In this document: one piece after another, positions 1-64,000 of the stretch | Position numbering within the stretch: position 1 is the stretch's first letter | Layout: each line of letters begins with the position of its first letter | Origin: Tomocerus qinae | Lineage: Eukaryota > Arthropoda > Collembola > Entomobryomorpha > Tomoceridae | Direction: 5' to 3' | Assembly: GCA_020055645.1 (NCBI GenBank) | Contig: CM034548.1 | Location: 1,364,001 to 1,428,000 of the forward strand | Length of the DNA stretch: 64,000 nt | Position numbers and translations under genes: made by a program | Notes under the pieces: generated by a model | Databases searched by the model: none | What the model was told of the DNA's origin: nothing | The model's input: the letters and a program-made list of their open reading frames with translations, nothing else

Positions 1-420
1 AGGCATTCTGAGGATTTTTGCCCATTTGGTGGTAATTTTGTTAGTTTAATTTTTTTTGTTTTTTTTTTGGTTTTATGTTGTCGCCATCTGTACAGAATTA
101 GTTACAACCTAAAATTACACCAACATTTGACCTGTGTTGCAAGCTTCCATTTATTGCAACCCACCTCTCTCAGACAGAAGACTACCTACTTTGGATTTTA
201 AACCGATTTGTGCTACAACGAAAATTACTACCACCTGGGTCACCTCACCTCAGTGTTAATGAGATGATGATGAGATGTTGCTAAGCGCTGTAACAACTTT
301 CAGTCATTCATAATGGAATGCTGGGAATATGGTGAATGTTCTGAGTGGTGGCCGTTTTGAAGATATGTGACGTCATTCGTATGTTTGTGCACGGCGTTTC
401 TATAAAAAAATATTAAATAT
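1..420. other. No gene or repeat recognised
   Basis: Mixed-composition AT-rich sequence with short T-runs near 47-70. I see no open frame of note, terminal repeat or tandem array. Confidence 0.5.
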
Positions 421-1440
421 ATGTAGGTAGAAGAGAGAAGGCAGTGAAAATAATGATTTGTGGAGAAAGAGTAGGGAAATGTAGACTTTTGACTTTGAGA
501 GTATTATTTTGAGTGGATAGAAAAGAAAGAATGGAGTACTTTAATAATAGATAATATTATGGCCTTGCATTATGTAGTGTCTAAGTCTGCATGATGGTGG
601 GTATATCAGAGATTGTATGCAAAGGCGGAATATGTGTCTCCCATTTGTTGTATGACATTGTAGTCAGTATATAAAATAGATTGTATACCAAATGGATAGA
701 ATAGAGTAGATAGGGTTTATAAAGCCAGGCAGGGAAGAGAGATGGGAACAGAGAGCATTCTCTAGTAGAGAGAATAGGAATGGGGAAAGTGAATAAATAG
801 AGCATTTCTCTTTGAAGTCGTGAAGAAGAGAGAGACAGAAGGAGTTTGCAGGTCGTTCCGAATAATTAGTGACTTTGAGTCTCCTCACTCACAATCAGTC
901 AATGTGTTTAGACAGAGCACAAACGAAACAGAATACATTTCTATTTGTTCTACTACGTGAAACATCAAAAATGTCCATTCCGTGCACATGTTTCATCTCA
1001 TTTTGTGTACTTTCGCCTATTGTTTGCCAACCTAATGCGAACAAACTAAACATTCACTATCTCTTTACCATTCAATCTAATATCCCAGCTCCATTATGCC
1101 TCTAACCTTATCTTTACATCTACTTACTTAGCTATTCTCTCTATTATATATATGATATGTTCAGACAGACAGAGATCAGACAGAGATACATTCACTCAGC
1201 AGAGGACCATAGAGTCGCAAGACGACAACTTCAAAATGTCTCTCCTTTCTCTTGGCCCACAACCACTACTATATACTGGCTACTATTATTCTACCTACAA
1301 CTGCTATGTCCTCAACTTGCTACATCCACTATAACATAATAATATTATTATTATCCTTCTTTCTCTCTCGATCCACCTATAATGTACCCTAAAGCCAGAT
1401 CAGATGGATGATACACCAACCACTACTTACTACCTCTAGT
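421..1440. other. GC-skew inversion module A (switch near 870)
   Basis: The + strand is C-poor to the left and G-poor to the right of about position 870. By count, 421-480 has 21 G and 1 C, while 1321-1380 has 1 G and 16 C. Short open frames run leftward on the minus strand (581-888) and rightward on the plus strand (869-1334). They are rich in S, T, L, Y, P and H, as expected where G is scarce, and I do not take them as genes. No repeat terminus is visible. The same polarity recurs in the other modules listed here. Confidence 0.7.
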
Positions 1441-2008
1441 AGGTAGTACGTAGGTTATGTACTACATTGGTACTTCCAGATATTATGTTTTAGTATCATG
1501 TACTATTATTGTAAGTAGCTTCTTGCTCTTTCTCTATCCGACATCCTTAATAGCTTTCTATCTAACTCACAAAAATCTCCAAAACCCTTTTGAAGAAAGA
1601 AGTATCGTTGGCTGTACATAAAGGAGTATAAAGAAAATTGAGATGTGTATAGGCACAGGGCACAGCAGAGTCCTGATAAGCTCCACGCATCCCGAAGAGA
1701 ATATTGATTAGCAAAACGCAGAGCTCATTTCAGTATTGTTGCCTACTTTTCATTATTTTTTCATTTTCAATGCTCTTAGCTGACAATTTATTCTGAATGG
1801 AATACAAGATGTAATTCTGGGTCGTCAAATCATCTGTTGCTTAAATACATCTTAGGTTCACAATAAAGCGAAAATGGTAATGATCTTTTAGAATAAATTA
1901 TTTTTTATTAATAATTTTTTTTATTTACTGTCTCAAATCCAGATTGCCTTTGGACACAACAAAATAATTTAATGCATATTGACAACAAAAATGTATAGTA
2001 AGGTATCA
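1441..2008. other. No gene recognised
   Basis: AT-rich sequence. It opens with a small palindrome around 1424-1450 (TACTACCT / AGGTAGTA). Nothing else is supported before the foldback element begins. Confidence 0.45.
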
Positions 2009-2764
2009 TTAGATCTCCTCCCCGTTGAGGTTTCCTCCAGCCTTAGATCTCCTCCCAGTTAGACTACCTCCCGTTAGATTTCTTCCCGGTTAGACTACCT
2101 CCCTAATAGACTACCTCCCTATTAGACAACATCCCGGTTAGACTACATCCCGGTTAGACTACCTCCCCCTTAGACTACCTCCCGGTACTCAAAGCATAAA
2201 GTAACGGCTGAATGAAAATCGAAACTCAAAATGTTAGTTAAGGAAAGAACTAGGATAAGGAAAAATGGTAAAAACGAGATCGGTCACTAATAATATGTAT
2301 CTGTAATTATTAATAATGTGCAGAGTGGCCAAGCTTCGTAAAGAAAAGTACAATATTTTATCTTCTTGTCCCTAACAGCAAAAAATTAAATAGATAAGGA
2401 AGCTTTTTTGAAAACAGTTGATGGACAAACTGTTTACTTCAAATATAGATATACAGAAGACAGAAGTTTTCCATTACATTATTAGAATCTCTTCATTCCC
2501 ATAGTTCTACCCATCATCCCATACACCCCGACCCCAATCTCAAGTTACTAAGTTTCGATTTTCATTTTGTGGTTGCCTTATACTTTGTGTATCGGGAGGT
2601 AGTCTAATAGGGAGGTAATCTAATAGGGAGGTAATCTAATAGGGAGGTAATCTAATGGGGAGGAGATCTCACGGGAGGTAGTCTAATAGGGAGGTAATCT
2701 AATAGGGAGGTAATCTAATGGGGAGGAGATCTCACGGGAGGTAGTCTAACGGGAGGAGATCTAA
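2009..2764. mobile_element. Foldback-like element FB1
   Basis: About 756 bp bounded by long inverted arms (about 2009-2230 and 2553-2764). Each arm is mostly a degenerate tandem array of a roughly 16-17 bp unit, read as GGGAGGTAGTCTAATA on the right arm and as its complement on the left. The inner ends of the arms share about 45 further inverted bases that include GAAAATCGAAACT. The outer tips are TTAGATCTCCTCCC and GGGAGGAGATCTAA. The centre has no useful open frame, so the copy is non-autonomous. Its core shares sequence with FB2 at 23.7-25.1 kb. Arms made of short tandem subrepeats are the hallmark of Foldback (FB/Galileo-like) transposons; membership of that superfamily is inference. I could not identify a target duplication. 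Confidence 0.75.
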
Positions 2765-3793
2765 AGTATTCCTTAGTGTATTTTATTATACACTTCGTAC
2801 CTGAAAGTTGCACACTTGTGTGAATGGGGTGGTTGAGTTTGTGAACAATAAGCGATTTAAGTGCAGAGAGCTATATGGAGCAGCAGTGGAGTAGTAGGTA
2901 CCTCAATATATGAATGTCTTAGCTCATACATATGCCTATGTACAAACATAATAAATAATAAGAGTCTTCGTAAGTCATCCGTAAATAGAGTCATCACCAA
3001 TGCAATTGGGGATGTGAAGGAACTTCCGCCGAGTCTAATTACGGTAAGTATGGAGAGTAAGTACATTAACTAACGAAGAGATGAAGTAAAGAGATTCTTT
3101 TGATGACTATCTAACTGATTAGCTCCTGTTTCAGCCCTGATTTTGAATGTCAAGGCAGCCGCCGTCAATGAGAGGAATCTAATCAGCACAACCAAAGCAG
3201 TCATCGACACAACAAAGCACAACCTATTCGCCCAATAACACAATTGCTGAATCAACAGCCAAAGGGACAGACCCATCACCCCGTCGAAAAATGTATCAAG
3301 CCTCTCTCCCTTGATTAAAGTAATTATACATAGAGCTACATAATATACACCAACTGCGAGCATCTCGTTACGCTAATAATAATTCAATAATATCACACTT
3401 GCAACTGTGTGCTTCATTTTTTGCTGCTTGATTGATTTAATCGTTTTTTAGCTTGATTAAGGTTCACAAAATCTCCGATTCGCGTCGTTAATTTTTTTGA
3501 AGGACATATCCTTCCAATTTGACTTATTTTGGAAATCTCTGGTTTGATTAAATTTTTTAACGACAATTGTTTGGTTCAGTAAAAGTTATTGACAGTCGCC
3601 TGGTTAGGTTGAAAGTCACATGTGTTTGGACCAAGTTTTAAGACAAGAAACATATGCATCGTTTTGGAAGTACTAAACTGCGACAAAATCTTTAACTTCC
3701 AGATGCATCATTTAATGATAATTTTTTAGCTTATTAAATAGAAATTGTTCACATTTTGATAAAGAAAAGCCAATATTCTCCAAACCCGTCTGC
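2765..3793. other. Unassigned sequence with a short hydrophobic open frame
   Basis: A 97-codon minus-strand frame at 3070-3363 is strongly hydrophobic in its first 70 residues (two or three possible membrane spans), but it has no recognised domain. On the plus strand a frame at 2861-3045 ends in ELPPSLIT immediately before a good donor-like GTAAGT at 3046. It could be an exon, but I see no convincing acceptor and no neighbouring exon. I leave both unassigned. Confidence 0.3.
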
Positions 3794-4332
3794 ATCTGTG
3801 CTAGAGAGATGCACAGGTTGACTTTTTACGGCCCGTGTTGGCCTGTGCCCGTAGCAACTGAGCCCACCCGTTCCCGTAATGAGTTTGAGAAATCGGCCCG
3901 TGGGTACCCGCGGATGCCAGCGGGTCATTATATATATTATATATATATATATATATATGTATAGTAAATAATATACATCTCATCGAAAATATGTAGTTAG
4001 TAGTTGTATCGGAACAATATATAAAAATATATTTATAATATATAAATATATTATATTTATTTAATTCACTGGGATTTGACGGGTCCCCGCGGTCATCATC
4101 AATTTAATGTAGCCCGCCCGAGCCCGCCCGTAAAAATCTTTTATCAGCCCGAGCCCGCCCGTAAAAATCTTTTATCAGCCCGAGCTCGCCCGTAAAAATC
4201 TTTTATCAGCCCGAGCCCCCGTGACCGTAAAGCATTTTTAAATGCGGCCCGAACCCGACCAAACCCGTACAGGCCGGGTCGGGTCGACCCCCTTAAAGGA
4301 AACTTGAGCCCGTGCAACTCTCTAATCTGTGC
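3794..4332. mobile_element. hAT-like MITE with intact 8-bp target duplication (GC-rich family)
   Basis: The element spans 3802-4324 (523 bp). It is flanked by exact duplications ATCTGTGC at 3794-3801 and 4325-4332. Terminal inverted repeats are TAGAGAGATGCAC on the left and GTGCAACTCTCTA on the right, followed inward by GC-rich CCCG-rich blocks. Inside are a TA-rich tract (3928-3958) and three copies of a roughly 31-bp unit (4109-4217). The 8-bp duplication and TAGAG... tips are characteristic of hAT transposons. There is no coding capacity, so it must have been moved in trans. The intact duplication argues for a simple insertion. Confidence 0.88.
4109..4217. repeat. 31-bp tandem repeat, about 3 copies, inside the hAT MITE
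   Basis: The unit reads as GCCCGAGCCCGCCCG followed by TAAAAATCTTTTATCA. Three consecutive copies differ by one or two bases, and the array lies wholly within the 3802-4324 element. Confidence 0.85.
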
Positions 4333-5608
4333 TATGAGCTATTATATTGATGGTATTATAGGGAAATACAGACGGACTTTACAGGAGACGGGAATCACCG
4401 GAGCTGTGCAACTACCGCCGCTTGCAGTGGTATAGTATTAAGCTTGTGTAGGCTAACTAATGCTGGAATCCAGCATCTAATACACTTATTATTTCAATGT
4501 ACTAAGTACAATATCAATTGTATTTTATTATTTATTAATTAAGTTAATATTTCTATATTTTAATCATAAACCCAAGTTTTAATTGCTTTAGACTTTAAAA
4601 ATTGATTGTTATAAACATATTATTTCAACATGTTATGTAAATCTAAAGTTAAATTACGTTAAACAACATTAAAATGTGTTAAGAATGCCAGTTATGGCTC
4701 TTAACTACACGTACAAGTTTACTTGCACGACTTTTGGAAGCGTCGGTAATTCCACTCGTCCGGTGATTCCCTGCTCCTGTAAAGTCCCACCGTCTGTGTT
4801 CCATGTAATCTCACAATCACTATGATTGTGAAGTGTTAGTGGGGCTTTAATTATCTGCTGTATTTATGAGATGATAAATAGTAATAGCGGGATGTGTAAA
4901 TATCAAATATTTATTTATGATTTGTAAATGTACGTGTTGGGATGACAGGTTGATCTAGAGACGTGACACAGGAAATGGACTCGTTCTTCAACAACAGACC
5001 GATCTCTAGAGCACATGTTTCCAATGATATGCTCTGGAGTTTTTTTAGTGTTATTATTACGGTGTTGCTGGGCGAGCCATGAATTAAAAATCATCCGGAG
5101 CGTTCACAGTTCATGCAAACAAATCTTTGTACATATTTATAGGAGAGGGAGATGGGATGGAAGCAAGAAGTGTCATGGCCCACTCCCCCACCCTCTGTCT
5201 CCGTGAAATATGTCAACGACTTTTCCTTATTTATTAATATGCAAAACTATTCTCTCTGCTCTAACCACACGCACTCGGAGGCCTCTTAATAATATGTCAG
5301 CACACACACCTCCATGCTCTATTATCATCTCTGCATTATGCATCTCTTCATCGTCTTCCGGCCATCACCACCACAAACAACTTCACTACTTCCCGAGTCT
5401 TTCAAATCTTGCACTCTCTCCACTCACTCGCCTGGCTCCACTCAATATTCATAAGTTACGACGTTCCAAACAATACACGTACATAGTAACTATACGCTAG
5501 AGCCACAGCTAATGACATTCTTTAAGTTACTTATACTATACTGCACTAACTGCACCACGTAGCTAAGTATATATTTATTATGACTGAATGTTCTCTCCCT
5601 CAGAGGGT
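4333..5608. other. No gene recognised
   Basis: AT-rich sequence with a C-rich, G-poor stretch from about 5200 to 5450 that carries a composition-driven plus-strand frame (5210-5500). A weaker G-rich zone precedes it, so this could be a further weak skew module. I see no repeat ends, RNA genes or domain-bearing frames. Confidence 0.4.
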
Positions 5609-6135
5609 TTCTCTCGCAATGTACAAAATACCATTTACCACTTACCAGTACTAAGTGGTTTTTAATTTTATTTAACGTAAAATACCACTACCTAAAACTT
5701 GGTGGTAAATGGTTTAATATTGTGATCGCGATTGCGAACAGATAAGCTTTTCACTTTGATGCATGTTCATTAACCAAAGATAGATTCAACTAAATGGGCC
5801 AAAATTGCCATCATTTGCAGATTTAATAATCAATTTCGATTAAATTGGCACATTCTTACTAACTATGCCAATAAAGTTGGCTGTACTAAATGAATATATA
5901 TCGTTTAAAAGATATCTTTTTGTTGTGCTTTCATTAAACATGTAAATATAAATACTAACTAGCTTTATTTTAGAGAAAAATTAAACGTTAAAACTTATTA
6001 ATGTGCCTTGTATGTACTTGTATCCATAAATTGTCATAATTTACCATTTTTACCACTGTGATGGTAAAATACCCTAGTAAAGTACTAAGTACAAAGTACT
6101 AAGTGGTAAATTTTGTACACTGTACTGTTCTCTCG
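5609..6135. mobile_element. hAT-like MITE with intact 8-bp target duplication (TACCACTTA family)
   Basis: The element spans 5617-6127 (511 bp) between exact duplications TTCTCTCG at 5609-5616 and 6128-6135. The left end begins CAATGTACAAAATACC and the right end finishes GTACACTGTACTG, so the tips fit the CA...TG form common in hAT elements. The subterminal sequence repeats ACCACTTA-type motifs in both orientations. It is non-coding. A fragment of the same family lies at about 59695-59800. Confidence 0.82.
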
Positions 6136-6899
6136 TTTGTCTTTTACGGCAGCACTACAAGTATGCCATTTGAAATAAATTCCAATTCTGATTTATTAAT
6201 GTATTTAAGGAGGCCCGATTGACTTGCTTATGAAATTTGCATGGGCTAAATGGTTCTTAAAGGCGACACTTTTACTCTATCAGGGGAGTAAAAAATATAT
6301 AGCATAAAGCCCGTGGATTTATAAGAAAATGACTTTTAAAAGGAGTAAGAGATGAGAGAATAATGCCAAACCCTGGCTGGCAGAGAACGGTAGTCAGTGA
6401 AATATAAAAAATTATGTAGACTCAACTAACTGTCTTCATAAGAATGTGTGAGAGATTCCTGTGAAATGAAATACGAGAGTCAACTGCACACAATAATATT
6501 CGTGTCACTCATTTGTTTCTTCTTTGTGAATTGCTTCAGACAGACCCACATACACCCTAAATGCGTTATTGACATGCACAAACTGCATTAAACTCTCTTT
6601 TGATAAACATAGCTTTATAGGATAGTCCCAATTTCAACTACAAGTCAATTTAATTGTAGAGCTACTTTGATTCTACAAAATGTTCTGGATATAAATAATT
6701 ATTATTTCCTTCACATTGTCCACAATACAATAATAGGGCTCTTATTAGTACGACTAATTTTACATTTGTAATATGGTTAGTCGATCAACCTCATTCCCGA
6801 AGTTTAAAAATGGTAAACAATTCAAAGCATCTAATAAGCTACCTAATACTAGTTACACTCACTGACAATATATTGTTTTAAAAACCTGGGGTTGACTGG
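6136..6899. other. No gene recognised
   Basis: AT-rich sequence without supported frames, terminal repeats or tandem arrays. Confidence 0.45.
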
Positions 6900-7440
6900 A
6901 TAGGAACGTAGTCGGTTGAAATGGCAAGTAGTATGTCAATGATAAATAAAGTGAGTTGTGGCAGATAAGTGTATATGTGTAGTAGGAGTTTTCACAGATT
7001 CTCGCAGGCTGGATAGTCATTTGACATTCGCGAGGGATTGTGATTGTGGAGGGACTGGGTTATATAAAGAAAAATCGAAGAGAAGGAATGGTCTTCAGCA
7101 TTTTAAAAGAGACTGTAAATATAAATGTAAGAGTTTTCGGAGTATTTCGACTGTGGCGCAATAGAAAGTAATGGGCTCCAATTCTTTCTCCACTGCTGCC
7201 TTCTTAAATATTAGAAGGGATAAGAAGAAGAGCACTTTTACGACTTGTGACAATCTCTGCTCTGACAATTATCAGTATTTATTTGTCTTCAGTTGCAAAT
7301 GTTGTCATTGCCATGAAGATGTCGAGGATTGACGCATTTGAGCGTGACTGTTGCAGCTCTGGGTGGTGTGTGCCTGAGAATCTTCTCGCCCCCTCCTATA
7401 ACATTCACTCTCTTGTCTTAACTACCTTAGCAGATACAAA
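6900..7440. other. GC-skew inversion module B (switch near 7180)
   Basis: The + strand is G-rich and C-poor from 6900 to 7140 and C-rich by 7381-7430, where C outnumbers G several fold. The transition is interrupted by a short G-rich stretch at 7321-7375, so this is one of the less clean modules. Confidence 0.5.
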
Positions 7441-7869
7441 ATAAGCCACGGCAACAGGTAAGGAACAACTTCTATATAGGATGGTCTACAGTCTACGTAT
7501 AGTCACATTATTCATACAAAATCATTTGTATTTACTACACTCATTCGTTGTTCAGGGAGCCCCTTACATTTAGTGGAGTACATAGTAGCTACTATAATAT
7601 ATACTATTTGCCTTGCACTACGCAACTAATGGTCCGAGTTTATAATGCAAGAACCTATGGTTATTATGATGCACAATATAATCTCGCTCAATGAGAAAGA
7701 TGTGCAATCTCGAATTTTAATGCAATGAAAGTAAAAGTGTCGGTCCAGTTTAAAAGTGTCGGCCAGATGTATTGAGTCAAGTCAGTGAATTGTTATGCGT
7801 GATGACCATTGGTCAATAATCCCCTCTACATGCATAACCCTCTGTTCAAGTAGTACTAACTTTGTTGCA

Positions 7870-8690
7870 TAAGTATTAGCTGGTACTTAGTTGCTTAGGG
7901 TGTAATGGGTTGTTGTTGTGGTGGAAGTGTTTGTTTTGGGAGGAAAGGAGCAGGGCGGGAGATGGGACAGGAAAATGTGGCGTGAATATTGTATGGCAGT
8001 TACTATGGGATGAGAAGTGATTGTGAGATAGATTGGAAACAGGCAGCAGTTGTCTCAATCCCAAGAATCTTTTCTTTACATCGCAGTTCCCCATAAAACT
8101 CTCTTCATTTCATTAGCGACTCACTCAATTTTGTTTCTAACGAGATCTGAATGTCACATTTATTTCTTGCAACGAACGTAGCCACGCCGAATCTCGCTCC
8201 AACAACTCCCCAATCTTTTAAACACACACAACTAGACTAATACAATAATAATGTGAAGGAAGGAGTTAGATTTGCAGCAGTGAGTCCAAGTCCCAATACC
8301 AACAAAAATAGGAATAGATAGAGGAAGTCTCTCCCATTCAACGGCAGTAAATGTCGCAAAGCCATTCATATTCATATGATTTTCTTGTCTCAGTGAATTC
8401 TGGTGACAATGACACACGGGCCACCAGCACTCGACAGCAACAGAGAGCACAATGTTTATTCATCCCACTCCAACTCGCATCAGCCACCTACGTCTTTTTA
8501 TTATTACCCGGTCTCTACTTCTCCTGCCACACAACTCTGTATATTCAGTATGTTAAAAAACGTTGTGCTTTTAAACGATCCCCTTCCTGTCTTCTCACTT
8601 CAATAGACATCTTCACTCACGTCCCTCAATCTCAAAATCGTCTGTACAGACAACCAAAACGTTCTCATGTGGTACATACACAATGTTGAA
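7870..8690. other. GC-skew inversion module C (switch near 8050)
   Basis: One of the sharpest modules. Positions 7921-7980 have 29 G and 3 C on the + strand, whereas 8461-8520 have 5 G and 23 C. A minus-strand frame (7876-8094) and plus-strand frames (8351-8689) point away from the switch and look compositional. There is no sign of a transposon terminus. Confidence 0.7.
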
Positions 8691-8820
8691 TTTTGACTGT
8701 AAGAATTGTATGGTGATAAACATAAGTCATTTTTATGAATAATTATTGCTGAATACTGTATTTATTACATCACTAATTAGCATCTGTTTTGTGTGTATTA
8801 TGTACTACTTGATGCACTAC

Positions 8821-8905
8821 CTATACTGCAGATCCGCAGCCAGAAAAACATTTCGAGGGGGGCAGTCCCCAGGCCCCCCCTCCTCGTTGCGGCCCTGCTA
8901 TACTA
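8821..8905. mobile_element. Minimal hAT-like MITE, CAGGGCCGCAGCCAG family
   Basis: The element spans 8829-8897 (69 bp). Its left end is CAGATCCGCAGCCAG and its right end GTTGCGGCCCTG. It is flanked by CTATACTG (8821-8828) and CTATACTA (8898-8905), a 7-of-8 target duplication. The interior is only a G-run and a C-run that could pair. It belongs to the family of the 35304-35455 copy. Confidence 0.75.
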
Positions 8906-8989
8906 TAGAATTCAGCAGGTTAGTCAGTAAACATAACAATAATTGATTATAGACAGAATATATATAATATAGTAAATATAATATAGTAT

Positions 8990-9625
8990 ATGGAGCAGTC
9001 TGGCTGACAAATCGGAAAGAGGACATTGTGTCGTTGGGTTTGTTAGATTATGAGGCAGATATGGAATGAGTGAGTTGAAAGGGATTCTTTGGGTCTGTAT
9101 ATTATTGGCATTTTCCAAGAAAAGTGAATATGTAGTAGTGAAGAAGAGATTTATGTTACGGCTGGTGCAATGAGCACGAGTTGGTGGCCATATTAATATT
9201 TATGTTCGTTAGCACGGATAGAGATGTGGAAGTTGCATCTCTGTGCATTATTGGGAGCAGAAGAAGGAGTGGAGTGTGTATAGATAGATGTACACATGGA
9301 GTATGCATGATGTATAATGTCTCTGGCTGAAGAATGGCTCAACCCTTTTGTGGATTGAAAGGGAACAAAGTGATATTTTGAGATTTGCGGGAATCTCGTG
9401 TGTCTGTGTGTTTTTGTGGTGAGGTAGTCGAGACTCCTCATAATATCATCTCCAGTTCACTTCAACTCAAACACTCATAAAACTACATTGTAGACACACA
9501 TTTGTATTATTCCCTTCTCTGTGTAAATATTAAGGTGGATTACCCGTACTTTACATATCCATCAGACTCCTCTTTCTACGTTAGTGCCCATTCACCCTGC
9601 CTGTCCCACGGATAGTATACTTATA
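8990..9625. other. GC-skew inversion module D (switch near 9440)
   Basis: The + strand is G-rich and C-poor from about 8990 to 9430, then C-rich and G-poor from 9440 to 9620 (for example 9541-9600). Minus-strand frames at 8924-9118 and 9193-9441 are compositional. Confidence 0.65.
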
Positions 9626-9653
9626 TATATCATCTCTAGTTAGCAATGTATAA

Positions 9654-9821
9654 CACACTTCCAGGGTTGCGGTGTCCGGATGGGAAGGTGTGAACAAAAA
9701 TGGACCAAACTAATTTCTTCCTGGACAAAATTAGTTTCGTCCTGGAGAAAAGGTGAACAAAACTTATTTTGTCCTAGACAGTAATAGTTTCGTCCGGACA
9801 AAATACAACCCTGCACACTTC
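9654..9821. mobile_element. hAT-like MITE with intact 8-bp target duplication (GTCCGGA family)
   Basis: The element spans 9662-9813 (152 bp) between exact copies of CACACTTC (9654-9661 and 9814-9821). The ends are CAGGGTTGCGGTGTCCGGA and TCCGGAC...ACAACCCTG, a typical CAGGG/CCCTG hAT terminus. The interior repeats a TAGTTTCGTCC-like motif. It is non-coding. Confidence 0.88.
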
Positions 9822-9849
9822 ACATATGTCTATATGCAATGTATAATAT

Positions 9850-10435
9850 AATGCACAAGTGTATACTAAGACAGTATATAAGATAGTAGTAGGTGAGTGT
9901 ATCTGGAGTACCAAGTAGAGAGATAGAGAGTTGGGTGAGAGGAGAGAAGAGAGTGTCAGATGAGAGTTGTAAAGATGTAATGTAACTGTAGATGTTGATA
10001 TTGATGAGGGGGAACGTGACATGATATGATATGCGTAGCGTGTGAAGACTGCATTCAAAACACACATGTACACGCGAGATGCACTCTCAATCTCATCTAT
10101 AGGTCTATTATACACTTACCTATAGCGATTCCCAATGACATCGTCTCTCCTTCCAGCTAGCTTATGTCATACAATACGTAACACTCGCTACTACTACACG
10201 TCCCATAAAAACATACTCTCGCCCGCATGCAATAAGGACCTAGGTACTCATAAACTAATACTACTGACTGACTTACTAGCATCTGTACTGCAGCGTATCT
10301 TCAAAAACTCTATTTGCACAATAAGATTATTATTCGCCTTTATTTATGCATGGGTGAGTGGAGTCCTTCCACTCCTTCCACACGACACGAGTACTACTCA
10401 GCACAGCGACAGTGACAACAACACAAAATGAGATG
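9850..10435. other. GC-skew inversion module E (switch near 10085)
   Basis: G-rich and C-poor from 9850 to 10070, C-rich and G-poor from 10090 to 10430. The two longest frames (9774-10115 minus, 10135-10431 plus) diverge from the switch. Their S/T/L/Y/H-rich low-complexity translations do not resemble a protein family. Confidence 0.68.
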
Positions 10436-10529
10436 AGGCAGAGACAAAGCCAACAACTGAGCTGGATAAGCAGTCAACGGACAGACAGCAGCGACAGGAT
10501 AACTTAGATCGGCTGATATAATTGTTATC

Positions 10530-10767
10530 CCTTGCATCGCTACCGTATTTAGAAGTCGATTTCAGAAGGGGCAATCACGTCGTACAACCATAGATATTGG
10601 AGCGAAGCTGGAAAAAATTTAATTATTAATTAAATATGAGAAAAAAAGACCTAAATATCACGCGAAGGGCGAAATGTTTTAGTAGTTTGAGAAATGATTT
10701 TCTTTAATTTCGGGGGTGGGGGGGGCATTTGCCCCCTATGTCCCCTAAATACAGCCTTGCCTTGCAT
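10530..10767. mobile_element. hAT-like MITE with intact 8-bp target duplication
   Basis: The element spans 10538-10759 (222 bp) with exact duplications CCTTGCAT at 10530-10537 and 10760-10767. The left tip CGCTACCGTATTTAG is complementary, with mismatches, to the right tip CTAAATACAGCCTTG. A G-run followed by a short C-run sits near the right end, a layout shared with the 60224 element and its relatives. No coding sequence. Confidence 0.82.
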
Positions 10768-10923
10768 TGTAGTGTACATGGAAAACACAAGGCAGTACTG
10801 TACATAAAAATCGTCATACTAAGTACCTTTAGTAACATTAATATGGAAGTAGATAACCAGGAAAGTTTATGCATACTATATACCTATATATTATACTACT
10901 GACACTGTCTCTATATAAATATA

Positions 10924-12293
10924 CAAATTCACCCAGCTAAGGGGCAAGCCTAGCACTCAAGAGAAATTCAGCAGGCCACCCAATACAGTGATAAAAACAA
11001 TTTCGAAAATATATCTTAGGTTATTATATAAACTTTGTAAAAACAAAGTACCTATTTTTAAATTAATATACTTTTACTAGGCTCCCAGTAAAATTTGTCA
11101 AATTTAGAAAGGTAGGCGTCCAGCAACCATTAGCAGAATTTATAAATAATTGCAAAAATTCCACCACTTGTCACATAGCAGAACACTTTTCACGCAGATG
11201 AGATTGTTGACAATTAGAGTCAATCAGGTTCATTTCGATGGAAGAGGAATTGGGCATACGCATTTTGTTATTTTGCCTTTAAGGAACGTGCACATATTAC
11301 GTGTGCAGTTGATGGGAGGAGGAGGTACCTAAAAGTGTTACAGTCAGCATTTACGTTACAGATGGGGAAGGGGTTTTGCGTTACACAATAAATGCAGATC
11401 ACCCAGGCTCTCCTACCAGACATGCATAGATTCATAGTTAAGTTGGTAAATTTATTGGTTTATCTCAGTCTGTGGTTATAATATAGAGATTTTCTTCAGT
11501 GGTTGGAAATATTAGCTGCAGCCACAACTTCCTGATAAAAAAGAATTTCCTAAACCAAAATAATAACTGTAGATCGTAGCATCAAATACAGGGGACAATG
11601 AAACTCTCCATTTTTGAAAAAAATCCCACATAGTCACCAAATAGCTCCCTTTTAAAATCAAAAAAATAAGATTCAGCCTGGAATTTTGGAAAAATGTACA
11701 TATCCTTTGAGTACCATATACACGAATAAATATTTTAAAACAAATAGCAACAAGGCAAACAAAATGGCCCCCAGTACAGTTATCTAATTCTACAAAAAGG
11801 TGTACCAACTGGCACAAAGGAATCAAGAGGATAGGTAGTAAAAGAAGTAAAACCAGCTAAAAATGTTAAATAAGTTTGGCGATATAGCAGAACCAATTTG
11901 GATTAGAAATTTTGAAATGCTATTTAATACGCACATTACGATCATTACGAAATGTCCCTTTCGCTAATCATTTCCATTCAATCACCACCCACCATTTAAT
12001 CTCTTATTGTTTTGATGTTATAATAATATGAAACGACCCATATCGGTGGTTTGGAGGAATTGGGTTTGCGCATTTTGCTTTTAAGGAACATGCATATATG
12101 ACGTGCAGTTGATGGGAAGAGGAGGTACTCAAAAGTTTTGCAGTCAGCACTTGCGTCACACATGGGAGAGTGGGTTTTGCATTACGTAATATAATATCCA
12201 GGTTTCCTAACTTCTCCCTACCACATGAACAGACATATATCTTTAGACAGGTAAATTTAATGCTTTATCAAGTCTACGATTATAATATAGAGA
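10924..12293 (-). mobile_element. Helitron-like element H1, copy 1, interrupted by H2
   Basis: On the minus strand the element begins TCTCTATATTATAA at 12293 and ends near 10924 after a small CCC/GGG hairpin; the terminal CTAG seen in the 48425 copy is mutated here. Removing the nested H2 (11077-11489) leaves about 957 bp, which matches the expected length of the copy at 63140 to the window end. A T follows at 12294, so the 5' end abuts A on the minus strand. Helitrons insert between A and T, have 5'-TC and 3'-CTRR ends preceded by a hairpin, and make no target duplication; all of this fits. Minus-strand frame 11512-11826 lies inside it and I regard it as spurious. Confidence 0.8.
11077..11489 (-). 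mobile_element. Helitron-like element H2, nested inside H1
   Basis: A 413-bp element on the minus strand. The 5' end TCTCTATATTATAACC starts at 11489. The 3' end closes with a hairpin (CTCCC/GGGAG arms around an AAATTT palindrome) and terminal CTAG at 11077-11080. Flanks are A at 11076 and T at 11490. The H1 copy at 48.4 kb has the uninterrupted sequence CTTTTA|TTTTCT across 48576/48577, so this is an exact A|T insertion with no duplication. The first roughly 230 bp resemble the 5' part of H1, but the 3' part differs. Confidence 0.88.
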
Positions 12294-12309
12294 TTTAACA
12301 GTATATAAT

Positions 12310-12660
12310 GTAGATTATATTTTGTGGTTAAGGTTTGAAGTCGTATTCCAAACAGATTTAAATGTATTCAGATAAACACAAGCGTAGGTAAAGTAGTTTG
12401 TTGGGAACGGAGAGACGTCGGATGGATTGAGAGATTTGGAAAATTGGTTTCGACTATGATCTATTGTGAACAGTTAAGTAGCGATACAGTAGTTCCCTTT
12501 GACAGATAATTGACTACAAGGGAACGGATGAGAGAGTCATCTAGCTAACTAACAACCGCCCTAATTTATTTTATGCACTACTATTTCAATCTAAAACTGT
12601 CGCTATCATTCCATGTCCTGCCCGTCCATACATATTCCTAACTAACCTAAATAAATAAAG
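12310..12660. other. GC-skew inversion module F (switch near 12540)
   Basis: G-rich and C-poor from 12310 to 12480, C-rich and G-poor from 12541 to 12650. It is followed by a short TATC/TGTA microsatellite at about 12680-12705. Confidence 0.6.
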
Positions 12661-12904
12661 CTGATTGTACCTACGTCGCATGTATGTATGTCTCTATCTA
12701 TCTATCTAACTGTGTTCTAGTTCATGGATCTTGCGATTTTTAGTTGAAATGAGTATACGAATATGTCATATGGACATTTCGAAATTTTAAAAAAAAGTGG
12801 ATGCCTAATACTTTTGAAAATCAGCAGCAGTACTGCTTCCAATACGCATGATTATGCTGAATATACCTATACTTCGAAATTGAGTCACGGGTGTATCTAA
12901 AGAT

Positions 12905-13480
12905 AACAATTAAAAAGTACGTCCTTTATCAATATTTAAAAGCAATAAGTAAGTTAATGCCATTTGGGCATGCATCGTCGAGTGTTTGGAACAAAACCCA
13001 AACTGCTGATTACAAAGTATATTATTCTTATCTAAATATTCAAGTATACCATACAAAACACACTTTTCAATAACTTTAAGAAGAATAGGTAGGTTATTTA
13101 CTGGCCTTAAATCCTTGGATTCAGTTACGGAGGGTAGCTTAGGCAATGGAATAATCTTAGCAATTTTAGACAATCTGGTACAATATTTTGACTAAGTATT
13201 CACAATACCTAAGAGTTCTTGGCATACATATGTCGAAGAAAAACTATAGTGTAGCATTATACTAGCTATACTTAAATAATCACTATTTTTACCTTTATTA
13301 TTATTGCATCCATTCCATGCTTTAAAAAGTGTTGACATTTCAAATGTAGTTACTACATACTGATCATTATAATCAGGTATATTTATTGGCTTATTAGGAA
13401 ATCGTGGGTATGATTTGAATGATCCTCAGTACTTAAGCACAAAATAGTCATTTATTGTACTAGCAGGGAAAATTACTTAA
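12905..13480 (-). pseudogene. Decayed non-LTR retrotransposon reverse transcriptase fragment
   Basis: Read on the minus strand, a linker with INDYFV (about 13450) leads into the N-terminal reverse transcriptase region. The intact 87-codon frame 12910-13173 contains KIIPLPK, a D-LRPVNNLPILLKVIEK block, a Y-LDKNNIL stretch and QFGFCSKHST. These correspond to the fingers region before the catalytic motifs in CR1/Jockey/L2-like LINEs (family knowledge). In-frame stops and at least two frame changes interrupt the part upstream of 13173. The similarity ends near 12905, before any aspartate-containing catalytic motif, so the fragment cannot be active. The frame at 13473-13724 may be more of the same element, but I cannot place it. 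The clade is uncertain. Confidence 0.8.
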
Positions 13481-14879
13481 GTCGTTCAATTATGGAATTT
13501 ACATGGTTTGTTGTTTCAGTTTTTATCAACTTGTGGTGATTTTTCAGCAAATGAGCAATTGAGCGGAAGCAAACTGCGATGTCCACTGTATTGTATGTAG
13601 CCATGGTATTTTTCAACCTATCATCTATGTCTACGTATACTGATGCAGATGCTTTCCATTGATGAGAGTCAGTCAGTATTAAATTCTGTCGCCAGTAAAC
13701 TGCTTCATTTCTCAAGTGACCCATGAATTTCCAAATGTAGGATGAAAACGGCGATCTTGCCTTAAAGAGTTGTGAATGTTGGGATAACCCTGTAAACTAT
13801 TAGTTCTCACTATATCCTCATGTGTATATACAATTATTACATCAATATTCATACAAATGCTGCATAATTAATTTTTCTCACTTTCCAGGCTCCGGAATGT
13901 GTTCGTGTTCCTTTGCAAATAATCGCGCGAAATTTTTTGCTATTTTAAAGCCCGTCCCTCAATACGTCCTTGCTTCTATTATGCTGCAGTCTACTGATAA
14001 CCACTCTGAAATCGCAATTCCCTATGGTAGCATCGTTGGAATTAAAAAGAGTATGCCTATAGGCTTCTCTCTATGCTATTAAAGAATCTCTCTCAATTCT
14101 TATTCTTTAGTGGAGGGAGGTCGGATTGTGTTTATGTGTCTGTGTTTATGTAACACTTGTGAGTCGTCTGCTATTTGGAGATAAAAACTGGGTCACACTG
14201 CGAATTGAGCCAAAACCAACAGAAAATGTGACACTTTTGTTACTGGATATTCACCCACCATCTTATCATTCTGTCTCCCCTCTCTCGCAGGTGTTCAATC
14301 ATCTTAATCTGTCATTCTCTTTTATTGTTAATTGACTTGGAGACGTATGATACGGCTGTAATAAACACAATGAATGCTTAGGAATGGACACAATGAGCTG
14401 TATATTCAAGTTCTTAGCAAACGAAGTAGTAGTAAAACCTCTCTTATCAATGACCTGCTTTGAAAGATATGGATTACCATGTACGAAAACATATTGCGTC
14501 ACAAATAATACAGACTGATTCATTGTTTCCCAAAGAAGACTATGGTTATTGTACATTCCTATGTGTTTCCTAACCATTCTATTGCTGGTTTGCAAGCCAC
14601 CAAACGTTTGGTGTAGTAGGAAAATACAGAAACTTCCTTCAGTGCCTGACCATGCAATAAATGCTTAAAGTTGAAATGTTTCATTATAACTGCAGATTAC
14701 ATAGTTTACCTACTAATAACAGCATTTGAATTGTTATTATGGGTTTCTCAATAGTGGTAAAATCTGCTAATTGGATCACACTTAGGCCAGCATTGGTACA
14801 ATTCGCTATTTATATGATTTTTAATGATAATGATATAGCATAAGTAGGAGTTCCTTCAGATTTTCAGGTGAATAGATAC
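13481..14879. other. No gene recognised
   Basis: AT-rich sequence with short frames (13473-13724 minus, 14299-14595 minus, 13822-14082 plus) that match no family I know. A small G-then-C compositional flip occurs between 14100 and 14290. The left part could be further decayed LINE sequence. Confidence 0.35.
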
Positions 14880-16480
14880 ATTGTCTAATAAATATCTAGT
14901 GTGTGGTTGGGGAGAGATGAGTTGAGACAGATTATACATAGTTGACGAGGAAAGGAATATGGAGTGAATATTATTATTTCTGGCTAGAGGAGAATGTAGT
15001 AGGTAAGTAGATCATCAATCAGTGCCATGGAGAGGAACTGCTACAATCGATTGCATAGATGAGTAAGTTAAATAATAATGTACAGTTGTTGTGACTATTT
15101 ATACAGCGAATGTTTTATGGAGATGAGTATGAGATGTAAATGTAGTGTGGCTGTTGAAGATCTGTTGGGAGTGTGTGGAGTGGAGTGCAGATTGGTAAAG
15201 GCAGATAGAGTATTGGGTGTGTTTTGTTCTTCTGAGGATTCGGTCTGTGGGTGGATTGGATACATTTACAGTTACTCTTCCGTAGTTACTTATATTATGT
15301 TACCTAGTTTAGAAGCCATGCAATCCGAGAATTCCTCCAAAATGCTGAAGCAGAGAAAAAGAAACGAAATGAAAGTAACTAAAAATAAGTTTTCCGATTT
15401 CCTCTCCAATGCCCTTTCCTCATCCTCACACATCACAAAATATTCTATTTTCATAACTTGAATTTTCATAACTTGAAAACAAGGGCATACCTACGCGCTC
15501 CGTAAAGAGCACAGACAGAGGAGTAGCGAAACAAACAACCGAGCCAAACCACACACACAACTCACTCAACTACCAACGAATCTAATCTGCAGCACCATCC
15601 CGCCGCATCTTCTACCTCTACACACAATATCTACGACTCAATCTCATCATATCCCACATTATTATGGACCTACACATGTAATAACCAATGTACTACATTC
15701 ACTTTTACCTACTTACATATACCATACTTACACAACCGTATATTAAATACATGCACATCAAATGTACTAGCTACTTGAGTGTGCTTTCATATACTAACTA
15801 CATACATACATCCAATCCATGTATATAGTAATTTGTTACTGCAGTTTCTTGTATTCATTATGTATGTACATATTTATATGAAATATTATAGACATGCAGA
15901 CATAATATAATAAATACAATGCATAAGTGTTACTGAAGATTGTGTATTGTGAATATCATCTATATAAATGTTGCTTCCAAAGAAACCTCCATCCACTATA
16001 GATGATGTAGCAGTCTCAACCGACACTCTCACTCGCTCGACTGGTCTATATTTACATTACATGCAGTAGTTGTAGCTAGGTCTCCAAAGATACTGATAAT
16101 AGTAGCAGTAGGCACAGATGACATAGAATCTGTCGGACTATCTGTCACTTATCCGACAACTATCGCATGCACTTAAAGAATACTCTCCATAATATCCCTT
16201 CTTCTCTATTTACGTCTCTCCTCTGTCTCTGTTCATTTCTGCTAAGCCATCCACTCCTCCTCCGTACTACTATAACGCTCTACATTCTTATTCTTACCCA
16301 TAAAAATATCTTTCTACGACGACCATAGTGTACCTAACCCTTACGTCTCTAAGACAAAAACACCAATTCTATCCAAATATCCGTCTCTCTTGTAAAATAC
16401 ATTTCCTCTTCCTTTTCGTGCTCGCTAATAAATAATGCTTCCAGGCCTACCCATACCCAGTAAATACTTTTCGACACCGC
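14880..16480. other. GC-skew inversion module G (switch near 15280)
   Basis: The longest module. The + strand is C-poor from 14880 to 15270 and G-poor through most of 15290-16480, with 15541-15800 and 16200-16480 especially C-rich. The plus-strand frame 15078-15461 crosses the switch and has no recognisable domain. Confidence 0.65.
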
Positions 16481-17339
16481 TTCCTTATAGTTACTATTAT
16501 ACAACAGACATAGAATGGATAGTATTATTACTGCGTTTAGTAGTGGCTATGAAGTTGTGTCACATTAGTATACACGATTATTGTGTCGTGCATCTTCAAT
16601 AAATATTCTGTATTCTGGAGTAGCCGGTATGGATCCAATGGAAACTGCCTCACAACTCAAAGAACAAACTGGAAAACTATCCGATCAATTCTGCTATTTC
16701 TACTTGATATGCATTCATGGTTGGCATCACATTATTATTATTATGGCTAGGCATTCGATTCGTATTACTAACGATCATCTCTCCAACCGGATCCACGCAG
16801 CCAGTCAATGTATCATAGTCACATTTTCAATTCATCGAATGTTGCACATTCCCCCGTCTCCCCTTTCGTCCTCAGTCGCGTATAATGTTTTTATTTCCCG
16901 TTCCTGTTTTGAACATGCCCTCACATGACAGTATTATCAGTGGTTGTGTTCGCTTGATGCTTCCTCGATTACATCTCTTGTTTCTTATTGCCTACCACTG
17001 CCACGAAAATGTCACAAGACACCTTACCTCTATGTATAATTTGATTTATTTGCAAAATAACAGTTTCACAGAAAGTTATCTTCTTATCATTGTAAGGAGT
17101 ATCTAGTGCTGGGCGTACGGCATTAGCCGTCACGCATCATGCCCATAGGATAATCTTAAAGTGGAGTTGCGCAATGAAAAATTTCCGTGATTTAATGTAT
17201 AAATGTAAAAGATGAACTTCGTGTAATTACGCAGGCGCAAGAATAATTACAATATTTCGAAATTAAACTAAATGCTGCGCGGGTGATAAAAGGACTTGGA
17301 AATGAAATGATTGGATAGGGTGTTATTATGAGTGGGTAG
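16481..17339. other. No gene recognised
   Basis: Mixed AT-rich sequence that continues the mild C bias of the preceding module. Short plus-strand frames (16581-16928, 16885-17106) show no domain. Confidence 0.4.
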
Positions 17340-17384
17340 TGTAGTGTTGATAATTTTCCGTCCGTAGGACGGGCTTATTTCTAG
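17340..17384 (+). mobile_element. Helitron-like H3 3' terminus, solo
   Basis: A perfect hairpin core CGTCC-GTA-GGACG (within 17358-17373) is followed by GGCTTATTT and CTAG at 17381-17384, in the same order as the other H3 ends. Only this terminal part is recognisable, so it is a truncated copy in plus orientation. The next base is A rather than the expected T. Confidence 0.6.
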
Positions 17385-17391
17385 AAATATA

Positions 17392-19395
17392 TCTATACAC
17401 ACACTTATACTGCGCACACAGTCATTAGTCGAAAGAGAATAAGTAACTCGATTGACCATTTTGGTACAAAGATATTACCAAAATTTGGTAATTTTTATTG
17501 TGTTCACAATGCAATAAGATGCCGAAATACTAAATTTCATTTATACAAGTGAAATGAGAAGTAACCTTATTTCATTTAATCTTGGTACCAAGGAAGATAG
17601 ATATATAGGGTAAGCTGGAAGAATTATTGTGTGGATGGGACGAGGATAGTAGCGGAGCTGTCAAAGACACCAGCGACTCTGTCACTTGAGAGGTCTACTA
17701 CTTGAAGCACACCGATTGTAACAGGGCACCTTTAGATGCTATATCCATTTTGCTTGCATTACTAACAGGCTTTAGTTTCTGTCAGCATTCACAAGCATGT
17801 GTTATTATGCTGTGACTACCAATGCGCCAACTTTTAACTGTTAGTAGCTATTAGTTGGACCAAAAATGTTACGGTTTTGGCTCTCCTACTATAACCCTAG
17901 TTTTTAGATGGCTTAGCCATGGGTTACTTGGTAACAAAATAGTATCATCAAAATAATTAATATATTTTTTGTGTTTACAATGACAAAAATAATAAATAAG
18001 TTTTGCCACGTGTTACCAATCATTCTGTATATGAGGATAAACATGCTGCAATAACATTGGGTTAGCCCCATTGTGTAAGAAAACATCTGAAGCTCATTAG
18101 GCTCGATTAGTTTTCGAGATTGTTCAATAAGAGCTCGGTTCTTTAAGGGCTCAGTTCAATAAGGCTCGAGAGTAAGTTCGTTAGCCAGCTTTAGTAAGGG
18201 TCAGACAGGTGTTCAGAGTTGTACTTGACCGTAATGTACTCCACTCCCTAGTAACTCAACTCCTTTATTCCCCATTCTGTCATCACAACGAAAAAAGCAC
18301 AAAAGACATTCAGTTGGGCAGGAGGGAATTTTGTGGAACCAGAATTGTGACAGAAAGATTGAGAGGAGAGTCGTATTTTATACGCCTAAACTCTTTTGCT
18401 TGCTAATTCAGAGCCGTTTAATAAAGTGGAGTGTACCAATTGCTGTCAGATAATATTGACTGAAGATGGGGTTTTTATGTCAAATTGTTTTTTTTGTCTG
18501 CACGTACTCTGTAAAATGCAATGTGTCAGCTATGTTCATAAGATTCAAAACCTAAACCCTATTTTAAAAATTTTCAGCACTAGATGCTTTATTTTTCAGA
18601 ACACATTGAATGGTGTGAGTTTGGGTACAATCATAAATCTGCTATGCAATAAATATTCTGTAACAATTTCGCCAATCACGGCAGACAATAATTCGTACTG
18701 ACTCTGTTATTGTGCATAATTAACTGAGTTCATCTCGGTCGTCGGCTACACTTCGGATGTTAATTTAAGAATGTATTAGGAAGTGTAACCTGTGACCCAT
18801 GAATAAGATGCGGAAATGATGGATGGTTTGTCAACCGGGTGAAAAGGTAATACTTTACCCAGGGCTGTGCACAATAATGGAATTTGGAAGTTTCGAACCG
18901 AGTCACTCTGGGCTGCAGAGTGCCTGAACAATTGATGCAGTTGAGTTCAACGAGTAGGAATGCAATGAATGGAGGCCTCTCCATTCCAGACAAATGACCC
19001 AACTTCCCACCCATTGCATTCACTCTCATTCAACTCACGCCACCAGCTAAGTGAGACAACATTTGAGCATTCAGCCACGCGAAACCAAAACGAACAATAC
19101 AAGAAATGAATTTCTTCTTACTGATTTGTACTTACTTTGCTCTAGGTATAATTACATGAAGATGTGTCTATAATATGTGAAATACTTCATTCAGTTAGTG
19201 TGGGGTTTGTTGCATAATAAGTTTTTTTTATTTTGCTGCCGTCTTCTACATTTCCACGAGGAAAGAAAGGGGCGTCAAAAAATCTTTGAGTTCTTCAATG
19301 TTCTTAAATGTCTGATTGATCGAAAATTAGAATTTTGTGCTGCAATTCTTGCTATAGCAAAGCAGTAAGGTGAAGTAGATTTAATAATAATAAGA
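17392..19395. other. No gene recognised
   Basis: AT-rich sequence containing GGTACC-type inverted motifs at 17455-17590 and short unassigned frames (18209-18406, 18396-18701, minus 18760-19029). I cannot support a gene, RNA or delimited element here. Confidence 0.35.
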
Positions 19396-19600
19396 TATAT
19401 GACATAAGCCCGTCCTACAGACGGGAAATTATCTACAGTTATTGAATCATTATAATGTTACTAGCTGAAACCTAGCACATACTGTGTGCTAGAAAAATGT
19501 TGAAATATTCCTTTCGCCTGCCTACCGGTGCGTTATCAGAGCGAGCGATTTTCAATAACTCTGGTATTTTAATTGTCTTCGTTATTCTTAAGTAACGGGG
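19396..19600 (-). mobile_element. Truncated H3 copy carrying a second CTAG-hairpin terminus (H4)
   Basis: The H3 terminal hairpin CCCGTCC-TAC-AGACGGG (one mismatch) is at 19409-19425, and H3-like sequence continues to about 19460. There A|CTAG begins another candidate 3' end on the minus strand. CTAG at 19461-19464 is followed, after seven bases, by a perfect 8-bp stem CTAGCACA-TACTG-TGTGCTAG at 19472-19492. H3-like sequence (TATTTTAATTGTCTTCG) resumes near 19563. This looks like a tiny nested Helitron-like insert of about 90-100 bp; its 5' end is unclear. Confidence 0.5.
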
Positions 19601-20859
19601 CTGCTTTATAGAAATGACCGATATATCTGTCTGTCTGTTTTTGGCACGATAACTAAAGAACTGTTTGAGATAATCAATTAAACTTTCTGTACGTGATCTA
19701 GGGATAAAAACTGACGTCGAGTACGAAAGTGGACAAAATCAGTCACCCCCTCCCCCTCTGCCCATTCTTCACTAAATTCAATTCTAAATATTTCGGAATT
19801 TTATGTTTAAAAGGCTTCCAAACAGCCAAGTTATATATTCAATTCGGAATATTTTGCCAACCCCTAAAATTTGCCACCCAGTGCGGATGCACGGGTTTCA
19901 CGGTCCTCGGGACGGGCCTGCTCCGGATGAATCGCATTTTTGAAAACGTCTAAATATTTCTGAGGACGAACTTAACTTTTTATCGTTACTGTTTACGTTA
20001 ATTAAAAATATATTAATGTATAATGTTTCTAAACAACCAAATATTAATCAAATATTAGTCTTAATTTATCAAATATTAATGTAGTTATTAAATAAATTAA
20101 TTCACCCATAATTAATGTTATGTGAACGTGAACTGATCAGTATTTTGTGTGGCATTTTGTATGTGTAGTGTTTTTTTTTGATTTTCGGAGTCTCATAAAT
20201 AACTTGCCTCCGGCGTCTTTCCACGCAACTCGTGCCTCTTTTTCCTAGTATTCTATCCTAATCCGATCTTTCTGTACATGTAAAAAGATTTTAATGTTGA
20301 AGTCCAACTGATATCTTCAAATCTAGATGAGACCTGTCCTCCTCAATTTGCAATGACAAATTATGCAAATTGATCTTGTATGACTAGAAGACACTCTGTA
20401 AAGTGACGTGTATTTAGATCATCACTAGTTCCATGTCTCAGTAATTAATGAGCAAGATGGGGAATTCTCGACCATGACAATGAGCAATCAGTATATCGGG
20501 AAGAAAATAGTCGAACTTTATGTACTTCATGCAATTTGTTACTCGAAATGGTGAAATGGTCAACTCGAAGCAGACAGAATCTCCAACTAATCCGATTTAC
20601 CAAGGAAAGAGCGAGTGAGGGATGTCCAGTAGTCTTTTTACATTTTGTGACTAGTGACAAGACCATCGCCAACCTTCTCCAATCAAATGCTATTTACGCA
20701 TATAGATATTCACAGGGACACGACACACAAAATATAGTGTATTCTGCTGAAGGTACATATCCAAAGGCGAATCTTAAATTCGCATTTCATTATAGTGCAA
20801 TATATCTGTATATAGGACTTTGTTTGAAATTCAAACTTGTGTTTAGTTGTACCTTTGGG
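19601..20859. other. No gene recognised
   Basis: 19616-19700 has a (CTGT)n-like tract followed by a motif of the type seen in many dispersed repeats, but I cannot delimit an element. The frame at 20536-20865 (109 codons, plus) is less biased than most in the window and contains a short charged segment, yet matches no family I know. Confidence 0.35.
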
Positions 20860-21380
20860 GTTTAGGGAGATGAAAGAAGATAGATACAGTGTTTTGGGAT
20901 GCGGAAGAGTCGAATGAAATAATGCTCAATATAAATGTAGAGTGGAGTAATGTCTATTTGTGAGAGAGGGGCGAGTAGTGCGGAAACAATAAATAAATGG
21001 TCCGGGTACCCATGTACTTACTAATATTGTATATGATGGAGTGAAGAAGGAGCAGCAGTAAATAGAAGGAGAGTGGAAATGGATTTGGCCAGGCTAAGGA
21101 GGAGCTGGATGAGGACGAAGAATTGCTAAATTGAGAGATGCAATATTCAATCATTCAATAAGAATAATTCAATATGCTTCTAACTAGATTTCTGTGCAAC
21201 TGAAGTGACTGATTTCCAATGTTATTGTTCTCGAGTTTCAGTAACTCCGCTTCCGCCTCTCCAGCACTCTCTCACTCACTCTGTCTCTGAATATCCTCCA
21301 TATGCGTCATACTCCACTCCTCATCTGACTCTTCTTACAGTCTAACACATCTTATAACTCTATGACTCTTTGTCCCACAA
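20860..21380. other. GC-skew inversion module H (switch near 21200)
   Basis: G-rich and C-poor from 20860 to 21160 and C-rich and G-poor from 21231 to 21380. The minus-strand frame 20954-21154 is a serine- and leucine-rich product of the bias. Confidence 0.62.
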
Positions 21381-21827
21381 AAAGGTTCCAATAACCCTGG
21401 GAGAGAGGTAGTTGACTTTCCCGGGTAATTAGCTGCCTTTTTCCAAATAATTCTTTTATTCCATTAAATCTAAGGGGTACTTGACTTTAGCTATACCAAT
21501 AGTGCAGCACAATAATAGATGAAATAATGCCCATCTAGCTCCTCCAACGCATTCGTTGGTTATTTTATTGCGCAAACTATATTCGCAAACAAAGTATAAA
21601 TAATTCTAATTATTCGGTACCGTGAAAATTGTGGAATCGAATAAGTGTAAATAAGCACGCAATCAAATTTGCTTGGAGATTTCTATAAGGAATATGTGCA
21701 AAAATAAATACAGATGTGCCCATCTGAAATATAAAAGAGAATTTCCCCACATCATGGAAGTGTCAATAATTGGCAATTCTATGTAGGCAAATACTTTATA
21801 ATATAAGTACCGTATTTAATATTCGCT

Positions 21828-22141
21828 AAACTACCCAAGCAACAAAAAAGCAATGCCTTTTTTACACAAAAGATAAAAAAGTACATTTTTTACCTTTTTG
21901 TCTTTTCACATATGCATAAAGATGTAGTCAGTCTAAAACCATTTAGAGTGTGAAATAGTGTTTTAAATCAATATTCAATATTACACTAATCTAGAAATAT
22001 CGATCAATAAAATAAGACATTTTATTTTTTTATTGGAGCTTTTAGAAACCTGAAAGTAAAAGTAACATTTTTTACAAATTTTGCATGTAACTTTTTTACA
22101 AAGAAGCAAAAAGAAGGACCTTTTTTTTCCTTGAAACTACC
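21828..22141. mobile_element. hAT-like MITE with intact 8-bp target duplication (poly-A/T family)
   Basis: The element spans 21836-22133 (298 bp) between exact duplications AAACTACC at 21828-21835 and 22134-22141. The tips CAAGCAACAAAAAAG and CTTTTTTTTCCTTG form imperfect inverted repeats. The interior is A/T-rich with repeated TTTTTTAC and its complement. Confidence 0.78.
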
Positions 22142-22229
22142 GTACTTAATGAAAAGAGTTATTTAAATGTACATACATTTATTATCCCTTTGGAGGATTA
22201 CAGGGGATTTTGGGAGTTGAAATGACCAC

Positions 22230-22790
22230 CAGAATTATAGTACAGCAGGAATAGCAGAAGTCAGTCAGTTTACTCTGGGCCCTGCAAACTATGTATTGTT
22301 AAATTGCTAAAAGGGGTTTGTACGTATGTGGACTGGCTCTCATCAGTAGAATAAATTCGGTAAGGGTGCAGATACGCATGTAGTGTACTATGTATCATAG
22401 AGTAGAGATTGTGCAGCGACGAATAAATATTATTTGTTTCCGAGCAGACAAGCTTAGGCACTTTGTCTAGGAGTCTCAGCACAAATAAAAGATGATTGTC
22501 GTTGCTGGGGCTTCAGTCTACAGTTCGGAATATAAGGCAGAGTCAATAATATCCAATTTGTCTCTGTCCAAATAACAATTTCCGGAGAAAGACTCTTCTC
22601 CTGCAAAACAATCCAGCGGCTGCTTACCCAATAATCAAGTTATTTTCTTTGGCGCCCGCCATCTGAATCTCTACGCCGTTCTCACCCGCCGTCACCGTCT
22701 CTATTACTCGCTAACACTTATGTCAAACATTATTTCGTTAATCTTCGTTTTCGTCCTGCCCGCTAGAGCATTTCCATCTACAATCAAAAA
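22230..22790. other. GC-skew inversion module I (switch near 22530)
   Basis: G-biased from 22230 to 22500 and C-biased from 22541 to 22770. The change is less steep than in modules A, C and E. Confidence 0.5.
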
Positions 22791-22921
22791 TTGATGTATT
22801 TAAGAAATCAAATTGAAGGCAACTTATTCATGCTTTCTGAATAATCCTAACAGTGTCCTCGTGCCTGTATATCCATCAATCATAGACAGCTTTTGTGATC
22901 TGGGGCTACACCATTCCATAA

Positions 22922-22960
22922 TTCATATTATCATCATCATCATCATCATCATATACATAA
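22922..22960. repeat. (ATC)n microsatellite
   Basis: A run of ATC units (22929-22951, imperfect at the edges) immediately upstream of dispersed repeat R1. Confidence 0.85.
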
Positions 22961-23080
22961 ACGTAAAGTGGGACATGCCCATGGAATTCTGTTAGTATTC
23001 TTGTATAAAGGTTAGTATATATGTTCGTAATATTTTGTAATTAATGAGCAAGGACTAGACTTTCAGTACTGAGTTTGTTC
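22955..23080 (+). repeat. Dispersed repeat R1, copy 1
   Basis: About 125 bp containing ACGTAAAGTGGGACATG, ATGGAATTCT and TAATTAATGAGCAAGGAC. It is closely matched in the same orientation at 53862-53990. The similarity begins just after the microsatellite and fades after GACTAGACT. Its class is unknown; I see no terminal repeats. Confidence 0.75.
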
Positions 23081-23340
23081 TACATTTCAACACATTTATG
23101 CATAAAAAATTGGTCTACTAAATTATAATAATAATAAACGGCCTATGAAATTCGGACCAATGAGCAGTCGCTAGAAATTTACTGACTTCTACGTTCTTCT
23201 AGCACACGCTAGGATTCAATTAGAGGCATATTGGTATTAGTTCGGGTCAATTGATCACAGTTTGTTGGCGCTTTAGGCATTGGAAAAGATACTATTAGAG
23301 ACAACCATTTGAACAGAATTCTTTCAGTGACTGTATCCTA

Positions 23341-23647
23341 TATACGTGGTAGTCCAACCGCCATAGCTAGCCAACTGAGAAGGGCTTACATAATGAATGG
23401 TCATAATGAAATATGTAGAAACATCTTAAAATTAATTCATAAGAGATTCATAAGATTAATTTGCAGAGTATAATTCTGGTGGCTTATTTCATTAGACCGT
23501 TTGAAGATTAATTGTAATACATACTCGATGCTTTTGCAGTGAAATCTCAATTAGTCATTTGAAATGACAGTCGACAATCTGACCGTTGTTAGCCAACTGA
23601 GAAGGGTTTATCAGTTGGCTAGATATCACAGTTGGACCACATGTATA
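23341..23647. mobile_element. Short inverted-repeat element (AGCCAACTGA family)
   Basis: About 307 bp with imperfect terminal inverted repeats: TATACGTGG...GTCCAAC plus CTAGCCAACTGA on the left, matched by the complement of 23611-23647. Near the right end a perfect 10-bp stem AGCCAACTGA/TCAGTTGGCT (23591-23620) is a small hairpin. No target duplication was found. It lies about 100 bp outside FB2. Confidence 0.5.
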
Positions 23648-23940
23648 CCTACGTGAATGTTCATCGTTTAATAGATGCTTACGTACAGGAACAGTAGGAA
23701 ATACGAAATCTACTTGTAGAATACGTTGCAAGTTGTAATACGTTCGCTCCCGTATTGCACCTGCTCCCATATGGCATCTTCTCCCAGTGACACCTTCTCC
23801 CTATATGATATCTGCTCCCTATTGCACCTGCTCCCGGTTAGACCTGCTCTTTGTTACACTACCTCCTAGTGCAAAAAATAATGAGAAACGACATTTTTTT
23901 TACATTTTTCTATTTAAAACAATATTTTTACAATTTTGAT

Positions 23941-24379
23941 GTCTTAGCCATTGGCGTCGGAACGTAATTTATTCAGGGGGACAAATTGGCGTCTTCTGAA
24001 GGCCACGCCCACGCCTGGTTGGGGCGTGGTCTTCTTAAGTCTCACAACTATCTTCGCATAATTTGCTTTCAATTTTAAAAATATTCTACAATTTTCTAAG
24101 CGGCGAAAAAATAATTTTTATAAAATAATGTATGGTGAATGGGTGAATGAAAGTAAATAAAATTTGCTTGTGTAATTTTAGGCCCATAATTATTGTTAGT
24201 AAAACACTCGCACTGTAATTTCCACACTTGAGAGTGAAAGGTACGTATTGAGGTACCTTTCACTCTCGAAAAAGTGCGTGAGAGTGGAAGTCGAGTCATT
24301 AAAAATATGGCCTTAGTTTGGTTTTTGGAACATTTTTAGGGGGACGTGTCCCTCCGGTTCCTACGCCTATGGTCTTAGC
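23941..24379. mobile_element. hAT-like MITE with intact 8-bp target duplication, nested in FB2
   Basis: The element spans 23949-24371 (423 bp) with exact duplications GTCTTAGC at 23941-23948 and 24372-24379. The terminal repeats are CATTGGCGTCGGAAC and GTTCCTACGCCTATG (13 of 15 complementary). It also holds a perfect internal 15-bp hairpin (24230-24267). Because it interrupts the FB2 core, it inserted after FB2. Confidence 0.9.
24230..24267. repeat. Perfect 15-bp inverted repeat with 8-bp loop
   Basis: GAGAGTGAAAGGTAC (24230-24244) and its exact complement (24253-24267) flank GTATTGAG. It lies inside the 23949-24371 MITE. Confidence 0.9.
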
Positions 24380-25063
24380 GTATTTACTTAGAGAACTATT
24401 GTACTTTTGTTAACGAAGCCTGCCCGCTTGGCCACTCTGCACGTTATTTTAATTACTATTCATAAAAGTATTTCTTAGTATGTCGCATGTATGTATGTAT
24501 CTATCTATGCCATGGTAAATGCGGCATTTTGTTGCAATGCACATGCGCGTACACAATGCATGTTTCATAAAACCAGAATATGGGTAAACATTATCTTATT
24601 TCGAAAATTACGCATTGTTAATATGCCTTATCATTTTGAAATTCATCATTAGTAGTGAGGGCCTAGTAATTACAGATACATATTATTATGAATTTATCAG
24701 TAATTAATAGTAGTGACCATCTCGTTTATACCATTTCTTATCATAGTTATTTCCTTAACTAACATTTCAGTTTACTTCAAGTACAGTTAAACAGTAGTGT
24801 GCAGAAGTTTTCCATTACATTATTGGAGACTGGAATCCCATAGTCTCTCATCATTCCCATGTCCAATCCACCCACATGTCGTATCTCAGGTTTGTAGTTT
24901 CGATTTTCGTTCTGTCGTTTCTTATTATTTTCCGTACACTGCGAGCTAGTGTAACAGGGAGCAGGTCTAACCGGGAGCAGGTGCAATAGGGAGCAGATAT
25001 CATAGGGAGAAGGTGTCACTGGGAGCAGATGCCATAGGGGAGCAGGTGCAATACGGGAGCAAA

Positions 25064-26265
25064 TGGGTTGATACCTACTTCTATTTCCATAGATCCATAG
25101 AGCAAGGTATTTACTTCGTTTGTGTTCAATAGATTCGTCTCATCTCCGATAACTCTGATGCAGATAGCGGCTCTGCTCTCCATTTGTATGAGGTACGAAG
25201 TGAAGCAAGTCTGTACCTATGAATATTATCATTCATTTAAATACTCCCCTTCGGCTATCAGATGCAAATTAAAAGCAGATTAGCAAAAGCTGTGATTACA
25301 TATGATAGGATTAATACACCGACCGACGACCTTCGCCCACAGCTTCTCCCTCTGCACTTTTTATTTATACGCACCCGGCACGAGGCGTGTGTAATGCAAC
25401 TAATATCCATCATGCCAGGATTACGTAGTCCATGTTTCCAATTTCCATGAAGTACTTGTCTATAACCAAATACAAAGAGGAAGGGAACGAAGGATCTAGT
25501 TGCGTGTAATATTAACATACTGTAGTACACTAATAGTAATACCATAATCGCTAATCTGCCTCATATTTACTAACAAATTATCACAAATCTATTACGAACA
25601 CGTTTATTTGACTTCATTACATCGTTTTTAATTGATATCACTTGTTCTGGCAGTAGCACAGGTATCCATACTACTACAAACTTATCCGATAATATTCTCC
25701 ACAAATTGCTGCCTTCTACTGGAAACCAGATTCATGCACCTATGAACCTGCAATAGTTTATCTGACAATAAAGCCTACTCTCAGAATTAAAGTGAACTTT
25801 GGTATGATTTTCGGTTAATTTGGTGGTTAGTTTTCTCTGCATATACGTCATAAATACCAAGGTGTCGAGTGTGCCGTAAATACCACCTGCCGTAAATTCA
25901 ATTCACGGCATTTGGTATACGGCGGCATGCCGTAAATTGTTTTTTATGTTTTTAGCTGCTTTTATATATAAATTGATGTGGGAAGTGAGAAATAAAACGC
26001 TAAAAGTGCCTTTATACACCAATAGTGTGTGTTAACATCAGTATATGCCACTGCCACGTAAAACCTTGAAACGTAAAAACTCATTTTATAACCTATAAGG
26101 GTTGTCATTTATTATAAAATGATCGAAATTATATTTTTTGTACTTCAATTAGTTGAATATTACTATTAAACTGTCTATGCTGTGTCTTATGTATTTTACG
26201 GTATGCAGAATCTGAAAATTATCTAAGGAATGCCGACTAACATTGCAAATCAGTAGGAAATCTGC
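25064..26265. other. No gene recognised; degenerate GCCGTAAAT repeats
   Basis: Between 25865 and 25940 the motif GCCGTAAAT and its complement recur about five times, and a related TTTTACGG occurs at 26195. This may be an old inverted-repeat element (about 25865-26215), but I found no duplication. The frames at 25258-25545 are unassigned. Confidence 0.35.
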
Positions 26266-26331
26266 CGGGAGGTAGTCTAACGGGGAGGAGATCTAACCCG
26301 GGAGGAAACCTAAACCGGAAGGAAATCTAAG
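26266..26331. repeat. Solo foldback arm fragment
   Basis: Four or five units of the FB1-type subrepeat (GGGAGGTAGTCTAA, GGGAGGAGATCTAA, GGGAGGAAACCTAA, GGAAGGAAATCTAA) without an opposing arm. Confidence 0.8.
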
Positions 26332-26399
26332 GTAATCGTTTTTAATTAATTTCAATTTTTTGATCCTTAACCTGAAAGCCTAGCTTCATCTCCATAGAT

Positions 26400-26850
26400 T
26401 TAAATGGTATTCACATGAGTTGAAAGTTATGTTGAGATGGTTGTAATTAGATTAAAGTTAGTTTAGATTAGATGCAGACGATATTTTCTTTGTTTGTATA
26501 CTATGTTTTAAAAAAATGTATTGACAGTAGATTGATTGGGTGGGTCTTTGGATGGGAGCCGGCGGTTCAGTGCAGAACTGCATAATTAACCATTCAGTAG
26601 ATTGGTGTTTGGCTATGGGAAGTTGTTCGTGGGAATTTCTTCCCTCTTTCCTCAACCCATCAAACGATCATTTACTTACGGACTATTAGCTGCCACTCTT
26701 GGAAACTCGTCAGAACGGTCAGAAGTTCTTATTTCAGTTTCCCATCATCCAACGGGCCTTTCCCTTCATGAGCACTTTCAATTCCTAACTACACCCACTC
26801 CAATTCCTCTCGCCTTACACAGAGAAAGTAATCCACATAAGTCGACTTGA
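26400..26850. other. GC-skew inversion module J (switch near 26640)
   Basis: The + strand is G-rich and C-poor from 26400 to about 26640 and C-rich from 26641 to 26830. Frames 26458-26655 (minus) and 26602-26850 (plus) diverge from the switch. Confidence 0.62.
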
Positions 26851-28515
26851 CTCACATTCTTTTGATTGATGAGTTTAATGAGTATTTATTACATATGTGG
26901 TAGACTGGGAGGGATATAAAGGCTCACCCAGACCAGACAGAGGGATACCTGTGGTAATAAGCACATGATAAATAGTAAACGGTAATAGCTAGAGAGATGA
27001 TACTAGCGCCATCGATTAAAACTAGTTTAATTAGTGTAGCTTTGAAACATTATTAAGTTCGGACCTCTTGATCAAAAGCAATAAAAGAGAAACTTGTAAA
27101 AGTGAATGGGACGTTCGATCTTAATATTTCAAATCTAGGCTTATCAAATGACTTTTAATCGATGGTACAAATATCATCCCCTTAACTTTTATTGTTCAGT
27201 AATGACCATGTAATTATGACCACAGATAACCCTCTCAGTCTAGTCTGAGAGGGCCATTATATCCTTCTCAGTCTCATCTTTTTCCTAGTCTACCACATAT
27301 ACAACAATTTCGTGTCTAGTTAACCATGCAACTTTCAAACACATTTACAAGACGAGTGGCTCGGGCTCCGTACACCCCTACAACCAACTGAAGGTCGCCT
27401 ATTGGAACAGCAACCGCAAATTCCGAAAAAATATGTGGTCTTGGAGGTAATATGTGGTAAAAGGTTTAAGACTTAAGAGACGCCAGTTGTGCTATTGTCG
27501 CCAGCAAAGACATGGACTATGGACTGAATGAGAGTAAGAGTAAGTAGCTATTAAGGCACAAAGAAGAAATTATATTACATTCATTCATTGACTCTTTTAG
27601 GAATGAATGGAATTTGTGGAATGAGGATTAAGTGTGAAGAGGAATGAGAAGGGTCTCTCAATGGGTCGAAGTGCACAGAGAACCAAGGAGGGGTGTGAGT
27701 TAGTTTGCCGATAAGCCGAGAAAGGGTTAATTTTAGAAAAGGACGAAGACATCGGGAGCAGGTAGAAATTGCTGAGCAGGTAAAGAATAAGTTGCTTAGG
27801 ATTTGTGAAAATGTTGTGCCCCCTTCTTGTGCTTGCCTAGCACTTGCTTCTCTTTCACATTGTATGGAGATACTATAATGTGAATGTGACAACAATGATT
27901 TAATGTATGTATAAACCAACCGATTTACAACGGATGTAAATGTAGATGTATATTTATTTAAATGTGTAAGCATAAATGCTAAATGCCCAGTTGATTTTTA
28001 CACCATAGTTTAAGCCCAAGTGTTTTCATTTGGATTTTGAAAAAGCTGAATGCCATCAGACCAGTATTTCCAGTAGCAAAATAAAATAATGCTATTTTCG
28101 TTATTGCCAGGTTATGGAGAAAGATTCAAGACTTAGGCCCGACGAAAATGTATAAAGAAGACAAAGATGCTCGAAAATGGTTTCGAATTTAATGATTCAA
28201 TTTAATAGACTGAAAAAGTAAATGTAGATAAGAAATTAACTCATGTAATTCAATTATAGAAAATATAATAAGTAATATATTTCTTTATGCTTGTAGAATA
28301 TTATTAGCTGAAGTAACATTTTCAGCAATTAAATATTATCACATTACCAGCAGTAATGTATTGTTTGTAAAAGTAACATTTTTGTTTCATAATATAAAGC
28401 TATTTTATAACACATGAACATATAGTTAAGTTATAGGTTCGGAATTGAGTACTACATGCCTATGCGCGGTATCCGGTGAACTCTTCTAAAGCTTTTTCGA
28501 CAATTGACAAAGGTG
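26851..28515. other. No gene recognised; weak G-rich block
   Basis: A G-rich, C-poor block spans about 27480-27800, but the C-rich partner is only about 50 bp (27815-27860), so I do not count it as a full module. The 130-codon minus-strand frame 27581-27973 reflects this bias. No repeat ends are seen. Confidence 0.4.
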
Positions 28516-28554
28516 ATCTCGATAATTACTATGTAGAACTCCATAGTTTCAATG

Positions 28555-28765
28555 TAAAACTACATAATTACAAAGATGTCTCAATAATTACAATGGTGGT
28601 CTCGATAATTACAATGGTGGTCTCGATAATTACAATGGTGGTCTCGATAATTACAATGGTGGTCTCGATAATTACAATGGTGGTCTCGATAATTACAATG
28701 GTGGTCTCGATAATTACAATGGTGGTCTCGATAATTACAATGGTGATCTCGATAATGGCAAAGGA
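28555..28765. repeat. 21-bp minisatellite, about 9 copies
   Basis: The unit TCTCGATAATTACAATGGTGG is repeated almost without change from about 28579 to 28755, with decayed units on both sides. Because 21 is a multiple of three, it creates a repeating open frame (28476-28796, plus). I do not consider that frame a gene. Confidence 0.92.
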
Positions 28766-28796
28766 TGATTCGACAATTACAAATAAAAGTCAGTGA

Positions 28797-29370
28797 GCAT
28801 CCATCTAAGCAATAGATAAAACGGCTTCAGGAGCATTGAGCGTTTCATTATCATTATGAACCGATGCATATGTGCTGCATTCTTGCATTGGTTACTTGGC
28901 TGCTAAAACATTGAAAGGGTCCCTAACTTTTTCATCCACCCTAGGCGAGTACAAACATAAAAATAAACCCTTCCCTGCTCGCAGACGGTCAACTTCGACT
29001 CTAATTGGGATAGTACTCTTAATCTTTTCTCAACGCGGCAGATCCTTACGGACCCGATGTGTCAATTGTATATTGTTTAACTTACTGTCTACCTGTCATT
29101 GTAGTTGAACCGTCAACAGAAACCACCTTCTTGGACTTAATGGCCCACCTGATCCAAGTACTCCTCTGTACAGGTTAATGAAATGGGTAGTGGACAAAAT
29201 GACCAAAATTCATGTATACCCCTTATCAAGGAAATTTTACCGCCTCACCCGTTTTAAATTTTTGGCCACTGGATAATAAAGAAATGCAAACATCCATATA
29301 TAAAAACTATCTTGACTATAGTATAAACATAAACTGGCGCACGCGTATTGAAATTTAATGTCTTTAAAAA
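28797..29370. other. No gene recognised
   Basis: Mixed sequence with a short unassigned frame (28872-29108, plus). No repeats were delimited. Confidence 0.4.
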
Positions 29371-29482
29371 TGTATCCCGAAGTCCACTATTAGCAAAGTG
29401 TCTTTGTCGGGTAACTTCGGAAGGCACCCGACGAAAGCACGTTACATGTAGTGGACGTCGGGTAAACGGCTTTGGGGTACAT
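29371..29482. mobile_element. Palindromic MITE-like element with two nested stems
   Basis: About 112 bp. Outer pairs TGTATCCC/GGGGTACA and GTCCACTA (29382-29389)/TAGTGGAC (29449-29456) enclose an inner hairpin CTTTGTCGGGT (29402-29412)/ACCCGACGAAAG (29426-29437). No target duplication can be named with confidence. Confidence 0.55.
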
Positions 29483-29666
29483 TATTAAAAACATTAATTT
29501 GGTATGTTTGTCTGTACGTATGTATGTTTGTATGTACGAATGAGAATGTCTTCATAGTTTAGTGTTGTCATGTGCATTATAGGTTGTAAAATGTGTGTTT
29601 GCATCAACTCAACAACTAAACATAGTTTTAGCATTGTAAGTTGTGGGCACACATGCTAGTTTAGGT

Positions 29667-30258
29667 CAGCGAGCCGAGCCGAGCCACTGGCCTCCAATTA
29701 CATTGAGCGAGCCGAGCCGAACCAGACCCCCAAAAAACTTTTTGGGGAGCCAAGCGGAGCCGAGCCAGCCATTAAAAAAATTTTTGGCGAGCCGAGCCGA
29801 GCCAGGTCTATCAAAATATTTCGACCGAGCCGAGCAGGGTCCATGGCTCGGCCCGGCTCGCTGAAAAATCGAGCCACTAATGGTTAAGAAGCCTGTATGT
29901 TTAAAATAAAAATGGCGGGAAAATTTTTGCGCGAGCCGAGCCAACTTATCCAATAGGGCGAGCCGAGCCAACTTATCCAATAGGGCGAACCGGGCCAACT
30001 TATCCAATAGGGCGAGCCGAGCCAACTTATCCAATAGGGCGAGCCGAGCCAACTTATCCAATAGGGTGAGCCGAGCCAACTTATCCAATAGGGCGAGCCG
30101 AGCCAGGTCTATAAAAATATTTTTGGTGGAGCCGAGCCGAGCCAGTAAGTAAAAAATATTTCAGCGAGCCGAGCCGAGCCAGGTCTATAAAAAAATTTCG
30201 AAAGAGCCGAACCACTGGCTCAGCTCGGCTCGCTGAAAAATCGAGCCAGCCTGGCGTG
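29667..30258. repeat. GAGCC-rich composite repeat with a 27-bp array
   Basis: GAGCCGAGCC motifs recur across the whole interval. Between them are similar segments of the form AGGTCTATMAAAATATTT. A 27-bp unit, GAGCCGAGCCAACTTATCC plus AATAGGGC, is repeated just over six times at about 29932-30098. A GGCTCGCTGAAAAATCGAGCC hairpin appears twice (near 29852 and 30226). The 140-codon minus-strand frame 29666-30088 follows from the 27-bp period. The layout resembles other GC-rich hAT MITE interiors such as 3802-4324, but I could not find clean ends. Confidence 0.7.
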
Positions 30259-30364
30259 GGTGATTTCATATATTCTTATTATTGTTTTATCATCGAAACC
30301 TTTTTATACAGGACTGAATACCACCTATGCCTTAAATGCCACAAATAAAAATAGTGCCGTCCAT

Positions 30365-30540
30365 AATAATGACGTATTAAGGGTCGGGCTTTACAGGCTG
30401 AAGCCCCCCCCCCCCCCGAAATCCAAGAAAAATGAGATTTTTCTCAAAATAGCAAAAAATTTTGCGCCCCGCGCGATTATTTGCCATTTTTGACTAATTT
30501 TCGTCAAAATATGCCAGAAATTTTGCATTATCTATGTGTA
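30365..30540. mobile_element. hAT-like MITE fragment related to the 60224 element
   Basis: GACGTATTAAGGGTCGGG followed by GGCTGAAG and a C-run mirrors the right end of the 60224-60451 element. The match continues through CAAAATAGCAAAAAATTTTG. The opposite end is missing, so this is a truncated copy. Confidence 0.6.
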
Positions 30541-30894
30541 TTTTTTAATCACGGCTGAATGATGGCTGAGTTATAGTTTGTGTAACATTATTTAAATTTC
30601 GATTGCCTTACTTTTTAGTTAACATTTTAAGATTTGTGGCTTCAATTATCTAGAAGTATATATATAGTTTAGTTTATATATATGCAAACATCAGGATAGC
30701 TAACTGATTACTTGTACTGGTCGCAAAGGTGAGTCAGGCAGGTGAGGAGGTTGAAAGCCATAAAATGTCATTAATTCACCTGGTTTTAACTAAGAAAACT
30801 AAAAATCATGGTTTTCTCACTGCCACTGACCTTTTCGTGCCAATTCTTTATTTATTGGTGTGGAAATGAAACATTATGTTGAAAATATATACTA

Positions 30895-32632
30895 CTAGAA
30901 ATAAGCCCGTCCTACGGACGGGAATTATCTGTCAGAATTAACAGTTATCCAATCATTATTAATAGTAATAGCATTCCAAAATCAATCCTTTAACCGAACT
31001 ATGTTTAAAGCCCTTTCATCACCTGTATGTTTTCATAATGACATTATTGACACAATGTATCCCCATTATTTTCCATAACCCGTTATTTATTAATAACCAA
31101 CGGTATTACCAATAACCATTGGCATTATCAATAACATTGGCATTATCAATAACCATTGGCATTATCAATAACATTGGCATTATCAATAACCATTGGCATT
31201 ATCAATAACCATTGGCATTATCAATAACCATTGGCATTATCAATAACCATTGGCATTATCAATAACCATTGGCATTATCAATAACCATTGGCATTATCAA
31301 TAACCATTGGCATTATCAATAACCATTGGCATTATCAATAACCATTGGCATTATCAATAACCATTGGCATTATCAATAACCATTGGCATTATCAATAACC
31401 ATTGGCATTATCAATAACCATTGGCATTATCAATAACCATTGGCATTATCAATAACCATTGGCATTATCAATAACCATTGGCATTATCAATAACCATTGG
31501 CATTATCAATAACCATTGGCATTATCAATAACCATTGGCATTATCAATAACCATTGGCATTATCAATAACCATTGGCATTATCAATAACCATTGGTATTA
31601 TCAATAACCATTGGTATTATCAATAACCATTGGTATTATCAATAACACCAGGTATTATCAATAACCATTGGTATTATCAATAACACCAGGTATTATCAAT
31701 AACCTCCGATATTATCATTAACCCCTGGTATTTTAAATAACCCCGAAATTTTACACAACCCCGTAAGTCCCCGTACATAGCCCCGATATTTTACATAACG
31801 CTGATATTTTAAATAACCCTGGTGTTTAAATAACACCGTTATTTTAATTGTCTTCGTCATTTTAATTAATCACGTCACTTCAATTAATTCCGCTATTTTA
31901 ATCGGCCTCGTTATGTAGGCTTCCACTTTATTTCAAATATTATATGTTAATAAAATCCAATATTGTAATTAACCCTACTATTTTAATTGACCCCATTTTT
32001 TTATTTTATATCAACCTCGATTCGCTAAATTTATTTTATCATTCATTCTTAACCCATTGTTTATTATTTAATTTAGTTTAACTTTAGGCCGTTGCTTTAA
32101 TTAAGTTTACTTAGACACTTAGACCCCATTACATGATTAGGTAATTACTAATTACAGAAAAGTACTATTTTTGTCAAAGATAACTTATGTGGACATTTAC
32201 ACTTTCATGTCTGTGTGTCTATCTTTGCTTCTCGCAATCAAAACTGAGCACTACACTTATGCGAGTAATGCAGCACTCTGGGCATAGGCTCCTTATACAT
32301 GTAAAATTTTCAGATAATTTCCAAAATTATTCAAATCAAAAAATTGAAAAAGGCTCTATTAGGATCCAAGTTTGGGTCATTAGCAGCTCCTCAAAAAGTT
32401 TCATAATGATTGGTAGAAAACTGTAGGAAGAGATAGTGAGCATAATTTCCACAACCCCCCACTCTTTACATGTAAAAATCTGACTTTCAAAAATCATAAA
32501 ACGATTTCCATAAAACCGAGCGTTATGAAAATGATCAGTTGAGTTTCTGACTATAAGGTGGACATACAGTAAAAATTCTATTCAGAAATCTAACCATAAT
32601 TAGCTGTACTTGAAATGCTATTATTATAGAGA
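30895..32632 (-). mobile_element. Helitron-like element H3, long copy with internal minisatellite
   Basis: On the minus strand the candidate 5' end TCTCTATAATAATA starts at 32632, and the 3' end is a perfect hairpin CCCGTCC-GTA-GGACGGG (30906-30922) followed by CTTATTT and CTAG (30895-30898). Flanking A at 30894 fits insertion at A|T; the base at 32633 does not fit the opposite flank. About 0.8 kb of the interior is a minisatellite and its decayed derivatives of the form TTTTAAATAACCCC. There is no transposase or helicase frame. Homology to the 34.1-35.6 kb copy supports the extent. Confidence 0.65.
31090..31710. repeat. 19-bp minisatellite, roughly 30 copies
   Basis: The unit ATTGGCATTATCAATAACC is almost invariant from about 31115 to 31630. 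Two early units are one base pair pair shorter (AACATTGG), and the last units drift to GGTATTATC. It lies within H3. Confidence 0.92.
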
Positions 32633-32819
32633 AGACACCATTTCGTCTAGAATCAGGTTTTCATCAACCTCTGAATTGAAAGGGTATGATATAGTTATTA
32701 CTTAGTGAGTTTAAAAGGTTTACACTATGTTTAGGTACAAATCCTTCGGCACAATAAATCTATCCAGATTAGGATATACAAAAAGACTGTTGTGTGTTTG
32801 TTTAGAGTTTGGTAGTTCG
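32633..32819. other. No gene recognised
   Basis: A short AT-rich spacer between H3 and the next module. Confidence 0.4.
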
Positions 32820-33093
32820 TAGATGTAAGCTGTTTATAAGAAATATACAAAGTAATTATGGTGAATGCAGAGATGCAAAGAACATAAGAAATGATGGTTT
32901 GTAATTTGTACTATTATGATGTTTGAAGTGCAACTCTGGGTGCGTTCTTTGAAATGTGGGTGGGCATTTATTGGAGTTGAGTAGTAGGTCTGTTGGTGGG
33001 AGAATCGGCAGAGAAGAGAGAACTTGGTACGCTGAAGTGTAGAGGTGAGGAGACGCATGAAGAATGGAAATGACAGAGAAGAAAGGAGTATGG

Positions 33094-33137
<44 letters not shown>

Positions 33138-33600
33138 ACAAGACAAGGGAGAGCGAGAAATAATGCATTCGGAGAGGAGCCTGTTAGTCGATATATTTAA
33201 GGGACGGAATGAGCTTCCATCCAACAGTCCGCATTCAGCCAGAGTGACCAACAACTACTCATTGGAAAGGACTGCAGTGCAGTGCAAGAAATTTCTTGGA
33301 ATTGACTACACCTAGATGCTACAGAAGAAGAGATGTAGATAGTGGTATGTCTTTATACCTAGGTAGGTGCATGGAACTGGACTTGACTGGAAGGGGGAGT
33401 GCGGGAGGGAGCAGGCCACCTAATTATCCAAAGCTCTTTTATTCAGTTCTTTTGAGAACTTTGGGTCTCTTTTGTGCCTGGGCTGCTATTCTCGTCTGCA
33501 TCGTCTTCGTGCCATGCCCACGAGTCTCGTCTGAGCCAGACAGAAGGACGTGCCCACTAAGCCCAACCGCCCAACAACCAAGTAAATACAACAACTATTT
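32820..33600. other. GC-skew inversion module L (switch near 33220, composite)
   Basis: G-rich and C-poor from 32820 to about 33200. A short C-rich stretch is followed by a second G-rich block (33290-33410) and a C-rich block (33421-33600), so two flips may be fused. The plus-strand frame 33296-33619 contains a hydrophobic segment (about residues 46-72) but no family signature. A further G-to-C flip may follow at 33611-33900. Confidence 0.5.
33097..33134. repeat. (TA)n microsatellite
   Basis: Dinucleotide TA run, interrupted once near its start (ACATA). Confidence 0.95.
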
Positions 33601-34235
33601 ACTAATACAAAACTACTGATACGAGTCAAAGGAGAACCAGACAAAGAGGAAGCCAAGGAGAGGAGGAAGAGAAAGGAGAAATGAACAGAGAAAGGAAAGA
33701 AAACCAAGAAACGATGGATGAGAAGGAGAAAACAGATTTCACTCCCTGTCCAGCACAATCAAGGCCATGCATGATGTGTATCTACACATTCATTTCGAGA
33801 GTGCCTGACAGGCACACAACATAACAACGAGACTCATCCAACTCACTCTACGTCCACTACTCTAGCCCTCCGAAGATATACTTCATATATTATTATTTCT
33901 ACTCAGCATGTCTTCAGGCATATCTACAGAGATTTGTTAATTAGTATTAGTATAGATAGAACAAATATAGGCCCGTTCTCCGAACGGGAAATGTGTAACC
34001 CCTTAATGGGGACGGTAGATCATGAGTATACATTATGCATAAAAAAAGTATGAAAATTAACAGATTAAAATGTTTAAAAAATTGCTTGCTGCGTTGCTAC
34101 CACATTCTACGGACGGGAAACCAAATACAACACTTATCGAATCAACATAAAAATAGTGAAAATAATTTAACTAAACAGCGAAATTAAAGTAAATGTTTAA
34201 AGTCCTTTCATCAGCGCCTGATTTTCATTATATTA

Positions 34236-34316
34236 TCATTAATAGGGCCGCAGCCAGAAAAAATTAAGGGGGGGACACCGAAAAAAATATGCTAAATTTC
34301 AGCCTTGATCATTAAT
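34236..34316. mobile_element. Minimal hAT-like MITE nested in H3
   Basis: About 66 bp between copies of TCATTAAT (34236-34243 and 34309-34316). The left end AGGGCCGCAGCCAG places it in the 35304 family; the right end CAGCCTTGA is degraded. Confidence 0.68.
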
Positions 34317-34349
34317 ATTATATGGACATAATATATAATTTTAAATCAT

Positions 34350-34520
34350 CCTGTCATTTTAAATAGACGTCATTGTAAATGTCCCCGTCATTTTAAATAG
34401 ACGTCATTGTAAATGTCCCCGTCATTTTAAATAGACGTCATTGTAAATGTCCCCGTCATTTTAAATAGACGTCATTGTAAATGACCCCAAATTTTAAATA
34501 GACGTCGTTTTAAATATTTT
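34350..34520. repeat. 34-bp minisatellite (two 17-bp half units), about 4 copies
   Basis: GTCATTTTAAATAGAC alternates with GTCATTGTAAATGTCCCC. Decayed single units of the TTTTAAATA-CCCGTCA type continue to about 34720. Confidence 0.88.
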
Positions 34521-35295
34521 CGTCGTTTAGCTTCACCCCTTCATTTTGAATAACCCCGTTGTTTTGTTTTAAATCTATTAACGCCATTTTAAAAAATCTC
34601 GTCATTTTAAATAACCTCGTCATTTTAAACATTCCTGTCATTTTAAATAATCTTTTTATTTTAAATATTCCCGTCATCTTAAATATTCACGTCATTTTCA
34701 CCTCTTCATTTTAAGTAGCTCTGTTATTTTAATTATCTACCATTATTTTAATTGTCCTCATTATTTCTATCTATTTTCTACCTATCTCGTTACATTCATT
34801 AACCAATCTTATGTCAATTCAAGTCAACCTATTCAATTCACAATCAAATGATACTAACTAAATAAACGTTGTCTTGCTATTAATAGTTTGACTCCGCTTC
34901 GGTCGCCCCGTTTGAGATGGAAGGGACACTAATCACTTTACATGGCGGAGGCCTGTCTGCTTAAAGTGTAGGACTTTGTCAAATTTTTGAAATTCACTGG
35001 TAAAATATTTTCTACTAAAAAATAAAAAACTGGAGTGGCTAAGATCGGATAAAAACTGTAGGAGAAGTTTTTGAACAAAGCGTTTTCGCTCCTTAGGACG
35101 ACAGATCGGAGCGTTTTCTCCCACTCCTTCAATGTTAAAATTCGAAATTCAAAAAATCGTAAAACGATTTCTACGTAAAGATATCGTTTTGAAACTCATC
35201 ACCTCTTCATCACTGTTGTCAACAAGGACTCACCGGTAAATTGAATTTTGAAGAGTGAAGGGGTAATGGATCAAATCCGAAAATCCCCCCCCCCC

Positions 35296-35463
35296 TCCAT
35301 GACCAGGGCCGCAGCCAGAAAAAAATTTCGGAGGGGGCCCGACAAATTAAAAGTGAAAATGTAAACTATATTCTTTGGGTTTTAAGGCAAAATTTTCTTT
35401 CTTTTCTTCGATTTCGGGGGGGGGGGGGCGGGCCCCCTCCCTGGCTGCGGCACTGTCCATGAC
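35296..35463. mobile_element. hAT-like MITE with intact 8-bp target duplication, best copy of its family
   Basis: The element spans 35304-35455 (152 bp), flanked by exact TCCATGAC at 35296-35303 and 35456-35463. The terminal inverted repeats CAGGGCCGCAGCCAG and CTGGCTGCGGCACTG differ at one position. A G-run and a C-run lie just inside each end. It is non-coding. Related minimal copies are at 8829-8897 and about 34243-34308. Confidence 0.92.
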
Positions 35464-35602
35464 CAAGATTTACTTCCTCGGATCCCACCGGCAGCCTTTA
35501 TCTTTTTATAAATGTCGTTATTTTATATATCAGCGTTTAGATCAGAAAAGAGGTAAAAATAGTGATGGGTGACTAACAATTCCGTTTGATATATATAGAA
35601 AA

Positions 35603-37759
35603 TTAGACGATTCGCCTTAGCTCGTCATACAATTTGCTCCATACAATCACTAGCTTTATTTATAACAGGGCCTGGGCCCTGTGACAGGCACATAGTTAAA
35701 TATATTCCAATAGGAATAACAAACGTGGCTTCATTTGTTATTTGTTGTAAGACCAACCAGCACACTGACTATGGAAATAGTTTCTAGTTGTAAGATCATT
35801 ACAAACTGGCGCTTTGGCTGCGGAAAAAGTAAAACGGCAGTAAGAGGAAGAGTCGTTTAATTTAATTCTTTATCTTATTGCACAAAGGACTTTTCTTTGA
35901 ATGAATTGAGTCGTCGTCGTGGGTTGAAGTAGGACAATTATTAATGGAGATTAGCGCACAAAAAGCATATCTTACGATTCACAGATGAGTTACACTTGCT
36001 CGAATCTGTACTTGCACCGCACTAATAAACTGAAGGTGAGCAGACAATGAACTGATTCGTTCCCTCGTTTCTCGTCGACTCTTGTTCTCCCGTACAATAG
36101 AGCCAATGAATGCAAAGCAGATGAATGCCAGGAATGCTGAACAACTCTTTTTATTATCATTTATTATTTATACACATCTTACATATGTATCTCCTACTGC
36201 CTAACTACCTATTTATCACCTATGGGCAATCTGCTAAATTCAGAGGTGGGATTGACACCTTAATAAATTAATTTTCATATGCAAAATGCAAATTCGATAC
36301 ATTAACATTTAATCGTTAAGTGCACATTTTGTATCGTTTGTTATCTTATTAGGAACTTGCCCTAGGTCGTTATACCTGACCAAGGGTAATTTGAAAAATA
36401 TTGAAAACTACAATGTTGTGTAAAATTTATTATATTTGTAAAGCATATATTGGGAGGGCGGTTAAGGGTTGAAGCCCCTTATTGAAGGATTTATATTTCA
36501 AGGAAAAGAAAATGTTTATCCAAAAATGTCCAAAAATTTCATTTCTATATGAAGCAAAATCTATCAGGCAAATTGCTAGTAATGTACAAGTTGCATTTTT
36601 AATCATTACTATTGCACAAATGGCATTATGTGATGCATGGTCAATTAGGCTCATTATCCTACACAGTCCAGTTAAATATATGCAGTCAGGTAGATTCATT
36701 AGGCTGGCAATTAATGAGCCTTTAAAATAAAATATCATGCCTTTAACTTTATTAATTGTGGTTTTAATGACTCGTCTTTACCAAACAAAGGAATGTTCCT
36801 TAAGCAATAAAGTACTAAGTCATTACTGAGGAAATATTATATCACCCTTTAGAACTACTGAGTGTAGAAGTGAACAAGCATTGCCAAATAATTGCTGCTT
36901 GTACCCAAAATGAATGTACTATTGCTAATTTATTTAAAAAATGTTTACTAAAAATTTAGATTTTTTGAAGCCACAAATTTAAAAAAAGGTTTTCTAACAT
37001 ATTTATATTTTTCAAATCCTTAGTGCAGGAAATGTCGAGATACAAAATCGACTCTCAGTTAATTAAAAAAAATTTATATAAATAAAATTCCGACGTCTGA
37101 TAATCACCTACCAATGCATTTCTGCAATACTTACATACATTTCTACATACTTCTACATTCAATAAAAATTGACTAATGGCTTATTGTTTAATTGGTAAAG
37201 GAAGACTCCTTTATACGTAAAGACAATTCATTTGTTTAAAGAAATAGTTTAAGGAAAATATCGTTTAATTTAAAGTATCATATTTCTGCAGTATACAACA
37301 TTTTAATTTAAAGGCTCATTCATTTAAACTACCGGTTAATTAAAAATAAGTCGATTCATTACAATTAGATTTGTTATAAAACCAAAATTCAATCTAAGCC
37401 AAGTGAAATTATCATTTTAAAGTCACAGCTCAATTTTTTGGAAAGAACACTTGCCAGTAGAAGTAGCCAGTAGAAGTCAGAAGTAGTGTTTGCAGCAGAA
37501 GTAGTGTTTGCCAAAATGACTTTTGTCTAACGGACTGCATGACTACCTACGCCGGTACAGCTCATGGTACCTTAGCCGTATATTCTAATCCATTGCTCAT
37601 ATAGCAGTGCCGTTTTTTACTAAAATTAGAAGCCTAATTTTAAACACTGTTCGTGTTCCGGCAATAAAAGCCCACACCCACACACTTAAATTAGGTAAGA
37701 TTATGATAAATTAGATTGGGTTTGTAAGGTTCGGTTTGTAAGGTTCGCCCCACCCTAAG
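35603..37759. other. No gene recognised; possible MITE fragment at 36450
   Basis: GGGAGGGCGGTTAAGGG and GAAGCCCC at 36451-36480 resemble the G-run end of the 60224/54221 hAT families, but no partner end was found. Complementary frames at 36430-36738 and 36482-36730 are unassigned. A short AGAAGTAG repeat lies at 37455-37510. The rest is AT-rich. Confidence 0.35.
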
Positions 37760-37925
37760 ATTTAGCCTGGTCGGTTCGTAGTCGGGCTTTAGGGACTGAA
37801 AACGTCCCCACAAATTCCAAGAAAAATAAAATTTAATTTCTCAAATGCAAAAAAAATCTTGCTTCGCACGATTGCATTCGCACTAATATTTTTCAAAAAA
37901 GAGCAAAAATTTTCTTAGCACAAAA
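37760..37925. mobile_element. hAT-like MITE fragment related to the 60224 element
   Basis: TCGGGCTTTAGGGACTGAA, then CAAATTCCAAGAAAAAT and a segment with GCACGATT in place of the GCGCGATT seen in the 30365 fragment. The ends are not recognisable. Confidence 0.5.
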
Positions 37926-37989
37926 TCTAAAGGTTTCAGTAGTCATAAAATTTGGTCCTGTTTTCGTGCTTAGTATTTATAATCAGAAG

Positions 37990-38730
37990 AGTGTTGAGGA
38001 GTAAGTTTGGATTTGTGGGAGAGAGTTGTCCTGATGTCTGAGGAAATCCCATCTCTTATACAGCTCTATAATAATGGGGTCTGAGGAAGGGAAGGAAGGT
38101 GTGCTACTAATAATATTGTTGTGCTAAGGTGTAGTGTGGTGTACTAAGCGGCAGAGGAGGCGGGCAGAGAACAAAAGGGCAGAATGGGATGGGCACTTTG
38201 ACAGCCAGTGGAATAAGAGACTCCGCAGTTCTATTGTCAAACAGTTGCCCTTGTTCTCGGAGAACAAAAGCGACTCCTGCACACAAAACAACAACACTCC
38301 TTTAATCAAAATCACATCACAACAGTCGTCTCCATTGTCACCGATTCTGCTTCGTCATTAGAGCACATTCACATGCAAAATGTCTAATGAATTTCTTAGA
38401 GTCTGTGCGCACAAAGAATGAAGAAGTAAATAATGTGCGGCAATACCAAACAAACATTCGTTTTTATCTATTTATTGTCTCTCCGGCATGCATTCATACA
38501 ACTCACTTTCGACACTCTGGCTCACTGATTTCTTTCCTCTTTCTGGACAGCCCACACCGTCATCGTCCTACATCCGACGCGATGTTGTCATTTCCACCAA
38601 CTGCTACTGGGAAAATAATTTCCAATCCTCTGATGACTCTAAAGAAATCCACATTGTTCTTGCATCAAATGGGTTTACTCCTTCCTTCTATTCGACTCAA
38701 ACGACTGCTCTCATTGCTTGTGTAGTTTGA
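37990..38730. other. GC-skew inversion module M (switch near 38210)
   Basis: G-rich and C-poor to about 38200 (the right part of 38080-38200 is especially G-rich), then C-rich from 38221 to 38700. Frames 38124-38315 (minus) and 38387-38730 (plus) diverge. Confidence 0.62.
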
Positions 38731-38949
38731 CTGGCTATCGAGAGAGAGAGAGACGAATGTAAATACTAGGACTCCAGTCCAGATACAAACTATTTGAACA
38801 TCTACTCAATGTTATTTTATTATTATGCATTGTCACGTATTTATGACTTAGTCAAAGTCATGGAGGGAATTGTATAAAGATTTCAAACTTATTTCGTATT
38901 ATTTATTTGAATAAGATAATAATAAAGTTAACAATTTGTGAATAATTTG

Positions 38950-39650
38950 TAATTAATAATAAAGGTAATTGATGGGAGGATGTGCATTGCAGGGCAGGTT
39001 GGTTTATTTATAATGTGGTATATAGGTAGGAGTGTGGGAGTATAAGCTGAAAAGTGTGTAGAGGAGAGGTAGAGGTGAGATGGGCGGAGAGTCTGTGGGT
39101 GGGGTGGCAGAGGGGCCACTGGGCTGAGGAGGAGGTTCAATGCACAATGCATTGGAATTAGACAACAATAGGTCTCTGATTTCTGGCAACCTCATTACTC
39201 GCTCTTTTGTTCCAGTTTTATCCCCATTTTGTTCTAGAACGTTTCTTTGTTCCAGAGACTGAAAGCGAGGCAAGAAAGGAGACTGACAATGAACAGAGAA
39301 AGCGAGACAATTCGACTTTCTTTCTTCTTTTTCCTCCGTCTTCTTCCTTAGTTATACTTAGTTAGTCACTCTCCATTCAATCTCCACTCAATCTCCATCT
39401 CGCACTCCCGACCGACCTTATTGTATCGGAGATTGCTATGGCACAGACCGAGATACGGCACACATACACACACTCGTCATTCTTCGTCTCATCGCCATCA
39501 ACTCACTGCTGCATTTCTCCGCACTGCATGAACTGATTGCATAATATTATGTCTTTGTCCTAAATCCATCTCTCCATTCACTCGACAACAAAAATGGAGA
39601 GTCGCTCAAGTCACTCGTCATTAGACGTAGACATATAAAATTCTATTCAT
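38950..39650. other. GC-skew inversion module N (switch near 39290)
   Basis: G-rich and C-poor between 38960 and 39150, C-rich and G-poor from 39300 to 39620. Minus-strand frames (38928-39273) again point left. Confidence 0.62.
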
Positions 39651-41224
39651 AATATGCTGCCAAATGACAAAAATGGATCTCCTTGTGTTTGTTACTTTAG
39701 TAGTGATCACAGCACAGAGATGAGTGCCACTCTTCTAGAGCTATGGGCAACTCGGAGGTCGACCGACGCAGGCAGACAATGGAGCACACAATTCTTGTTG
39801 TTCCTTAAATTAGTAGCCATTATTCCGTTGCTCACTTCTCTCTTCAATTACTCTCTATTATCAAAATTCCTTTGCTAGGCCGTCGATTGAAATTGACATC
39901 CTCTACTCTTCCTCACATAATACCATCATAATTAAAGCAAGGAAATTTATCAAACTCCATTTTCTTCATCCATCCCTTAAAAATCAGCAATTCAACCCAA
40001 AGAATTGTTTTCACTTTTCTTTTCACTGATTTGGTATTATACTGTAATTATTGATATAGTACTTTAACATTCATATTAATTTAGTCATACCACAACACTA
40101 CCAATATTCTCCCAGTCGCCCTGTAATGGAGTAATGGAGAGTGTCATGTGTGGAGTGTCGAATGCATATAGCTTCAAAGCCCGCAGAGAGAAGAACTCGC
40201 CAATTTTTATAACATTAGCATTAGACTATGTTCGCAAAAATATTTGCGTTTTGATAAAAAAATTTCTTATTTTCTTCGAATCGATCATAGATCGATCCCC
40301 TAAGCCCTCTTGGCTACGGCCGTGATAGCTTCTCAGATTTTCTCACAATACTCATTATCAAGTGATTCACTAAAGTATATGATAATTTATACTACTCCAT
40401 AAAATTCCATAATTTCAGGTGATATACTTTTTGTGGTTGCGGTGACAGTGGAGGATAGTGATGGACATAGGCAAATAAATAATAAACTAAGGGCAAACAG
40501 GCGTATATGCAGGATCGAAGTCGGAGATTATTTTGTTTCTTTTTCTGGTCGTCTTCCGATAATAATATGCACGTGTATCTTTGGAACGACATAACTTATT
40601 TCATAACTGATTTTTGCATATGGTAGCACATATATTCAGGAACAACTAATTATCATTCATATTCTAATTTGACATTTGCCTGTCAGTGGAAGTGATAAAG
40701 CAATAAAGCAGCAATAACTATTCAATCCGAATAAAAAAAATCATAGTATAAACACTTAAGGTGATTTCTCGCATCGATAAAGACACTCTAATTCCGCTGT
40801 GGTCGACGATGAGCCACTGTAGACTTTATTTCAGGACTAAAACAACGCAAATGTCCTCCGAGTTCTCCAATGGCTCATGGTCAATACCACTTACGTTCGT
40901 GTCGCACTGATCGCTTATCGTCTGCTGTCAAACATTTCAATTTCCAATTCAGCTGGAGTTGGAAATGATAGAATGGGAATGGAATTGGTGTGTAGTGTGA
41001 GTTGTTGTGATTATCAGTGTTTCATTTTAGCCGGCTAAAAATGATTTTGACCAGCCAGCCGGCTAAAGTGGCTGAAATGGCTTGCAGAAATATAATTTAA
41101 AAATGCCAATGTCACTTGTCTAATTCCGTTTCCAGCTTAGTACTATAATATTATGATTTTTATTGTTATTATGCAAAGACAAAGCCAAATTGTTGACACT
41201 GCTACTGACACTTCAATACACAAG
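39651..41224. other. No gene recognised; possible hAT 5' end at 41020
   Basis: Short frames (39654-39878, 40134-40325) are unassigned. Around 41020-41090 TTTTAGCCGGCTAAAA and a second AGCCGGCTAAA suggest one end of an old inverted-repeat element without a partner. Confidence 0.35.
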
Positions 41225-41325
41225 ATGTTCGATTTCAGGATTTGAACGACGACCCTCTAGTACTCGTAGTACTAGTCTAGGGTCGGGCTCCTAGCAAGTG
41301 CCCTGTTTCATAATCTCCTCACCAA
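41225..41325 (-). repeat. tRNA-like or SINE-head sequence
   Basis: On the minus strand, TAGTA-CTACGAG-TACTA forms a perfect 5-bp stem with a 7-base loop whose central ACG would be an arginine anticodon. It is followed by GTTCAAATCC, a good B-box match. The A-box region (GCTAGGAGC) is only approximate and the T-stem does not pair, so this is not a functional tRNA gene. A tRNA-derived SINE head is the likeliest reading. Confidence 0.35.
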
Positions 41326-41882
41326 ACACTTAGCATAAATTGGCACACCAAAGTATGATAAAATACACCGAATTGATACCTTTTGTAATTACAGTATTAA
41401 GTTTTATGCTAATGGGAAGGGGCAATTTAGCTAAAGTGATTTTCAAAAAATTTTACTCCGACTCTTGATTCTCTTATGAAATAATAAGAATTAAGAATAA
41501 TACAGGAAGTATTGATTACGTAGTACTACAAACATATTGTGTCAAAATTTAAATTTCCCTCGCAAGAAATAACCTTTGGCCTGGTTGTGATTTGTGTGTC
41601 ATTTTAGGAATGAGAGTGGAATTTTGTAATGTAAAATGACAGCTGTGAGTGAGTAAGAATGAGGATAGACAACAAACTTCAACAATGAAACACATTTTCA
41701 TATTACCCCACTCACAATCCTACGTTACTTTAACGGTTACACCGGTGCCGGTGTGGCACCTTATGTAACGATGACCGAACTGGCAGGAGTAGTTATTTGT
41801 ATTAAATTACATACAATAACTTTTCGAAATTTATTTCCCATTGATCACCCAGTTCTACTATAGCTACACCCCTAATTAGGGA

Positions 41883-42055
41883 CTCAAAAAAAAGAGGTTG
41901 GTCTAACTTGGTTACTGACGTTGAGAATTTTTGAAATTTTTTGTGATAGCCGTATACTGATGACCATTGCAATTGCATTCATAAATTTTTATCGAAATTA
42001 AATTTCGAAAGTTTTTATACGTTAGTAACCAAGTTGGAAAATTCTCTTTTTTGAG
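41883..42055. mobile_element. Inverted-repeat MITE-like element
   Basis: 173 bp. CTCAAAAAAAAGAG on the left and CTCTTTTTTGAG on the right are followed inward by the perfectly complementary AACTTGGTTACT (41905-41916) and AGTAACCAAGTT (42024-42035). The central part contains a second AAATTT-type inverted pair. I could not identify a target duplication. Confidence 0.65.
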
Positions 42056-43224
42056 ATATTACTTGTCCTTGTAGCTATCGTAGAACTTGGCTTGCAGGGA
42101 CACAAAGTTAGCTGAAATTCAAAGCAATATTTACATGCTATGGATCTATCTTAATCTTTTGGTTAGCTAACACACAAAACAGTTTTACAATTTCCCCGTC
42201 GAAATGGTTAACGCAGATAATGAACGTATATTCTTCATCAGCTAACTAACAACACACAGATCAGTCAATTGTGTAATTATCGCGTAAAAAGGGAGGGAAT
42301 AGAAGGTAAGTCATAGACTCCGAAATTTATGTGCACAACACAATAATACATAACGAAAAAATGGCATCGTATTGTACTTTATTTACTTCCAAAACGGAGA
42401 GTTTGCTGAAGAAGTAAAAGGTTGGGTAGATGGAAGGCATTCTTCCCATCCCCCAAATTATAGTAAAGTGTCAAAAAATTGTGTATTGGACAGCCAAGAA
42501 ATTAATATTATAATACGCGTATTAATATTTCTCATTGTATGACATACTCGATTGTTATTATCTTATAACCAGGTTAACATTCTCATGCTTGTATTACTCA
42601 CTTATTCACTCAATACAATTTCTAGTGCAGCGAATAAAAATTTCTGTTGACAAAAAAAGAAAAGTGGTGTTGACAAAAAGGAAAAGCGTGTTGACAAATA
42701 CTTTTGATGTGTTGGAATTTTAGTGTTGACAATTAGGGGGTGAATCATTGTGACCACGTCCCATGTTTGATTTCCATCAATTTTAATTAGGTAAGTTTTA
42801 AAAATGCAAATTGTGACCACGTGCAACTAACCAAATCAAAAATGATGAAAATTGAAGTTAGAACAATGAAAAACCCAAAATAGAAGTTAGTGCAATTTAG
42901 AATTTTACAAAACCAAACCTACATAATCTTATTAGCTACGTTACCATAGTTACAAGTAAAATAACATGAAAAGCAAAACAACGATGTCCTAAAGAACTTG
43001 TAATTTCGTGTCCATATAATTTTCATTTCAAACATAGGCATCGAAATAGTCATATTTTAAACTTTTATCGACAATAACTTTCTTATTTGGGCAGTTGCCC
43101 CAAAACACCATATTCGTAATTTACTCGACGAGATCTTTCGAATGAGCTATATATAGGTCTATTCAGTTGAGCGTCGGTATATTAGGAATGTTCTTAATTT
43201 CGTACCGACCGACTTGCAAAATAC
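42056..43224. other. No gene recognised
   Basis: A short motif GTGTTGACAAA recurs four times at 42640-42735 and produces the lysine-rich end of a 62-codon frame. Otherwise AT-rich sequence without supported features. Confidence 0.4.
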
Positions 43225-44070
43225 AGAACTACTAGCTGTAAATAATGAAGAAAACCATTTATTGATGATTAAGGATCCATTTAGCAAATACTGTAAACAA
43301 ATTCAATTTAAACAATCAATTTAAACAATTATAATCATATAATTATTGCCATGGAATTCTGTGCGCGGATTTGATGGCAGGCGATAGCCTGCTATCCCGC
43401 GCGCAGGATGCAATGCCAATAATTTTGATTATATGAGCACTTGGTCTGTGACCGCTAATCTGAGAGGTTAGAGCATTCAACGCATGCGCTCCAAAGTGTG
43501 ATATATAATAGTTATTGTCCATTGTGGTCATTATAGTTAAATTGTTCACCACAGATGAAGTTAATACTAGCACAGGTGTTTTTATAATGAAGTAAAAATG
43601 GTCGGCAATCCTTATATTTTAATTATACTCACCACAGATGAAGTCAATACTTGCACTGGTGTCGTAAAGTTTATTTATAATGAAATGACGGTGGGCGGCG
43701 TATTTATAATGAAGTGTATATTTTGACGTCAAAATTTTCTCACCCAAAATACAGGACTACTAACTGTAAATAATAAAGAATACTAGTTACTAATGATTAA
43801 GGATTTAGCGCGGTCTGTAAACAACCTCAATTTAAACAATTATAATAGTTATTGTGATCATTATAGTTAACTGACCTCACCACAGATAAAGTCAATACTA
43901 GCACAGATGTCGTTATAATGAAGTAAAGATGCATGAAAATCCTTATATTTTGATTTCACCGCAGATGAAGTCAATACTGGCACAGGTATCGTAGAATGTA
44001 TTTTTATAAAATGACGGTGGGGGGCGCCCACAGATACAGTCAATACTAGCACAGGTGTCGGGAAATGTTT
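43225..44070. repeat. Duplicated block with degenerate ~80-bp units
   Basis: The segment starting ATACAGAACTACTAGCTG at 43225 is repeated from 43748, and both run into AATTTAAACAATTATAAT. Between and after them, units starting ACCACAGATGAAGTCAATAC and GCACAGGTGTCG recur at about 43552, 43631, 43878, 43957 and 44027, with a stray unit at 45440. These are direct repeats produced by local duplication. Confidence 0.75.
43345..43520 (+). repeat. Dispersed repeat R2, copy 1
   Basis: About 170 bp similar to 57040-57205, sharing ATGGAATTCTG, GAGCGGAT/GCGCGGAT, TAATTTTGAT, ATGAGYACTTGGTC and TAGAGCATTCAACG. A GCAGGC/GCCTGC hairpin near the left end (43378-43396) is enclosed by GCGCGG/CCGCGC. Class unknown. 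Confidence 0.7.
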
Positions 44071-45440
44071 ATTAGGATCGAAGTTTACATAGTATGTTTA
44101 TAAATTTGTCGGAGTCACTGTGATGATCGTCTGGTCGTCCATAACCATCCGGTTTTTTGGTAGCAAATTCAGAAACAAAATTCAGAGAATGATGCTGATG
44201 CAAGTACTTCTATTAACCAAGATTCAAACATTGCAGGCAAGCAGTTAATAATACTGCAAATCGTCGTCAGACTGGACCAAAAAAGGATAAAGAGACCGAA
44301 TTGTCAAAAGAATTTCTAATCAAAAGATCGGAGAGGCTCCCGAACGACGATAAAATGAACAAGCGGATAATACAGCTTCCCGTCATCAAGCTAGAGAAGA
44401 CTCATAGAAAGCGGAAAAAGGGTTTTTTTAATTTTCCAGAAGTCATATCCTAGACTCCCCTTAGTTGGTGTTTCAAAATGACCATTTGATCTAAGATCAT
44501 CCTTGATTGGTGTTGACGGTCCACTATCGGCAGCTCTCCTGGTTTCTGTTGATTGAGAGGAAGACGACGCCGTTGGTGGTTAGAAATTTATAATTAGATT
44601 ATAATTTAGATTAGTTTAGAATGCAATTTAGAAAAACTTGAAAATTGTGTCGTCAAATCAAGTTAAATTTTAATAATAATAAATCACCCTGATGATGACG
44701 TAAAATTAAAAATTGCGTCTGACATCATGAAGGTTTTTTAGACCAGACTGTTGATTATCACACTTGGTATTGAAAACTACGAATTGAAATAAACCGTTCC
44801 GACAACGAATAGAAGCCTGATCGTTAGTGAGGTAAGGGTAAAGCGACGCATGGTTTGGGTGATTCGATGTATGTTGAAACCAATGCTATTCTTGTCCACA
44901 AGGTGGGATTCATGATGACGCAACTGCGATATACGCATTAATATTATGCTAATGGAAGCATCATACTCTACATCCATATTTAAATAATACATGCAATATT
45001 CATATCAATATGGTATAATATATATAGATTAAATGCACCAAACCTTTAGAATTTCCCAATCTAAAAATAACTTTTGTCTATCTGTCGTCTTAATCTAACA
45101 CGGCCACAATTTCTTCATGCATGGACGAAATAATTTCCTAATATTTTACTTCATTCCAAAATATATTTCCATCCTATGTTGATGTGTGGATAAGTTTTGC
45201 CGTATTACAAAAACTAAGAAACCAAATAGTTGGTCTTGGTCAACTGTCTATATTTATGTACCAACCAAAACTGAATTAATGTATCTACAACAAATTTCAC
45301 AATAAAAATTAACATAAACAGTAAAAGTTTCCAACTTCGGTTCCACGTTTATGCCTGTTTATAATGAAACATCATGAACATGAATTTATAATCAACAGTT
45401 TATAATGAAATGACGATGGGACGGCGTCGGCACGGCGATG
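44071..45440. other. No gene recognised
   Basis: AT-rich sequence. The short frame at 44777-44992 (minus) is unassigned, and no element ends were found. Confidence 0.4.
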
Positions 45441-45549
45441 AACCACAGAATACTAGCACAGGTATATTGCTTCTGTCTATCCGCAATTTAGAGCATGTTA
45501 GTAACAGCGCGGTGTGTAGTCGCTTAGAAAGCGAACACATCCATAGTCC

Positions 45550-45775
45550 TCTACTACTACTGCCTGCCTCACCTGCTGTACTACTACTGCCTGCCTCACC
45601 TGCTGTACTAATACTGCCTGCCTCACTTGCTGTCCTACTACTGCCTGCCTCACTTGCTGTCCTACTACTGCCTACCTCACTTGCTGTCCTACTACTGCCT
45701 GCCTCACTTGCTGTCCTACTACTGCCTGCCTCACTTGCTGTACTACTACTGCCTGTCTCACCTGATGTATTTATT
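45550..45775. repeat. 27-bp minisatellite, about 8 copies
   Basis: The unit CTACTACTGCCTGCCTCAC plus TTGCTGTC is repeated with few changes. Its length, a multiple of three, keeps several frames open (LLLPASLAV repeats on plus, AGSSRTASE repeats on minus). With no flanking domain, splice context or signal sequence I treat both frames as by-products. Confidence 0.92.
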
Positions 45776-47141
45776 TCCAAAAACCAGGGGATGCGTCGAA
45801 ATTGACTTCTAGCGAAAATAACTGGTTGCTCCGTAATTTATATGCTACTGCATTGAAAAAACAGTTTTGAAATAAGTTATGCCACTGCAAAGAGATACTT
45901 CATTCTACCAATAGTGGACGATCAGACGATCGGCGGAGAGATTCCGACAAATTTTACGTAAACTTGGATCCTAATAAGTACTCATGTTGGCTGACTCTGG
46001 CCCATGCCCCCATATTGGCATAACTGTGTTACAAGTGAGTGTACCACCGGGCGTCTACCACCCTGACTTTCGTAGTTAGCTTTCCCACCCGGAGCCTACA
46101 TCGGAAACAATGTCTGCAAAGTATAAGCCATTTGTTTGGCACTTTGGTTGCCTCAATTTAATTCTTGTGGATTTACATAGTAGAGAGAGAGTGATGTTGA
46201 GTTTAGTTGGTGTGAGCGAAGGAGATGAAAGGAGAAAGCCACAAGAATCCATTATAATTCTGTATGCAAGAGTCATAATATTTATTGGCAAGAAGGAAGT
46301 CTTTTCTTTGCTAAATAACTTTCCTTATTTCCCAGTAAATATTGAAAAAGTTTATGAGATGGAAAAGTGTGCGGAAGAAATGAGTTGTTAGCACATTAAG
46401 TTTCTGTTGCTCACGATGATGAAAGAGTCACAATGCAGCCAACTCAGGATCAGGCAGACACACAATTTGGTTGAGATGCCGCCCGCCCGCAGGTTAGTCA
46501 ACTACCAGTTAGCAAGACCAGCATAAGCCACAAGTCAACAAATCCCTTCACCTTTTCTTCCTACACTTTCACAACTCTCAGACCCAATTGTTCCCACACA
46601 ACATCAGCTACTTTAGTACACATAGGATTTTTGTAATCCCATCACAATCACATATGCAGAAATCTTATGTGTAAATCAAATAGGTATTCAAATTACCATT
46701 ACTTGTTTCAGTTTTATATGCTTTATAAAGTCAGGTTCTTTTCTATGTGAATGAAGATTGGTTATAATTACTGCTTATTTTATTTTAATGAATGATTTTG
46801 GTAAATTGAGATAATGAGGAGATTTGCATTTCCAACTAAAAAAGTTTGGATTTAAATGATTTTACACATAAGGTCTCCATGCCCTCTACTAAAGTAGCAC
46901 AAGGAATCATAATAACCTATAAGAAGTACTTAATTAATTTACAACGGGAATTAATTAAAATTCCTGTAAGAAGTTTATACTTAATTAATTAACAACGGGA
47001 ATTAATTAATTTATATAGATTCATTTATTCTGCTCACAGTTTAATTTTATTGTTAAAAATAAAAATTACAATAGACAAATTTCACACAATCAAATCCTAT
47101 TTTAGGGTATCTTACAAAATGTCACCTAAAATATATTAACA
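45776..47141. other. No gene recognised; ~50-bp local duplication
   Basis: A segment around ACTTAATTAATT-ACAACGGGAATTAATTAA is present twice in tandem (46925-46955 and 46978-47005). The 93-codon plus-strand frame 46110-46391 is charged at its end but matches no known family. Confidence 0.4.
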
Positions 47142-47268
47142 GAGACTGGGTGGATTTGTCGCTGGGCGTATACATTTACATGGGTAGGATTATTTTAGTT
47201 TAAGTTAGGTGTTATGTTAATTCTACCCAAGTAAATGTATACTCCCAGCGGCAAATCCACCAAGTCTC
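47142..47268. repeat. Long imperfect hairpin, 46-bp arms
   Basis: The left arm 47142-47187 and the complement of 47223-47268 agree at 42 of 46 positions. The loop of about 35 bp is AT-rich. Arm tips are GAGACT and AGTCTC. It could be a small palindromic MITE or a hairpin RNA source; the sequence alone does not separate these. It overlaps the end of the unassigned 147-codon minus-strand frame 47212-47655. Confidence 0.85.
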
Positions 47269-47963
47269 GTATAATCGATACCCATAGTCAATATTAGCAT
47301 TTTTATGACCGAGTCTCGAAGGAACATCGACAACAGCGTGCACATTGTACAACTGCGGGATTCTATCCGATAATATGATTTGTACGAGGATGTAAATTAC
47401 ATTTTTGTATGCGAGGGCAAACAGTAGCAGTTGGGAAGGAGGTTGACAGTTCTCTCCTTTTTGGTTCGGTCTTTTCAGTCTGTAGAGAAAAGGAACAACG
47501 GGAAAGAAGGGGAATAAAGAATTGAATGGAAAAACTGCAAGTGACTGCGAGTCACGACTTGAGACAATTAACAAGTAAGTGTGTAAATGAGTTCCATCAC
47601 ATCCAGCCTGGAAAAAGTAGGTGAACGGCTTTGCCATGGAAGGAGTGCAATACATAAATGAAACAAAAGCCGACTAAAAGAGAAACAACGACAGAAATAC
47701 CAGCTAATTAATTTTCAGTCCCCTTTAAATTTCCTCAGTACTGATTCATCGGTGGATGGATTGAAATAATAAACCAACTAAACTTGGGCCATGGCTATAG
47801 TTATTGCCAAATTAATATTCTTTGACGTATAAATAAAAACAATATTGGATTGTAACAACGTCTGCATTGTTGACGAAAACGTTGCAAAAATGAAAAATAT
47901 CATTCTTTCTTAAGTTTTCTTTTCATTTATTTTTGGGTAGAGGTTAAGCATGTAAAGTTGTTA
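47269..47963. other. No gene recognised; 147-codon minus-strand frame
   Basis: The frame 47212-47655 is the second longest in the window. It is rich in aromatic residues near its end and shares its last codons with the hairpin at 47142-47268. I recognise no domain and no splice signals around it, so I do not call a gene. Confidence 0.35.
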
Positions 47964-48144
47964 TTTGCAAGCAGGCACGCATACAGAAATTTGGTCGAGG
48001 GGGTGCATCAAGTAAAAATTACGAAAACTAGACATTCGAGGAAAAAATATTTTTGGTATTTTTGGGAAAACAATTCTCTTTTCTCAGATTTAGGTGGGGC
48101 ACGTATCTAGAAGGCCCCCTTCTGGATACGTGCCTGTTTGCAAG
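47964..48144. mobile_element. hAT-like MITE with intact 8-bp target duplication (CAGGCACG family)
   Basis: The element spans 47972-48136 (165 bp) with exact TTTGCAAG at 47964-47971 and 48137-48144. The terminal repeats are CAGGCACGCATACAGAA and TTCTGGATACGTGCCTG, with G-rich and C-rich tracts inside. Only the right end of a second copy remains at 54155-54197. Confidence 0.92.
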
Positions 48145-48424
48145 ATTGCATTTAGTATGATTGTATGATGACAAATTGTGTGTACATCCAGGGTAATTAA
48201 TGCTAGTCGTAAGTGGTTAGGTAATTAGGCAACATAATGGAACTGTTTATTATTTATGAGTATTTTAAATTTATTTACTACGTTTCTCATGAAAAGGAAA
48301 TTGCAGAATAAAAATCCCTGAACTGACTTGACCTTAATTGTTATTTTACGTTTAAATTTTTTATTCTCCTGTTATTTAATTTGTTATTATTTATTTATTA
48401 CATGTTTTTAAGATGTATTAGATA

Positions 48425-48804
48425 CTAGTGAACCCAGCTAAGAGGCGAAACTAGCACTCAAGAGAAATTCAGCAGGCCACCAATCGCAGTAATAAAAACA
48501 ATTCCGTAAAAATCATCGGATTTCCCTTAGGTATTTATATTAAATATGTAATTACAATAATTTAAATATACTTTTATTTTCTACAGCGGTTGGAAAAATT
48601 AACTGCAGTTCCAACTTCCTGGTAAAAAGGAATTTACTAAACTACAACAATAACTGTAGATCGTAGCATCAAATACAGGGGACAATGAAAGACTCCATTT
48701 TTAATAAACAGCTCAAAAAGTTACCAAAAAGCTCCCATTTAAAATCAGAAAAATAAGATTCCCCTGGGATTTTGGAAAATCGTACAAATTTTATTATGTA
48801 GAGA
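48425..48804 (-). mobile_element. Helitron-like element H1, copy 2, internally deleted
   Basis: 380 bp. Both ends are present: CTAG at 48425-48428 with A before it, and TCTCTACATAATAA starting at 48804 on the minus strand with T after it at 48805. Between them, sequence matches copy 1 until CGTACAAATTTTA, where about 580 bp present in the other copies are missing. The uninterrupted site corresponding to the H2 insertion in copy 1 is at 48576/48577. Confidence 0.8.
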
Positions 48805-48954
48805 TATATCTATATTAAATGTCATTTAATATTTTTAAATTGCTTATGTTACATTTAGGAAAATGTTTTCGATGAATTTTCCAATACCTATTCTTCGTAG
48901 GTTATACTTAACACTGAACTGGTTTTTGACAAAGAGCAATAACTACCAAGCAAG

Positions 48955-49204
48955 CAACGGTAGATGGCTAGTAGAGCGTTCGGAGCTCTAGGCCACTGCT
49001 GTCGGACTTTCGAGTTCGATCCCTGACATTGTCAAGGCTGTTTATTGGGATTACTTGTTGGGTGACATTGCGGCTCGGTTGAAAAGTATGGGGATGTCAT
49101 CCGTGGGAGGGGTAGATTAATTTCCTTAAATGCCGTAAAAAGCTGACTCGTTCCTTAAGTATCTCAAAAAAGTAAACACGCAACACTCTACTGCGTAGCA
49201 CGAG
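48955..49204 (+). repeat. tRNA-derived SINE-like head
   Basis: TGGCTAGTAGAGCG (about 48966) resembles a pol III A box, and GAGTTCGATCCC (49011-49022) matches a B box at a tRNA-like distance. The sequence then continues into a roughly 180-bp unrelated body. Acceptor stems do not pair, which argues against a functional tRNA. The palindrome at 49205-50021 follows directly, and a (CTTTA)3 tail lies beyond it at about 50215-50232. The SINE may therefore be split by that element; this is inference. Confidence 0.5.
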
Positions 49205-50021
49205 TGTATATATGTTAACGGCAATAAGTAAATTCAGGCATTAAGCTTAATGCCTGGTCTGATTGCCTGATTTGGGTGGAAATCAATGTAAACAACAAAA
49301 ACTTAAGTCTAATATACACAGTCGATGTGTATTTATGTAAAATGCAAACGTACACGGTTAGGGTTATTCATTTAAAACAATATGGGATTTTTACATGTAT
49401 TTTTCATAAATTTTACTAATGCTCTATGTTACCACCTCCTCCATTCGGATGACTCCACGAGATAACGATAGAATTAGGACACAGGCAAATCTATAAGTTT
49501 ATAGTTTATTGCAATGAAATATGAATCGATCCGATTTACTCTAAGTTACTGAGGTAAATTATAATATTAGTGACATGGTAGGGGTGATTACGTGGGTGGT
49601 GATGGGCTCATGATGATGGCACTCCTCATAAGTCATTGGGCAGGCCTGAGTATGAATAAAGATGACAAACTTTGACAGTTGAATTTTTCCTTTGGGGACA
49701 CTTTAAATTATGCATTTACTGTACTGAAGGTTCGAATTGTCGCCTAGGTTGCAAGGATTACTCCAATGGAACTCTTTAACACTCGACTTACTGTGAAATC
49801 CGAAAGCAGGAGGTGGTAACATAGAGCATTAGTAAAATCTATGAAATTAAAATACATTTAAAAATCCCATATTGTTTTAAATGACTAACCCTAACCGTGT
49901 ACGTTTGCATTTTTAGGCATTAAGCGTAATGCCGGGCATTTTTAGGCATTAAGCTTAATACCGGGCATTTTTAGGCATTAAGCTTAGTGCCTGAATTTAC
50001 TTATTGCCGTTAACATATACA
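49205..50021. mobile_element. Long-terminal-inverted-repeat element (~0.82 kb)
   Basis: Arms of about 220-235 bp (49205-49440 and 49806-50021) are inverted copies, sharing TGTTAACGGCAATAAG, GCATTAAGCTTAATGCC, ACGTACACGGTTAGGG and GCTCTATGTTACCACC. The right arm has extra copies of the GCATTTTTAGGCATTAAG unit. The spacer of about 365 bp has no useful frame. Long arms fit Mutator-like or foldback elements, but no target duplication could be named. Confidence 0.75.
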
Positions 50022-50232
50022 TCCTTGGAAAGGCTGGTGGGGAAACCTTAATTGGGACACCATACGCCTGTTAAAACTGGATATAAATTCACATTTCCTT
50101 AATCTGCCTAACAGAAGGACTATAGTCATGGGAGGAAGAGCAGTGGCGAAACTTACGAATGAGCTACTAATTCAGTACCGTGGTGTCTGATCGACCCATA
50201 TTGACTATAAAGCCGTACTTTACTTTACTTTA
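50022..50232 (+). repeat. Probable SINE body and tail
   Basis: Ends in GCCGTA(CTTTA)3, a typical short-repeat SINE tail. It may be the continuation of the tRNA-like head at 48955-49204 across the inserted palindrome; together they would be about 460 bp. Confidence 0.35.
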
Positions 50233-50249
50233 CCAGCGAGGTCGGCGGA

Positions 50250-50560
50250 TAGTTGTAAATGAGCTTGTACCACCGGAAGAGTAGAAGATGAAAATTGTTG
50301 TCATTGTAATAATGAAAAGGGTTATCGGGTGTATGTGTGTGATGATCTGTGATGCAACAATAAATAGTTCAGAGAGAGGAGGACGGACGACCGACCGGAT
50401 GTCCCCGCAAAAACAGTCGTAAGAAACAGGAATGAATGATTCCCTTTCCTCTCGTCTCGACTCGTGCAACTCATCTCTCCATTCATTCGTTATCTACATA
50501 GATATACTCAACACTGCTAATTAACACTTCGTGGTTCCTGCCTGTGTATGATGATGAGCA
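50250..50560. other. GC-skew inversion module O (switch near 50410)
   Basis: G-rich and C-poor from 50250 to 50400, C-rich from about 50430 to 50540. Short but with the same polarity as the others. Confidence 0.5.
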
Positions 50561-51339
50561 GGCAATATCTAAACACAGATCTAATTCTGTTGCCACAATC
50601 TCAATGTGTTGCTAAACTGAAACTGTTGTCGTGCGTGGCTCTTTTATTGAATTTAAGTCGTATTTCGTTATTTAATCATTTCTTTCCTTAAGGCATCACA
50701 ATTTTAGATGGACGACAAAAATACACGCACTCGGTCCTATGGATGAGTTTCGGACGCTACAAGTTTTACTTTCTGCCTTTTCGTATCCGTCTCAAATGTA
50801 TCAACTGCACACCTGAACATTTGACGGTTTCACAAGAGTCATCATCGATCTCCGCACTGACATTATTATCATCTAAGGAGCATGGCTAATTTTTGCAGAC
50901 CCGCAAGCTTTTCAAACTCCTATATGTATTAAGACACTAATGGATTTGCTGACACACAAGCACAATGACATTAGGTATAAATTTAATCTGCCATAAATAA
51001 GTGTGAAAGCTAGAAACCAACGCTTGGGTGTAAAGTTAATGGCAAAAATGCAGTAGCTATAATAGTAACCATGCAGAGAGAGAAATGTTTCAATGATAAA
51101 TGCTAGTACAAATAAAATTATTATCTGAAGTGGTAATCTATCAAATGAACAAAGCAGTGTAAAATAGAAACGTATATCTTTTTTATGGAATACAATATTC
51201 AGGACATCAGGGATTAGTGCTAATAACTTGTTTAGGTGTTGCCTGAATGGAAAACACGGGGCGGAATAGTTTAATAAGTAATTTCAAGATTTGGGGTGCC
51301 CCTCAAAAATATAAGTTTAATAATGGTACTGGGTGTGAG
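50561..51339. other. No gene recognised
   Basis: AT-rich sequence without repeats, RNA genes or domain-bearing frames that I can support. Confidence 0.45.
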
Positions 51340-52170
51340 AGAATGTAGAATAAGGAATTAATAAAAAGATGAGTGGAGAATGAGGGCGGGGAGCAGTTGT
51401 GGAGAAGAAAGCGGATGTGTGCGGAGTAGGAAGACATTAGGGTATTTTGGGATGTGCGGTGAGAGTGTGGTAGAACAACTTCTCAGACGAACGATGACGA
51501 CGTTGATGAAGATGATGACAAGATTGATGTTTTCGACAGCCAGGAAGCCAATTTCGTGTATATGCGGGAGAGCGGGAGCGAGCGAGAGGTGACGATTAGT
51601 TGGCTAATGTGTTTTCCAGGAGTAGATTTCCATGCAAGGAACAACAGGAGCCAAGTGTGAGCCATTCCCACCCAAATACTCACTCTCATCGCCAATCGCT
51701 CCCGAGAAGTACTCTTCTGGTACTCAGTCTGGAGTTGATGGCCATAGGGCCGACTGCCACCAGACCTGGAGATATTCTCCTCCTAATTGGGCAGAGAGAG
51801 ACGGGTCCGTGCGGGACAGGAAAACTTTTCAGTGTGCACTTTCCCTTCTCCTGCCAGGCTCATCCTAAATCTGCCACTAAATCTCCTCTGCCTGGGATGA
51901 ACACTTTGTCATCCTCTCCAACTAATGCACACAGCAATTACCAGAAAATCGACGGATGGGACAGGACTCCTAAGTAGTCGTCTACTTCGTTGTAACCAAA
52001 CCCCTGCATGTCTAGTATGCAATTCTCACTCATTGTCACCACAATATAACTAATGGCACATAAAGCCTACTAAACTGCCTCCTTCCACTTCAATAAATCC
52101 ACCATACAGTTTCTATTTTTATTCAATTCCAAATCCGTTTAATTACAGACATTGCTATAGTTTGCAAACA
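51340..52170. other. GC-skew inversion module P (switch near 51620)
   Basis: Strongly G-rich and C-poor from 51340 to 51600, C-rich from 51620 onward. The plus-strand frame 51600-51977 (125 codons) is S/T/P-rich and has no domain. Confidence 0.65.
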
Positions 52171-52789
52171 TCCTATCAGAGAAAATCTTCTTCACACACT
52201 GATGACATGGAAGTGTATTGATAAATATATTTTCACCCATTTTAGCAGTCATACCGTATTAGAAATTGTATTTAATAGTGTTTAAGGTTGTACTTGTAAT
52301 TAATAGAGGGGAAAGTAGAGAAAATCTCATGAGACTCCTTCAGTTTAAGCGTGAAGCACTTCCTGACCTAATAATTGGCGACAGCAAATTCAATTTCACC
52401 ATTGGAATGACAATAGAAAGTTGTTATCTCATTTGTCGGCTGTGCCTTTCCATTTCCTGCACTTCCATTCCTCCCTCCTTCCTAGGTATGCTTCTATAAT
52501 AATTTTCCCATCTTCCGCCTAAACAGTATTTTATATTCATAAATCATTTGTTAGTAGTCCACAACTGTTTCATTTGCTTAGGGAAGACGAGCAACGGCAA
52601 GAGCCTTGCTCTTCGAATGCCCCCACCGAATCCAATTCACTGACACTGCTAATCAAATTCCCTCTTGCCCTCCCTCGTTCTGCCCGTCCCCCTTGACCCA
52701 CATTCACACAATCCTCAAAATTACCTCTCGTGTCCTCTGGGGTACTTCACCCCTTCCATTTACCGACTTGCTCTCCAAACTGTTTTGTG
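52171..52789. other. No gene recognised; weak extra skew flip
   Basis: A brief G-rich stretch (52285-52330) is followed by a C-rich one (52440-52780), so this may be a minor module. The 102-codon frame 52606-52914 is unassigned. Confidence 0.4.
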
Positions 52790-53420
52790 CATTGCAGTTT
52801 TTATGGAGTTGTTGTCGGCATGGTTGTGAGGGAGAGGCCTTTTTGAGTGTAGCTGGACATCGATTATGTTGGTTGGCAAAGTTTGTGTCAGTTATGACTA
52901 CTTATTTATATTGAGAGTCGTAAAATCGTAGCAAGTGTTAAGAAGAGTGCGTTATCTGCTGCAGTTGTTTGTGTCTGTTGCGGTGGAGTTGCTCAGGAAT
53001 TCAGGGGAATGAGGTTTCTCGTCCCCAGACATAGTACAATGCAGAGAGAAGAAGAGACATGTCCACGTGTCCATGAATTTTGCATGGGCGGCTGGCTATT
53101 ATTTGTCTACATTTGATTTAACTGGAAGTGGAGGAGGACGGGTTGGGAGTCATTCGGGAGTGGTCCAACTCCTCCGCCCGTTTCATTAAGTCCAGTCAGG
53201 CAGACAAATCCATATTGTTATGTCCATCCACATACTCGTCTCGATTTCATGCATAAACAATAGAATGGCCAAATTGTGGAAACGAACAACTGATCGGCCC
53301 AATATTGTTTTTTGTAAATATTTCTCCACTCCAGACAGACATTACTCAAGATTATCACTTTGACATTGGTCCGACCTTTCCATGTTTTGCTCACGGTTTT
53401 GGCATCGAAACTTAAAAAAC
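52790..53420. other. GC-skew inversion module Q (switch near 53170)
   Basis: G-rich from 52800 to 53160 and C-biased from 53165 to 53400. The right side is shallower than the left. Confidence 0.45.
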
Positions 53421-53504
53421 AGTTACTTTTGAGAAACATAAGACACGAATCCCTACCTTAGCAAGGGATGAGCGACAGGATGCTTTCGCATAGTCTCTGG
53501 CAAC

Positions 53505-53600
53505 GGTGTACGCCAATTTAGGCCAATCAATTTAGGCCAAAGTGCAAAACCCACTTAGGCCAAACCAGATACTCTGAAAACCCAATTAGGCCAAAACTTT
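53505..53600. repeat. TTAGGCCAA short-motif cluster
   Basis: TTAGGCCAA occurs five times at irregular spacing of 9 to 32 bp, often preceded by CAAT or CAC. It is too irregular for a standard minisatellite, and no element ends are visible. Confidence 0.7.
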
Positions 53601-53861
53601 ATTTGCGCAGGAATTAGTCACAGATAGTACATAATGTAGAAAAATAACTAAGTTATTTAGAATTTTGGAAAAATTTTAGTACATTTTAGACAATATGTAG
53701 GCAATTTTAAGCAAATAATATAATAGTGTAGAACCGCACACATAATTTGAGCTAAAATTCGTCTGTTGTGTGTAATTTGTTCACGTTATATGTAGTTTGG
53801 TACTTAGTAGTTCTATGTATTAATACACTTTTTATACACATTTACGATGCTATCTTTACTC

Positions 53862-53990
53862 TACATAAACGTAAAGTGGGACATGCGCATGGAATTCTTT
53901 CATTATTCTTGAATAAATGTTTGTATGTATGTCCGTAATATTTTGTAATTAATGAGCAAGGACTAGACTACCAGTAGTGAGTTTTTTTAA
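53862..53990 (+). repeat. Dispersed repeat R1, copy 2
   Basis: Close match to 22955-23080, including ACGTAAAGTGGGACATG and TAATTAATGAGCAAGGAC, in the same orientation. No terminal repeats or duplications are visible. Confidence 0.75.
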
Positions 53991-54099
53991 TAATCAGTAG
54001 TATAGTGACAACGATGGGAGAAAACTTTTATAATCCTTGTATTGTAACGGTTATTCAATATTGTCAATAAAATCATACCATACCATACCAATCAAAAAG

Positions 54100-54197
54100 T
54101 CCAAAAATTGCAAAAAATTTTCGCGCAAATATGTCTCGTTTTTGACCATATATTTGGTTGTGCCCCCCCCCTTGACCAAATTTCTGCATACGTGCCT
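54100..54197. mobile_element. Right-end fragment of the CAGGCACG hAT MITE family
   Basis: A C-run, then TTGACCAAATTTCTGCATACGTGCCTG ending at 54197, matches the complement of the left end of 47972-48136 with few changes (only part is quoted: GCATACGTGCCTG). The left end is not found. Confidence 0.6.
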
Positions 54198-54220
54198 GGT
54201 CATCATACAAAGCAAGAATA

Positions 54221-54428
54221 CAGTGGCATATTGAGGGGGGCTATCCCCCCTAATCCAAGAAAAGAATTTTTTAAATAAAATCGACAAAATTCATACTTTA
54301 TAAAATGGCGCGTTTATTGGCCTTCTGCAGGCCATTTTTGGCTAATTTTCTTCAAAAATGCCAAAAATTTTCGCGTTACGGCGAAAATAGCTATATGAAA
54401 TTTTAGCCCTCTCCAAAATTGAGTTCTG
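54221..54428. mobile_element. hAT-like MITE, decayed
   Basis: About 208 bp. The left end CAGTGGCATATTGAGGGG and right end CCAAAATTGAGTTCTG are imperfectly complementary and start and stop with CAG/CTG. The flanking octamers CAAGAATA and TATGAATG agree at only 5 of 8 positions. The interior includes a CCAAGAAAAG segment and a GCGCG motif as in the 60224 family. Confidence 0.5.
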
Positions 54429-54599
54429 TATGAATGGACCTGCCATGTCTACCTTATGTCAAGATATCTAACAATTAAATCAATTTGGTAATTTTGAATA
54501 CTTATAAAATATGTTATTTCTTTAGTTTTGTAAGTAAAGACTGATTTAGTTTGTAAGTACAACGGAATTGTATCATACATGCTATAAAAATGTGGTGTT

Positions 54600-55620
54600 C
54601 CCATTGATGATGACCTGCGTCCGTCGGAAGTGGAGATTAAGGTTTGCACATTGTAGGTAGGCTAGATGTGTACTGTACTAAATGGTGTAGTTAGTTATGT
54701 AGTAGAAGAAGTAAATGATTTGGTCGTTGGAGGAGTAAGAATATTTGTGGCAAGGAGATGCGGTAAGTAGTAGTTAGTGGTTGGTTGGGTTAGAAGGACA
54801 GCTTTGGGAGAGAGCAGAAGAGATAATAGAGATGAGTGCAGTTTGAATGGGATCGGAGAAAGTGGGATTGGAGGAGAGACGGGAAGAACGAGTGTCGTCC
54901 ATTTGCGGATGATTGGGAAGAAAAAGTTTTTGGAAGAGTGTGAAAAACACACGGGAATAATTCCGGGACTCACACGGGAGACATCGGAGTTCTGGAACCT
55001 CCGCTTATTTATTGCAGCTCCTTCTGTCTGTCTGTTGTGAGTTGGTGCTCCGGTCCGGGCCGTAAGTGGTGGAATGCTTCATAAAAAATGTTCTGGAATG
55101 GACTACTTGGTAGTGGTAGTTGAGGAGCGAGTCGTAGATGTGGCTTGGAAGAGCGAGTGGACGAACGGAAGGGATAAGTGCGGAAGCTGCTGCAGATCAA
55201 TTCCGTTTGGCTCTCTCCGACTTCGGATCAGTTCGGTTCAACTCCACCATCCATTTACGTGGTCAATGGGGTCATGTTTAATGCACGAGATTACCCTTTT
55301 CTACCTTTTCTTACAAATTCCCTTCGGCCCATCCTTCCCCATTTTTGTCTTCCAACTCACTCACATTAGCTGGATGACTAACGAATCCGCCTCTCTCGCG
55401 CGTCCCGTATCTCCAACAAACACCATCATCATCACACACAACAACAAACAACTCACCTCTACTGCTCCTCCATCCCAATCCATTATGGATTTATCGTTTC
55501 TCTTCATAACCATCGCCCGGAGAATTACCAGACCGACCTAACCCTTTCCTCTACATTGTGTCCCGATTAGCGTAGTCATTCTCCACACACACATGTCATC
55601 GTCCCTCTTTAAAGACTTTT
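54600..55620. other. GC-skew inversion module R (switch near 55190)
   Basis: G-rich and C-poor from 54600 to about 55180, C-rich and G-poor from 55200 to 55610. It holds the longest frame in the window (55074-55541, plus, 155 codons). That frame crosses the switch, changes amino-acid composition sharply there and has no recognisable domain. Minus-strand frames (54695-54973, 55009-55200) point left. Confidence 0.68.
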
Positions 55621-56382
55621 TGAAACTGGACTACAGATACGGTCACATATAGCTAATCATATCATAAATATTCACGGCGTGGCTGTCCTAAAAGTTATAA
55701 TTAACTGGAAACTTCCAATTCCAACTACCAGGACTTGATAACAATTTTCGATCATTTGCTTTGCTCGAGGGTGACCCTAAATAAAGGATTGTATTGAAAG
55801 CACATGTAAAAATAATTCAGCAGTTTTTTAAAAAAAACAAGCATTGCCCATAAGGAATTTAGCCTTAAAATGAAGAATTCATTTTGAAACATAGGATTGA
55901 AGGCTTTTAAATATATGGCAGTAAATCTAGACAAAAGATTGTAGCAGTAGTCAATAAAACAAAGTGCACATTAAAATAAAATGTTACTGTTATAATGCCT
56001 TCGTTCCTCCAATTTAGTTGTCGTATAATCAGTTGGGGATATGATGTGGTAACCTTAAAATTATAAATCATGTATGGAGATAAAAACGTGTATCTTAATA
56101 AGTCATGCACGGAGCCTTAAGGCTTAATTATAACTAGAACTAATGAGAACTAATGTAGATAGAAAAATTGTTACCGGTTTGTTGGATATAAAATATTCTA
56201 ATTAAAAATTAATGTAATTCTTCACAAAAGGTTATTTCATGTATCTGGTGAGTGGTGACTAAGGATTTCAATAAAAAAAATTCCAGCTTTCAATCTCGGT
56301 TTTTTGAGCAACAAAATGTTTTTTAATCGCATTTTTATTATATCGTTCCGAATCATGTCCAGTTTAGTGGAAATATAAGGTA
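55621..56382. other. No gene recognised
   Basis: AT-rich sequence with short unassigned minus-strand frames (55752-55934, 55907-56110). Confidence 0.45.
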
Positions 56383-56793
56383 CTAGGCTCCCAGTAAAAT
56401 TTGGCAAATTTAGAAAGGGAGGCGTCCAGCAACCTTTTGCAGAATTTATAAACAATTGCAAACATTCCACCACTTTGTCACTTAACAGAACACTTTTCAC
56501 GCCGATGAGATTGTTGACAAAGTCAATTAGAAGTAACTCATTTCGATGGAATAGGAAGTGGGCATGCGCATTTTATTATTTTGGCTTTAAGGAACATGCA
56601 CATATTGCGTGTGCAGTTGATGGGAGGAGGAGGTACCTTAAAGTGTTACAGTCAGCATTTACGTTACAGATGGGGAAGGGGTTTTGCGTTACACAATAAA
56701 TGCAGGTCACCCAGGCTCTCCTACCAGACATAGATATATAGTTAGGTTGGTAAATATATTGGTTTACCTCAGTCTGTGGTTATAATATAGAGA
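56383..56793 (-). mobile_element. Helitron-like element H2, copy 2
   Basis: 411 bp on the minus strand. The 5' end TCTCTATATTATAACC starts at 56793 with A before it. The 3' end is a hairpin with arms GCCTCCC/GGGAGC around AAATTTGCCAAATTT, then CTAG (56383-56386) followed by T. Flanking A/T without duplication is the Helitron insertion pattern. It is very similar to 11077-11489 throughout. Confidence 0.85.
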
Positions 56794-57600
56794 TGCAATT
56801 TTGATTTAAGGTAAAGTCAGATATTTTTTTTTAATTTTGAAAAAGACTTTAAAAATTTGCAAATAACTTTTTCAAATAAACTTTTTTATTTACAAACGCC
56901 ATTCATGTGATTACTAATCCACATAAGTAATAATTAAGTTACCATGTCCTCTATCCAACAATGACCATATTTTTCTATAGCTGATATAGTTGTAATGTAA
57001 TGTTATAAGTGTACCATGCAAATCAAATAATTATTGGAAAGGAAATAATGGAATTCTGAGAGCGGATAAGAGAGCAGGCGAACCTTGCCATCCCGAGCAC
57101 AGGTTTCATTTCCATAATTTTGATACTATGAGTACTTGGTCCGTGACGGCCAATCAACGAGATTAGAGCATTCAACGTGATCCCAAGTGTGAAATATAAA
57201 GTGTAACTTGCCAGTACCATATTTACTACAACTTAACAGACCTAACTATAATCAGGATGTTGAGATCTCTTAATGACACCCTTTGTTTTTTAGACTATTT
57301 TGTGTATTGCTGTTTCTTTTATTGACCAACAATCATGCATTTCTTTTATTAAAAGTCCAGGATTAGACAAACTGACATTTTCTTTTGTTTTACTCACCCT
57401 TTAATTTATATCACTGAATAAATACCAAGTTGACTTCTCTAGTGACCTGGGCGTAGGCAACGGAATTGTGATTACTTCCCCATGTCCTCATCAGAGGATA
57501 TTCATTTATAACCACTACTTATTATGTAATCAGGAAACAATCTCCGATTTCACCCTTTCATTTACAGGAAAAGATTAGTTCCTTAATTACCTGTCAATGA
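56794..57600. other. No gene recognised outside repeat R2
   Basis: AT-rich sequence. Apart from repeat R2 copy 2 at 57040-57205 I see no feature. Confidence 0.4.
57040..57205 (+). repeat. Dispersed repeat R2, copy 2
   Basis: About 165 bp similar to 43345-43520 in the same orientation. The GCAGGC half of the hairpin is kept, but its partner has decayed. Class unknown. Confidence 0.7.
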
Positions 57601-58480
57601 ATAAGAAATGTCCAACGTGGAATTTGAAGGTGGATGTAGCAATTGTCATGCAGTTGGTCGGCGGATGAATTACAGAGAAGAAAAATGCTGCAGTGTGGAT
57701 TGAGTGAGAGTGAGGAAGTAGTTTGCGTGAAATAAGATTCTTTTTGAGGTTGAGGGGCGGGGAGCCCTAGGCAGTGGGGGAGGCCGGGAAATAATGCTCA
57801 GTGCGTCCATAAATAAAAAGCCCGGTTCTCCAACTTAACAAAACGATGTAAAAGTAGCCGCAAAAGAGTTCCTGTGGGACTCGTTCAGTGCCTCCTCGCA
57901 CAGACAGACACTCTCTGTTCCTTCCAAAGCCCCGCCCCTCCCAGCATCCCCCCTTCCACCACAACAAACTACCCAACAAAATAAATCCATCCATCTGCCC
58001 TTCGATTCCTCTGTATTTATTTCACTAAAACTGAAGTTGCTTCCTTTCCGAGAAGAAAGTACAATATTTCCCATCCTCCTCCATCCACCTCCATGCATCC
58101 TCCGCTCTCGTCTTCCACTCTTCACAAATAAACAGAGTCACTCTCTGTATAATATATTCTATCTGTCTCTACCTCTCGTGGGCTCTCGACTCGACTTGCT
58201 GCATGGCTTGGCTACTTGTACTCAATTGACTCTTTGACTCTCTAAACTCAAACTCCAAAATAATTCGGTGCACTTGTTTCCTTTCTTCTCTCCCTCCCAT
58301 TCCCGAACTCCGCTTTCTCTTGTAATTTCCACTCTCATTCACACTGTCCGATCTTATTCATTCTTCATGCACACACACGTCAGACCTATCCACTTCCCTA
58401 TACACACAGATATACATTCTCAAACTTGCTATTATTATGCATTGAAAGACTTTTCATTTCTTACATGCTCTTGTAATTCT
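57600..58480. other. GC-skew inversion module S (switch near 57840)
   Basis: G-rich from 57620 to 57800 and strongly C-rich with very little G from about 57870 to 58430. Frames 57767-58125 (minus) and 58037-58507 (plus) are low-complexity. Confidence 0.66.
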
Positions 58481-59694
58481 TTTGTTCTGTTGACAATTAT
58501 GCAATAGCAGTCATATAAAACCATTATATTATATATTACTTACCACTATATATTACTTGGAAGATAAACTGAAATAAAATAATAGAGTAGCACAACTTGG
58601 AGTGGCTATGTCAATGTACTTCTACTTATTCTACTCTTATAAATCGGAATTAAAAGTTTTTGATTTTTACCTTAATTCAATGGGGGCAAATTGCTGCATC
58701 CGGAAAAAAGCAAAAAAATGACTATTTAAGAAAATTTACTCTTAACTTTTTCATAAAATAAGGCAATAGGCAAAAAATGTCATTTTTTCTTCTCTGAGTA
58801 TAGTTAGCATTACGCTTTTAGGGTACAATCCAAATTACCATTGAATCGATTTTCTACCAGAGACTTTGTCTTAAAAGGTCATTTGAAGAATTGATACTCG
58901 TTTACTAGCTCATGAGATGGTGCTTCAAAATTAAGCTGGAAATAAATTACTGAACAAAGTGAAAATTTGGCAGTCCATCACCGGGAAAATTGAAGGAACT
59001 CTTGACAGAAATTATCACATGACAAAATGACAACTTAGATTCTGGGTCCCAGAAGACGGACGAGAAGAATTGGGGAGCTCGTTTCATATTTAATCCACCA
59101 AAAAAAATTTGGACTGGACAATAACGCAGACAGATAATAAAGCATTATAATATGGCATATTGGTATTAGTAATTCTATTGACTAGACAAGCGATGAATAA
59201 CATATACAGTATGGCACATTAAAAAGTTTTCATACGAGTTTGTACATACATATAAGCAATATATGGCTACTTTACTGCAGACTGAATTGACTAACAAACT
59301 TTTGCAGATGCTCAATATCTTGTCCTTTAGTTGTAATGCATAAAGGCAATTGGTTATCTCAGTCTCCGTTTACAATTAAATTACATCAAAACAGTAAGGC
59401 ACATTTCCAATTAGCCAATCATCAAATTAATTAAACTATTTATTTGATTGTTCACCGAAAGTTAAAAAAAATGTTACTAAAACCAGGATTGCATTTGGTG
59501 TCGCCAAATTAAAATTGATATGAAGGCAATTTAATTGCAATTAATTCCTTAATCGGCAAATTAGGACTATTAATGCCAACATTGGTTAAATCCAACTCTG
59601 ACTGGTGAAAACTTATCAATTTGTAACAACAATCATCAGCTGTTAAGCTATTTCATACTTTGGCACCGAATTTTATAATTTAAACGAAACAATT
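58481..59694. other. No gene recognised
   Basis: AT-rich sequence without supported frames, element ends or arrays. Confidence 0.45.
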
Positions 59695-59802
59695 TTTACC
59701 ACTTACCACTACTTTTTAGTTAGTGGTATTGGTATTTAACGTTAAATACCATTGAAAACCACTTACCACTGGTAAGTGGTAAATGGTATTTTGTACACTG
59801 GC
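59695..59802. mobile_element. hAT-like MITE fragment (TACCACTTA family) with palindromes
   Basis: Ends in GTAAATGGTATTTTGTACACTG, matching the 5617-6127 family terminus (quoted part: TTTTGTACACTG). It contains the perfect 20-bp palindrome GGTATTTAACGTTAAATACC and the hairpin CCACTTACC-ACT-GGTAAGTGG. The left end is truncated. Confidence 0.65.
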
Positions 59803-60110
59803 AATGAGTGTAGTTGTGAAGGAAGTGTTGCTTGGGTGAATAGTGGGCCGGGGTACGTAGTACAAATCGGATTCATACTTGGCTCGTCGCGTGTCATTCC
59901 CTCTCACAAAAAGGAGAAGGACACGACAGAGCAGATGAGTGTAGATTCAGCTTTCCTTGTCTCGTCATTGCTGACAAGACTGATGGCAAACAAATGTTCA
60001 ACTCACCTAATACCTACATGTTGTACGCTCCTTAAATCCCTTACCTACCTGTCTTACGTTATCATCTAGGCTCATCTCTTTGCGCTTCTCACCTTTCCCA
60101 ATGCCGTCAG
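59803..60110. other. GC-skew inversion module T (switch near 59900)
   Basis: G-rich to about 59870 and C-biased from 59940 to 60110. A short, weaker example. Confidence 0.45.
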
Positions 60111-60215
60111 TCAGCATTGGCAAATATTATACATATTTATGTGATGATAAGGTAATAATAATATCCGCTACCCTAATAATAAATCACCAATTGCCAAGTC
60201 AACATGCAAAAGTAT

Positions 60216-60459
60216 CATCAAGGCAATCACGTATACAGAACTAAGGATCGGAGGGCTAAGACTTCCGACAGATATTTTCCATTTTTTTCCATTTTTTAAC
60301 GAAAATGGGTAAAAAATAGCCTAATTTCATATTCTCAAAATCGCGCCGAGCCCCAAATTTTTTGCTATTCTGAAATATTCCCTTTTACCTGAATTTCGGG
60401 GGGGGGGGGCTTCAGCCCGTAAAGCCAAGCCCACCCCTCTATACGTCCTTGCATCAAGG
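60216..60459. mobile_element. hAT-like MITE with intact 8-bp target duplication (reference for its family)
   Basis: The element spans 60224-60451 (228 bp) with exact CATCAAGG at 60216-60223 and 60452-60459. The ends CAATCACGTATACAGA and TCTATACGTCCTTG are imperfect inverted repeats. A G-run followed by CTTCAGCCCGTAAAGCC lies near the right end. Related fragments are at 30365-30540 and 37760-37925. Confidence 0.85.
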
Positions 60460-60769
60460 TAACTATAGGTGATATTCAAGACTTTATTCCTATTGGCACT
60501 GCAAGATTGCAAACAAATACAATTTTTTTAAGAAATTATATTCGGCAAGCGAGTAATAGTGAAGTAAACTGCATCTATATGATTTTATTTAAAGATAGTG
60601 ATGATACGTGAGATACAGTCAAATGCAGTCGAAAAATTAAATACTCTCATATTCCCCCGCCAAGATGTGGAAAAGTAAATGCTTTTTATGCAAATGTCAA
60701 TACAGGGAGTTAGTATTGTTAGAACAACACAGTACTCAAACTTTTGTGTCAGCTCATATGAATTTTAGT

Positions 60770-61260
60770 AAGAAGTATTTTTGGTGTGGTGTGAGTATGA
60801 GGTAGGGAATGGTTGAGATGAAGTGTCGGATGATGACAGCAAGGAAGAGGACACGGGTGTGCGTGTGTGTTGCGGTGAAGTGAGCGAGAGGAGCGTGGAA
60901 ATCGTGAGAGAACGTCAGTGGATGCAATTATGGGAGATTCGGAGACAGATAATATTAGACCCTAAATGTATCAGGAGCGTTTGGGATGCGATTACCCAAG
61001 AGTTGCCCGAGGACAGCGCGCGGCTCTTTTGGTGGGGACGTCGGGACAGGATGAGCGAGAGGAATCATAAATATAGAAATGTGGAATGTCGTAAAGCAAA
61101 TGCGAATGAATCACACGAGGAATTGCATTGACGTCAAAGGATTTCTGACTTTCTTACATTCTGTGTCTTCTGAGCTCCAATCCACAACAACGGAACCCAA
61201 CAGACAAGACAACAGCCGAGTTTCCACTCGCCAGAGGTGGGCTCATACACTGCACATTTT
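60770..61260. other. GC-skew inversion module U (switch near 61140)
   Basis: G-rich and C-poor from 60770 to 61130, then C-biased from 61140 to 61250. It contains the plus-strand frame 60823-61131 (102 codons). That frame is charged and better balanced than most and includes a WDAITQELPEDSARLFW stretch, but I recognise no family. Confidence 0.5.
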
Positions 61261-61889
61261 AGTTTCATATTACCTATTATCAAATTTTATATATTCCAAA
61301 GTATACAGTAAGGGTGAACAGTCTTACTGTCCATTAAGTAGGGTCGACGGTATGGCTTGGGCCCAGCTTGATGTGCTAATTAATATAACTAATTAATATT
61401 TAATTTTGAGCTAGTAATAGCAAAAGGGTCTAAGACATTTGTCTTCTGACGGATCATACTGGTCCCAACCAGTTTTAGTTTAAATTAGAGACAAGTTATC
61501 ATTAGGTAAAATTGTAGCTATTAGGTAAACTTCAAATTGATTTAGTGTAGGCTTTAACAATGAGAATTTGAGAACATTGTAGATTTTTTACCTCTAACTA
61601 CATCTCTCCTTTTATATCTATTGTTTAGGCACAATGAAGTGGGAGAAGCGAGTTATCGGGGATTAGCTTATCCAGGCGATCCGTGATTAACAAATGCAAT
61701 TGTAAGTTCAATTGCACACTTTGAACCCTGAACCTTAAAAGTGATGAAAGGATATGTAAGTACGACAAAGCCCACCTATGTCACCACACACAACATGCAC
61801 AACAACAATCACATAGTCAGAGTTAACTCTCTCGTTAACTACTTCTCTTCTCACACGCTTTTCTAAAACTTCCTTCCTATCTTTAATCG
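61261..61889. other. No gene recognised
   Basis: AT-rich sequence without repeats or frames of note. Confidence 0.45.
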
Positions 61890-62872
61890 TAGGGGAGACT
61901 GGGGATAGTGTACGAATGGGTATAGTGTACGAAGTTAAGAATTTTCATAGAATGCTTGACTTTTTATGGTCGGAAAAAATTTCAAAATTTGAAGTATGTC
62001 TTTGAGGACATGTTAACAAAAAGTTGTTAAATTCGGGTCCATACTACATTTTCTAAAAATAAAATTAACTTTCCTGATGCGAAAATTACACAAAAGTAAA
62101 CTTTTGACACTTTACAAAATTTTGCACGCAGGCAGTTTTAAGACCATGGAAGTGATACAAATTTTTTGACTTAGAGAATAAGCATTCATAAACGATATCC
62201 GATGCTCATTGAGGCTATCATTTTGAAAGTTTTCTATAGAAAAATATTTTGGTCGAAAAAGTCATGGTGGGGATAGTGTACGAAAAATCAAATGGGTATA
62301 GTGTACGAACGTTTGGATGACCCCTTTTGGCTAATGATATTTATTTTTTAACCAGAAGTGATGTGTTAAACATCACTGAGTGCCTCCTATTATTTAAATT
62401 GGTTATATCTGCAAATATTTCTCGAATAAGTCGATAGTTGTTTATGAACCATCGAAATTGCCTATTAAAATACCTCGTTAGATGCATCTGGAAAAAATAA
62501 TTATAGAAAATTAACAACTGTTACGACGATCATGCAATAATAAACATATCACCGTCAGCATCCGTGGCAGCATCCTAAGAAATAAAACCGCTTGATATGG
62601 GAATAGAACATTAAAATAATAATATTCGTACACTATCCCCAAGGTATTCGTACACTATACCCACTACTGGGTATAGTGTACGAAAAAAGTGACTTATATA
62701 AAAATATATTTTGTTGGTTTTGATAGTGATTCAACTTATATGTAAAATAGGGTAACCGTGCCTAGATATGTATACATTACATTCAAATAATGAAATCAAT
62801 TTATATCCCTCAACATTGATTTTATAGAGCCGTCTTAACGAAAAGTTCGTACACTATCCCCAGTCTCCCCTA
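61890..62872. mobile_element. 979-bp TIR element with reiterated terminal motif, TA-flanked
   Basis: The element spans 61892-62870. The ends GGGGAGACTGGGGATAGTG and CACTATCCCCAGTCTCCCC are perfectly complementary and continue through TACGAA. TA flanks both sides, as for Tc1/mariner, pogo or PIF-like insertions, but the superfamily is inference. The motif ATAGTGTACGAA occurs eight times: plus orientation near 61906, 61921, 62274, 62296 and 62670, and minus near 62627, 62648 and 62846. There is no coding frame, so it is non-autonomous. Confidence 0.85.
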
Positions 62873-63139
62873 CTATAGTTCGCGGGTTGATAATAATAGC
62901 CCCAGAAATAAAGGAAGCCTTTGCTCCTCATTGCTAAAATTGGGGAAGGAACTCTCTGGCTAGCTGTTCCTCTCATGATGACTTGCCCCTAACTGCAAAA
63001 TCAAACAGTTTGTAACCACAAATCTATTTTTCCTTATCTTCATAATATATGATATGTGCTTGGTTATTCCATGGGAAAGGAGAAATGACCTTGATATTTC
63101 ATATGGCCTCTTCAAAAATTTTGTTACTGTCAGAGATAA
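62873..63139. other. No gene recognised
   Basis: Short AT-rich spacer between the TIR element and H1 copy 3. Confidence 0.45.
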
Positions 63140-64000
63140 TCTCTATATAATAAACCCAGAAGGAAAAAAACTTACCAATCTATCTATGTATCTATGTGTA
63201 TGTCTGGTACTTATGTGAGCCTAGGGAACCTACATATATCTCGTAACGCAAAACCCACTCCCCCATGCGTAACGCAAGTGCTGACTGCAACACTTTTGAG
63301 TACCTCCTCCTCCTCCCATTAAATGCACACATGCATGTACCTTAGAAGCAAAATAGCAAAATGCGGAAGCCCAATTCCTCTAAATAACCGAAATGAGTCG
63401 TTTCATATTATTATAGCATCAAAACAATAATAGAAATTTACATAAGAAGGTTGAATGGTGGTGAGTCGTGATTGAATGGAAATGATTAGCGAAAGGGGAC
63501 ATTTCGTAATGACCGTAATGTGGCTTATTAAACAGCATTTGAAAACTTCTAATACAAATTGGTTATGCTATATCGACAAACTTGACATTATTTAGTAGAG
63601 CTGGGTTTACTTTTTTACTACCCTCTTGATTCTTTTGGCAGTTGGCACACCTTTTTGTAGAATTAAATAACAGTACTGGGAGCCACTAATTTATTCTTAA
63701 AAAATATTTATTGTAAGTTGTACTCATAGAATTTGTACGCTTTTCCAAAATCCTGGGGGGAATCTTATTTTTCTGATTTAAAAGGGAGCTTTTGGTGACT
63801 TTGTGGGATTTTTTTTTCAAAAATGGAGTCTTTCATTTTTCCTTGCATTTGAAGCTACGATCTACAGTTATTATTATGGTTTAGGAAATTCCTTTTTATC
63901 AGGAAGTTGGGGCTACAGCTAATTTACCTACCACTATAGACATTAAAGTATTTTAATTTAAATATACTTTGTGTTTACAAAGTTAACATAATAACCTAAC
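63140..64000 (+). mobile_element. Helitron-like element H1, copy 3, cut by the window edge
   Basis: The plus-strand 5' end TCTCTATATAATAAACCC begins at 63140 after A at 63139. Sequence matches copy 1 in reverse across the whole interval. Alignment with copy 1 places the window end about 95 bp before the 3' terminus, so the full element should be about 956 bp. The unoccupied equivalent of the H2 site should lie near 63945 but is locally diverged (TTTAATGTCTATAG). Confidence 0.82.

Follow-up and report, generated by a model that had tools for sequence, protein, structure and literature searches.

Paired GC-skew modules of one polarity in a region of the Tomocerus qinae genome: candidate divergent initiation elements

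The window analysed here, a 64,000-nucleotide stretch of the genome of the collembolan Tomocerus qinae (contig CM034548.1, positions 1,364,001 to 1,428,000), contains 17 short islands, or modules, in which one strand passes from G-rich to C-rich, and the direction is identical in all of them. The skew is paired and of the same polarity, with little A/T skew; the modules cluster relative to the samples taken, are nearly free of repeats, and show neither codon periodicity nor a general inverted repeat. We suggest that they are locally clustered cis-regulatory elements, non-coding and acting as enhancers, bidirectional promoters, or both, and that they are candidates for divergent initiation; we judge the chances for and against this reading to be evenly balanced. 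The modules are listed below (window coordinates; no strand is assigned to any of them).

Module 1, 315..1436: G arm 315-852, C arm 1027-1436
Module 2, 4824..5558: G arm 4824-4978, C arm 5179-5558
Module 3, 7864..8666: G arm 7864-8043, C arms 8054-8232 and 8461-8666; single copy by genome search
Module 4, 9014..9609: G arm 9014-9432, C arm 9434-9609
Module 5, 9874..10224: G arm 9874-10047, C arm 10082-10224
Module 6, 12384..12647: G arm 12384-12447, C arm 12538-12647
Module 7, 14899..16505: G arm 14899-15259, C arm 15394-16505
Module 8, 20839..21397: G arm 20839-21140, C arm 21245-21397
Module 9, 26417..26820: G arm 26417-26633, C arm 26639-26820
Module 10, 33646..33904: G arm 33646-33728, C arm 33813-33904; score close to threshold
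Module 11, 37986..38712: G arm 37986-38193, C arm 38441-38712
Module 12, 38862..39589: G arm 38862-39135, C arm 39308-39589
Module 13, 46167..46651: G arm 46167-46238, C arm 46528-46651
Module 14, 51210..52199: G arm 51210-51625, C arm 51837-52199
Module 15, 54626..55607: G arm 54626-55186, C arm 55294-55607; single copy by genome search
Module 16, 57617..58425: G arm 57617-57796, C arm 57891-58425; single copy by genome search
Module 17, 59771..60105: G arm 59771-59860, C arm 59999-60105; the sole module with repeat cover (0.1)

An earlier note on this DNA had described about 20 switches of the same polarity, and this is confirmed. All four of its base counts are exact (421-480, G21/C1; 1321-1380, G1/C16; 7921-7980, G29/C3; 8461-8520, G5/C23). 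At the 11 other positions that it named, G exceeds C within 200 bp leftward in every case, and a clear C excess follows on the right at 10; the right side is weak at 51620 (G52/C56), where the C arm begins only at 51837. With 200-bp arms, G-to-C and C-to-G switches in the window number 21 and 9 at a threshold of at least 20 net bases per arm, 13 and 2 at 26 or more, and 8 and 1 at 32 or more. The corresponding means in order-3 Markov controls (n = 20) are 2.15 and 2.2, 0 and 0.1, and 0 and 0, so the predicted excess over such a control is borne out. When arms were objectively bounded, tandem arrays masked, and neighbouring arms paired at gaps of 300 bp or less, 17 G-then-C pairs were found versus 4 C-then-G pairs, a difference matched in extremity by none of 5000 label permutations; 12 Markov simulations gave no arm pairs. 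Two of the C-then-G pairs are spacers separating adjacent modules (9609-9874 and 38712-38862), a third (2541-2818) flanks an array, and the remaining one (52780-52782) is unexplained. The strong C-to-G switches at 2548, 24916, and 61888 lie inside or adjoin tandem or inverted-repeat arrays.

The polarity is a property of arms a few hundred bases long, since it is absent with 60-bp arms (32 G-to-C versus 36 C-to-G at 9 or more net bases, and 7 versus 11 at 12 or more) and slight with 100-bp arms (27 versus 19 at 13 or more, yet 44 versus 46 at 10 or more). Thus, the equal numbers of C-to-G crossings that the earlier note had named as evidence against its pattern occur at 60 bp, but not with 200-bp arms or with the objectively bounded arms. 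The window was chosen in that note for this very pattern, and the polarity beyond it is gauged from small samples: 20 kb from C3:1.2-2.3 Mb gave 5 G-then-C and 2 C-then-G pairs, and 200 kb from chromosome C1, of which 140 kb is an unusual compartment, gave no G-then-C pair. A locus at C1:103.1 Mb (L036) has equal arm density (8 per 10 kb) and no pairs, and the C1 switches at threshold 20 lean oppositely (6 G-to-C, 12 C-to-G). Relative to the samples taken, the modules are clustered regionally in this part of C3, and such confinement is not predicted by a general start-site or origin signature.

The gap between arms ranges from 2 to 290 bp in the 17 modules, with a median of 108; a switch within a few tens of bases, as had been claimed, is seen in four of them, and the others are wider. 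Per 100 bp on the two sides, the C-over-G skew falls symmetrically from 0.59/0.59, values owed in part to the arm selection procedure, through 0.35/0.33, 0.13/0.22, and 0.28/0.14 to 0.02/0.02 at 400 bp. The CpG observed/expected ratio is 0.79 in arms and 0.78 in the rest, which is no large excess. Repeats cover 0.3% of the modules versus 24.0% elsewhere (circular shift p 0.001), in agreement with the claim that the modules lie outside repeats; scored per module against the window and the sampled loci, the cover is 0.0 in 16 of 17. No relation between modules was detected, and a whole-genome search with modules 3, 15, and 16 (3 of the 17) returned self-matches only, with no second copies. Within the window, the sampled loci, and these three genome searches, the modules do not behave as copies of one repeat family.

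Inverted repeats were considered as the origin of the mirror-image composition and rejected, because at the switch points the alignment of the two arms with each other is no better than at random positions. For the 24 switch points used (21 in the window and 3 in the right flank), arm-versus-arm inverted alignment with 400-bp arms scored 48.3 for own pairs, 44.6 for cross pairs, and 48.5 for random positions. Own and cross pairs differ marginally at 100, 150, and 200 bp (p 0.052, 0.028, and 0.020), where the scores are close to those of random positions, and there is no effect at 60 or 300 bp (p 0.23 and 0.19). The display score of 24 is reached by the switch at 18975 only, and the test set includes this switch. 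Several cores look palindromic by eye; the alignment test did not bear out general inverted repeats. Context-specific deamination was likewise rejected: the outward-strand ratios of G to its C partner are similar for TGA, AGT, AGA, and TGT (0.21-0.35) and lower with adjacent GG (0.08-0.14 for GGG, GGA, GGT, AGG, and TGG), without any single recognised enzyme-like context.

Known signals of initiation were also sought. TCAGT occurs 12 times in module cores versus 4.7 expected, ranking sixth of all 5-mers, and is weaker with padded cores; no core-promoter motif in the cores, TCAGT included, is significant after multiple testing. In the arms, TCAGT shows no outward enrichment, with 3 outward and 9 inward occurrences versus 11.5 expected. 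A splice-donor asymmetry was discarded, as GT[AG]AG counts of 52 inward and 3 outward are about those expected from base composition by our own arithmetic. At four actin loci, the sense C-skew over the 100 bp that immediately precede the start codon is mixed (0.49, 0.06, −0.11, and 0.07), two of these starts being approximate. The gene content is of animal type, with actin and ten homeodomain matches within 1.1 Mb.

Could the modules belong to genes that escaped detection, as protein-coding exons or as the first exons of a family restricted to this lineage? The description of the window as gene-free holds insofar as no Pfam match at the family cut-off was found in 18 window ORFs and 2 right-flank ORFs and there were no Rfam matches; this is a partial test. 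The incompleteness of the gene search favours exons, as do long ORFs that fall within arms, such as 55041-55541 on the + strand, and a right-flank ORF (L042:2266-2655, − strand) that is signal-peptide-like by reading of its translation. However, the longest ORF in a 400-bp arm averages 70.2 codons versus 69.1 in the composition null, the arms have no codon periodicity, the lag-3 match not being raised, the 20 ORFs are without a Pfam match, and the three modules searched have no second copy. Coding exons as the origin of the modules are without support from periodicity, ORF length, or Pfam, and we regard this reading as rather improbable. Skew alone cannot separate outward C-rich transcripts from inward G-rich ones, so convergent transcription must also be weighed, in which G-rich sense transcripts would run inward and terminate at the cores; a G bias of this kind is seen at the 3′ ends of fungal genes (PMC3315797). 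The poly(A) signal asymmetry that would support it is absent (AATAAA, 14 inward and 9 outward, 16.1 expected), and 17 convergent ends would be a surprising number where no gene is recognised; we find it quite improbable.

Neutral drift would require only that slippage-prone, strand-asymmetric, low-complexity DNA of di- or tetranucleotide type accumulates, functionless, in unique spacer between transposons. Self-match in the arms is indeed raised at lags 2, 4, and 6 (0.294, 0.307, and 0.296) versus 0.282 at lag 3, TACCTAC, CAGACAGA, and similar simple words are in excess there, and mostly simple-sequence words stand out in a shared-word search made with no formal threshold. Furthermore, unpaired skewed arms are repeat-poor as well (129 of 3518 bases covered), and skew at short scale has no polarity. 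Drift predicts equal polarities at every scale, however, and the 17 versus 4 pairs at the scale of arms contradict it; we consider it unlikely. Strand-biased mutation at zones where replication starts (or ends) would give symmetric paired skew about a point with no need of genes. The observed polarity is opposite to that of a G-rich leading strand, as the earlier note had also pointed out. Moreover, a module spacing of a few kb and arms gone by about 400 bp are very short for a fork bias, and origins are expected along C1, where the sampled 200 kb has no G-then-C pair. We hold this reading to be very improbable.

In the divergent initiation that we propose, transcription would start outward in both directions from each module core, and on the sense strand of each initiation region C would be in excess and G depleted over as much as about 400 bp. 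With C excess on both outward strands, a G-rich left side of the + strand would pass into a core of about 100 bp with roughly even G and C content, and the core into a C-rich right side. Initiation at the cores, its outward direction, and initiation-linked mutation or selection as the source of the skew are inferred steps. A bolder reading, which is possible and which we put forward tentatively, is that in this animal mirror-image GC skew, opposite in sign to that of mammals, displays a regulatory landscape of some tens of divergent elements where no genes are recognised. Regulatory archipelagos would then be legible from sequence alone, and the skew would preserve a lasting trace of bidirectional initiation in germ-line cells. 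Should the cores prove to be start sites, regulatory maps of this little-studied animal could be drawn with no recourse to functional data. Both mutational and adaptive accounts of start-site skew are left open by McLean and Tirosh (PMC3315797), and the opposite sign together with the regional confinement would then help to separate them.

The modules can be set beside several known systems. Genomic regulatory blocks, which are clusters of conserved non-coding elements at developmental genes (PMC5585340), resemble them in consisting of numerous non-coding islands with few repeat insertions; those blocks are defined by conservation near developmental genes, whereas the modules are likened to them by repeat poverty, and the term 'GC skew' is absent from the text of that paper. 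The earlier note had drawn an analogy to the C excess at transcription starts of plants and fungi, in which, as in the modules, C exceeds G on the presumed sense strand with a peak near the presumed start. The analogy is weakened because this is an animal genome and the paper that described the excess reports it as significant in none of its 10 animal species (PMC555766); the modules also differ in being paired. It gains from the statement that invertebrate start sites are C-biased (PMC3315797), and the note's interpretation overall is partly supported. Fungal genes, with C-biased 5′ ends, share the sign of the 5′ bias and its extension past coding sequence, but there the bias runs along genes (PMC3315797), whereas the modules have no recognised gene. 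Active enhancers initiate divergently in three animals (PMC6203779), and paired inverted skew about a core, a trait of divergent promoters and enhancers, is present in the modules. The modules also resemble mammalian head-to-head promoters, with two sharp inverted skew peaks (PMC3882496). The modules, known here from sequence alone, differ from these in having no large CpG excess. In both, two opposite skew peaks lie on either side of a common core and span a few hundred bases; mammalian promoters are G-poor upstream and G-rich downstream (PMC3882496), whereas the modules, G-rich on the left and C-rich on the right, have the opposite sign.

We scored each skew switch as the smaller of the two net G−C sums in its flanking arms. 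The four base counts of the earlier note were all exact on recount, and the prevailing G-to-C polarity that it described was reproduced with 200-bp arms, in excess over Markov expectation. In the window, these arms gave 21 G-to-C versus 9 C-to-G switches at threshold 20, 13 versus 2 at 26, and 8 versus 1 at 32, while order-3 Markov sequences (n = 20) gave means of 2.15 and 2.2, 0 and 0.1, and 0 and 0, respectively. The polarity was not retained with 60-bp arms, for which the two directions were equal (32 G-to-C versus 36 C-to-G at threshold 9, and 7 versus 11 at 12), and thus it belongs to the broad arms. Only one strong switch flanked by unique arms runs against the prevailing polarity, a sharp C-to-G change at 52445–53163 of the window (52780/52782).

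Arms were then bounded objectively as maximal-scoring G-rich or C-rich segments of the window with tandem arrays masked, which gave 31 G-rich and 25 C-rich arms at a score of 17. Among arm neighbours at this score that are no more than 300 bp apart, 17 pairs are G-then-C, 4 are C-then-G, and 6 are of the same kind. None of 5000 label permutations matched the difference between G-then-C and C-then-G pairs, and the largest p over scores of 14, 17, and 20 and gaps of 150, 300, and 600 was 0.0042. Markov-3 simulations (n = 12) produced 1 to 8 arms each and zero pairs. The gap between the arms of a module is 2 to 290 bp, with a median of 108. On the strand read outward from the core, the arms contain A 0.280, C 0.319, G 0.097, and T 0.304, compared with A 0.323, C 0.178, G 0.180, and T 0.319 in the window outside arms; CpG observed/expected is 0.79 in arms and 0.78 in the rest. 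The C-over-G skew runs alike on both sides, from 0.59/0.59, partly a consequence of arm selection, through 0.35/0.33, 0.13/0.22, and 0.28/0.14 to 0.02/0.02 at 400 bp, past which it fluctuates within about 0.18. The T-over-A skew stays within 0.11 throughout.

Repeats, from a library made of the window's own sequence and the other loci sampled, cover 0.3% of the modules versus 24.0% of the remainder of the window (circular shift p 0.001). All 17 modules have less than 11% repeat cover, versus a mean of 9.4 of 17 length-matched random stretches (maximum 16 in 5000 sets). Unpaired arms are likewise repeat-poor (129 of 3518 bases covered). Because an arm interrupted by a repeat insertion would be broken up, this poverty is in part selection by detection. 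For 3 of the 17 modules, a whole-genome search, which leaves out simple repeats, matched solely the module itself. Elsewhere in the window, two foldback-like elements (1999–2775 and 23743–25063) have arms made of 16-bp CTCCC-type arrays facing each other; the two elements are partly alike, and both partly resemble an array at 26255–26340; a tandem array of a 19-bp unit lies at 31087–31742 (about 33 copies, 96% matches).

Arm density and neighbour pairs (arrays masked in the window, unmasked in loci outside it)
C1 below 89 Mb, 140 kb: 1.5 arms per 10 kb; G-then-C 0, C-then-G 1
C1 above 103 Mb, 60 kb: 3.83 arms per 10 kb; G-then-C 0, C-then-G 0
12 of 20 actin loci, 40.5 kb including overlaps: 2.47 arms per 10 kb; G-then-C 1, C-then-G 0
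Mid-C3 locus L043, 5 kb: 2.0 arms per 10 kb; G-then-C 0, C-then-G 0
C3 at 1.20, 1.43, 1.60, and 2.31 Mb, 20 kb: 9.0 arms per 10 kb; G-then-C 5, C-then-G 2
Window: 8.75 arms per 10 kb; G-then-C 17, C-then-G 4

In the samples taken, mirror-skew pairing is regional. The locus adjoining the window holds 3 of the G-then-C and 2 of the C-then-G pairs in the 20 kb of C3, and zero pairs accompany a density of 8 arms per 10 kb in a locus at C1:103.1 Mb. At threshold 20, 200 kb of C1 contained 6 G-to-C versus 12 C-to-G switches; at 26 it contained 1 of each. The left part of C1 (about 0–88 Mb) appears to form a compartment of its own and is therefore a poor control for the arm test; the fairer control above 103 Mb is small, at 60 kb. 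Among the matches listed, that left part accounts for 1 of the 94 to homeodomains and 4 of the 53 to HLH domains, whereas kinase matches are numerous there and frequently lie in one open frame.

The window lies at C3:1364001–1428000 (plus strand) of a genome that comprises 334.4 Mb in 115 contigs. Actin-family exons at many places, the homeodomain matches described next, and an 18S gene of metazoan appearance show the genome to be an animal's. Ten homeodomain matches lie within 1.1 Mb (C1:115557047–116673063) in what looks like a Hox cluster, a name that we infer; four on the minus strand are followed by six on the plus strand. At C2:23033001–23037353, three homeodomain matches share one 1945-codon open frame, and the same strand carries a fourth at a distance of about 2 kb. 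A 66-base 18S query found at least 26 full-length matches on five chromosomes (at least 7 on C1, 12 on C2, 1 on C3, 4 on C4, and 2 on C5) and at least one partial match. One of these loci was read. Since about 33 kb or more separates any two of the matches listed, the rRNA genes look dispersed and not gathered in a single tandem array.

When the 400-bp arms flanking 24 switch points were pooled, lag-3 match was not raised, and the longest ORFs averaged 70.2 codons versus 69.1 for the composition null. No Pfam match reached its family cut-off in a sample of 18 window and two right-flank ORFs, the best (E 0.015) falling far under it, and Rfam gave zero window matches at gathering scores. Inverted repeats were rejected as an explanation: the two arms of a switch point showed no better alignment than randomly chosen positions (48.3 versus 48.5, and 44.6 for cross pairs), the effect against cross pairs being marginal at 100–200 bp. 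The switch at 18975 is surrounded by an inverted repeat (18939–19036) that is imperfect and about 27 bp long.

Our best reading is that the modules are putative divergent initiation regions, in which transcription would initiate divergently and each sense strand would carry a C excess; we infer both initiation and its direction from the mirrored pairs, the repeat-poor islands, and the noncoding composition, together with a mammalian analogue of opposite sign and a statement in PMC3315797 that invertebrate start sites are C-biased. G-rich transcripts running inward would give the same skew as C-rich ones running outward. Against divergent initiation count the mixed sense C-skew of four actin starts (0.49, 0.06, −0.11, and 0.07), the finding of no significant core motif in module cores, and a survey of 10 animals (PMC555766) in which C excess at starts was not significant. 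A further point against it is that no actin, homeodomain, histone, kinase, or HLH match was seen at C3:0.18–2.77 Mb among the best candidates listed, and this absence is weak because it covers best candidates only.

Divergent promoters are already known to show paired inverted skew, and transcription starts to show C excess. In open-access titles and abstract openings, we found no report of an animal with clusters of mirror-skew modules of this sign. Mammalian head-to-head promoters (PMC3882496) show an analogous paired inverted skew, but its sign is opposite to that of the modules here. The clustered modules appear to be a new variation on known skew phenomena, with a putative link to function.
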